IMG/VR virus record: IMGVR_UViG_3300030329_003305
Span: 1-37,990 of that record
Strand: one strand, 5' to 3'
Length of the DNA stretch: 37,990 bases
Source of the DNA: a virus
The notes beneath the pieces are model-generated. The model was not told the DNA's origin, searched no databases, and saw nothing but the letters and a program-made list of their open reading frames with translations. How positions within the stretch are numbered: position 1 is the first letter of the stretch; the number at the start of each line of letters is the position of its first letter. Shown here piece after piece: positions 1-37,990 of the stretch. The position numbers and the translations under genes are program-made.

Positions 1-453
1 TTTCGGCTTTGTCCCGCTGGGTTCCATAGCGTAATCATCGTGATGGCTGGATGGGACACGTCACAAACAACGGAGTTTTGCAAAATGAAGCTCGCACTCA
101 ACTCCGCTCAAGAGCAAAGGGAAGTAGGTGAGCAAAATGGGTCTTGTAGCTGTGTTTCCCACTCCTTCTGAACCACAAGGTGGGATCTGGTGAAGCTAAG
201 AAAGTGCACAGATACTCAGTCGCGTGGGTTATCGGGCCTCTGGGTACCTAGTGACAGGCTCGAAGTGTCTTGGAGGATCGTGCTCCTTCCAGGTCCCAGC
301 TCGCAGTCATCAACAACTAAGTATGATCGGAACTGTACCAGGAGTAGGCATGGGATACTAGGTCTACTATTTGGCGAATACCTGTCGGCCCCCGGTTCGG
401 TGTACCGAATGATAGGAAAACACCGATCCCGTCTAGGAATTCCTTGGCTTATT
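1..453. other. Left-edge region with no supported gene
   Basis: I see no convincing gene here. Plus frame 1 is open from the window edge to a TGA near base 171, about 56 codons, and could be the tail of a truncated gene, but its peptide looks like none I know. A second plus frame (190-456) gives an Arg/Ser-rich peptide without a good ribosome site. Several local hairpins are visible: a nested one at 11-57 (GTCCC/GGGAC, TCCA/TGGA, ATCA/TGAT), CGGAGTT/AACTCCG starting near 70, GGAG/CTCC near 272-286, and TTCGG-TGTA-CCGAA near 395-408. The region may be untranslated or a structured RNA; this is inference. Confidence 0.4.
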
Positions 454-456
454 TAG

Positions 457-540
457 TGCCGGACATGCCGGGGTCATTACTACCTAATATAGAGAGGGTA
501 ACAGTATATATAGGTAACTCGACACCCGGCACACCTGGCA
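457..540. repeat. Left copy of an 84-nt paired element (GC inverted repeat around an AT-rich core)
   Basis: The element reads TGCCGG (457), TGCCGGGG (466), an AT-rich core containing ACCTAATA and TATATATAGG, then CCCGGCA (525) and TGGCA (536). The arms can pair as two stacked stems. The same blocks at the same spacing recur at 35647-35729. A TAG trinucleotide lies directly left (454-456), and the stop codon of the minus-strand 66-aa gene lies directly right, so the element sits at a gene 3' end. It has no T-run, so it is not a classic intrinsic terminator. A bidirectional terminator, a protein-bound site or an origin-like element are all possible. Confidence 0.75.
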
Positions 541-545
541 CAGTA

Positions 546-746
546 TCAAACATCGTGGATTCTAAGAACTGCCTTCCTAGCAGGGCACAAAGCTAGAATC
601 TCATAGGAACTATCCTCGTCATTCCAAATCCTCTTTACTTCCCACGTCTCGCAACCATCATCCACAAAGGACATGGTTTTTCGATCTTCCAGTTGCTCAA
701 CAATCTGGTCTACTACATCTCCCCAATCAGGGGTCTCTTCAAACAT
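546..746 (-). CDS. Small acidic hypothetical protein (66 aa)
   Basis: An unrecognised 66-residue protein rich in Asp and Glu, with a Trp-containing middle (ETWEVKRIWNDEDSSYEILAL) that looks like a small beta-strand domain. The start is supported by an AGGAG ribosome site six bases upstream; that site overlaps the stop codon of the helicase gene, nine bases away. The pair therefore looks translationally coupled. It is the last gene of the leftward unit and ends a few bases before the left 84-nt element. There is no membrane segment or signal peptide. A helicase accessory factor is possible from context only. Confidence 0.6.
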   Translation of the reverse strand: MFEETPDWGDVVDQIVEQLEDRKTMSFVDDGCETWEVKRIWNDEDSSYEILALCPARKAVLRIHDV

Positions 747-755
747 AACTAACTC

Positions 756-2171
756 CTAAGCCAAGTCTTCAAAGTTTCTTCTGAGGCTCAAACCCTTGAG
801 CCCTCTCTTACTGTCCGCACTAGGTCTGTGCCTGTAGATATTCCAACTACTCTGGCCCTCGATCTGCAGAGCAATCTGGTTACGGGGTACATTCACACCC
901 TTTACACCATTTCGCTCCAACCAGTCCATCCATTGGGTCCAAATCATCTCAGTAGCCACAAAACCTTGCGGGTTCCGGAGGAAACGCTCCTCCAGGAAAT
1001 GATCAAACGGATTGTTCTGCAAGTGGTACAACTTGACTGCATCTTCTGCCTTCTTGGGAGCGGGGAATCTGTGTTTCGGAGACGGTGCCGTTTCTACTTT
1101 GTGAGCACCTTTTACAGCCCAAGCTGCAATTCCGGGTAGCTCATCCATCAACTGACCCAGCAGGTCAGGATTCTCCCTGCCCTCAAACGTAACCTCGAAG
1201 GGGAGAACCAGCATTTTACTCGATAATCCCCTACCCTTATTGGGCAACTGGGGGATCTCGTTGGCCTGCACCATGGGGGCAGCATCTACAACGATATTAC
1301 GCATCTGCCTTCTGAACTTGATATTTACTGAGATCGGATCCTGGCCCACGATATTCTTGAGCACCCTCGTCGCCTTCTCGCCCATCCGATTATCCAGCTC
1401 ACTTACCTCTGAGATGCACAAAACCCTTGAGTGCTCCAAGCCATCTAACCCAAAGTCCCCTGCCAAGTCATCCAAGCTCGTACCCATGAAACAATCTGGA
1501 CCGATAAGCTTCTCGGTTATCTTTCCAATCGTTCCTTTCCCCGCTCGAACCTTACCGTACATCAACAACCACTTGGCGTGCTTCCGGTGAGGCATCAAGC
1601 AATAACCCATCCACCTCTGAAGCAGGTCGATCCAAACCGGATCACCTTCACTCCACTCCTCCACCGACTTCATCCATACAGGGCACTCTGCATCAGGGTC
1701 CCACTTCACCGGGATCGTCACAGGATCAAACCATCTCTCGTCCCTCTCAAGGACTTCCATGGTCTTACAGTCAACGAGTGAATCTTCGAAAGCAACAATC
1801 GTGTCACTGTTGATCTTCTCTGTTCCCAACCAAACCGGTACCTTCGTATGAGGCAGTCTAACCCTGGCCTCCAAAGCCCTTACGACGTTCTCAATTTTTG
1901 ACCTGTTAGGGTGAAACCTCCTAGAGATTATTTCACCGTTTGTCGCACGATCTCGATAGTAAGCATCTTCTAGCAACCTCCAGCAGGTATCCTCTAACCA
2001 TACGAAATCCCTGACCTCCCACCGATTGCCGTACCACTGATAAAAAGCTTCTCTGTAGCTCCAAAGCCCCGGTCTATTCTGGGGAGTATTGAAAAAATTC
2101 CTCAATAGAAACCCCGCTACCTTCATAGGTTCAGCGGATTCCATTGGTCTATCTTGCGTAGCCACTTGCAT
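756..2171 (-). CDS. Superfamily 3 / D5-like replicative helicase
   Basis: A probable replication helicase of the phage/plasmid D5 (P4-primase C-terminal) type that unwinds DNA with ATP. From the chosen start (471 aa) the Walker A loop is GKVRAGKGT at residues 206-214, Walker B is LCISEV at 251-256, and a sensor-like Asn sits in QANEIP near 304, in the order usual for superfamily 3. The N-terminal part resembles the D5 N-terminal region; no primase active-site motif is evident, so it seems to be helicase only, shorter than full primase-helicases. I prefer the ATG at 2171, which has an AAAGGA site seven bases upstream, over an in-frame GTG at 2198 that has none. It is transcribed leftward, opposite to the virion genes, with a 66-aa gene downstream. 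Confidence 0.8.
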   Translation of the reverse strand: MQVATQDRPMESAEPMKVAGFLLRNFFNTPQNRPGLWSYREAFYQWYGNRWEVRDFVWLEDTCWRLLEDAYYRDRATNGEIISRRFHPNRSKIENVVRALEARVRLPHTKVPVWLGTEKINSDTIVAFEDSLVDCKTMEVLERDERWFDPVTIPVKWDPDAECPVWMKSVEEWSEGDPVWIDLLQRWMGYCLMPHRKHAKWLLMYGKVRAGKGTIGKITEKLIGPDCFMGTSLDDLAGDFGLDGLEHSRVLCISEVSELDNRMGEKATRVLKNIVGQDPISVNIKFRRQMRNIVVDAAPMVQANEIPQLPNKGRGLSSKMLVLPFEVTFEGRENPDLLGQLMDELPGIAAWAVKGAHKVETAPSPKHRFPAPKKAEDAVKLYHLQNNPFDHFLEERFLRNPQGFVATEMIWTQWMDWLERNGVKGVNVPRNQIALQIEGQSSWNIYRHRPSADSKRGLKGLSLRRNFEDLA

Positions 2172-2214
2172 AAACGTATCCTTTCTAGTGAAAACCACTT
2201 AATAAGGGCAACCC

Positions 2215-3936
2215 ATGGCCATTACCCCTCGTCATTTACGTGAAGAAAACCTAACTGCAAAAGAAATCCAAGATCTACGAGATTATGCAAACGAACGCTA
2301 TCCTCGATTTCCTCGTAGTTTTATAGGTCAAACACAAGCAAGAAATAAGTTGCGGGAAGTCGAGAAGCTAGTAAGAGAAAAATATCCCGAAAGACTTGAA
2401 GAGCTTGGTTTTGAAACCGAGAGCAAAAAAACTAAGACTGAGAGGGAACCTGAGAGGGAAGTTGAAGAGAAGCTCTCTGAGATGCTTGTCGAGGGATCGA
2501 CCGGTGCCTACGAAAAGGAAGACGTAAAGCCTAAGGCCAAGGCTAAGAAGTCTAAGAAGGCTAAAGAGGAAGATGTTGCAAGTAACTTCTTCGAGGAACA
2601 AGAGCGAGAGTTTGCTGCTCAAAGGGATGCTGCTAGTGGTGAGTTCAGCGTCGAAGAAGCCATGCAAAAGAGGCAAGGTGAAATCGACGACGAGGTACGT
2701 CATCAACTCATCATGCAAGGCAATCTTACACCAGAAGAGGTTGATGAGCAACTCAAAGATATGGTCATCAACAAGGCTAAAGATGAACTCTTTGAGGAAC
2801 GAGATAGACAAGAAGAGGTTTATGGTCCAGGTTCTACTCATATCTACGAAAACCCGACTGATCCTTCAGGACGAAGCAATCAAGTCGTTCGACCTTGGTG
2901 GCAACAAGGAATGGATGATCAGAAAGAACCCGGTATGTCTCTTGAGGAATATGAAAGGTTGAAGGAAAGCGATGAGTACCAGAGTTCCTTTGATGAAAGA
3001 GACGAGCGAGCCCTTAGAGGAACACCTACAGGAGAGTCTTCGAAGAAGAAACCTAAGAAGGAACCTGAGCCGGTAGGGGAAGAAGTATTTCTTTCTCGAT
3101 TGGCTAAAGAACTTGGCATTACAGATCCAGAAGATCGTGTATCTAGTGCGGCATTTAGGAAAATAAAGAAACGCCTTAAAGAGCAAGGAACCTTCCGCTT
3201 TGGTGAATTTGTAAGAGATGAAGAGCTTGCTGGCGCATTTGAATCTGAAAGAGAAATTTCTAGGCGTATGTCTCATATACCTAGGAGACAGCAAGGATAT
3301 AGAAACGCAGAGGAACGAATTAACAATCTCGAATCAAAGAAGAGGTATCTAGAATCAGTACAGAATAGATACCGCCATAATCCGACAACATCTCCTATAC
3401 CTTACAATTCTCTTGCCCCAGCACTTAGAGATCTGAATAGAGAATACAATCTATTGAATAGTAAGCATCGGTCCAGAAAGAACCTGACTGAATCAGCGCA
3501 AGATAGAAGGATGGAGGCGTTGGCGGGTCAGATTTTGGCTGGTGTTAGTTTTGAAGATGCTGAAGCTATCGCGGAGGGAAGAATGCCTATATCTTCAGGG
3601 CCCAATCATTCAGGACCAGGACCTATCCCTCCTTCTAAGGTAGATACACAAATGAGAGGGGGTCCAGATAACTCTCAAAAGAAAAGCACGTCAGACTCAG
3701 AAGACTGGACAGACAAGATGCCGAGAAAGGACCCTGGAGAGTGGGCAAGACGTAACGCAGAAAAACAGGGATCGAATGACAGTAAGAAACCTGAGACTGA
3801 GGACTCGACAGATAAAAAGGAAGAAAAATCTACTAGGCGTCCTTCTCAACCGGAATTTTTCTTTGACCCAGACCAGTGGGAAGACTGGGGTCTAGGAGAA
3901 GGGGTTTATGACGTAACGCCTGGAGGAGGATTTTAG
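2215..3936 (+). CDS. Large charged, low-complexity protein of unknown function (573 aa)
   Basis: Not recognised. A compact N-terminal segment (residues 1-65, LTAKEIQDLRDYANERYPRFP...) looks helical. The rest is dominated by Lys, Glu, Arg and Asp with Pro-Lys-Ala and Ser/Pro tracts, and should be largely disordered or coiled-coil. The C-terminus becomes aromatic (FFFDPDQWEDWGLGEGVYDV), which suggests a short docking motif. It opens the rightward gene block, 43 bases from the divergent helicase start, with only a weak ribosome site (AAGGGC). The next gene starts three bases after its stop. Being first, before the packaging genes, it could be a DNA- or capsid-associated protein, but no motif proves this. 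Confidence 0.7.
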   Translation: MAITPRHLREENLTAKEIQDLRDYANERYPRFPRSFIGQTQARNKLREVEKLVREKYPERLEELGFETESKKTKTEREPEREVEEKLSEMLVEGSTGAYEKEDVKPKAKAKKSKKAKEEDVASNFFEEQEREFAAQRDAASGEFSVEEAMQKRQGEIDDEVRHQLIMQGNLTPEEVDEQLKDMVINKAKDELFEERDRQEEVYGPGSTHIYENPTDPSGRSNQVVRPWWQQGMDDQKEPGMSLEEYERLKESDEYQSSFDERDERALRGTPTGESSKKKPKKEPEPVGEEVFLSRLAKELGITDPEDRVSSAAFRKIKKRLKEQGTFRFGEFVRDEELAGAFESEREISRRMSHIPRRQQGYRNAEERINNLESKKRYLESVQNRYRHNPTTSPIPYNSLAPALRDLNREYNLLNSKHRSRKNLTESAQDRRMEALAGQILAGVSFEDAEAIAEGRMPISSGPNHSGPGPIPPSKVDTQMRGGPDNSQKKSTSDSEDWTDKMPRKDPGEWARRNAEKQGSNDSKKPETEDSTDKKEEKSTRRPSQPEFFFDPDQWEDWGLGEGVYDVTPGGGF

Positions 3937-3939
3937 GAT

Positions 3940-4443
3940 TTGGAAAACCGTTTCTACATTAGTTTCGGAGGCGTTCGACTTCTCTCTGAAGACTCTTATA
4001 TCTCAGAGATGAACGGAATGACTAAGCGGGGATTCAGAGCTTTTTGCAAAGCACTAAGGGTTCCGATGGTTGAGATAGGGAAGGAGAGGTATGTCGAAGC
4101 AACCTCTTTCCTTTTGGCTATGAGGTCTATCACTAGGATTGGACAGCCAGACTTTCTGGCTCCCGGTTGTGAGACCATAAGAAAGAACAGGCGGAAGAAC
4201 GAGGTTGGTGAGCTGGACCTAGAGGAATTCAGGAAAAACTTTGAGGTGGTTGTAGCAGAACTACTTGCCTCTAAGAAGTTGAATTCGAATACACTTAAAA
4301 TGGATGTGAAGAAAGCAGCTAGGGAAGCAGCTGATAGGATGCTGAGAGCTGGTCTTCAATTCTTACCTTCTAAGGAACAGAGAAAGTATGATCGCTCTGT
4401 GTTGAAAGTATATGGCGAAGGGCAAAATAACGAAGAAGAGTGA
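3940..4443 (+). CDS. Putative DNA-binding protein with winged-helix-like N-terminus
   Basis: This 167-residue protein starts at a TTG preceded by a strong GGAGGAGGA site about ten bases away. Residues 28-65 (MTKRGFRAFCKALRVPMVEIGKERYVEATSFLLAM) follow the helix-turn-helix plus wing layout seen in excisionase/MerR-like domains: 'choose an unusual residue, check the wing, bind'. The C-terminal half is helical and charged. It lies at the place where small terminase subunits usually sit, so it may recognise the packaging site, or it may be a late regulator. It overlaps the next gene by 32 bases. The domain call is by eye and moderate; the function is inference. Confidence 0.55.
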   Translation: MENRFYISFGGVRLLSEDSYISEMNGMTKRGFRAFCKALRVPMVEIGKERYVEATSFLLAMRSITRIGQPDFLAPGCETIRKNRRKNEVGELDLEEFRKNFEVVVAELLASKKLNSNTLKMDVKKAAREAADRMLRAGLQFLPSKEQRKYDRSVLKVYGEGQNNEEE

Positions 4444-4912
4444 AGTACCTGACCCAGGAGTGCTTGGGTTTTTTGGTATTGATCCTGTCACAGATGCTAT
4501 AAAAGCTTCAAGGTTTGACGTACAAGAAGAAATAGAGACTATAATCACACACGTTAGAGACGGTGATCCAAAAGTTTCATTGCCTGCTCTTAAACATCTA
4601 AGAACTGTTTTGAAGGAGGTAGCTGCAGCGAACGGGCTATTCGGAACAGTTCAACAAACAAGAAGTGTTGAGAACGGAGAAGGGAAAGTAACAAAGACCC
4701 TTTCTACAAATACACTTCTCTCCAACCTAATGAAGGAGAACGAAAATGACAAAACCCAAGACGGATATGAAGTCCTCAGTCCCATTGAGAAGACAAACCA
4801 TGTCCTCCAAGAACCCCTCCCCAAAAACCCCGGAGGTTCCGGCGGTCGTATTAAGTCCGCCGGAACCGATGGGGCATACGACGGAAACGATGGAAATACT
4901 GAAGACGTTTGA
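4412..4912 (+). CDS. Terminase small-subunit candidate (166 aa)
   Basis: Not recognised by motif. Residues 20-95 are predicted helical (DPVTDAIKASRFDVQEEIETIITHVRDGDPKVSLPALKHLRTVLKEVAAANG), a short helical bundle resembling the body of some phage small terminase proteins. The C-terminal 55 residues are Gly/Asn/Asp-rich and probably disordered. It overlaps the gene before it by 32 bases. Its disordered tail is encoded by DNA that also encodes the N-terminus of the following gene in another frame (167-base overlap). Two genes upstream of the large terminase is a usual place for the small subunit, which binds the packaging-start site. The assignment rests on position. Confidence 0.5.
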   Translation: MAKGKITKKSEVPDPGVLGFFGIDPVTDAIKASRFDVQEEIETIITHVRDGDPKVSLPALKHLRTVLKEVAAANGLFGTVQQTRSVENGEGKVTKTLSTNTLLSNLMKENENDKTQDGYEVLSPIEKTNHVLQEPLPKNPGGSGGRIKSAGTDGAYDGNDGNTEDV

Positions 4913-5189
4913 TCAGTATGACTTTGTTCGCGTTTGTGCCCTACCGATCATAGACCTGGGAATCTCTAATCCTGCAGATATGTGGGCCAAAGACTTCAAT
5001 GACTTGGCTACAAGATGCAGGTCTGAAATTATAGATGAGAATGGGCAAGTAAAAAGTAAGTGGATCGGAGTGTGTAATTATCTTCAAGACTCTACTCCCA
5101 TCATGACACCTGAAATCCTAGCTGTTTCAATTTGCAAGATTGCAGGGTGGAAAGCTTTCTTGCGAGATGTAGATGGCAAAGTGGATTGA
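4746..5189 (+). CDS. Hypothetical protein upstream of terminase, overlapping its neighbour
   Basis: This 147-residue protein has a Pro/Ser/Lys-rich N-terminal 50 residues followed by a compact domain (FDQYDFVRVCALPIIDLGISNPADMWAKDF...ICKIAGWKAFLRDVDG). Its ATG at 4746 is backed by an AAGGAG site seven bases upstream. Later ATGs at 4870 and 4891 would remove most of the overlap but have weaker sites. With the first start, 167 bases are read in two frames. Its end overlaps the large terminase start by 17 bases, implying coupled translation with the packaging motor. No motif is recognised; a packaging accessory role is inference from position. Confidence 0.6.
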   Translation: MTKPKTDMKSSVPLRRQTMSSKNPSPKTPEVPAVVLSPPEPMGHTTETMEILKTFDQYDFVRVCALPIIDLGISNPADMWAKDFNDLATRCRSEIIDENGQVKSKWIGVCNYLQDSTPIMTPEILAVSICKIAGWKAFLRDVDGKVD

Positions 5190-7125
5190 AAAGAAAGATA
5201 ACCCTCTTTACCCATTACCTGCTGACTACGCAGAGTTATCAGAAGAAGGTCAAAGACAAGCAAGAGTAAATGCTTGTCGTATGTGGACGGCCACAAAAGA
5301 TAGAAGCCAATCCGAAATAGGAGAGGCTTTTGTTTCTGGGGTTAGATTTTTTGATCTTTGGTACTTAGTGCCGGACCACGAAAATGATTTTGATCCTCTC
5401 TTTTACGATGACGATCCTTTGGCTACTCCTACGTTCCATTTTGACATCCTTAAAATATGGTCGTCAACGAGCAGGAACATCACGATTGCCCCGCGTGGAT
5501 CCGCGAAATCCTTTCTTGTGAGGAAGGCATGTTTATTGAGGATGATCAGTCGTCCTGTGTACACGATCCTTTACGCTACCTCCACAAACGATAATGCAAA
5601 GGGGATGGGTCAGTGCCTAAAAGATCAGTTCCTACACAACCAAAGACTCCAAGACGATTGGAACCCAGAGTTCCCAGACAACCGGATCGCCCCAAAAAGA
5701 GGCGAGGCACCCTTCGGCACCGAGATGCTTCAGCTCCGCAACGGCTCATGGATTAGGTGCATCTCCGCTGAAAGTCGTCAGCGTGGTGGACGACCCAGAC
5801 GTTACGTCTTGGATGACCCCGAGTACGATCCGAAGGCATCTACTTCGATGTCACTTATCCGGCAGTACATGGATGACTTGTTGTTCAAGATCGTTCTTCC
5901 GATGGTCATGCGTAAGGGTTGTGGTGTTGACTGGTTGGCTACGTTTGTTTCCAGGCGTCACTATGCTTGGCACGCCTTGCAGACAGAAGCTAACGAGCAA
6001 GGCAATCAAGTTGCACAAGATCCCAGATTTAACATGTGGGCAAGAACCATCATCCGCGCTGCATACGAAGATAGCGAGGGTAAGTTGCAATCTTGCTGGC
6101 CAGATATGTGGCCTGCATCCAGGGAAGAAAAGGAAAATAATCCTAGGTTGGAGGATCGGGTATCTCTGGAAGAGATCAAAGAAATCATCGGCACCTCTAA
6201 CTTCCTTGCGGAGTACATGGCGCAACCGGGTTCATCCGAAGACTCTTACTTCCCTCCTCTGGAAAAGGAAAGACACGGATGGTGGCTCACAAAAGTTGAC
6301 GATGTCTTTGAGCAAAACCCAAGAGCGTCAGATGCAGAGTTGAACTGGTACGACGGAGAATCTTATCGCTCTATTCCTATAAGCGAGTTCCTAAGTCAGG
6401 TTCGATTGTTCATGACTGTTGATACCTCATACACAGCGACTAGGGATTCAGACTTCAAAGTCGCTTGTGTGATGGGTGTAGACCCTTTTAACAACCTGTT
6501 TGTTTTGGATATGTGGAGTGGGCAATGCCAGGAATCCCGACTCATATCAGAGATCTTCAAGATGGCGGACAGGTGGAGAGTTCCGACGATTCACCCAGAA
6601 GCAATCAAACAGGGTCTTGGTCTTTGTAATAACCTTGATGCAATCGTAAAGACCAGAGCTAATGAGCTTGCTGGTGTCATGCACCTGCCGGGGATCAAGA
6701 AGCTAAATCCTGGTCAGGTAGAAAAGGTCTCCAAGATTGCGGGACTAGACCTGCGGTTTGAGCATGGAAAAATCAAGATGCCTATTTTCCTGAGGCATAA
6801 ACCCCAGTGGGCCAGACTGTTCGATCAGATTGAGCAGTTCAACCCGGACGCCAAGGACGGGGGCCTCCAGCACGATGACGAATTGGATAGCGTGGCCATG
6901 TCCCAGTTCATCATCAGGGGCCGGGTTCCAGTTAAGCAAAGGGAAGAAAAAGCCCCATTCGACCCACTGGAAGAAATCGCCAGAGGCAACTATCTTGATC
7001 AAGCGGGGAATCCAATTGGTTTCGGTGTGGACTGGAGCAAGGTACCCGCACACAGAATATTGGAAATGACTCAAGACATAACAGATTTAGAGGAGGACGC
7101 ATCTGATGGAGCAACCAGGGTTTGA
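5173..7125 (+). CDS. terL: Terminase large subunit (packaging ATPase and nuclease)
   Basis: The DNA-packaging motor, which pumps the genome into the procapsid with ATP and cuts the concatemer. In the N-terminal ATPase the Walker A loop is PRGSAKS (residues 107-113), preceded by hydrophobic ITIA. Walker B is YVLDD (211-215), with Asp214/Asp215 as acidic residues and Glu217 close by. The C-terminal RNase H-like nuclease shows its first Asp at 417 (TVDTSYT) and the last acidic cluster as HDDELDS (567-573). At 650 residues it is somewhat longer than typical. It overlaps the upstream gene by 17 bases and the downstream gene by 20. Placing the terminase ahead of the portal differs from T7, where it is near the end of the late genes. 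Confidence 0.95.
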   Translation: MAKWIEKKDNPLYPLPADYAELSEEGQRQARVNACRMWTATKDRSQSEIGEAFVSGVRFFDLWYLVPDHENDFDPLFYDDDPLATPTFHFDILKIWSSTSRNITIAPRGSAKSFLVRKACLLRMISRPVYTILYATSTNDNAKGMGQCLKDQFLHNQRLQDDWNPEFPDNRIAPKRGEAPFGTEMLQLRNGSWIRCISAESRQRGGRPRRYVLDDPEYDPKASTSMSLIRQYMDDLLFKIVLPMVMRKGCGVDWLATFVSRRHYAWHALQTEANEQGNQVAQDPRFNMWARTIIRAAYEDSEGKLQSCWPDMWPASREEKENNPRLEDRVSLEEIKEIIGTSNFLAEYMAQPGSSEDSYFPPLEKERHGWWLTKVDDVFEQNPRASDAELNWYDGESYRSIPISEFLSQVRLFMTVDTSYTATRDSDFKVACVMGVDPFNNLFVLDMWSGQCQESRLISEIFKMADRWRVPTIHPEAIKQGLGLCNNLDAIVKTRANELAGVMHLPGIKKLNPGQVEKVSKIAGLDLRFEHGKIKMPIFLRHKPQWARLFDQIEQFNPDAKDGGLQHDDELDSVAMSQFIIRGRVPVKQREEKAPFDPLEEIARGNYLDQAGNPIGFGVDWSKVPAHRILEMTQDITDLEEDASDGATRV

Positions 7126-7408
7126 TCCTAGATATCACGCTGTAGTACCGGTATCTTATCTTGACAGACTACTCCGCTGTTACTACGGAAACGGGCCTAG
7201 GGACGGAGAGAAATTTAGTGGCTTTGAGCCCGAAAGCCCAGGTACAGAGGTTGTCGGTGGTTTGAACTTCAAAGACTTGGAACTGGTACAAGAAACTCCC
7301 GAAGGTTACACTCCTAAGGGAGTAGCAAAGAGAAAACAAGAGGCTAAGGATGCCCATCGACACGATCCAACTACCGAAGGACAAGACAGCTCTAGCGAGA
7401 ATCATTGA
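7106..7408 (+). CDS. Small protein between terminase and portal (100 aa)
   Basis: Unrecognised, 100 residues. The N-terminal half (FDPRYHAVVPVSYLDRLLRCYYG) is aromatic and may fold; the C-terminus is hydrophilic and ends in a Glu/Lys then Ser/Asp-rich tail. The ATG has a strong GAGGAGG site about nine bases upstream, inside the end of the terminase gene, and the two genes overlap by 20 bases. The portal gene starts 59 bases before this gene ends, so part of the disordered tail shares DNA with the portal N-terminus. Tight packing on both sides points to a head-assembly role, but there is no motif to name one. Confidence 0.65.
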   Translation: MEQPGFDPRYHAVVPVSYLDRLLRCYYGNGPRDGEKFSGFEPESPGTEVVGGLNFKDLELVQETPEGYTPKGVAKRKQEAKDAHRHDPTTEGQDSSSENH

Positions 7409-9383
7409 TCAGCATGCGGAGCGAGAAACGTCTCGTCTTTCGTATAGGCGGACAATGTGGCTCCTGGCTTGGTATTACCTGAATGGCGCTAGACGTTTTG
7501 ATATTTTTGATCCTGTCCAAGGAACAATCCATCCTCATTATCTAGATGAGGAAGGAAATATGGAGTACCAGTCTCAGGAGCTTTTGTCTGCGATTGACAA
7601 AGTTTCTGCCCGAATGGCCTCTATGGATTTGATGCCTAGGGTTTTCCGCAAAGGCAATAGCTTGACTGCTATTCGAGACCGCTCAGTTGCCCAGCTAATT
7701 CTGAACTCGGTGGTATCAGAAGACCAGCTTGACAAAGTAAAGACCCAGTTCTCACACATATTCACAACCCTCGGTTCTTGTGGTATTAGCGGTCATATTG
7801 TCGATCATGCGACAATAGGTCTGACTTCTGATCTTGAAGTCATTCACCCTAGAGAACTGTTCCCGTTCCCCACAATCGGCAGTGATTACACCAAACAAAG
7901 AGGATTGATGAGGCAGAGGTCCGTACCTATCTCTTTCCTGAAGGAAGTCTTCGGTAAGAAGGTTTCTTCCAACCTCGAAAAGATGGAGTACTGGGAACGT
8001 AGTTACGGGGAAGACATTGACGAACACCATGATATGTGGGGAGGAGGGGGATCCGGGATCAACTACAACGACGAATCAAATGCAATCCGAGGGCACGAAT
8101 CCTCCGAGAATACCGCGATGGGTATCGCAAGGATCCGGGAGCTTTGGCTCTTCGGTTCCGCCAACACGGTCAGCAGATACGTCGTAACAAGCGGGGACTA
8201 CGTCCTGCATGATGAGGATTACGAGGGCCTGGAAGTCTTCTGCCCTATCGGATTCGCTAGGTTCATGGAAACAGGCTCGTTCCACGGAAGCGGTCTCTTC
8301 GATGTTCTCTTCTCAGTATCAAGAGAACTCGAAAGGATGATGAAACAGGTATTCAATAATGTTCGTGATCAGGATCGCTATGGTGTTTTGGTTATGCCTC
8401 AAGGGCAGATGAACGAAAGAACCATGCTTCGAGATGTAGGCAAAGGTCTTCGTGTCATGCCTTGGGAACCGGATCCAGTTTCGGAAGGATTCCGTCCCTT
8501 TGCAATCCAACCTTTCAACACGGGAGATGTTCCCGGTAAGACTGCAATGCTTGCAAAGCAAGCCATGGACGGCTTGAATCCGATTCGGGATCTTATCCGT
8601 GAGAAGGGACGTGTTGACTCAGCTGCTGGTCTTTCGTTCCTGGATGAGCAAGTCAACAAGGCTATGACCAATCCTACACGGGGCATAGAAGCTGCCTTCA
8701 GTGCTTGTTATCAGTCCCTGTTATCGGGGGCTAACCGTGTGATCATGAGTTCAAATAGGGCAATCCCTATCAATGATTTGAATCTTGATATGGCAGGTGC
8801 AGTATTTGATAAGAAGAACGGCACAGTTAGTTTCCAGGGTGCAAACCCAATTCCTTCTGCTAGTAGGTTGAAGTTTGGGATCAAGGAGAGAAGTCCTCGT
8901 TCTCAGGTCGCACGCAAGCAAGAAGCTATGGAACTACTCAAGGCAGGAGTAACAGACCCTGATGCCTTAAAGTTGTTTGCATTACAAGAGGGCCTTGATT
9001 TTGCGATGTATATCGAAGAAGAGAAATCGGCCTATCAAGCGGTAGTTGAAAACTGCTTGAGCTTGTACTCAGACGGCGATTCTCCGGGAGAGGTTGTTGT
9101 TACACCACACACCGCTAGTCCTAAGATTCAGTTGCGGGTAGTAACCGCGTTTATGACTAGCCCTGTGATGATGGCTGCTTCCCCTGAAGTACAAGATGAG
9201 TTTATGAAATACCGTCAATTCCTGATGGATTCAATGGGAATGACTCTGCCTGAGGCAGTACCAAACCCAGATGATATGGCTATCCTGATGCAAGCAGAAC
9301 AGGCTGTTCAGGAACAGATGATGCAAATGCAGGGTCAGGGAGGACTTCCCGGCCCCCAACCCCCTAGTCAAGGAGCCGCGTAA
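7350..9383 (+). CDS. Portal protein
   Basis: Forms the ring at the capsid vertex through which DNA enters and leaves and to which the tail attaches. At 677 residues it is in the large, podovirus-like portal range. Features consistent with the family are the N-terminal helical region with WLLAWYYLNGARRFDIFDP, the beta-rich clip/wing centre, the helical stem-like segment FSVSRELERMMKQVFNNVRDQDRYG with a following VMP, and a Gln/Met/Pro-rich C-terminus as in barrel-type tails. There is no single invariant motif, so the call leans on length, composition and its place directly after the terminase and before the scaffold and capsid genes. Start: AAGAGG six bases before the ATG. Its stop overlaps the next start (TAATG). 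Confidence 0.85.
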   Translation: MPIDTIQLPKDKTALARIIDQHAERETSRLSYRRTMWLLAWYYLNGARRFDIFDPVQGTIHPHYLDEEGNMEYQSQELLSAIDKVSARMASMDLMPRVFRKGNSLTAIRDRSVAQLILNSVVSEDQLDKVKTQFSHIFTTLGSCGISGHIVDHATIGLTSDLEVIHPRELFPFPTIGSDYTKQRGLMRQRSVPISFLKEVFGKKVSSNLEKMEYWERSYGEDIDEHHDMWGGGGSGINYNDESNAIRGHESSENTAMGIARIRELWLFGSANTVSRYVVTSGDYVLHDEDYEGLEVFCPIGFARFMETGSFHGSGLFDVLFSVSRELERMMKQVFNNVRDQDRYGVLVMPQGQMNERTMLRDVGKGLRVMPWEPDPVSEGFRPFAIQPFNTGDVPGKTAMLAKQAMDGLNPIRDLIREKGRVDSAAGLSFLDEQVNKAMTNPTRGIEAAFSACYQSLLSGANRVIMSSNRAIPINDLNLDMAGAVFDKKNGTVSFQGANPIPSASRLKFGIKERSPRSQVARKQEAMELLKAGVTDPDALKLFALQEGLDFAMYIEEEKSAYQAVVENCLSLYSDGDSPGEVVVTPHTASPKIQLRVVTAFMTSPVMMAASPEVQDEFMKYRQFLMDSMGMTLPEAVPNPDDMAILMQAEQAVQEQMMQMQGQGGLPGPQPPSQGAA

Positions 9384-10315
9384 TGTCGGAGGAAACCCAA
9401 GTCCCTACCCCTGAAACCAATACTCAAGAGACACCTAATGCAGAAACTCCTGCTTTGGATGTCAATACAACAGTAAAGGTAGGAGACCAGGAAGTCCCTG
9501 TATCGGAATTGGTATCTGGATATCAGAAACTCGGAGACCTTGAAGAGTACAGGAAAAACGCTTCAATGCTTGTCAAGAATACTCCTATGTCCCCCGAGGA
9601 TAGGAACAAAGCAATGAGGTATATTTTGGAGAAGGAAGGATACGCCCCCTCCCAGATTGATGAACAACTGAGGGCAACACAAGCAATGTACGACACAGAC
9701 GAACGAAACGAACCAAACGAGCAATACGAAGAACCTCAATATGCCCCGGAACCCCAAGCTACCCCTGAACCCCCACCGGGAGTAGACGAAGAAGCGAGAG
9801 ATGAAATCGCTCGCATGAAGCAGCAGAACAACAAACTGCAAGTTGATATGCTGAAAAGAGACCTTGGGGAATCAATGCAACGGGTTATGGGTTCCAATGA
9901 TTCGGTACGAAAGCTCTTCGACAAAAGCAAAGAGCTTGCGGGTGAAGAAGGATTTGCTGAAAGAGCCGCTGGCATTCGATCCGAAATTCAAAGAATTGCA
10001 TTAGAAAATATGCGATCTCGAAGAAATAGCGGAGAGAGGTTTGACAAGTCATGGTTCGACCAGGAAACTAATAAAGCTGCTGATACCGTTTATCAGCGAA
10101 TTCGGTCGGTAATCGGTGACCCGGACAAAATCCAAAGGGCACCGGAAACAGCATCGGATGTTGAATCGTTTATCTCAAAGCCACCTGTTGCTGCTCCAAC
10201 GTATGAACGAGGGGACAACATGGGATCTGCTACTGACAAGTCTCACGACTTCACAGTAGATGCCCTCTCTCGTCTTGCTGCGGATCTAGGAATGGGCGGC
10301 GAATCTCGTATTTAA
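9383..10315 (+). CDS. Scaffolding protein candidate
   Basis: An acidic 310-residue protein between portal and capsid genes, the standard position for the scaffold that guides procapsid assembly and is then removed. The first 75 residues are Thr/Pro/Glu-rich with a short strand pair (TVKVGDQEVPVSELVSGYQKLGDLEEY). A Pro/Glu-rich stretch (110-135) follows, then a helical, coiled-coil-like section (DEIARMKQQNNKLQVDMLKRDLGESMQRV). The C-terminus carries a short mixed-charge/aromatic tail of the type that contacts the capsid protein. It begins in a TAATG overlap with the portal stop and has AAGGAG seven bases upstream. The function is inferred from context and composition. Confidence 0.75.
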   Translation: MSEETQVPTPETNTQETPNAETPALDVNTTVKVGDQEVPVSELVSGYQKLGDLEEYRKNASMLVKNTPMSPEDRNKAMRYILEKEGYAPSQIDEQLRATQAMYDTDERNEPNEQYEEPQYAPEPQATPEPPPGVDEEARDEIARMKQQNNKLQVDMLKRDLGESMQRVMGSNDSVRKLFDKSKELAGEEGFAERAAGIRSEIQRIALENMRSRRNSGERFDKSWFDQETNKAADTVYQRIRSVIGDPDKIQRAPETASDVESFISKPPVAAPTYERGDNMGSATDKSHDFTVDALSRLAADLGMGGESRI

Positions 10316-10330
10316 TGAGGAGAAGCCAAA

Positions 10331-11905
10331 ATGGCCGCTACTTCTGGTTCACTCTTCGATAAACATTCTGACCGGATTGAAGAAGTCATCAATAAGAATA
10401 TTGAGGTCTTCCTTCCTTCTCTTGACCCTGTATGGCGTGACACTGTTGTCACTTCTCAAGGTGTAGGTCCCGCCGATGCAATCGGTCGTGACATGAAGAT
10501 CCTTAAGACATACATGGGTTCAATGGCAGGTGTTCTCGAACAGGGTGCCCCACGCGGAGACGTGGGTCTTTATGGTGATACAACTTCAGCCGCTGCGCTT
10601 GGTAGTCGTATCTATGATCAAAACTTGACTCAAACGTGGCCTTCGCCACTGGTGGGTCCAAACGCTTCGCCGTATCGTCTTGGTATCGGAATGCGTTCCA
10701 TGATGTCCAACATCATGTTTACGCTTGGCGAACTCCAGGCCGAAGCGGTTCCTGCGTTCATTGGTGAGGTTATTGCTCCAAAGCTCGAAGGCTTTGCGAA
10801 AAATGTCTCACATACTCTTTGTAACTACTGGTACTTGAATCAGAACGATTCTTATGCCATTTGTCAGATTAGTAACTTGACCCTTTCTGGTTCAGGTCCT
10901 TACTACGCTACCTTCTCTCCGTCCAACAACGCTGTTGATCGGTTCTACGTTGGTATGCGTGTTGACATCTGGGACGATGACAGTGGTGCTCCCGACCTCG
11001 ATGACAGCGTACATGGTGTTAAGAACTCTACGGATGGTGCACTTGCCAACCGCAAGGAAGTCTACGTCGATTACGTTGATGAGCTTAAGAACGAAGTCCG
11101 ACTCGTTTGCGAAACGGACCATTTGGATGCCACTACCCACCAGACGGTTGCTAATGATGACTGGGTCCTGTACGCAGGCTCTGTCGGATCAGCTGCTGCT
11201 ACTGGTTTTGCTGGTATCAATAGTTGGCTCAAGTCGGGTGCAGCAGGTAACAATAACCTGTACCTCTTGGGTGATGATCGGGACACAAGTAATCAGATTG
11301 ATGTCTCAGCGCATCCTGAGTTCAAGTCCTTCACCAAGAGCAGCGTTGGTACATTGACTGAGCACAAGCTCCGTCAGTACCTCCGTCGCTACCACGCAGC
11401 TAAGAACAAGTATGGTCAGTACATTGACTGCCTGATTGCTTCTGACGGTGTGTGGCTGGCTTACGAGGCAACCAAGATCGGTCGCGAGATTCTCGACCGT
11501 ACTGGCCGTCTCAGTAGCATTAGCACTGAAGGTTCCCAGGAAGGTTTCCAGTTCGCCTTTGATGGCCGTTCGTACACCGGCTACACCTCGACTTACGTTG
11601 AGGATGGTTCGGTCTACGGCATCCGTAAGGGTGGCTCCAACTGGAAGCGTTACGTACCGCCTACACCTTCAGGCTACAGCACGTTTGACCGGGCTGACTC
11701 ATTCATTCCGTTCAACTTTGTTGCCGGTGCTCTTACGGGAACAGGTACGAATAAGCTCCCCATCTACGACAGTTCTGGTTCTAATACTCTCGTTACTGAG
11801 GGTGTTCAGATGCCCGGTCTGATGAGGATGCAGCTTGTTCCAGATCAACCTTCTGGCATGAAACTGACCGGTGTTACTACCGACCAGCAATTCAGCGATA
11901 ACTGA
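10331..11905 (+). CDS. Major capsid protein
   Basis: The main head shell protein, 524 residues. The call rests on several independent cues: position after portal and scaffold, length, a balanced alpha/beta composition with few charged tracts, a strong GAGGAG ribosome site, and a perfect ten-pair terminator straight after it, as expected for a very highly expressed gene. The central region (residues 180-330) is beta-rich with Asp/Gly/Ser turns and may be an inserted surface domain. The helical segment SVGTLTEHKLRQYLRRYHAAKNKYGQYIDCLIASDGVWLAYEATKIGREILDR resembles the spine helix and following strand of HK97-fold proteins, by eye only. No protease or signal sequence is seen. Confidence 0.85.
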   Translation: MAATSGSLFDKHSDRIEEVINKNIEVFLPSLDPVWRDTVVTSQGVGPADAIGRDMKILKTYMGSMAGVLEQGAPRGDVGLYGDTTSAAALGSRIYDQNLTQTWPSPLVGPNASPYRLGIGMRSMMSNIMFTLGELQAEAVPAFIGEVIAPKLEGFAKNVSHTLCNYWYLNQNDSYAICQISNLTLSGSGPYYATFSPSNNAVDRFYVGMRVDIWDDDSGAPDLDDSVHGVKNSTDGALANRKEVYVDYVDELKNEVRLVCETDHLDATTHQTVANDDWVLYAGSVGSAAATGFAGINSWLKSGAAGNNNLYLLGDDRDTSNQIDVSAHPEFKSFTKSSVGTLTEHKLRQYLRRYHAAKNKYGQYIDCLIASDGVWLAYEATKIGREILDRTGRLSSISTEGSQEGFQFAFDGRSYTGYTSTYVEDGSVYGIRKGGSNWKRYVPPTPSGYSTFDRADSFIPFNFVAGALTGTGTNKLPIYDSSGSNTLVTEGVQMPGLMRMQLVPDQPSGMKLTGVTTDQQFSDN

Positions 11906-11937
11906 TCTGACTGAAGGAAGTCCTCCTTCCCCTGATC

Positions 11938-11973
11938 GGGACCCCCCAGCCTCCGGGGGGTCCCTTTCTTTTA
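11938..11973 (+). terminator. Strong intrinsic terminator after the capsid gene
   Basis: A perfect ten-base-pair GC-rich stem, GGGACCCCCC pairing with GGGGGGTCCC, with a seven-base loop, followed by TTTCTTTTA. It starts 33 bases after the capsid stop and precedes the gene at 12027. It should release most transcripts and separate capsid expression from later tail genes. Confidence 0.95.
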
Positions 11974-12026
11974 TTTCCCCGCTAAGTGGTTACAATTAGA
12001 CTACCCCAAGAATAAGGAAGACAAAA

Positions 12027-12569
12027 ATGTCAGTGGTAGATATCGAGATGGTTTTTGATCCTATTGAAATGGCGACGATGGACGGCCTTAAACTGGATGA
12101 GAGGCATCACATCTGTCCCGAGAGTCAATGGCTCAGGGCAGTAAAGAGAACTACCGGAAGGGATGACCTATTCGTTTATTACCACAAAGAAACGGAGAAG
12201 TTCGTCTTAGCCCAATGGATCTTTACCCCGGAAAAGGATGGGGCAGCGATCTGTACCGAACTTGAGGTAATGGATAAAGCCCCTGACCGTGGAGGTTGGA
12301 TCTCTCTTGAGTACATCAAGAGACGTTGTGCTAAAGGAGACGAAATGATGAAGTCTCTAAGGCGTAAGGTTAAGGAAGCCAGTTATCGAAAGAAGGCAGA
12401 AAAAGAAGAGTTGCTTCAGCAGAGAACCGAAACTGCTAACCATTATAGGAGGAAGGGCATGGAAGACGTAGCAGCTAGTGTGGAGAGTAGTAATTACCAG
12501 AAACCTAGTGAAGAACTACTCGATAAGTTGAATACTTCTGCCAGTGGAAAAATCATTACTTCGGGATAA
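12027..12569 (+). CDS. Hypothetical protein after the capsid gene (180 aa)
   Basis: Not recognised. The N-terminal 110 residues are a mixed alpha/beta domain (residues 40-80 read DDLFVYYHKETEKFVLAQWIFTPE, which looks like adjacent strands). The C-terminal 70 residues form a charged coiled-coil-like helix (SLRRKVKEASYRKKAEKEELLQQRTETANHYRRKG). It starts at an ATG with an AAGGAAG site six bases upstream. It is the first gene after the capsid terminator, so it needs read-through or its own promoter; I see no convincing promoter in the 50-base gap. The next gene follows after three bases. A head-completion role is possible from position. Confidence 0.7.
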   Translation: MSVVDIEMVFDPIEMATMDGLKLDERHHICPESQWLRAVKRTTGRDDLFVYYHKETEKFVLAQWIFTPEKDGAAICTELEVMDKAPDRGGWISLEYIKRRCAKGDEMMKSLRRKVKEASYRKKAEKEELLQQRTETANHYRRKGMEDVAASVESSNYQKPSEELLDKLNTSASGKIITSG

Positions 12570-12572
12570 ACC

Positions 12573-13484
12573 ATGCATAGCACCGGATCATTTTTGCTAA
12601 CAGTCATCGAAAGAGTGAGGGCCTATCTAGACGAGGCTTCACTCGATGCTAAATACACAAACGATTATTTAGTAAGACATGTAATTACGCCAGAAATGGT
12701 TAATGTGATGTCCAGGCTCTCGATGAACTTTTCCAATCCCGTTAGGATTAGGCACTCCATTACTCTGTCCAAAACCCAAGAGCACTACGTACTCCCTCCT
12801 AACATCGGGGAGATATACCGGGTAGCTATCTTGGACACAGACAACCGGGTTACAGAAGAGTGGATGCCTAGAAACGAGTTTCACCCTCGCGGTCCTAGCT
12901 GGCAAATCCAAGGCAACATGCTTTCCTTCCGCCCCCTACCTACAAAAGATTCGACGGTAGATATCCATTACATCCCTAACGGAGATTTCCAGCCTCACTA
13001 CGATTCAGATGGCGGTGAGTTTACTAGCCAAACCACATTCATATTTGACGCTGCTCCTACTCTTGGTTCGATTGATAACCGAGAGAATGCTTATGCAGGG
13101 GCTATCTTGAGGGTATGGACTTACAGCACCCATGCAACTCTTGAGGAACGGGTTATTGAGTCATACGACGCCAGCACTCGAACGGCTACTGTTAGGCGTC
13201 CATTTACTACGGATATCTCTGATGGGACTCAGACCGGGATGCGTTACGAAGTAGCTCCTGTCGGAATGAACTCCCTTTACCAAGCCATTGCTTGTGCAGC
13301 AGCGATCAATCTGGGCACCGCAAGAAATATAACCCAGAAGCAAATGCAATTCCTGATGCTTCAGTACAAGATCAACATGAAGACTATCGGAGACAACCTC
13401 TCCAACATGCAGTCAAGAATTGGAAAACACTACGACAAGAGGACGGTTGATAACCATAACTCTCTTCTTTTGGATGATGGTTGA
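12573..13484 (+). CDS. Head-tail adaptor candidate
   Basis: A likely connector protein that joins the portal ring to the short tail. The N-terminal 60 residues are helical with a pattern common in phage adaptor proteins (LLTVIERVRAYLDEASLDAKYTNDYLVRHVITPEMVNVMSRL). A beta-rich stretch (residues 60-125) with EHYVLPPNIGEIYRVAIL and FRPLPTKDSTVDIHYIP resembles the strand arrangement in gp11/gp4-type tail adaptors. The C-terminal part is again helical. Between the capsid and nozzle genes is where the adaptor is usually found. The ribosome site is weak; the start is three bases after the preceding stop, so translation is probably coupled. The family assignment is moderate and by eye. Confidence 0.6.
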   Translation: MHSTGSFLLTVIERVRAYLDEASLDAKYTNDYLVRHVITPEMVNVMSRLSMNFSNPVRIRHSITLSKTQEHYVLPPNIGEIYRVAILDTDNRVTEEWMPRNEFHPRGPSWQIQGNMLSFRPLPTKDSTVDIHYIPNGDFQPHYDSDGGEFTSQTTFIFDAAPTLGSIDNRENAYAGAILRVWTYSTHATLEERVIESYDASTRTATVRRPFTTDISDGTQTGMRYEVAPVGMNSLYQAIACAAAINLGTARNITQKQMQFLMLQYKINMKTIGDNLSNMQSRIGKHYDKRTVDNHNSLLLDDG

Positions 13485-13487
13485 TAG

Positions 13488-14621
13488 ATGTCTAGCTTTA
13501 ACTCTAAGTCATACCAAGATGCTTTTTGGTCAGAACTGACTGTTAACCCTGAGAGGTCTTCGATAAATAAACCTCAGGGTAACTTTTTAGATTCCCCTGA
13601 CCAAGCTGCTCCTGGCTCAATGCCTGAGAAGGATGGGCACTTTAGACAACCTTTTGATCTTGGTACTCCACCTAAGCACAGGGCAAGGGCCCCTTTCAGT
13701 ACTCAAGGAGGAAAAGACACAGGAGGGCGTTGGCCTTTCACTCAATTTAACGGTTGGACTGGATTCGGGAACATCCAGCTTCCTGAGGGTGAAATACCGA
13801 TTCCTCCTCCCGGTGAAACTGACTCAGTATCATTCAGTAGCGAGGATATGACTCCGTGGGCTTCGGGCTCTGCATCTTCAAACGAAATTGTTTATGGGTC
13901 AACATCAGAATCGGAAAGTGCTTCAACGGAAAGCGATAGCTCAGACGTTAGTGGCTCTAGCGACGGTTCTAGCAGCTCATCACCAATATTCGATACAGAC
14001 GACCCAAACACCGGAGGATGTACTCCTGCGGGTTGTTGTAGTGGTTTTAATGGAACTGCTCCAGCAGGAATAGGAGACACTGCATACGCCGTCACGACGT
14101 ATGGTGCCGGGCCAAATACTGAAGGTTCACACGCCTTTAAAGGGTGTGTGAAAGAAGGAATGAGAGAAGGTTGTTTTATTGTCAACGATAATCTTTCTTC
14201 AGACGAGCAGCCAGTAGTAGCTAATTACGTAGTTGACTCTATAACCGCTGACGTTGAAATGTACGGGTGTCCAAATGGGGACGCATTTTACAACGTAAAT
14301 GGTGTGGATTATAGTGCTAACGACCATCCAAACGGTATTAATGTTGGTTTTGATTGGGATAGTTCAGACACTAGCCAAATAGGCAGGCCTAAGGTATCCG
14401 GTAGTTTTAGTGATTGTTGTGGGGACAACCCAGACATTAACGACTGTGCGGTGATCAGTATAGAATGGAAAGTACGTTTCGAAGATACAAACGGAAACTG
14501 CTCCCCTTTTACTTGCTCCTACACTTCAACTTCAGTTGATTGTTGTTGCGAAGAAGCTGTCGCAGATGAAGGTACAACGTATGAAGGAGGAGAAAATCCT
14601 GTATTCCCTCCTCAACCTTGA
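13488..14621 (+). CDS. Cys-rich protein with Ser/Asp/Glu linker, probable virion surface protein
   Basis: A 377-residue protein with three visible parts. Residues 1-110 are Pro/Gly-rich with extended strand-like pieces (HRARAPFSTQGGKDTGGRWPFTQFNGWTGFGNIQLPEG). Residues 112-165 form a Ser/Glu/Asp-rich linker. The C-terminal 205 residues are beta-rich and contain 14 Cys, arranged as GGCTPAGCC, DCCGDNPDINDC, NCSPFTC and DCCCEE with single Cys between. That is unusual for a phage structural protein made in the reducing cytoplasm and suggests disulfides formed outside the cell, or metal binding. No signal peptide is seen. It sits between adaptor and nozzle genes, so a tail-surface or fibre role is likely but unproven. 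Confidence 0.65.
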   Translation: MSSFNSKSYQDAFWSELTVNPERSSINKPQGNFLDSPDQAAPGSMPEKDGHFRQPFDLGTPPKHRARAPFSTQGGKDTGGRWPFTQFNGWTGFGNIQLPEGEIPIPPPGETDSVSFSSEDMTPWASGSASSNEIVYGSTSESESASTESDSSDVSGSSDGSSSSSPIFDTDDPNTGGCTPAGCCSGFNGTAPAGIGDTAYAVTTYGAGPNTEGSHAFKGCVKEGMREGCFIVNDNLSSDEQPVVANYVVDSITADVEMYGCPNGDAFYNVNGVDYSANDHPNGINVGFDWDSSDTSQIGRPKVSGSFSDCCGDNPDINDCAVISIEWKVRFEDTNGNCSPFTCSYTSTSVDCCCEEAVADEGTTYEGGENPVFPPQP

Positions 14622-14630
14622 TTTTTAATT

Positions 14631-15569
14631 ATGAGAGATGACAGAATACAATCTCTAAGAAAAAAATTTCATTCTTCTAACCATAAATCCTTAAACCAGA
14701 CTGCATACAAAGAAGAAGGTTCAACGGAAAAGGTTAAGAAGAAGAATGGGGATTTGTTCTTTTTTTCTAAGTCTACCTTGGAAAACAAAATCGACCTTAA
14801 AGATCAATTTCTAGGTCTGCCTATATTTCTTATTCTTTCAGGTCCAAGCTTAGTCAAAAATAAAAAGGTGTCTCAATCCCTAGAGGACATAAAGTCTTTG
14901 GGTGCTTTTTCTTTGGGGGTTAATAATAGTTGGTCTATCTTCAAGCCCACATTTTGGACGTGTGCTGATGGGCCCAACAAGTTCTTGTCTTCGGGATGGC
15001 TAGATCCTCGGATAATCAAGTTTGTCCCTAAGGGCAAAGAGGACCAGAAGATAAGAAAAAAAGAGAACGGGAAGTTTATAGACACCTCCATCAGAACCAG
15101 GGACTGCCCTAACGTCTTGTTCTATCCTCGAAATACCGACTTTGATAGCGAGTTCTTTTTGACAGAAGGATCTGTGAATTGGGGTCAGACTTCAAAAAGA
15201 CCTTGTTCTGTTGGATACAGAGGATCAAGATCGGTGATGTTATCTGCCATAAGGCTTTGCTACCACCTGGGGTTCAGGTCGATATACCTCTTGGGCTGTG
15301 ACTTCCAGATGAAAAGAGGGCAGCAAAACTATGCTTTCAAGCAAGAAAGATCTAAGAGTTCTGTTAATGGAAATAACAGGACTTACGATATACTGAACGA
15401 CAGGTTTGACGCACTAAAGCCCATCTTCGAGAAGAAAGCTTTAAGTGTCTATAACTGCAATCCTGAGAGCGGATTGAAATCTTTTCCTTACGCAGATCCT
15501 CTACAGGGGATTGAACAATTTAAGAAGTTCATCCCTCCAAAAGAAGATACTTACGGGTGGTACGATTAG
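14631..15569 (+). CDS. DUF115-like enzyme, possible glycosyltransferase-type moron
   Basis: A 312-residue enzyme-like protein. The segment IFLILSGPSL (GPSL at residues 71-74) matches the nucleotide-binding start of the DUF115 / MptE-like group. Residues 201-225 (SVMLSAIRLCYHLGFRSIYLLGCDF) match the second conserved block of that group, a helix followed by a strand ending in G-C-D. Related phage and bacterial proteins are linked to glycan or sugar-nucleotide chemistry, and to sialyltransferase-like folds. It is visibly AT-richer and more Lys/Phe/Ser-rich than its neighbours, lacks a good ribosome site, and splits the tail genes, which suggests later insertion. Substrate unknown. Confidence 0.65.
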   Translation: MRDDRIQSLRKKFHSSNHKSLNQTAYKEEGSTEKVKKKNGDLFFFSKSTLENKIDLKDQFLGLPIFLILSGPSLVKNKKVSQSLEDIKSLGAFSLGVNNSWSIFKPTFWTCADGPNKFLSSGWLDPRIIKFVPKGKEDQKIRKKENGKFIDTSIRTRDCPNVLFYPRNTDFDSEFFLTEGSVNWGQTSKRPCSVGYRGSRSVMLSAIRLCYHLGFRSIYLLGCDFQMKRGQQNYAFKQERSKSSVNGNNRTYDILNDRFDALKPIFEKKALSVYNCNPESGLKSFPYADPLQGIEQFKKFIPPKEDTYGWYD

Positions 15570-18500
15570 ATGGCTAACGAAATTTCTAGTAATTGGAAAT
15601 ACCCTTTAATTGAACTTAGTCAGGACAAAAGAGTTCCGCTCCCTAGCGTAAGGGAAAACTACGCAGGAGAATTGACTGGCATTGATGGTTCTCTTCAGGG
15701 AGGCCTTCGACCGTTCTCGGGATTCAAAAAGGTTATGGATCTGGATTGCACTTCAGATCCTCTCCATAGCTACAACTCGACTATCACTGACTTCTTCCCT
15801 GTAACCTTCAGTATCGACTTTGATACCTACGGCTATGGTTTCGTTTATCGAGCAATGAGGGATACGGTCAAAGCAACCGCCACCTGGACTTTCAATGACG
15901 AGGTAGCTGCAAACGAGGACATTACCCTTATCGACGCAGCGGGTACCTCAAAGACATACCGTGCTGTCTCTAGTCTTGGAGGAGGAGCCGTAGGTGATGC
16001 AACTCCTGCCATAGCTTCAACTGTTGAATTCACTATCGAGGCAGGAGCACTCATCGAAGGCGAGCATGATGGCACTACGACTATCACCTTGACCTCGACA
16101 GACGGAACAACCAAGACATACGAAGCTACGAATACCGGAGACGGTATGTACGGAGGTAAGCTACTTCCTAACGGAAACGTAGGCTTTACTTACGACGTAA
16201 CTGGGGGACCAGGAGGAGACACTATTGGAGACGCAGCCCAGACTGCGGCTAACTTACTTACCGCAATAGAAAGCCCCGTAGGACACACCAGCAGTAAACT
16301 TACTGTTGCTCGTGAGGGTGCTAAGTTGACCATTACACAGGTAACGGGGGGGACTGCAGGTAATACCACAATCACTGCGGATAATGAGTTCAAAGCTATC
16401 TGTACGGACAATCCTTTCCCCGCTGGTTTTACTGGAGGTAGGGAAGCTGCGCAGATGTTCTTGCAGGGCGGAGACCAGAACGACTCGGCCCAATCTCTCT
16501 CCTCCGCGATTACTTCCTCGAACGGACACAACGGAACTATTCTTACTACCTGGACTGCGGGAACGGGAACTATCCTGTTGACCCAAAACACAGCAGGGGA
16601 AGAAGGCAATACTGCAATAACGGTAAGTACTAACTGGAATGATGACGTTGCAGGCACTACACCCACTGCTTTTAGCGGGGGATCAGATGTAGATGAGGCA
16701 GATATCTTCCTAGACTTTTATTTGGAAAGCTGCGGCGTTTGGTCTAAAGGTAACAAGATCAGAAGCTCTGTAAGTTCCACTGCTCTTATGGATGTCAAGT
16801 CCACAGGCAGGTTGATAGTTATTGCTATCCAAGGAAGTCCGGCGACTGTCTTCTATCTAACGGACATTCTTCCTGACAACACATTCGAGAATCCCACTAC
16901 GGTTCTTTGTGTTAAATCAGGGTCATGTACCTCTGACTCCTCGGGTTACAAATGTCCTGCATCTGCAAACTTTACGTTTGCTAACTCAGTGGACGGAGCA
17001 GCTGCAAGATCTACCTTTACGTTCAACACTCATGCTGTTACAGGATCTAAGATTGCAATCGCTTCCCAAGACGGGAATACGAGAACCTACAAGGCAGACG
17101 ATACTGTTGCAAACGGAACGGCAGGAACAGATAGCCTGGGTGCATACACAACATTCAAGACGGGTGCTCCTCAAGCAACCGCTACTTGGACATTCGAAAG
17201 TGCAACCGGAACACTAGATGCGGATGCGACTATCAGGCTGATTGCACACAGCAACGGTATAGATAGGACCTATAAAGCAGCCGGGGCGGGGCCCTCCGTT
17301 GATTCAAGTTACGCTTCAAGTGCAACTATCGTTTTGAGCGACAAGGTTGAATACGGAGAAACAATCACCCTCATTGATACCTCGGGCACTTCTAAAACGT
17401 ACAAAGGTATGTATCAAGGAACGGGAGTAGACGGGTCGGGTAACATTCTATTCCAAGTAGGAACAGATGCTAATGGTTCAGCAAACTCACTAAGGAATGC
17501 AATCCTTTCCTCTAATGGGCACAACGGGTCAATCCTCGTAGCTGCTATCGGAGTAGGACAGTCCACTCTATCTCTTACCCAAAACGTAGCGGGGGATGGA
17601 AACACAACCATCGCCACATCTACCCACTTCAAAGATTCATGCAGCACTCTGCCCTCCAGGTTTACCGGAGGGGGCAAAGTTATTTTGTTCAACCGTGTTG
17701 CTACGGGTGATCAAAATGATACTGCTCAGGTTCTAACGAATGCTATCAATAGCTCAATAGGTCATAACGCAGACGGTATTACTGCTACTTGGACAGCAGG
17801 GACTGGCAAGGTCACTGTCACCCAGAAGACTTACGGTAAAGATGGTATGACTACCATCACGACTGGGGGAGGTTGGAACGACGATTGCAGCGTCAACCCA
17901 GGTGCAACTTTTACCTTAGCTGACAGCGATGCAACCATGGCTACGGCAGCGGCTACCAACTTGAAAGCTGCGGTTGACAGTGCAAACGGGCATAACTCTG
18001 CTGACGGTCTTGCGTCTCTCCAGTTTGCATTCAGTGGTGCAGCTAAAGTAGACGGGACCATTGCCCTTATTTCCGGTAACGCTGACTCCGGAGGAACTTC
18101 TATTCTTTACAAGGGAGTTTCCGATGCGGGTGCTACGGGTCAGTTGACTGCCGGAGGTAACGTACAGTTTTATGTTGGAACAAGTGCAGCCGAGGCTGTC
18201 ACGAATCTGACAGCAGCAATCAACTCGAAGTATGGACACAACTCTGTAGATAAGCAGGCAGAAAGAGATATTGTATTTACCTCTGTACCCGCTAATGGTT
18301 CGACAATACAGCTTCTTGGTGCAGGGGCAACGGCTGCTGATTCGAATATAACAAAGAGATATCAAGCAGTAACAACCGAGACTCCTCCTGGTGCTATTGT
18401 GGATGGAGGAACAAATGTCAGGTTCTTTGTAGGTACAGACGTAAACACTGCCGCACGTAACTTGGCACTGGCCATCAACTCAACTAACGGTCACTCGACT

Positions 18501-21500
18501 ACGCTAACTGCTACTTACGTAGAGGGCGACGGTTACGCAGCGGTCAAGATCAAGCAGGTAAACAAAGGGCGTCACACAGAGACGCAGATCACAACCAATG
18601 CTGACTTTAGAACCGCATGTCCCTCAATGCCATCGACTGCATACTTCTATGATGGAACAGACCCAGCGGCTAACGGTACAGTCTTTACGGTAAGCAGCCC
18701 TTCATCGGGAACCATCAAGATTCAGCAGGTCGTTAGATCTATTACTACCACAGCTACAGGTCAAACAACAGTAGCTGTGGGAGGAGGATTTAACGACAAC
18801 GTAACAGGTAGCGTACCTGCCACTTTCACCGGAGGTGCAGCTACAGCAAGTTCTAATAGTAGGTTTACAGTTACCGCTAACTCAAGTGCTGGTGTAGTCC
18901 TCTTTACTAACACTACTGGAGGAGGAGCGGGTAACCAGAAAATCAATGTCTACGAGAACTTCGAAGACGCAACAACAGGTGTTCCTCTAAGGTTTGACGA
19001 AGGTGGTTTGATTCCAAATAACTTCTGTATCGCTATGAGAAACACAGATTTACAAGAATTCGAATTCAAGTTCGATACTTCTACTGATTCTGTTTCAGGA
19101 AATCCAGTAGATGACTTTGGTCAATATGTAGTTGGTATTCAAACAGCCAACAACATTAAGAAACAGATGGATCGGTTTATATCTGTCTTGACTGCTGTTA
19201 AGGAAACAACAAAACTTCTACCTTACAAACTCGAAGAAAAGAAAATGCTTGTAAGGCAAAGGGTTCCTGGGGTAGCGGGCAACACCGTAATAACCATCCC
19301 CGCCTCTTATACCGATAGCGATAGTGATAAAGTAAGTACTACCTGTGTTACAGTCACAACTATTAACGATTCAGGGCAGACTGCGTTTACGGGAGGATCT
19401 ACAGAAGTCTCAACAGAAACTTCTTCTTCAGAAACAAGTAAGACCTGCCTTGAAAAGTTCTTCCTTATCATTGAGACAGAACCCGGTCCAGGGTTGAAGC
19501 CTTCTTTCTCAGGTCCTGCAAGGTTCTTGTCAGATGACTCAATAGACTTGACTGCTACAGTGCCTAACGATGTAGCTAGACCAGGAAGTGCACAGTTAAA
19601 ACTAAGCGGTAAGAGACTAAGTTCGGGAGAATACTTCACAGGTGGCAAAGTAATTTCAAAGGATTCCTTCAACGGATCCTTTAACAGAATGTTCCAGCAA
19701 ACCATTTCTGAAATCCAATCAGGATGGAATGCACTTCATCCTTATGATCAGCTTGACTGTGACTTTGATTATGGAGGTACTGGGGGAGACACTACCTCCG
19801 GAGACGATCCCTGGTGTTTGCCTTTATCTGAGAACGTGACTTGGATCGGTTCTAATTACGGAGGAAACAAGCTACCCGGAGGAGGTCTTGCTGATACTTC
19901 CTACTGTATTTTCGACCAAGATACTATTGAACAAGGTAACTACGTAAACCAGCTACCTATTGTGCAAAACTTCATATTCGCACAGGAAGATTTAGTAGAC
20001 GTTATTAGTACGACCGGAATAGTACCGTTGGAGGATCCATTACCGGATGATGAAGATCAAACTACTTATGTTGATCAGTCACCTATTAAGAATCTTGTGG
20101 TTGATATTGAAGTTCGTAGAAAAGATCTTACTGATACCGACTACGGGGATTTCGTTCAAGTAGTAGATAAAGGACATTTGGAACTAAATCAAAAGCCTTC
20201 TTCCGACGTGTATCAGTTTGTACCTAACAATAAGGGTGGTTTCTATGCTGTTTATAACAACGAAGATGCAAGGCAAGAAGCATTCTTTGTAGAAGAAAGC
20301 AAACAGTTAGCTGATGGTTTTACAGGTAAAACTTGTTACATAGTCCATACGAACTTGGCTCAGTTCTTTGAGTGTGATCATTTTGCACCTGGAGATTACC
20401 AGCTTAAAATTCGAGTAAGGTCCATCTGTTGCCCTACCCTCCAAACAGCTACGTCAACTTTTACGTTCCAAATTAGAGAAGCAGTATGTGGTTACTCTGA
20501 AGACGACTTCTCCGGTGTAAAAGAAGCAAAGCAACTACAAGCGGGGAGTTATGTCTTTGCTTACAATCTATTCGATAGTAGGACAGGCAGAACCTCGGCT
20601 CTCTCTGAGATTGTCCAGACAACTAAAGATGATTTCTTGGATGTGACTTCAGGTGAAGACCTTATATATCCGAACAAGTATGCAAGTGTTGAGATAATCT
20701 ACGACCATACTAAATACGATTACGCATACTTTTACAGGTCTGTAAAAACAGAAGCAGCAGGGGGTACTTTTAGTGGTGGTGTGATGGGCCTTGATAAAAT
20801 TGTCAGGCTCAAAGACTTCAGGACAATTGCAAAACAACCTGAGAATCATTCAAGATCGGTTTACACCTACCACCTAGAGGACCTGGAACTTATCTATCGT
20901 CCTACCTTCTCTACAGAATCTCCTGTCTTTGATAAAGAGATTCCCTACGGAGGTAAGATGGAGTGGTACGGCAACACCTTGTTGATGTCTCAGATTAGAA
21001 ACACACCTGCTTCGACCCCGGACGAGATTGACTCGAAAGATATCTTCAGAGGTATCGGGGAACTCAGGTGGTCTTCGATGTCTGAGCGATCCCCGGAACT
21101 GTTCGCTCCTATGAACAGGTACGTTCCTTCCCTTCCATCAAACGAAATGGTTGCCCTCAAGAACGTCGGAGACTCAGTCTTCGGATTCAGTAGAGACAGG
21201 GTCTACAACATTCGGAAGGAAGCTGGGGGTAGCGGGGGATACATGCGTCTGATGGAGATGCACGAAGGGTTTGGGATTACAGGCCCTGATGCACTTGAAG
21301 CGGTTGGTTCATCAATCTACTTCATGACCCCTAAGGGAATCAAAGCTGTAACCTCCCAGGGTAGGTTGGATGACATCAAGGCGTTCGATAACCATCTCCA
21401 GAAGGAATGGCCTGTCGATCTCTCTTCTGTTCAGTGTGCCCTTGACCCCACATCCTCGGTGATGTTCTGGCTGCACCCGACCAAAGAAGAAGTTTTGTGT

Positions 21501-22520
21501 CTCTGGTTTAACAGCTCTAAGACTTCAATCTTGAAAGACATGGCATTCTCTTCTTTGAAGAGGGGGTCTTGGCCTAGCGATCTATCAAATTACAACAGTG
21601 ATCTGGTAGAGAGGGCTTTCTTCCTTCAGAATCCTCCTTCGGATCTACAAGGATTCCTGCCTCGTATTTACATACACGACTACAGGTACGAGAGAAAGAT
21701 CTCGGGATCAGGCTTAGGCTTCAATGATTCAACTCGTATTACTCTTATGGACGGCTCAGGAGACACTAGGTTCAAGACATCTGGTACACCTTCTGTGTCC
21801 GGCTCTAATACAGTCTTGACTATTGATAATACAGACGGGTCCCTGATTAGTAACTCTTGGATTGGATCCTACCTGTACGTTCTTGATTCAACTACAGAGT
21901 CTCTGATTGGAACCAAAGCTAAGATCCTCAATATAACCAGAGAAGACATTGAGGAACTAACCACCGAAGATACCCATACAGCTACGGGTACAGGTTCTAA
22001 TCAGACGATCATCACCGTAGAAGGAACCTCTTTGCAGTCTTTGCCTGACGATTCAAGGATCGTCGTTTCTCCTGTCTACTTTAGATGGATCGGCCACTGC
22101 CTGGGTATGCAGGCGGAATCCCAGAAGTTTGCACCTATGGACTACCACAGGAGCAAGCACATGGAAACGCTGTCGGCTTCGTTTGCAACTGTTTCTGGCC
22201 CTCCATCGACAGACTCGAATAAGGACAATAGGTTCAGAGCACTTGCCTTTGAAGGGGAATCCCTTACTCCTGTAGACACTGCTTATCCCAAAGACCTGAA
22301 CGGTTCAAAGACCTCTTCTGTGGTTGCAGGGGAATCCGTCATCCCAGCAGCTTTCGGATCTGATTCAACCTTGACCGGTAACTATGGAGTCGATGGTCCC
22401 TTCATCTCCCCGGGCCTAGAAGTCTACTGCTCAGACTTGGATTTCCTCCTCCTCTCGGTTATGGTAGAAGGAAAGATCCAATCGACCTCAAGGACCTCAA
22501 AACCAGACATCGGAGTTTGA
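15570..22520 (+). CDS. Giant tail-nozzle-like protein with inserted ~80-residue repeats
   Basis: A 2316-residue protein. Its ends look like a tail-nozzle (gp12-like / stabilisation) beta-propeller: the N-terminus (residues 1-90, DKRVPLPSVRENYAGELTG), a piece near 378-430 (GRLIVIAIQGSPATVFYLTD) and the region from about residue 1810 on with DSVFGFSRDRVYNIRKE, then ALEAVGSSIYFMTPKGIKAVTS. Inserted between them are repeats of about 80 residues. Each ends a helix at a Gly-His motif (residues 238, 319, 650, 731, 807, 889, 974) and continues with a TLTQ-type strand, a G-N-TTI strand and a F-TGG turn. The start follows the previous stop with no gap and lacks a clear ribosome site. The expected role is the tube through which DNA exits; the repeats may decorate the tail or bind the host. 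Confidence 0.75.
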   Translation: MANEISSNWKYPLIELSQDKRVPLPSVRENYAGELTGIDGSLQGGLRPFSGFKKVMDLDCTSDPLHSYNSTITDFFPVTFSIDFDTYGYGFVYRAMRDTVKATATWTFNDEVAANEDITLIDAAGTSKTYRAVSSLGGGAVGDATPAIASTVEFTIEAGALIEGEHDGTTTITLTSTDGTTKTYEATNTGDGMYGGKLLPNGNVGFTYDVTGGPGGDTIGDAAQTAANLLTAIESPVGHTSSKLTVAREGAKLTITQVTGGTAGNTTITADNEFKAICTDNPFPAGFTGGREAAQMFLQGGDQNDSAQSLSSAITSSNGHNGTILTTWTAGTGTILLTQNTAGEEGNTAITVSTNWNDDVAGTTPTAFSGGSDVDEADIFLDFYLESCGVWSKGNKIRSSVSSTALMDVKSTGRLIVIAIQGSPATVFYLTDILPDNTFENPTTVLCVKSGSCTSDSSGYKCPASANFTFANSVDGAAARSTFTFNTHAVTGSKIAIASQDGNTRTYKADDTVANGTAGTDSLGAYTTFKTGAPQATATWTFESATGTLDADATIRLIAHSNGIDRTYKAAGAGPSVDSSYASSATIVLSDKVEYGETITLIDTSGTSKTYKGMYQGTGVDGSGNILFQVGTDANGSANSLRNAILSSNGHNGSILVAAIGVGQSTLSLTQNVAGDGNTTIATSTHFKDSCSTLPSRFTGGGKVILFNRVATGDQNDTAQVLTNAINSSIGHNADGITATWTAGTGKVTVTQKTYGKDGMTTITTGGGWNDDCSVNPGATFTLADSDATMATAAATNLKAAVDSANGHNSADGLASLQFAFSGAAKVDGTIALISGNADSGGTSILYKGVSDAGATGQLTAGGNVQFYVGTSAAEAVTNLTAAINSKYGHNSVDKQAERDIVFTSVPANGSTIQLLGAGATAADSNITKRYQAVTTETPPGAIVDGGTNVRFFVGTDVNTAARNLALAINSTNGHSTTLTATYVEGDGYAAVKIKQVNKGRHTETQITTNADFRTACPSMPSTAYFYDGTDPAANGTVFTVSSPSSGTIKIQQVVRSITTTATGQTTVAVGGGFNDNVTGSVPATFTGGAATASSNSRFTVTANSSAGVVLFTNTTGGGAGNQKINVYENFEDATTGVPLRFDEGGLIPNNFCIAMRNTDLQEFEFKFDTSTDSVSGNPVDDFGQYVVGIQTANNIKKQMDRFISVLTAVKETTKLLPYKLEEKKMLVRQRVPGVAGNTVITIPASYTDSDSDKVSTTCVTVTTINDSGQTAFTGGSTEVSTETSSSETSKTCLEKFFLIIETEPGPGLKPSFSGPARFLSDDSIDLTATVPNDVARPGSAQLKLSGKRLSSGEYFTGGKVISKDSFNGSFNRMFQQTISEIQSGWNALHPYDQLDCDFDYGGTGGDTTSGDDPWCLPLSENVTWIGSNYGGNKLPGGGLADTSYCIFDQDTIEQGNYVNQLPIVQNFIFAQEDLVDVISTTGIVPLEDPLPDDEDQTTYVDQSPIKNLVVDIEVRRKDLTDTDYGDFVQVVDKGHLELNQKPSSDVYQFVPNNKGGFYAVYNNEDARQEAFFVEESKQLADGFTGKTCYIVHTNLAQFFECDHFAPGDYQLKIRVRSICCPTLQTATSTFTFQIREAVCGYSEDDFSGVKEAKQLQAGSYVFAYNLFDSRTGRTSALSEIVQTTKDDFLDVTSGEDLIYPNKYASVEIIYDHTKYDYAYFYRSVKTEAAGGTFSGGVMGLDKIVRLKDFRTIAKQPENHSRSVYTYHLEDLELIYRPTFSTESPVFDKEIPYGGKMEWYGNTLLMSQIRNTPASTPDEIDSKDIFRGIGELRWSSMSERSPELFAPMNRYVPSLPSNEMVALKNVGDSVFGFSRDRVYNIRKEAGGSGGYMRLMEMHEGFGITGPDALEAVGSSIYFMTPKGIKAVTSQGRLDDIKAFDNHLQKEWPVDLSSVQCALDPTSSVMFWLHPTKEEVLCLWFNSSKTSILKDMAFSSLKRGSWPSDLSNYNSDLVERAFFLQNPPSDLQGFLPRIYIHDYRYERKISGSGLGFNDSTRITLMDGSGDTRFKTSGTPSVSGSNTVLTIDNTDGSLISNSWIGSYLYVLDSTTESLIGTKAKILNITREDIEELTTEDTHTATGTGSNQTIITVEGTSLQSLPDDSRIVVSPVYFRWIGHCLGMQAESQKFAPMDYHRSKHMETLSASFATVSGPPSTDSNKDNRFRALAFEGESLTPVDTAYPKDLNGSKTSSVVAGESVIPAAFGSDSTLTGNYGVDGPFISPGLEVYCSDLDFLLLSVMVEGKIQSTSRTSKPDIGV

Positions 22521-22521
22521 T

Positions 22522-23982
22522 ATGGCCTACGGCTACAACGACAACATGAGTGACTTTTGGGAATCCGACGATTACCAAGCCTCATCTTTAGATGACTTTC
22601 TGCAGTCTGGTGGTTCTCCTGGTAGTGAGGGTGCCCTAGGTCCTCAAATCCAAAGCGCAATGTTTGGCGACCTGAGAAAAGCTGAAGAGGCAGAGAGAAA
22701 AAGACAAGAGTCACAAGACAAAGCTATCAAGCTTTTGCTTGACTCTGGGTATCAAGGTTCATTGGATGCAATCAAAGAAAACTTTGCGTCTGCGAACCTG
22801 ATTGCAGATGAAACAATGGCCGGGAGGATGGATGCATTAACAGAAGGGGCAGACAGACAGAGATCTGCTCTCGATGATCTTGAAGGAGCCTTAGGCCAAT
22901 TCAGTATGGAAAGGCCTGCCAGTGATCTGGAAGCAAGAGCGGAAGAAGGAATCTTCGGAGCTGACGCAAGCAGAATTCAGATCGAAGCAAAGGCTGAAGA
23001 ATCAAGAGATGCAATGCTCAAAAGGATTAGAGAATCCGAAGCTTCATCAGATAAAGATTATGAAGCGAGCAGACAAGCAGCAAAGAGGGCCGAACAACAA
23101 GCGATAAAGACCAAAGAAGAGTTTGACTCCAGAAGCTTTGAAAATGAGATAGCTCTAAATGATGCCTTTCGACAGGAAACCGAAGAAAACATTCGTGCAA
23201 TTAAAAGCGATCCCAGTCTTACTCCTCAACAAAAGACTGACATGATCAATCACGTACAAGCAAAATCAAGACAACAGATAGGTAGTTCTGTTGGTCGTCT
23301 TGTATCTCAAAGGTTCGAACAAAGTGCTGCTCTTGGCAACTTTGTCGCACAAACCCAAAACGCTGTATCTCAAACACACGCAGCTATTGGTAATGCTATC
23401 ACTCAAAGAACTCTTGCAAACACATCTGCCATGAAGAGCGTTTATGACTCATACAATCAAGCTATTCAGTTCGGTGCTGGGCTTGTTGAGGGAGCACGAC
23501 AAACAGGCGCACAATTGTTTGGTACTGCTGCTCAAATGAGAGCACAGGCAGAAGCAGCAAGAATGGAAGGCCAGAAGTTCCTGGCACAAGCAAAAGTCCA
23601 ACTAGAAAATAGTGTGTCAAACGGTGTGCAAGCACTGTGGAAAGATTACGGAGCAGAAAAAACAAGGGCAGTAGAAAACCAAGCTCAACAGTTCTTTGCT
23701 GCCCAAAAAAACCTTTTTGGTGCTTCTGCTATTTTGGAAAAGAGGCAGTATGGAGTTGTTCAAACAGCAGCTATGTTTAGTAACTTCTTCAAGACTGCTG
23801 CGTTGGCCGGACAAGCAGGGGGTGTAGATTTTGGTCGAGAAGGAGGAGCGTTTAATTACCAGGAACTAGCCTCCTCTTCCCCTTGGGACTCATCCTCTTT
23901 CCTTAATTTTGCACCTAACGTCTACAGTGGACCTCAAAACCAACAAAACCAAGACACCTTCCCGTTCCCACAATACGGATGA
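22522..23982 (+). CDS. Helical internal virion / ejection protein candidate
   Basis: A 486-residue, strongly helical protein rich in Ala, Gln, Glu and Lys. Residues 55-250 are coiled-coil-like. Residues 250-400 contain longer Ala/Gln/Ser helices (SQTHAAIGNAITQRTLANTSAMKSV; GAQLFGTAAQMRAQAEAARMEGQKFLAQAK) like the internal proteins of short-tailed phages (T7 gp14-type). The C-terminus has a weakly hydrophobic stretch (TAAMFSNFFKTAALAGQAGG) that could enter a membrane, then an aromatic tail. It follows the nozzle gene, as in T7-like gene order, with a GGAG site seven bases before the ATG. No catalytic motif is seen. A trans-periplasmic DNA-channel role is inference from order and composition. 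Confidence 0.65.
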   Translation: MAYGYNDNMSDFWESDDYQASSLDDFLQSGGSPGSEGALGPQIQSAMFGDLRKAEEAERKRQESQDKAIKLLLDSGYQGSLDAIKENFASANLIADETMAGRMDALTEGADRQRSALDDLEGALGQFSMERPASDLEARAEEGIFGADASRIQIEAKAEESRDAMLKRIRESEASSDKDYEASRQAAKRAEQQAIKTKEEFDSRSFENEIALNDAFRQETEENIRAIKSDPSLTPQQKTDMINHVQAKSRQQIGSSVGRLVSQRFEQSAALGNFVAQTQNAVSQTHAAIGNAITQRTLANTSAMKSVYDSYNQAIQFGAGLVEGARQTGAQLFGTAAQMRAQAEAARMEGQKFLAQAKVQLENSVSNGVQALWKDYGAEKTRAVENQAQQFFAAQKNLFGASAILEKRQYGVVQTAAMFSNFFKTAALAGQAGGVDFGREGGAFNYQELASSSPWDSSSFLNFAPNVYSGPQNQQNQDTFPFPQYG

Positions 23983-23987
23983 TTTAG

Positions 23988-26156
23988 ATGAATCAATTCC
24001 CCGCTAACCAGCCTATGAACCCAATGATGTTTGACATTACTCCCGACATGGGGATTAGTGAACAAGACGATATGTCTATGGGTGAATACTTTGCCAATGC
24101 CAACAGGGCGTACGGACTTTCTAATCATCCTTTGAGGGGACTCCCCACAAACTCTGCAGACGCAGAAGCACAGACACGGGCTAATGATGCTGTGTTCAAG
24201 AGAATGAGCGAAGCGAATAATACTCCTGTCATAAACGATCAGATAGGTTTAGCTGAACATTTTGCTCGAAGTGCTTCACAAGAAGAAGCTTCTGTTATCG
24301 CAGGCAAAAATGCAGTTATGCAAGCTCTACGCGATTCTGTTGCAAGGAACAACGGAAGAGTCAATGAGGCCAATAAAGAGTTTATTGAATCGGACGGGAT
24401 GATCCCTGAGGTCTTTGCTCAGTTGGTTAAAGCCGGTGAGTTCCATAATAGATCAAAAACCATGCAGCTTTTGACAGGTAACTTGGTTGCAGACATTATC
24501 TCCCAACAAAACCTTGACGACCTGTCTACTTCTTTTGGTAGGCAATACCAGCAAGGAACAAGAACCGGAGCCATAGCTAAAGGCGTTGAAGGCATACTTG
24601 AAGGTCTACCTCCAAACCCAGCTCAAAACCCTTGGAACTTTGTTACTCCTGTATATCTTTACAATGCTGCATCCTGGTTGTTTGGTGGGTCTGACGACTC
24701 TACCTCTATCCACCGTGATGGAGACATGAATACCGCCAGTGCAGCTACCAATAACAGAATGATGGAAGAGGCCTACAAACTTAGGCCGGGGTTTGACACC
24801 TTTAGAGATTATGCCTCAACCTTGCTTAACTCTCTTCACGTTACCAACAACCAAACAAAGGCCCTTCCTAACGAAGAGGTATTTGGTCCGGGTGGTGTGA
24901 TCACTGATGAGCTTCAAGGGGTTACTGTTTATCTTGAGCAACTCAGAGAAGTAACAGATAAGGATGTCCACAAAAAAGTTGCTGAGAAAATGATGTCTGA
25001 GACCGGATGGTCGGGCGGTGCAGACAGGCAAAAGAGAGTATTGGAACTTGTAGACAAGTATCAAAAAGCAATCGTGTCTTCTTTTTCAGACTCCGATCAA
25101 CTAAGAGAATTGATGAAAGATTCAATTAGTGCTTTTGACAGGTTGGAAAAGAAATACAACAAAGGTCAAAGGTCTCAGGCAAGAGATCTTTTTATTGAAT
25201 ACTACAAGCCATTCCTTGGTGGAAGTTCTCCTGAAGCTTTTGCATACGGACAGGAAAAGTCCAAGAACGCTCAGTCTGAAAAAGACAAGATCAGAAAGAT
25301 GTTGGAATCGGATTCTGATTCTTCAGACCCTCAAAAAGTTGAGGACTTCAACTTTGCTATGCAGATTCTTTCCCGTGTCAATGGACACCTGGGGGGAGGC
25401 ATGGCAGGCAACTTTAACAAGATGGGTGCTTCTAGTAAGTACAACAACATTGATGAGTATCGAAAGTACATCAACGATGAAAATCTTGATCCTGCTGACA
25501 TACTCAAAGAAATGAAAGCTGTCAGGAAGCAATACAAATCAGCAGCGATTTTGGCTCTAAGGTTCAAAGAAGTAAACGACACATTGATTGGCGATTACTC
25601 TACGGACATGGATGAGTACAAACATTTCATGACTGCTCTTAGTGATACCATCAAACCTTTTGCTTCTGAAGCAATGATGAGTAACCCCCAAGCAGCGATT
25701 GAAGAAATGGCTAAAACAAGACAAAGACTTGTAGAGTCAGCTGCAGAAAACGGCTCCATTGCTAAGTACTTCAATGACATAGGTATTTCGTTTGGAGATC
25801 CTGAGACCCTGGAAGCTATTGATCTGGTTGCTCCTAGTCGTGAAGCTCTCTATGATTATTACTATGAGATGCAATCACTAGCGGAGAGTACAGATGAGGG
25901 TGAATCTGTTTTTCTTCCTGAAGCAGAAGCTCCTTGGCAGCCCTACATGCAAAGGATGGCTCTCCTGAATGTGTATAAAGCACGAATGGAACGGATGGCG
26001 TTTGAGGGTCTTCCTGTATCCGAGGATTCTGCTGAACAGCTTAAATTGATGGAAGACCTTCAAGATCAAATAGACATAAACGAACTACAGGACATTCTCT
26101 TAGAGGTAGGCCCTGAAGGATTGTTGGAAGAATTGGGAGGCGAAGTTGAAGACTGA
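23988..26156 (+). CDS. Large helical internal virion protein candidate (722 aa)
   Basis: A 722-residue protein, mainly helical and rich in Ala, Glu, Asp, Lys and Met, with an N-terminal Met/Pro/Asn-rich leader. There is no transglycosylase, protease or nucleic-acid motif that I recognise. The length and position next to another helical protein and upstream of the 1288-aa gene fit the T7 gp15-like class of ejection proteins. The C-terminus is acidic (LLEVGPEGLLEELGGEVED). It begins five bases after the preceding stop; an AGCGGGGA motif lies within its first six codons on the minus strand. The next gene overlaps it by 11 bases. Function inferred from context. Confidence 0.6.
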   Translation: MNQFPANQPMNPMMFDITPDMGISEQDDMSMGEYFANANRAYGLSNHPLRGLPTNSADAEAQTRANDAVFKRMSEANNTPVINDQIGLAEHFARSASQEEASVIAGKNAVMQALRDSVARNNGRVNEANKEFIESDGMIPEVFAQLVKAGEFHNRSKTMQLLTGNLVADIISQQNLDDLSTSFGRQYQQGTRTGAIAKGVEGILEGLPPNPAQNPWNFVTPVYLYNAASWLFGGSDDSTSIHRDGDMNTASAATNNRMMEEAYKLRPGFDTFRDYASTLLNSLHVTNNQTKALPNEEVFGPGGVITDELQGVTVYLEQLREVTDKDVHKKVAEKMMSETGWSGGADRQKRVLELVDKYQKAIVSSFSDSDQLRELMKDSISAFDRLEKKYNKGQRSQARDLFIEYYKPFLGGSSPEAFAYGQEKSKNAQSEKDKIRKMLESDSDSSDPQKVEDFNFAMQILSRVNGHLGGGMAGNFNKMGASSKYNNIDEYRKYINDENLDPADILKEMKAVRKQYKSAAILALRFKEVNDTLIGDYSTDMDEYKHFMTALSDTIKPFASEAMMSNPQAAIEEMAKTRQRLVESAAENGSIAKYFNDIGISFGDPETLEAIDLVAPSREALYDYYYEMQSLAESTDEGESVFLPEAEAPWQPYMQRMALLNVYKARMERMAFEGLPVSEDSAEQLKLMEDLQDQIDINELQDILLEVGPEGLLEELGGEVED

Positions 26157-26523
26157 TTGGAAAAGTATGTCTAAGAAGGTATCTGAGATTCACTCCCAGG
26201 AAGGCCGCGCTGCTGTCGATAAGACAGGCAGGGACGCTATGGAGTTGCCTTACCCTCTCATCAACACAATCCCCGAAGACAAACTAATGTCACTAGCGGG
26301 GAAAAATATCAGTCCAAAAGCAATCCGTAAGTTTACTTGGGAAAATCGTAAGGAACGGTTTATCACAAGAGACAAGACCGTAATCTGGACTTATTACGAT
26401 CTAGATTCCGATACCTCCTATGTGGGCGCAGGAGCCTTCGTAGAACCTAAAGCACTCAACAAAGTGAAAGAAGAGAACGTGTTGCGTTCTTACGAAAGCG
26501 AGAACCCCGATGTCACAGTTTAA
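26146..26523 (+). CDS. Small hypothetical protein (125 aa)
   Basis: Not recognised. The best start is TTG at 26146, five bases after a GGAGG site; an in-frame ATG at 26167 would shorten it by seven residues. The N-terminus is Lys/Ser/Glu-rich. Residues 36-65 carry the helical NTIPEDKLMSLAGKNISPKAIRKFTWENRKERF, and a short beta-rich section (TRDKTVIWTYYDLDSDTSYVGAGAF) follows. It overlaps the preceding gene by 11 bases and the next by 14, typical of a compact late operon. The AGCGGGGA motif occurs in the middle of the gene (Leu-Ala-Gly codons). A minor virion protein is possible. Confidence 0.6.
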   Translation: MKTDWKSMSKKVSEIHSQEGRAAVDKTGRDAMELPYPLINTIPEDKLMSLAGKNISPKAIRKFTWENRKERFITRDKTVIWTYYDLDSDTSYVGAGAFVEPKALNKVKEENVLRSYESENPDVTV

Positions 26524-27235
26524 TCAACCCGGGTTGTTTGACGAATTAATGAAAGCAATGGATGAAAAAGCGTTGGTTCGTAGAGGGGTCCCTATGGGTC
26601 AACAAATTATCCCGTGGTTAGATCCTCAATTACGACCAAAAAGAAAAGACTTAGATCGTCGTCGTAGGGATAGAAAACAAAGACAAAAAGGTCTTAGTGG
26701 TTCTGCTCCAGCAAGACTTCGAGGTACAGCTGGGGTCCCTTCTAAGTCAAATCCTACCCCAATGATTAACAATGCTCCTAAAACTGCAGGAGTTGACAAA
26801 CCTAAATCTAGCGGGTCTAAGAGATGGGTAAACATTGGCACTCCTAAAAAGGGTAGAGGAGGGGCTAAACCTTTTATTGAGGGAGCTGCTCCTGAAACTA
26901 CTTTCCGTGGTCAAGGCGGAGGCGGAGGTGGAAATACACCACCAAAGGATGCGCCTGACACACCTAAAGGCGGCAAGTTCATGAAGGGCTTGAGCCGTAT
27001 GATGGGCCCCTTCTTTGTTGGCATGATTGCTAACGACATCCTTAAGCAACTCCTCGGTCAAACAGAGGGTGCTCGACAAGAGAAGATGGGGCAGTTCATG
27101 GCGGGGGAAGAAGCACTTGGTATGCTGGGTACTCCTGATGATTTGACAACAAGACGCGAACTAGCTTCTTTGATGGAAGGATTGGCTGATTACGAAGGAG
27201 CCAGGAGAAATCCTATCTATGACAGGATCCTCTGA
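26510..27235 (+). CDS. Basic Gly-rich protein with hydrophobic segment (241 aa)
   Basis: Not recognised. The N-terminus is helical (FDELMKAMDEKALVRRG), followed by a very basic run (RPKRKDLDRRRRDRKQRQKG, residues 42-61) that could bind nucleic acid. A Pro/Gly/Lys-rich linker follows, including a Gly-only run of six near residue 135. A hydrophobic helix (MMGPFFVGMIANDILKQLLG) near 164-184 and an acidic helical end complete it. This order of DNA-binding tail, flexible linker and amphipathic helix suggests a minor internal or membrane-touching virion protein. It overlaps the previous gene by 14 bases and has no clear ribosome site. Confidence 0.6.
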   Translation: MSQFNQPGLFDELMKAMDEKALVRRGVPMGQQIIPWLDPQLRPKRKDLDRRRRDRKQRQKGLSGSAPARLRGTAGVPSKSNPTPMINNAPKTAGVDKPKSSGSKRWVNIGTPKKGRGGAKPFIEGAAPETTFRGQGGGGGGNTPPKDAPDTPKGGKFMKGLSRMMGPFFVGMIANDILKQLLGQTEGARQEKMGQFMAGEEALGMLGTPDDLTTRRELASLMEGLADYEGARRNPIYDRIL

Positions 27236-27243
27236 TAAAGACA

Positions 27244-27780
27244 ATGGTTAATCGACTCGCAAAACTTGTTGGCAACTTCAGGGGTAAAGCTCCCGCTGCA
27301 GTAGGCCCCCCTAAAGAACACGGTTTCATTAAGAACTTCCTTTTTGGGGATGAGGGATTTGTACGTCAGAATCCTGTAGCTGCAGGCATCGGTGGACTGG
27401 GCCTAGCGGGGATGCTTGGTCAGCCTATAGTAAAGGGCATAAGGTCCGGATATACGGACTATGATTTCAATCGACAAGTGGCTGCGGTCAAGGCTGAGAA
27501 GGAAAACAGAAGGTATATGGCTGGTATGAACCAGCAAAGAGAGGAAGTAGAAAAGGAGTTAGCTAGACAAGCAGCTAGGCTTGCGGCAGCTAATCCTAAT
27601 TTATACAATCAAATCATGGCGGGACGACGCTTGCCGCAGGGTGCGGTACTTCTAGGCGGTCAGCCCCGTACAGATCTCATGGAGCAGATTGCCTACGGAA
27701 TGGCATCTAATCCTCAGTTACAACAACCGGGACCAATGATGGCCCCACAAGATCAGTTCCTCAACGAACTAGGAGTTTAG
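27244..27780 (+). CDS. Minor protein with a putative membrane helix (178 aa)
   Basis: Not recognised. After a basic N-terminus there is a hydrophobic, Gly-rich segment NPVAAGIGGLGLAGMLGQPIV (residues 42-62) that could span a membrane. A charged helix (QVAAVKAEKENRRYMAGMNQQREEVEKELARQAARLAAANP) and a Pro/Gln/Met-rich tail follow. The AGCGGGGA motif falls in the membrane-helix codons. It begins eight bases after the previous stop, with no strong ribosome site, and is followed four bases later by the small beta protein. With its neighbours it resembles a cluster of small ejection or membrane-passage proteins. Confidence 0.6.
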   Translation: MVNRLAKLVGNFRGKAPAAVGPPKEHGFIKNFLFGDEGFVRQNPVAAGIGGLGLAGMLGQPIVKGIRSGYTDYDFNRQVAAVKAEKENRRYMAGMNQQREEVEKELARQAARLAAANPNLYNQIMAGRRLPQGAVLLGGQPRTDLMEQIAYGMASNPQLQQPGPMMAPQDQFLNELGV

Positions 27781-27784
27781 AACA

Positions 27785-28162
27785 ATGGCAGGCGAAACTG
27801 CACTTCCAATCCAAGAAACCCCCGACTTCTTCCAAGACGTTACTTGGTCGGGATCAATCGCAGAAGATATTGACGAAACGTATTTCTACTACTGTGAACG
27901 TGACACCATTGTAGATTCAGTAGTTGCTATTACTGACACTGCTGATGACAACATGACTATTGATGTGAAGAAGGGTGCTGGTGGAACATCCATCTTCAGC
28001 ACTATCATTACTACTGCTGGTGCCGATGCAGTCTACGCAGGCGTATTGTCTACAACTGAGAATCTTGTACCTGCGGGTACTGTATTGCACCTGAACTTTG
28101 CAAACGTAGATACCGCCACCGGCGTTCTGGTTCAGGCTCGCATCCGCACCCGAGTACGCTGA
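27785..28162 (+). CDS. Small beta-rich virion (decoration/cement-like) protein
   Basis: A 125-residue protein, almost all beta-strand by pattern, with alternating hydrophobic residues and Thr/Asp/Gly turns (DSVVAITDTADDNMTIDVKKGAGGTSIFSTIITTAGADAVYAGVL...AGTVLHLNFANVDTATGVLVQARIR). The VPAGTVLHLNF and RIRTRVR strands are typical of small phage sandwich proteins that sit on capsids or tail surfaces. It has a GGAG site in the end of the preceding gene and a strong terminator directly behind it, the same arrangement as the capsid gene, which suggests high-copy synthesis. No Cys motif or signal peptide stands out. A decoration or fibre-knob role is inference. Confidence 0.65.
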   Translation: MAGETALPIQETPDFFQDVTWSGSIAEDIDETYFYYCERDTIVDSVVAITDTADDNMTIDVKKGAGGTSIFSTIITTAGADAVYAGVLSTTENLVPAGTVLHLNFANVDTATGVLVQARIRTRVR

Positions 28163-28164
28163 TA

Positions 28165-28224
28165 GAGAAACCCTTTCTCGTTTGTTGAGGCGGGGGCGGT
28201 TGGTGCAAGCTAACCGCCCCTTTT
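28165..28224 (+). terminator. Tandem hairpins with strong intrinsic terminator
   Basis: A small hairpin GAGAAA-CCC-TTTCTC begins three bases after the stop. It is followed by a nine-pair stem GGGGCGGTT (28193-28201) with AACCGCCCC (28212-28220) and a TTTT run. The next gene's ATG is at 28229, so the terminator ends where the next start begins. This should cut downstream expression sharply. Confidence 0.93.
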
Positions 28225-28228
28225 CACC

Positions 28229-29428
28229 ATGGCTACCCAGCAAAATCTTTTAGGCGCGTTTTCTCTTCTCGAAGGAATCGAGGATAAGCTTTATCCCATC
28301 AAGCCAAATCCCAATCCTCAAACCGGAAGGATTCTTAGAGAAATAGCAAGCAACTTGTCTGAGACAAAGGCTGCAGGGGGTTATGTAACTTCTCCAGGGG
28401 AAGTTGTAGATGAGTTCTTAAAGAACTGGATACCGGGGCACTCCAAAGGTCCCTCTCTTAGAGGAGCAGATGTTGTTGCTCCTCCTTATGCTCTTCATCA
28501 TCTGTCGGGAAATCCGATGGAAACTCACCATTTCTTGCAGTTTAAGTTCCCGTTCAAAGGTAAGTACAAAGGTATGACCTTTGAAGAAATGCTTAATACT
28601 CCCGGGGGACGAAGAGAACTAGACAAAATCTCAAGTGTATACAGCAAAAAGAAAGGTAAGAGTGCCCGAAAAGAGCTTGTTTGGGGCAAGAAGGGAGCGA
28701 GAAAAAAACTTAAGTTACATCCTGCTTTGGTTAAGGGAGCCAAAGAAGCCGTGAAATGGGATGACGCAAGGCGTAAATTCCTGGGTCTTAGTAATCTAGG
28801 CATGACCGAGGGTAAGGGTAAACTTATCCCTAGGACTCTTGCAGGTTTTCGGAGTGCTGAAGATCTTAAAGAGATAGCAGAGTTGTCAAGGATGTTTGGG
28901 GTTCCCATCAATGATGAGTACAACACTCTAAATATCGCTGGCAGACAAAGACAGCCGATTAGTACGTTATTGGATGTTCTTACTCCGAAAACTAAACTTT
29001 ACCACATGACCAGAAGTAAAAATCTCTCTTCAATCCTTGAACAAGGGCTAATACCTTACAAGGCACTTAGAGACGCGGGTGCATTTTTATGGCAAGACAA
29101 AGCAATCCCTCTTAAAAGAGCAGGTAAAGACTTTGGTCCTTTCTTTAGTTTGAACAAGCCTGTTATGGACAAGCTTCCCGGGGGTGGAACAGGAAGATGG
29201 GACCACTACAAAATCTTTGAAACTACTGCTGAAGAATTAAAGAAGGCTGGAGTTTTGCCAAGAGAGGAAATTTCACGACTCTTATCTGGAACAGGTATTT
29301 CCGGAGAAATTCAGGCGGGCGGAAAGGTCCCTGCTGGGATCCTTAGGAACATGAAATTAAGGGGGGGACAGTTGATGCCTCTTATGTTGGTTGGTTTGCT
29401 GGCTTCCTTGTTTATAGGTGAAGATTGA
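28229..29428 (+). CDS. Putative virion-borne ADP-ribosyltransferase-fold protein with C-terminal membrane helix
   Basis: A 399-residue protein. Residues 257-271 (LYHMTRSKNLSSILEQGL) match the first block of the ADP-ribosyltransferase superfamily (DarT / RNA 2'-phosphotransferase-like Y-H-x-T followed by an N..SIL..GL helix). FFSLN at 305-309 fits the second block. GEIQAGGKVPAGILRNMKL (Glu360) fits the third, where the acidic residue lies before a G-x-IP-x-x-I run. The N-terminal 250 residues are basic and helical; the last 18 residues (GQLMPLMLVGLLASLFIGED) form a hydrophobic helix. The start has no ribosome site and abuts the terminator. A role like injected T4 Alt is possible. The fold call is by motif only. 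Confidence 0.55.
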   Translation: MATQQNLLGAFSLLEGIEDKLYPIKPNPNPQTGRILREIASNLSETKAAGGYVTSPGEVVDEFLKNWIPGHSKGPSLRGADVVAPPYALHHLSGNPMETHHFLQFKFPFKGKYKGMTFEEMLNTPGGRRELDKISSVYSKKKGKSARKELVWGKKGARKKLKLHPALVKGAKEAVKWDDARRKFLGLSNLGMTEGKGKLIPRTLAGFRSAEDLKEIAELSRMFGVPINDEYNTLNIAGRQRQPISTLLDVLTPKTKLYHMTRSKNLSSILEQGLIPYKALRDAGAFLWQDKAIPLKRAGKDFGPFFSLNKPVMDKLPGGGTGRWDHYKIFETTAEELKKAGVLPREEISRLLSGTGISGEIQAGGKVPAGILRNMKLRGGQLMPLMLVGLLASLFIGED

Positions 29429-32400
29429 TGGCTGTTGAATTCCAACCAACTCAGTTTCAGCCAGTAACCTTTTACGATCTTCCTACCCTTGCGTTCTCGC
29501 AGGTAATGGAAGGAGAGTTTACTGTTCCGGGATTCTTTTCCGGTATATCTGAAGCTACAGGTATTGGTAACGCAACACTTACTCCCACTGAACGGGAGAG
29601 CATAGTTGACCAGCAAAAACAGAAGCATGGTTTAACTGGTATTTCTGGTGCTCTTGCAGATATCGCAACTAACCCTTGGGTCTGGTTTGCGTTCTTGACT
29701 ACCCCGGGTGCAGTGAGTGCGCTAAGGAACAGCACAAAAGGAATCTTCAAGGTTAGTCCTGAGTGGCATGTCTTCAATAGAGAAAATGCTCCTTGGCTCA
29801 TAGGCTGGAGATTCCTTACGGGCAATCAGATATTTAGAAACACCCATCTCCATCCTGCTATGACTGCTGTAGCTAAGGAGAGAAACAAGCAGATCCAGTA
29901 CATGGAAGAAGTACTGCAGCCTGCGAGGGAAGAAGTACTAGCTAACCTGAACTCTATGGGCATCCGGGTAAAGACCCTGGATCCTACAAAAGCTCCGGTT
30001 CAACACCGCGATCTCCTCAAAGACATCGACATTGCAATACACGGAAGACTAGCGGGGAAAGACAGAGCAACAAAAGAAGTTGTATCGAAAATTGAACAAG
30101 AGATGGGGGAGTTTACTTTCACTCTCATTAAAGATGATGGAAGTAAATACGAAAAGCTTGTAAAGGCAATGGATCTTGATGATGCCAAGAGAGCTTTGGT
30201 TCAAACAGGGGACATGAGATCCTTAAATAATTTCGACAAAGCTGTAATGAACAAGAAACCAACTGCAAAGTTGGTCGAAGAGGTTGTAAATGTAGATCCT
30301 ATTATGTCGCGTGTTTCCGTTGATGAGACAATCAATAAGTACGGTCTTCAACCGATGATTGATTCGATGAGAAACTACTACGACGAGATGGGGAAAAGGC
30401 TTTTCCTTAATGAGGATCTTCTTACTCGCAATGGTATTACGAGTCCTGAAGCTTTACGAAGAGTTATGGAAACTCCGGAATCTCTTAAGCAATATGTAGA
30501 CAAGGATAAGGTAGTAAACCTATGGAAGTCGGCAGAGCTTAGAAGTGTAAGTGCTAATGCTGAAGGAGAGATGAGTAAGAGAGCGACGGAGGCTGCCGGT
30601 GATTTGTTTTCTGTTTCTCAAAACAGATCAGACAATCCTGGTCTTAGAACAGTTCGTGAAATCATGAACTTTGTAGATGCAGAAAGCAGATTCGGTAAAG
30701 AGATTAACTTTGACACTCTTGTACGGTCTGAAGATTTGGGGGATATGATTTCCCGTGTTGTATCTAACAACATGGCTGGAGGTAAGTATCACCCAAAACT
30801 TTATGACAGTGTAGACGGAACGGGAAGGTCTCTGCTTCGTAAAGCTGTGAGGTCTTCAGGTAAGAAGACGGTGGATCAAGCGATTGCTGCAGGTCACGTT
30901 CTACCTAAGAATCCTAGGAACTCCTTTGGTGTTTACTCAGCGGAAGACATTGAGGCATTAAAGAGATTATCTAATAATGATCCCCGCTTGATAAAACGGT
31001 TAGAAAAGATTGAGGCCCGTCTAAAAGCTGTATCGAGTGATCCTACTAAAGAAGGTATGGTTACTGTTCAGAGATTGGGGGCACACGACGCCGTAAAGTT
31101 TTACGGTATGAATAGTGCAAACACCTACGCTACTTTTATACATGGTGCTAGGAAAGTAAACGGTAAAAATGTATACGACCCAGAAGTTTGGAGTGCTGTT
31201 TCTGGTGCGCAAAAAGGTAGTCAGAGATACTATGATTTTGATGACGTATCTAAGGGGGCAGGGGAAGAGCTTGTATACAATTCATCTGTAACAAAAGCTA
31301 GGAACAGAGATGTTCTTTCTGAGTTACCAGATGAAATGCAGCCCTACAACAATAAGTATGGGTACTTCACACTTGGTGATGCGATCAATCAGGTGCATGG
31401 GAGTGTAAGAGAACCAGGGCTAAAGGGGATTATTAAAGATGTTCTGGTTCCTCAGATGTTGGGGCGTCAGACTATTCAGCACTCGACCGAGAACCTTCTC
31501 GCTCACAGTACAGCCATGGCTGCAAAGAAAACTGCGGGTTTGATGAGGAACATGGGAGTCGATAAGACTGACTTGGGTGCCGGGGTTGTAAAAAAGTTGG
31601 AGGAGTTCCATGACTCCCCTATGAGTTTCATAGGTTCTGGTACGTCAGGGGGACTTGCTCGATACCTCTACATTACTCACCTGGGTTTCAATCCTGCGTC
31701 TGTTATTTTGAACCTTACTCAGCCGTGGTTGCTTGGTGCTACTCAAATGGGAGTGGGACCAATAATCAAAGGTTACGGTCAGGCATTCAAGGAGATGGGT
31801 AACTATCTGATTGAGAGATTGCAGTCGGGTAAGGTTTTTGCAACAGATGCTGAAAAAGCTCTGGCGATAAAGAACAACTTTAAGCATGCAGAAGAGATGG
31901 GAATTTCTCCTGATACCTTCCGGAATCTGGATGAAGTCATTCATTCAGTAGATAGAAGTAAATCGGGATTGTGGGATCGACTCTCTGGTTTGAGTATGAA
32001 GGTCTTTGAGAAGGCTGAGTGGATGAACCGTTCGGTTGTGTCTCATGCAGCTGACGATCTATTCAAAACCACAGGAGCAGCTAGTTCTCCATTTAGGAGA
32101 CAGGCTGTCAGGGAGATGATTCAAGAAACTCAGTTCGGTGCTGACTTCTTGAATACTCCTATGACCTTCATGGGATATGGGTCCTTGGGTCAGTGGTTTG
32201 GAAGACCTGAGATGAGACAGTTCCTTACCTTCCCTCTTAGATCGGTAACAGGTATTGCTGTTACTTCTAAGCAGATCAATGAGGGACGAAGAAAGGTCAT
32301 GGGATTTGATGTTCCATTCGGTAGAACGGTGGACTTCATAAGGGGCTTGGGCGTATCGGCTGGCTTGTACTACGCAGGTAGGAACATGTTTGAAGCCGAC

Positions 32401-33294
32401 ATGTCAAAAGCTTTGTTCTACAACTCGATGACGGACATCATCGGGAACGACCCCTTCAACGATTACGAGAATGCAACTGACTTCATACCTGTACCTCCTG
32501 TCATAGACATGGGCTACGACGCCATTAGGGGTATTACCTCGGGGGATACCGATCTACTGGCTAATGGTATTTGGAGAATGGTTCCTGGTGGTATTGCTCT
32601 TTCAAGAGCATTCGCAACTGCACCCCAATACTTGGGACTGCCTTCCGATAATCCTCTGGCTCGCATGGTTGGCGACTTCCAGAAGAGATACGCATCGTAT
32701 GATAACCCTTCTCCTACAGGTGAGATTCCTATCTTCAAAGGGGATGGTACGTTTGTTGAGTTCAGGAATCCTATGCAGCTTGTTCTTCAGGGACTTGGCT
32801 TGGACCTCAACGCATCAAAGGTTAGATCAGAAGAGACCGGGTATTATGTCAAGCAGAGAGAGATGATCTTGCAGAGCAGGCAAGAGATTATCTCTAAGCT
32901 ATTGGCAAATGATATTCCTGGTGCAATGAAAGCTAAGGCAAGGTATGAAAAGAGAATGGGTATACCGTTCTCCCTGACTAAGGAACAGCTTCGTCAGTTC
33001 ATGAGAAATAGACAGGTACCTAGAAACGAGAGGATCCTGGATCGAATACCGCCAGAAGCTCGTCACCTGTACTCTAAGTTTGCAGCTGCGGATATGGTCA
33101 ACAAGGATGTTGACCCCTCGGTATTTGTGGACGCTCCTACGTCATCTGCCCGATCAAAGGTTATGGAGAGACCCCAGACATTCGACGTACAAGCAGAGTC
33201 GATTGCTCAGATGAGAGAGCTAATCAGGGAAACAGAAGAAAGAAAGAGGCTTTCGGAAATGGGGTTCACGAACTTTACCTCTTTCGGTGAATAA
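29428..33294 (+). CDS. Large internal (ejection-type) virion protein, 1288 aa
   Basis: I prefer the ATG at 29428, overlapping the upstream stop (TGATG), over the TTG three bases earlier. The protein is mostly helical. Residues near 750-790 (HLGFNPASVILNLTQPWLLGATQMGVGP) and later MNRSVVSHAADDLFKTTGAASSPFRRQAVREMIQETQFGADF, then FGRPEMRQFLTFPLRSVTG, resemble the long internal or polyvalent virion proteins of marine podoviruses. The C-terminus again has a charged helical tail. No catalytic site is identified. The length and the place before the lysis genes agree with a T7 gp16-like position, which is ejected with the genome. Several hydrophobic stretches could cross the host membrane. Confidence 0.7.
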   Translation: MAVEFQPTQFQPVTFYDLPTLAFSQVMEGEFTVPGFFSGISEATGIGNATLTPTERESIVDQQKQKHGLTGISGALADIATNPWVWFAFLTTPGAVSALRNSTKGIFKVSPEWHVFNRENAPWLIGWRFLTGNQIFRNTHLHPAMTAVAKERNKQIQYMEEVLQPAREEVLANLNSMGIRVKTLDPTKAPVQHRDLLKDIDIAIHGRLAGKDRATKEVVSKIEQEMGEFTFTLIKDDGSKYEKLVKAMDLDDAKRALVQTGDMRSLNNFDKAVMNKKPTAKLVEEVVNVDPIMSRVSVDETINKYGLQPMIDSMRNYYDEMGKRLFLNEDLLTRNGITSPEALRRVMETPESLKQYVDKDKVVNLWKSAELRSVSANAEGEMSKRATEAAGDLFSVSQNRSDNPGLRTVREIMNFVDAESRFGKEINFDTLVRSEDLGDMISRVVSNNMAGGKYHPKLYDSVDGTGRSLLRKAVRSSGKKTVDQAIAAGHVLPKNPRNSFGVYSAEDIEALKRLSNNDPRLIKRLEKIEARLKAVSSDPTKEGMVTVQRLGAHDAVKFYGMNSANTYATFIHGARKVNGKNVYDPEVWSAVSGAQKGSQRYYDFDDVSKGAGEELVYNSSVTKARNRDVLSELPDEMQPYNNKYGYFTLGDAINQVHGSVREPGLKGIIKDVLVPQMLGRQTIQHSTENLLAHSTAMAAKKTAGLMRNMGVDKTDLGAGVVKKLEEFHDSPMSFIGSGTSGGLARYLYITHLGFNPASVILNLTQPWLLGATQMGVGPIIKGYGQAFKEMGNYLIERLQSGKVFATDAEKALAIKNNFKHAEEMGISPDTFRNLDEVIHSVDRSKSGLWDRLSGLSMKVFEKAEWMNRSVVSHAADDLFKTTGAASSPFRRQAVREMIQETQFGADFLNTPMTFMGYGSLGQWFGRPEMRQFLTFPLRSVTGIAVTSKQINEGRRKVMGFDVPFGRTVDFIRGLGVSAGLYYAGRNMFEADMSKALFYNSMTDIIGNDPFNDYENATDFIPVPPVIDMGYDAIRGITSGDTDLLANGIWRMVPGGIALSRAFATAPQYLGLPSDNPLARMVGDFQKRYASYDNPSPTGEIPIFKGDGTFVEFRNPMQLVLQGLGLDLNASKVRSEETGYYVKQREMILQSRQEIISKLLANDIPGAMKAKARYEKRMGIPFSLTKEQLRQFMRNRQVPRNERILDRIPPEARHLYSKFAAADMVNKDVDPSVFVDAPTSSARSKVMERPQTFDVQAESIAQMRELIRETEERKRLSEMGFTNFTSFGE

Positions 33295-33305
33295 GAATCA
33301 GTGTC

Positions 33306-34073
33306 ATGGATTCAGCAAAGTTTGTAGCGGTTTCGTGCATCCACGTACCTAACCACTCAGAGCACGCCAAGCAGCATTTGATCTCTAGGCTCGAAGAAAT
33401 CAAGCCTACCCACTTCATAGTCCTTGGGGATCTCTTTGATGCTGCAGCTGTCTCGGTACACAACGATGAGTTTTACCAGTCTCTTGAGGATGAATATGAG
33501 GTAGGGGCCAAGTACCTGTCTGACATCCGTGAGAGTCTTCCTTCAAGCACTACCTTGGTGTGGTGCTTAGGGAACCACGACGACAACATACAGGCTAAGG
33601 ATCCCAGAAGGACAAACATAGGCCAGAGATCGCTGCTCCATTGGAACAAGCACAAGGAATTTGGAGATGAGTTCCTGAGGTGGAGACAGATCCCATACGA
33701 GAAGTCGGCCAGGGGTCTGTATAGGCTGGGTCCTTGTCGCTTCTATCACGGCTTTGATGTGGGTGCCAGCTCAGATGATTTGGAGACCCTGCAAATGGTC
33801 TCCACTATCAAGGATCAGGCTTATTCTTTCTGGGTAAGGGGCCATACACACAGGCCTACCCCCCATGTAATGCAGTGCAGGAGAACTCAGAAGATACTTC
33901 TTCCTTGGTTTTATGCTAACGCTGGTACAATGGGTCCGTTGCAGCCGGACTACATGGCCCGGAAAGATAGCAGTCAATGGGGTCACGCCCTAGTCGTAGG
34001 TGAGTGTTCCCTTTCTAGTCCCCGAAGACCCAGCACGAAAGACTGGGACGCCCACGTAGAACTAATAGGTTAG
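33306..34073 (+). CDS. Calcineurin-like metallophosphoesterase with altered first metal motif
   Basis: A 255-residue protein of the calcineurin-like phosphoesterase family, which hydrolyses phosphomono- or diesters with two metal ions. Motifs in order: SCIH (residues 10-13), GDLFD (41-45), GNHD (89-92), HG (148-149) and GHTH (179-182). All metal ligands are present except the usual Asp of the first D-x-H motif, where Cys11 stands. Either this enzyme uses Cys or one metal, or it is weakly active. Many phages carry such enzymes for nucleotide or nucleic-acid turnover; the substrate cannot be read from sequence. The start has only a weak ribosome site; it lies 11 bases after the preceding stop, and the next gene follows after four bases. 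Confidence 0.9.
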   Translation: MDSAKFVAVSCIHVPNHSEHAKQHLISRLEEIKPTHFIVLGDLFDAAAVSVHNDEFYQSLEDEYEVGAKYLSDIRESLPSSTTLVWCLGNHDDNIQAKDPRRTNIGQRSLLHWNKHKEFGDEFLRWRQIPYEKSARGLYRLGPCRFYHGFDVGASSDDLETLQMVSTIKDQAYSFWVRGHTHRPTPHVMQCRRTQKILLPWFYANAGTMGPLQPDYMARKDSSQWGHALVVGECSLSSPRRPSTKDWDAHVELIG

Positions 34074-34077
34074 ACCA

Positions 34078-34638
34078 ATGGCATACGAAAACTACAATAG
34101 TCCTGAAGACGAGTTTATGTTTGAAGAGCAGGCCCCTGATGCACCAAATGTGGGCCGATACTACGGACTAGAGGACGATTTTTCTGGTAACTGGTTCCAA
34201 GCTTCGCGAGCTTACAAAGACCGTGCTCAACAGGAATACGATAAACGTGCTCTCCAGATGAAGCAGGGCTATGAGAAAGCTCTCATGGGTATGGGTGAGG
34301 ATGCGAGTCAGGAACAGAAAAGCAAGCTACGTGGTATGTATGAGAGTCGAAGTAAGTTGTTCCAAGACCAATGGCGAGAAAGCCAGCAGCAACAACTAAA
34401 TACTATGAAGGCAGCATACGACAAGGACATGGGCATCTTCCGAAGAAGGACCAGAGAGTATGAAGCCAGGAAGAAACAGGCATTCCAGAGATTTCAAATG
34501 GAAAAAGCAAGGAGGAAGAGGGAAGCCCTAAAGGCACAAGCAATGAAAGAATCTGAAATGCTGAACATGAGGAGGAAATTTAGAATGAGTCCTCGTCAAC
34601 TTGAAGCTGAAAGAATGAGATCTTTGTTCGATGGCTGA
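34078..34638 (+). CDS. Coiled-coil protein (186 aa)
   Basis: Not recognised. The first 45 residues are acidic and Tyr/Asp/Pro-rich. The remainder is a long, highly charged helix (EYDKRALQMKQGYEKALMGMGED...RRRTREYEARKKQAFQRFQMEKARRKREALKAQAMKESEML), probably coiled coil, ending in SPRQLEAERMRSLFDG. It starts four bases after the phosphoesterase stop and overlaps the endolysin start by eight bases. A late structural, spanin-like or chaperone role is possible, but there is no signal peptide or membrane segment, so spanin is unlikely. Confidence 0.65.
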   Translation: MAYENYNSPEDEFMFEEQAPDAPNVGRYYGLEDDFSGNWFQASRAYKDRAQQEYDKRALQMKQGYEKALMGMGEDASQEQKSKLRGMYESRSKLFQDQWRESQQQQLNTMKAAYDKDMGIFRRRTREYEARKKQAFQRFQMEKARRKREALKAQAMKESEMLNMRRKFRMSPRQLEAERMRSLFDG

Positions 34639-35356
34639 AACTCGTAAAGTAAAAGAAGGTGACACCCTCTCTTCTATTGCGAAGGAGAGGGGTATGTCAT
34701 GGAAAGATCTTTACGAGATAAACAAAGGGGTTATTGGCGACAACCCCAACATGCTGAAAGTTGGAACCCAGCTTCGCTTCTCAAAACCAGAAGCCAAGAT
34801 GGAACCCAAGGCTCAGACACCTGCTGCCCCTACTCCTACTCCAGATACTCTCACGGATAAGGAAGTATCTGCTTACATACAGAGCTACTTAGACCGTCCT
34901 TCATTTAGGAACAACGCTCCTGGTCCTCAGTTCACGGGAGAAGAAGTCTTGAGGGGGATGAAGAACTTTGCAGGTAAAGACCAGAAGAAAAGAAAGTTCA
35001 TCCAGAACTATCTCGACGAGTTCCTTGCCCAAGCACAGATCGAAGGTGCTCTACACGGCAAGGGTAGGAGTGCGAGGAACAATCCATTCAACGTGGGTGA
35101 GTTTGATGAAGGAACCAAGATGACTTTCGACTCTCCTGAAAAGGGAGTCTCTGCCTACTTGAACCTTATGTACAAAGATTACTTGCCTCGCGTGGACTAC
35201 GACTACGACAAGCTACTTTCTCCGGGCAACTTCGTGAACAAGGCTGGCAACAGGTACGCAAGCAAGCCAAACTACGAAGAGGTTCTCAGTGCCCAGTTGA
35301 ACTACATCCGCAACAAGCACACCCCTCCGTCTGGCAATTGGAGTTGGGAAGATTAG
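34631..35356 (+). CDS. Endolysin with LysM domain and lysozyme-like catalytic domain
   Basis: A 241-residue cell-wall hydrolase. Residues 4-50 (TRKVKEGDTLSSIAKERGMSWKDLYEINKG...LKVGTQLRF) form a LysM peptidoglycan-binding domain. A Pro/Thr-rich linker (57-75) follows. The C-terminal domain has AQAQIEGALHGKGRSARNNPFNVGEFD (Glu138 likely catalytic), the pattern of FlgJ/glucosaminidase or lysozyme-like enzymes that cut the glycan strand. No signal peptide is seen, so a holin would normally be needed; none is recognised next to it. Its first eight bases overlap the preceding gene, and its stop overlaps the next start (TAGTG). Confidence 0.85.
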   Translation: MAETRKVKEGDTLSSIAKERGMSWKDLYEINKGVIGDNPNMLKVGTQLRFSKPEAKMEPKAQTPAAPTPTPDTLTDKEVSAYIQSYLDRPSFRNNAPGPQFTGEEVLRGMKNFAGKDQKKRKFIQNYLDEFLAQAQIEGALHGKGRSARNNPFNVGEFDEGTKMTFDSPEKGVSAYLNLMYKDYLPRVDYDYDKLLSPGNFVNKAGNRYASKPNYEEVLSAQLNYIRNKHTPPSGNWSWED

Positions 35357-35646
35357 TGTCAGGCAGAAGCAAGAAAAAGCTCGACCAAGGTAACGCTAAC
35401 CAGTACAAGCACGCACTGGTTATATGGTTAGACATAGCGGGGAGGGATGACGCATGGATGGACATCTCAGACGCTAGAGGTTTGAAGCCTGCCCGAATGA
35501 TTACCAGCGGCTGGATCCTAAAAGACGTAGAGGACCACATCGTGGTAGCCTCATCCCTCGATACCCAGGAGGGACTAGCGGGGAACGTAAATGCTATTCC
35601 CCGCTGTGTGATTCAGACTATTCAGATCACTCCGAAGATCGAGTAG
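35356..35646 (+). CDS. Small hypothetical protein after endolysin (96 aa)
   Basis: I choose the GTG at 35356, overlapping the endolysin stop (TAGTG), over the in-frame TTG at 35338. The protein is a compact alpha/beta domain (HALVIWLDIAGRDDAWMDISDARGLKPARMITSGWILKDVEDHIVVASSLD...IPRCVIQTIQITPK) without membrane segments; it resembles small proteins often found near phage lysis genes, whose function is unknown. The gene holds three AGCGGGGA motifs, two of them as an inverted pair at 35577-35605. It is the last plus-strand gene, ending one base before the right 84-nt element. Confidence 0.65.
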   Translation: MSGRSKKKLDQGNANQYKHALVIWLDIAGRDDAWMDISDARGLKPARMITSGWILKDVEDHIVVASSLDTQEGLAGNVNAIPRCVIQTIQITPKIE

Positions 35647-35729
35647 TGCCGGGGGTGCCGGGTATACTATAACCTAATAGTATATAGGGTATACATATAT
35701 AGAGTGCTGTAGCCCCGGCACGTCTGGCA
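35647..35729. repeat. Right copy of the 84-nt paired element
   Basis: Blocks TGCCGG (35647), TGCCGGG (35656), CCCGGCA (35714) and TGGCA (35725) sit at offsets 0, 9, 67 and 78; the left copy has 0, 9, 68 and 79. The core between the arms (ACCTAATA, AGGGTA, TATATAG) also matches the left copy in outline, and adds a perfect eight-pair hairpin TATACTAT/ATAGTATA. It lies directly between two converging genes, after a TAG stop on the left and before the stop of the minus-strand 79-aa gene on the right. A bidirectional terminator or a protein-bound site is plausible. Confidence 0.75.
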
Positions 35730-35969
35730 TTAGTCGTTTATATCGTCCCAATTTTCGTATGGTTGGCCCATTGTCCTGAGGACCGTTACACGGGCCGAGA
35801 AGCCCACCTCATCCCACGACGGAGCAGCGGTACCCCAGCGCTCCTGTAAATGTCGGGCGGCTCTAGCGGCCTCCAGCTCATTGCTGAAGGGGCCGTATGC
35901 GGACGGATCTAGGGACGGGTGGGACATCACTACGATCCAGTTGTTGCTGTTCTCTGATTGCCGGGACAT
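35730..35969 (-). CDS. Small hypothetical protein (79 aa)
   Basis: Not recognised. Composition is rich in Trp, Ser, Pro and Arg (NWIVVMSHPSLDPSAYGPFSNELEAARAARHLQERWG...ARVTVLRTMGQPYENWDD). Short strands and one helix look like a small alpha/beta domain. It is GC-richer than the pyruvyltransferase-like gene upstream, which reads 92 bases into it in another frame. Its stop is directly beside the right 84-nt element. It is the last gene of the leftward unit 37249-35730. Confidence 0.6.
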   Translation of the reverse strand: MSRQSENSNNWIVVMSHPSLDPSAYGPFSNELEAARAARHLQERWGTAAPSWDEVGFSARVTVLRTMGQPYENWDDIND

Positions 35970-36771
35970 TTCTGCTCACTTTATTGCGATCTTCCCACCC
36001 CACACACTCTTTTGCCATCCTCAACAACCCTTCCTTGATTTTACTGTTATCGACATTTGGCGGATTATAGTGGATCATTTGATTTATTTTTCGAGGCTCT
36101 TTGCAGAGACAATGACCCAAGCCGTAGTCCTGTAACAATCCAGATATCTTGTGTGTATTAGATTCTACTGCAACAAAAGGTTTATTCATCATCATAGCAA
36201 ACACAACCCCGTGGTAACGACCAGTTACCACAAGGGAAGCTTTTGCAAATATGTCTAAGACCTTTCTATTTTTACACAAACACATCTTTAAAAACCTAGA
36301 GGGCTTGAGACAAGATTTACTTGCAGCTTCTAGTTCTCTTGATCGTTTTTTTATCACGCTATCAACATACAGAATATAGTCTTCTGAAAGTTTGTTTTTG
36401 ATTTCATATCCGAAACAAGCATCATGTACGTATGGGTAGATACCCCTGGAACTTTTGCTTTCTCTTGCAAACACACAGTCGAATATTGAAAGGTCGTATG
36501 AAATTCGATCTATCACTGAGTTTACAAGACAAACCCTTTTCCCAAACCTTTTAGCTTTTTTGGCTGTTTCGTAGATCTTACGAGATGCAGACCGGTTTCC
36601 ATGAAATGTCCCTTCTCCATTGATTATGATCAAATCATGTGAGAGTAGGTCTTTGCAATTATTTCGAGTAGTTACTGTTCCGTACTCGGAGAACATTTTC
36701 TTTAAGACTTTCATAGTCAACCGACTACCGTAATGGTACTGGCTGCAGTCATTAGTAATTAGAATCCTCAC
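35878..36771 (-). CDS. Polysaccharide pyruvyltransferase-like protein, probably an inserted gene
   Basis: A 297-residue protein of the polysaccharide pyruvyl transferase / CsaB-like family, which adds a pyruvyl ketal to sugars of cell-surface glycans. GEGTFHG (residues 52-58) and TGRYHG...NKPFVAVESNTHKISGLLQDYG (183-217) are the two conserved blocks; FARES near 101-105 also fits. I place the start at GTG 36771, one base after the upstream stop (TAACGTG), which removes an unrelated N-terminal extension. The last 30 residues (NVPAIREQQQLDRSDVPPVPRSVRIRPLQQ) are the downstream gene read in another frame. It is visibly AT-richer than both neighbours. It looks like a cassette that has lost its own stop. 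Confidence 0.8.
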   Translation of the reverse strand: MRILITNDCSQYHYGSRLTMKVLKKMFSEYGTVTTRNNCKDLLSHDLIIINGEGTFHGNRSASRKIYETAKKAKRFGKRVCLVNSVIDRISYDLSIFDCVFARESKSSRGIYPYVHDACFGYEIKNKLSEDYILYVDSVIKKRSRELEAASKSCLKPSRFLKMCLCKNRKVLDIFAKASLVVTGRYHGVVFAMMMNKPFVAVESNTHKISGLLQDYGLGHCLCKEPRKINQMIHYNPPNVDNSKIKEGLLRMAKECVGWEDRNKVSRNVPAIREQQQLDRSDVPPVPRSVRIRPLQQ

Positions 36772-36772
36772 G

Positions 36773-37249
36773 TTAGAGGCTGACCCATAGCTGCCAGTAC
36801 TTGGAGATGCGAAGGGAGGCAGGTACCCTCTTAGGTAGAAGTAGATCGTGCGGGATGACCGCATCGTTCATGAACTCTTGGCTCATGTCTGCACTGATCA
36901 TACTTAACTTGCCTGAGGGGGTCCACAAGAAACCCATAGGCACACTGCCTACGAACTCCAGGAGGAACGGTTCCTCTTCGCCTAGACGTATATCATCTTC
37001 GACATCATTCCCCGCTTGCTTTCCTGTCGGATCAAATGCGAAGACTAACCACGGCTCGGGTCCCATGCTGCCGTTGATCTGGTACAGGTACATGTGTGCC
37101 GCCGACCGGCTGGAGGCATCCGGCGGCTGCATTACTTCACCAAGACCACGGCTTACCGTTACTAAACGGGGACCGCCTATCTCTACTTCAAGCATGTGTC
37201 GGGGTAGTCGGACTAAAGCGTTTACTGGGATTTCTTTGATGTCTGTCAC
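36773..37249 (-). CDS. Hypothetical protein (158 aa)
   Basis: Not recognised. A mainly beta protein with hydrophobic strands (ALVRLPRHMLEVEIGGPRLVTVSRG; HMYLYQINGSMGPEPWLVFAFDP; EPFLLEFVGSVPMGFLWTPSGKLSMISADM) and a helical end. There are no membrane segments or catalytic motif. It is GC-rich, with an in-gene inverted repeat GCCGCCG/CGGCGGC. It is the first gene of the leftward unit; the candidate operator region at 37416-37447 and the tRNA-like element lie upstream. It ends directly before the pyruvyltransferase start. Confidence 0.65.
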   Translation of the reverse strand: MTDIKEIPVNALVRLPRHMLEVEIGGPRLVTVSRGLGEVMQPPDASSRSAAHMYLYQINGSMGPEPWLVFAFDPTGKQAGNDVEDDIRLGEEEPFLLEFVGSVPMGFLWTPSGKLSMISADMSQEFMNDAVIPHDLLLPKRVPASLRISKYWQLWVSL

Positions 37250-37252
37250 GAA

Positions 37253-37366
37253 TGCATCCTGCCGGGGTCGAACCGGAATACGAACAGAGAAGCGCCAACT
37301 TGTGATTGTATTAACGGGACTTGAAAGGAGTTAAACTTACCCGTTGCCTCCATGGCTTCAGGATGC
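37253..37366 (-). ncRNA. tRNA-like cloverleaf element (atypical)
   Basis: On the minus strand a perfect seven-base acceptor-like stem, GCATCCT with AGGATGC, encloses four hairpins in tRNA order. They are a short D-like arm (GCC/GGC with a five-base ATGGA loop), an anticodon-position arm (AACGGG/CCCGTT) with a 21-base loop, a variable-arm-like hairpin (AATAC/GTATT), and a T arm CCGG-TTCGACC-CCGG with the TTCGA consensus. An A follows as discriminator; no CCA. The 114-base length, absent U8 and oversized loop are wrong for a normal tRNA, so it may be a degenerate tRNA, a tRNA mimic or chance. No gene overlaps it convincingly. Confidence 0.3.
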
Positions 37367-37415
37367 TGATAAAGGAGAGGGCCAGGATGTCCACGGTCAA
37401 CAGCGGCGAACCGTG

Positions 37416-37447
37416 CTGACCCCCTCCATATAAATTCCCTGACCCCC
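37416..37447 (-). promoter_or_regulatory. Candidate operator/promoter: direct repeats around an AT block
   Basis: Two exact copies of CTGACCCCC (37416-37424 and 37439-37447), 23 bases apart, flank TCCATATAAATTCC. On the minus strand the AT block offers TTATAT as a possible -10 box. The neighbouring inverted repeat CACGGT/ACCGTG could add a binding site. The leftward genes starting at 37249 lie downstream. Evidence is only the layout. Confidence 0.3.
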
Positions 37448-37503
37448 CGGATAACTGAGTGTAGGCCCAGTATCACTTCCTGTTGCAACGCGAGGAAATT
37501 AAA

Positions 37504-37572
37504 GGGGACCAGGGTTAAAATGTTAAAGTTAAAAAGAGGTCCCCCTCATACCCGGGAAGAGTAGAGGGGGAC
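37504..37572 (-). terminator. Tandem, mutually exclusive terminator hairpins
   Basis: Reading leftward from the SSB-like gene, GTCCCCCTC and GAGGGGGAC form a perfect nine-pair stem (37564-37572 with 37539-37547), followed by CTCTTTTTAACTT. The GGGGACC part can instead pair with GGTCCCC at 37504-37510, again followed by T-rich sequence. Together they form a strong terminator with an alternative fold. Confidence 0.85.
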
Positions 37573-37589
37573 ACTAGCGGGGAATCGAA

Positions 37590-37988
37590 TCAGCCTCCAA
37601 GCAGCGACTGAAGGTACTCAGTCTTGTACGTCCTCCCGCCACGCTCATTGTAGCGGCAGTCAACGACGGCGACAACAGACTGATCACCAGAAAGCATCTG
37701 AGAAATCATATCCATGTCTGCCTGAAGGTCACCGGGCTCGCGTCCAAGCAGGGTCTTGATGTGACCCTTGAGACGCTGAAGCTCGATACGGGCACGGATC
37801 TGTGAACCCTCATGCTGGATAGCACCCGGATTCTGAGGGATCGTGATAGGGGCACCACGCCACTCCAGTGGCTCGGCACGATCAGGATCCTCGACCAGCT
37901 GATAGCCAAACTGGATACTGATAGCGTCGTGCTCATGACCACCGGCTGCCTGTGCTTCCTTGAAGGTAGCGTTGTCAGTGATGGTCAT
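37590..37988 (-). CDS. SSB-like / DUF669-like protein, possibly incomplete at the window edge
   Basis: A 132-residue protein on the minus strand whose ATG lies two bases from the window end, so the real start could lie outside. It contains a beta-rich core (DAISIQFGYQLVEDPDRAEPLEWRGAPITIP), a helix and a C-terminal VVAVVDCRYNERGGRTYKTEYLQSLLGG, which resembles the ending of DUF669-type, ssDNA-binding-like phage proteins. That is a pattern match by eye; function would be protection of single-stranded DNA during replication. A strong terminator follows 18 bases after the stop, and the AGCGGGGA motif lies between stop and terminator. Confidence 0.6.
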   Translation of the reverse strand: MTITDNATFKEAQAAGGHEHDAISIQFGYQLVEDPDRAEPLEWRGAPITIPQNPGAIQHEGSQIRARIELQRLKGHIKTLLGREPGDLQADMDMISQMLSGDQSVVAVVDCRYNERGGRTYKTEYLQSLLGG

Positions 37989-37990
37989 AT

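Follow-up and report, generated by a model that had tools for sequence, protein, structure and literature searches.

The 37,990-base record of an uncultured phage (IMGVR_UViG_3300030329_003305, here called the window in its full length) carries two copies of an iteron dyad that are probably both bound by the phage's own SF3 initiator helicase. From the comparisons below, we propose that element 1, which sits 3′ of the leftward helicase gene, is the main replication origin and that element 2 acts either as another origin or as a helper. Element 1 would then be an origin of a known kind in its textbook place, and the unusual feature would be the second copy at the far end of the virion genes.

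Two dyads share one geometry

Each element consists of two TGCCGG-type hexamers 9 bp apart, an AT-rich core of 51–52 bp, and the same pair again inverted (Table 1). Each element is an inverted repeat, since reverse-complementing blocks 1 and 2 gives blocks 3 and 4. Hexamer offsets are 0/9/69/78 in element 1 (84 bp) and 0/9/68/77 in element 2 (83 bp). The initial annotation had put both elements where we find them and had recognized the four GC blocks, with a one-base slip in the last two offsets (68/79 and 67/78). It had also described the AT-rich cores as similar and equally oriented, and the core words ACCTAATA...TATATAG are indeed common to both elements, so the two stand as direct repeats. 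Its view that such geometry is improbable by chance agrees with a strict dyad pattern that occurs twice in the window and in 0 of 300 dinucleotide shuffles. Across the elements compared, core length is mostly 50–56 bp, and core AT content is 65–80% against 49–62% for the genomes. The word CTAGCGGGGAA recurs in the window at 26291, 30047 and 37572, with a fourth copy, seen by eye, near 35580.

A leftward gene stops close to each element, 5 bp after element 1 (at 546) and 0 bp after element 2 (at 35730), within the roughly five bases previously reported. The TAG that had been noted in front of each element has two different meanings. Before element 2 it is the stop codon of a real gene, and no spare base separates this element from either convergent stop codon in the window or in its relative G001; in a further genome, L232, a stop abuts one side of the copy at this place and the other side is close. 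Before element 1, the TAG ends a frame (190–456) in a stretch that appears non-coding in relatives.

Table 1. Positions of the two dyads, their parts and the neighbouring genes in the window.
Feature	Position	Strand	Description
Conserved non-coding block	387..443	+	Second conserved block, adjoins element 1; GGCCCCC-n21-GGAAAACACCGATCCCGTCTAGGAATTCC; relatives have it next to their helicase-linked dyad
Element 1	457..540	.	Iteron dyad TGCCGG-n3-TGCCGGG / 52-bp core / CCCGGCA-n3-CTGGCA; proposed replication origin
Element 1 left arm	457..471	+	TGCCGG at 457-462 and 466-471, 9 bp apart
Element 1 core	473..524	.	AT-rich, 65% AT vs 53% in the window; proposed melting region
Element 1 right arm	526..540	-	Inverted iterons CCGGCA 526-531 and CTGGCA 535-540
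Small gene	546..746	-	66 aa, between the helicase gene and element 1
SF3 helicase gene	756..2198	-	D5_N + DUF5906 initiator helicase of the SF3 type; winged helix predicted at the C terminus; proposed to bind both dyads
Last virion-block gene	35338..35646	+	phrog_25889; stop TAG abuts element 2
Element 2	35647..35729	.	Second dyad, 51-bp core; fills the gap between two convergent stop codons exactly
Element 2 left arm	35647..35661	+	TGCCGG at 35647-35652 and 35656-35661
Element 2 core	35663..35713	.	AT-rich, 71% AT
Element 2 right arm	35715..35729	-	Inverted iterons CCGGCA 35715-35720 and CTGGCA 35724-35729
Leftward gene	35730..35969	-	Stop abuts the other side of element 2

An SF3 helicase gene adjoins element 1

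The product of the 756–2198 gene contains the Pfam domains D5_N and DUF5906, and its ortholog in G036 matches Pox_D5. It also matches PHROG DNA primase families (E 2.6e-57), where the match covers the helicase half only (positions 353–735 of 772 in PHROG 6088). A profile of 19 orthologs plus relatives retrieves the SaPI5 primase-helicase by sequence (7ola, E 1.9e-18), and the same structure is the best PDB match of an AlphaFold2 model of the protein (pLDDT 83; E 2.9e-18). Secondary structure prediction for the last 90 residues (382–472) gives helix-helix-strand-helix-helix-strand-strand, the order expected for a winged helix, so the C terminus is a predicted DNA-binding domain of this kind. 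The 756–2198 protein carries no primase domain, nor did the window yield a separate primase gene. Most relatives have a small ORF of ~60–100 aa (mostly 75–100 aa) between the helicase gene and the dyad; the one in the window matches no Pfam or PHROG family.

The non-coding block that adjoins element 1 follows the pattern GGCCCC(C), ~21–29 nt, then GAAACACCGATCCYGTCTAGGAWTTYC, with nearly fixed spacing. It is also present in G001, G002, G004, G036, G040, G041, G047, G048, G008 and G009 and is more diverged in others. Considered as a structured RNA, the block yields three weak pairs only and no convincing covariation, and neither it, the window nor the helicase-linked region has a match in Rfam. 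It is perhaps an accessory origin site, a promoter or an RNA.

The dyad recurs 3′ of replicase genes in other phages

A dyad lies 3′ of the SF3 replicase gene in the window and in its relatives G001, G002, G004, G040, G041, G006, G048, G042 and G008. The same arrangement is found outside the family or at its edge, in G034, G036, G037, G038, AcaML1 and BPP-1, and in G039 the dyad stands at the end of a DnaG-type primase gene. Downstream of helicase orthologs the geometry is the same with other letters, such as TACCGG, ATCCGG and TACCAG. The letters drift by lineage, with TGCCGG, TACCGG and CTGACGGGT among the types, and are alike within each element. In the cultivated phages AcaML1 and BPP-1, the dyads were found by looking 3′ of the primase gene. 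That of AcaML1 has CTGACGGGT-type 9-mers, and the next gene runs in the same direction as the replicase. In Bordetella phage BPP-1 (L221), four exact TTGCCTCGT 9-mers form an inverted dyad with a 68-bp core 3′ of the primase gene bbp29. Judged by these comparisons, the dyad follows the replicase and not the phage.

Among the known phages looked at, only AcaML1 and BPP-1 show the dyad clearly; phiC31, Shambre1, Dubu and RcRhea, which have SF3 primases, carry no such dyad just 3′ of the gene. Mycobacterium phages Angelica (L181) and Aminay (L230) have tandem and inverted short repeats in another layout 3′ of the primase gene (repeat words AGCACAGAT; TATCCGGCACTGC and CAGTGTCGGA), and these clusters are possibly origins too. 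The strict dyad had 5 matches only in 84,980 cellular genomes, all by eye perfect palindromes or repeat tracts, and is thus not a common cellular element.

An unrelated group of GC-rich phages (G030–G033 and G058; L008, L010, L013, L014, L015, L021) carries extended TGCCGG dyads with the same 52-bp core, in G032 as two copies 18.6 kb apart. An SF3 replicase was not found on the incomplete contigs of this group, and the 921-aa and 655-aa frames beside its dyads match no family and may be spurious. These dyads count against the origin reading, which leaves them unexplained.

For the window itself, element 1 combines an adjoining SF3/D5-type helicase gene, a conserved place 3′ of that gene, repeated short sites whose letters are lineage-specific, and an AT-rich core. 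Together these features would place it with the iteron and stem-loop origins, and of the functions offered in the initial annotation they favour replication origins. Element 2 is at the virion/early junction, a long way from the helicase gene, and is therefore classed only as a look-alike site, not as a member of the origin class. GC skew gave no clear origin signal; a skew turn near element 1 in G001 arises because the helicase gene is itself strongly skewed.

The second copy is conserved in a close group

Relatives were collected by two separate scans, of viral contigs for the dyad and for terminase relatives, and both scans met in the same genomes. Known phages gave no megablast match to the first 20 kb of the window and only a 21%-identical match to its terminase, in Enterobacter phage EcP1. 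G001 (52,210 bases, near complete, terminase 82% identical to that of the window) has both copies at the same places: one, at 50460–50543, is beside the helicase gene, the other, at 31259–31341, closes the virion block, and the arcs of the circle between them measure 19 and 33 kb. The helicase-linked copy is present in G002 (7462–7544) and G004 (1952–2033), whose contigs end short of the other site. A scan with the last virion gene located the late copy in L232 (3283–3365), so that element 2 is conserved in three genomes. Between the window and G001, hexamers are kept at 46 of 48 positions and cores at 87 of 109 (p=0.008). In 13 family records totalling 551 kb, a generic dyad pattern found nine sites, of which seven lie 3′ of the replicase gene and the remaining two where the virion and early blocks meet.

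Farther relatives with long records (G040, G041, G042) have one dyad only and a virion/early junction of ~50 bp or less; twin copies are a feature of the window's close group only. The initial annotation had named a single copy with no conserved spacing in relatives as evidence against a meaningful pair; the first half of that description fits the farther relatives, whereas the spacing is strictly conserved. In farther relatives, 7 of 7 loci with other letters also have additional iterons beyond the dyad, in pairs or triplets spaced by 11 bp (background, 0.02–0.08 per 400 bp), and such outer clusters occur at 0 of 8 loci in the TGCCGG group. The window's group thus lacks outer clusters yet has a distant second dyad wherever the junction is visible, and the two facts may be linked.

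The main rival reading keeps element 1 as the origin and has the same protein bind element 2 without ever initiating there; element 2 would be a decoy or would have a control function in copy-number titration, at the replication fork or in segregation. It draws on the absence, at element 2, of the second conserved block that adjoins element 1, and on the lack of any such copy in farther relatives. However, in the window and G001 the core words of element 1 recur in element 2 and none of the four hexamers is missing there, and a pure titration site would need no conserved AT-rich core. We regard a pure control site as rather unlikely.

Hexamers are conserved as repeated sites

The strands of the elements fold well (−31 to −47 kcal/mol, z −3.1 to −5.6), and a hairpin and a set of protein sites make different demands on the letters. 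Across 23 elements, the mean distance between hexamers within an element was 0.82, compared with 1.48 when hexamers were dealt among elements (p=0.0001), a likeness inflated among the many elements found with TGCCGG patterns; in 12 elements spanning the letter types the values were 1.24 and 2.03 (p=0.0001). Base pairing alone would give no reason for the two direct repeats of a single arm to be alike, yet they too show this likeness. Across the dyad, 87 of 96 hexamer cells are complementary in the window's group, as against 4 of 24 for the 3-nt spacers between hexamers, which the search left unconstrained. Since the spacers are unpaired while the hexamers are kept, the conserved feature in this group appears to be repeated protein sites, not a hairpin.

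The same observations weaken the proposal that the elements are bidirectional transcription terminators, or 3′-end hairpins at gene convergence, that resemble each other through duplication. Such a role would suit the folding of the strands, the position of both elements at convergent gene ends and the short virion/early-junction gaps in relatives, in one of which (G025) there appears to be a hairpin. Yet a scan of both strands, which allows loops of 3–8 only, found no U-run terminator-like site, and termination leaves hexamers kept beside unpaired spacers unaccounted for. The architecture also recurs 3′ of replicases in unrelated phages, with a co-directional next gene in AcaML1. We judge that termination is improbable as the explanation of the elements, which may have a side role in it at the convergence point.

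The initial annotation had further suggested module borders, that is, att- or res-like recombination sites that exchange gene blocks. A gene block with a direct repeat at either end invites this idea, but synteny and identity run on across element 2 between the window and G001 with no swapped blocks, relatives show the same order of the two blocks although they have no second copy, and the iteron letters drift with lineage in a geometry that fits helicase sites; we consider it very improbable. Least probable of all is a MITE-like small mobile inverted repeat inserted twice, which would match an 84-bp inverted repeat in two copies, one seated exactly between two stop codons, but not its confinement to two places that are both common to G001, with no dyads elsewhere in the 551 kb, nor arms made of tandem 9-bp repeats in place of ordinary terminal repeats.

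Comparison with known initiator systems

Among self-loading initiator helicases, the C-terminal domain of SaPI Rep reads iterons directly downstream of its own gene, and SCCmec Cch2 likewise binds a site downstream of its own gene (PMC7581432). The window resembles them in having an initiator helicase with a C-terminal DNA-binding domain, here predicted, and short iterons directly downstream, and SaPI5 supplies the best structural match. It differs in its compact inverted dyad, in which a ~52-bp core separates two pairs of hexamers, and in a second dyad 19–33 kb away.

The origin of plasmid pRN1 is a ~100-bp stem-loop (21-nt stem, 58-nt loop) that lies 3′ of ORF904, a replicase combining AEP, SF3 and winged-helix parts, and is essential for replication; its authors noted a similar stem-loop in phage BIP-1 and described pRN1 as lacking iterons (PMC4234260). 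An inverted repeat 3′ of an SF3 replicase is common to pRN1 and the window. However, the arms are tandem 9-bp iterons here, as in BPP-1, and the spacers here can be unpaired, a point in favour of protein sites, and pRN1 has one copy where the window has two. The stem-loop described 3′ of the primase gene in BIP-1 and the BPP-1 dyad are probably one set of iterons.

The alpha protein of satellite phage P4, an SF3 helicase with a winged helix and a Toprim-type primase, binds iterons at two cis sites, ori1 and crr, both of which that replicon needs; crr is a region of direct repeats a few kb from ori1. Two cis sites with the same iterons are likewise found in the window, but both are full dyads, they are far apart, and the helicase protein has no primase domain. 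In the tailed Streptococcus thermophilus phage Sfi21, the origin is non-coding and next to the primase gene. Javan49, the only streptococcal relative looked at, shows no clear 9-bp dyad.

Discussion

We favour the reading in which both dyads are sites for the helicase encoded beside element 1. Its winged-helix C terminus would read the 9-bp-spaced hexamers, and protein on the two inverted arms would assemble two hexameric rings that face each other across about five helical turns. These rings would melt the AT-rich core, from which bidirectional replication would start. Element 1 would be the main origin, and element 2, where the virion block ends, would offer the same protein another site and serve as a second origin or as a helper paired with element 1 in the way that crr is paired with ori1 in phage P4. 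Element 2 has neither an adjoining replicase gene nor the second conserved block, and it may not fire by itself.

We tentatively raise the possibility that this tailed phage has two conserved origins of the SF3-initiator type at separate places, the first next to the initiator gene and the other where the virion block meets the early block, with one helicase serving both. If it is true, the second origin arose in a lineage that lacks the outer clusters of 11-bp-spaced iterons found in its relatives, and the two arcs of the circle would be copied from two points, or the sites would cooperate over 19–33 kb.

The comparisons give a searchable signature for likely origins in uncultured phages: four words of 6–9 bp arranged as a dyad round an AT-rich core of mostly 50–56 bp, 3′ of an SF3 helicase gene. 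They also suggest that the stem-loop reported for BIP-1/BPP-1 is a set of iterons. The drifting letters provide pairs of helicase and site in which the evolution of initiator specificity can be studied, and the second copy provides a testable case of a phage that may have dual origins or a helper site.

Follow-up and report, generated by a model that had tools for sequence, protein, structure and literature searches.

The window analysed here spans the whole of a 37,990-base virus record. Its late region holds an open reading frame, termed X, between two genes (G and H) that are conserved in related loci, and the features of this region are as follows.

1-37,990: virus record, covered in full by the window.
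27785-28162 (+): gene G, 125 amino acids, conserved upstream neighbour of X.
28163-28228 (+): spacer abutting the ATG of X, with two predicted hairpins, the second of which is G+C-rich and followed by TTTT.
28229-29428 (+): gene X, 399 amino acids, ATG start, open reading frame confirmed.
28229-28945 (+): N-terminal part of X, about 239 residues, no recognised domain.
28976-29362 (+): predicted ADP-ribosyltransferase (ART)-like domain of X, residues about 250-378, delimited by profile matches and a structural model.
29000-29053 (+): motif 1 of X, YHMTRSKNLSSILEQGLI, residues 258-275, strand 1 with His259 and then a helix.
29117-29119 (+): Arg297 of X, which a post hoc alignment places on the arginine conserved upstream of PFHF in DarT rows; putative functional residue.
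29132-29155 (+): FGPFFSLN of X, residues 302-309, candidate strand 2 from a block scan.
29303-29353 (+): GEIQAGGKVPAGILRNM of X, residues 359-375, with Glu360 seven residues before V-P.
29369-29419 (+): hydrophobic segment of X, QLMPLMLVGLLASLFIG, residues 381-397, candidate membrane helix.
29428-33294 (+): gene H, about 1288 amino acids, coupled to X by TGATG and conserved in relatives.

A first-pass annotation, made from the DNA letters, had described X as a probable virion-borne protein of the ART fold with a basic helical N-terminus and a C-terminal membrane helix. The open reading frame and the motifs cited, namely YHMT at residue 258 (His259), FFSL at 305, GEIQ at 359 (Glu360) and VPAG at 367 (V367-P368), lie where they had been placed and in that order. 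The hydrophobic stretch behind the proposed membrane helix is also present (mean Kyte-Doolittle value of 1.95), and it ends two residues short of the C-terminus. The basic part exists as well, but in the middle of the protein, the net charge being +13 over residues 130-240 and +1 over residues 1-130. The GC content of X (0.441) is similar to that of the neighbouring genes. Residues 111-123 (28559-28597) form a GKYKGMTFEEML-type stretch with a weak match to ExoX-like_C (E 0.25).

The terminase of the record (PHROG 38, E 1.8e-45) yielded 79 related loci when used as a query; it had no match in phage records at 1e-10, and one match in a Myxococcales MAG. The relatives share, with divergence and a variable length of E, the gene order A2316-B-C-D125-E-F178-G125-H1289, and this synteny bears out, as far as gene order can tell, the earlier placement of X among virion genes. 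H weakly matches the NCBIfam 'tail-700' PLxRFG protein (E 4.7e-8, under the curated cut-off) and also LPD22; its start is probably the ATG at 29428, in the TGATG overlap, and not the TTG at 29425. A gene upstream of X weakly resembles the adaptor of phage SU10 (E 3.6e-5). SU10 is a short-tailed phage, and the X-bearing phage probably has a short tail too.

X is inserted cleanly between G and H of this conserved late operon. None of the 21 related loci with a visible region upstream of H (L087-L104, L002, L003 and L004; L006, which lacks the upstream side of H, was left out) carries a homologue of X at a phmmer E ≤ 1. In the closest relative, L087 (82% for the terminase, 55% for H), a near-identical spacer after G and the ATGGCTAC start open directly into H, whereas in the window they open into X; the spacer continues into ATGGCTACT, the start of H, in L087 and into ATGGCTACC, the start of X, in the window. 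Once X is removed, its flanks match those of L087 at 106 of 130 columns. Because the spacer and start contexts match and X is absent from L087, we regard X as an insertion that captured the leader of H. The ATG that ends this spacer context follows a T run with no obvious Shine-Dalgarno sequence, and a similar layout precedes H in L087 and L088. The extra genes located before H in L095, L100 and L103 resemble, by eye, the gene G type. In L089 (7390-9129, reversed orientation), the variable region between D and F holds an accessory gene encoding 579 amino acids; like X, this protein has a hydrophobic C-terminal segment (mean Kyte-Doolittle value of 1.87, nine residues from the end), and it showed no match to the ART motif.

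Six weak profile matches from four libraries converge on residues 244-284 of X, and five of them name ART families: DUF7002 (E 0.0034), PARP (E 0.18) and DarT (E 0.26) in Pfam, KptA in PHROG (E 0.037) and NCBIfam (E 0.014), and DarT in PADLOC (E 0.0019). All the scores are under the curated cut-offs wherever these are given, with 11.4 bits against 22.5 bits for DarT (PF14487) and 15.2 bits against 239 bits for KptA (NF002014). The other window proteins scanned matched no ART-named family, X had no Pfam match to the Phage_Mu_F domain, and ART-PolyVal (PF18760) matched none of 27 records, window included, at E ≤ 1. The loose motif [YFLW]H.[TGS].{3,14}I...G[LIF] occurs in X and in none of 281 other predicted proteins, drawn from the late region of the window and from 22 related loci. 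Motif 1, with the His259-bearing strand 1 and the following helix of the H class, is good evidence, as read from sequence, for membership of the ART superfamily.

No homologue of X was recovered by tblastn in phages at E 0.01, in the scans of viral and genome contigs, or at E ≤ 1 in 50 related viral records. At E 10, tblastn gave four weak matches in phages when the ART part was the query, and nine weak matches, none a homologue, in plasmids. The best tblastn match in phages, out of 50,697 records, was Thermus phage phiMa_38 (E 0.8), which adjoins phiMa_39, annotated as ADP-ribose 1-phosphate phosphatase-related, i.e. macrodomain-like. Among the nine plasmid matches (E 5), three carry a DarT annotation, and the one of these that was opened adjoins a macrodomain gene. 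A match in L043 (E 0.83) was dropped as an opposite-strand reading frame, helicase/primase-like by eye, and three unrelated phmmer matches among PDB sequences (best E 0.14) were judged to be due to chance.

A DNA pattern of motif 1, biased toward X because it was written from X, found 95 stretches in viral contigs, 80 of which were examined. Among the matches listed, the pattern lies in an open frame at 80 of 80 loci, and PF[HY]F, as in DarT, is present at 20 of these 80; the remaining 60 divide into 45 loci with a downstream tail motif of the (I/V/F)P type and 15 without it. Forty such loci, re-trimmed at the (I/V)P tail, furnished an alignment, A3, of 29 phage rows with the ART motif, a selection that favours the ART reading. 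Pfam matched the 30 A3 members (window included) to DUF7002 (seven), KptA (four), PARP (three), DarT (three) and Tox-ART-HYD1 (one), with additional single matches to six other families. An earlier alignment, A2 (40 of 42 trimmed loci), was left unfolded, its tail being badly placed.

Beyond motif 1, the sequence support for the ART domain is weak, with 1-8% of the block-test controls scoring equally well. A profile built from 47 pattern matches scores X at 30 bits, over motif 1 only and in a circular manner; with motif 1 masked, X was unreported by this profile at E ≤ 10, and a semi-global alignment of its tail gave a z of 0.14, with 129 of 300 shuffles equally good. For three DarT blocks placed in order on X, equally good scores came from 12 of 1000 shuffled sequences and from 47 of 1158 windows of real proteins; for three A3 blocks the numbers were 47 of 1000 and 97 of 1158, respectively, both sets of blocks having been picked after X had been inspected. 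The best A3 placements follow the expected order (302 FGPFFSLN, 325 DHYKIFET and 359 GEIQAGGKVPAGILRNM), and Glu360 aligns with a glutamate in several A3 rows, with the weak statistics just given. The spacing from Glu360 to V-P resembles the E...(I/V)P arrangement of several ART rows and of DarT.

A reading in which X is no ART at all, but a structural or ejection protein of the phage whose motif 1 resembles ARTs by chance or very locally, has these tail tests in its favour, as well as the fact that only about 25 residues of X are confidently recognised and that AlphaFold2 fails on X when it is given no heterologous rows. We hold it to be quite improbable, since independent ART profiles converge on one spot of X and on no other window protein scanned, and since the order of the three later blocks is the one expected.

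Residues 240-399 of X, submitted to AlphaFold2 with no relatives, gave a failed model (pLDDT 36.4), whereas residues 244-382 with the 29 phage A3 rows gave an ART fold (pLDDT 74.1, pTM 0.70) with strands at 256-262, 293-297, 327-333, 360-363 and elsewhere. As the A3 rows are themselves ART-like, the model shows that the fold is possible for X, not that it is obligatory. Strand 2 is ambiguous, lying at 293-297 in the model and at 302-309 by the block scan. In the PDB, Foldseek placed TkoKptA first (E 7e-4), followed by KptA/Tpt1, pertussis toxin and DarT chains, and VIA-align ranked KptA best (Z 8.8 over 89 residues, rmsd 3.0), with DarT at Z 8.5 over 122 residues (rmsd 3.3). In BFVD, the model matched uncharacterised phage proteins and a putative RNA 2'-phosphotransferase; a further, weak match (E 0.061) was to a Flavobacterium phage vB_FspP_elemoC_14-1A structural protein. 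The ART fold that had been proposed is therefore backed by the motif-1 profiles and by the model with 29 rows, but not by the single-sequence model, and the later motifs lend it little; likewise, the expected resemblance to both DarT and KptA appeared with borrowed ART-like rows, and X by itself gave no usable fold. We nevertheless consider it very probable that the C-terminal region of X is an ART-fold domain.

Instead of an effector, X could be an ART-fold enzyme of the KptA/Tpt1 type that processes RNA or nucleotides, as KptA chains are the top fold matches of the model and KptA profiles match motif 1. Such a role appears very improbable: the NF002014 score lies far below the family cut-off, and X carries Glu360 at a position where KptA is not known to have a catalytic glutamate. 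Nor could the functional basic residues of KptA be placed in X.

Enzymes of this kind are already known as phage weapons. According to PMC5512222, ARTs are the most frequent of the protein-modifying domains in phage polyvalent proteins, where they have an H-Y-D site and that of Roseovarius Plymouth podovirus 1 is the prototype; T4 Alt, with its R-S-E active site, is the model of an injected ART. T4 Alt is also treated in PMC9503650, which puts the share of podoviruses and siphoviruses with ARTs at 3% and reports a gene context suggestive of head packaging for about 44% of the recovered phage ARTs. Podovirus ejection proteins are thought to form trans-envelope conduits, as stated in PMC8402733.

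Among the systems closest to X are the ARTs of phage polyvalent proteins and of N4-like virion RNA polymerases (e.g. Roseovarius Plymouth podovirus 1, CBX87992.1), which have a strand-1 histidine, lie among virion genes and are predicted to be injected (PMC5512222). These are fused to virion RNA polymerase or other domains and use H-Y-D, whereas X is a stand-alone protein of 399 residues with a possible glutamate and a hydrophobic C-terminus. T4 Alt, packaged, injected and acting on the host at once, serves as the model for the proposed mode of action of X, but X has His259 at the strand-1 position instead of the arginine of the R-S-E triad described in that source. DarT (PF14487; Thermus sp. 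2.9 DarT, 7omw) shares with X motif 1, possibly Arg297 and Glu360, and, in the model with borrowed rows, structural similarity over 122 residues; X differs from it by a shorter domain, by its location in a late virion operon and by the lack of a macro-domain partner, PF01661 having no match at E ≤ 1 in the 37,990-base record, which may be incomplete (9 of 14 controls gave a match). A MuF-ART fusion, the head-gene protein of locus L168 (Phage_Mu_F E 2.2e-10, ART motif at 609 of 725), has an ART domain that is 29% identical to X over 119 aligned columns, X itself having no MuF domain.

The first-pass statement that a membrane-anchored effector of this sort in a short-tailed phage is not well described is partly wrong, since the literature already has an ART in a podoviral virion and others packaged in heads (PMC5512222 and PMC9503650). 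A narrow literature search found no publication on a membrane-anchored injected ART. Since virion-carried ARTs, podoviral ones included, have been published, X is a stand-alone orphan example of a kind already known. What is new here is X as an insertion with a captured H leader; X may add this clear insertion and a possible membrane segment to an expected type of enzyme.

We propose that X is an accessory ART-fold enzyme that was inserted in the late operon and is packaged, injected and used to modify the host, a joint explanation to which we give slightly better than an even chance. As for its parts, X is likely to be an active ART, and its packaging and delivery are favoured with somewhat less assurance. 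X would have been acquired as an accessory gene through the clean insertion between G and H. As it took the spacer and start context of H, it is presumably expressed late, alongside the putative ejection proteins. It would be packaged inside the head, where its basic middle part may hold it on the packaged DNA, and would leave with the ejection proteins at infection, the C-terminal hydrophobic segment possibly aiding its entry into or through the inner membrane. The C-terminal domain would use NAD+, with His259 and Glu360 in the cleft, and, in the manner of T4 Alt, X would transfer ADP-ribose to a macromolecule of the host at an early stage of infection.

The virion status of the cassette proteins, X included, is deduced from the position in the late operon, which by itself is no proof of packaging. 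X might instead be an active ART that stays unpackaged: made in the infected cell, it would act either at a late stage or against other phages, resembling a DarT that lacks DarG. The weak DarT-like matches and the post hoc alignment of Arg297 and Glu360 with conserved DarT positions are consistent with this alternative, which we deem unlikely: X sits inside a conserved late cassette and is coupled to H, and the record, possibly incomplete, holds no macro domain and hence no complete DarTG pair. The most specific form of the packaged-enzyme proposal is rather unlikely as well, namely that X is a membrane-inserting stand-alone ART of a short-tailed phage, an exchangeable cassette cargo that travels with the ejection proteins, exits the head along with the DNA-conduit proteins, remains fixed in the inner membrane through its C-terminal segment and ADP-ribosylates host targets there.

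If the packaged-enzyme proposal is right, an uncultured and probably short-tailed lineage has an ejection-protein cassette into which enzyme cargo can be cleanly inserted downstream of a leader already present, and X is a compact orphan ART and a candidate early host-modifying effector. Other cargo in this lineage might then be sought at the G-H junction and in the slot that follows the capsid-like gene.

As to this second slot, a search of 75 records (27 plus 48) with the A3 profile matched the window, itself a row of A3, and two further records, G041 (E 5.4e-6) and G066 (E 3.4e-5). The corresponding reading frames, G041:21334-22044 (-) (L205; 236 amino acids) and L056:14132-15055 (G066; 307 amino acids), are alike by eye and carry a Y/H-x-T...IL..G motif. 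That of G066 directly follows a homologue of a 524-amino-acid gene, taken as the capsid gene; that of G041 lies between homologues of the 524- and 180-amino-acid genes, with small reading frames around it. They may represent a second ART-like cargo family in the lineage, and we treat them as candidates because A3 covers motif 1 only and Pfam returned nothing for the G041 frame.

Two other genes of the window deserve mention. The 312-amino-acid gene at 14631-15569, between the adaptor-like region and the 2316-amino-acid gene, weakly matches an alpha-2,3-sialyltransferase PHROG (E 2.1e-6) and MptE-like proteins (E 1.3e-4). Near the end of the record, 35878-36864 (-) encodes a polysaccharide pyruvyl transferase domain (E 5e-12).
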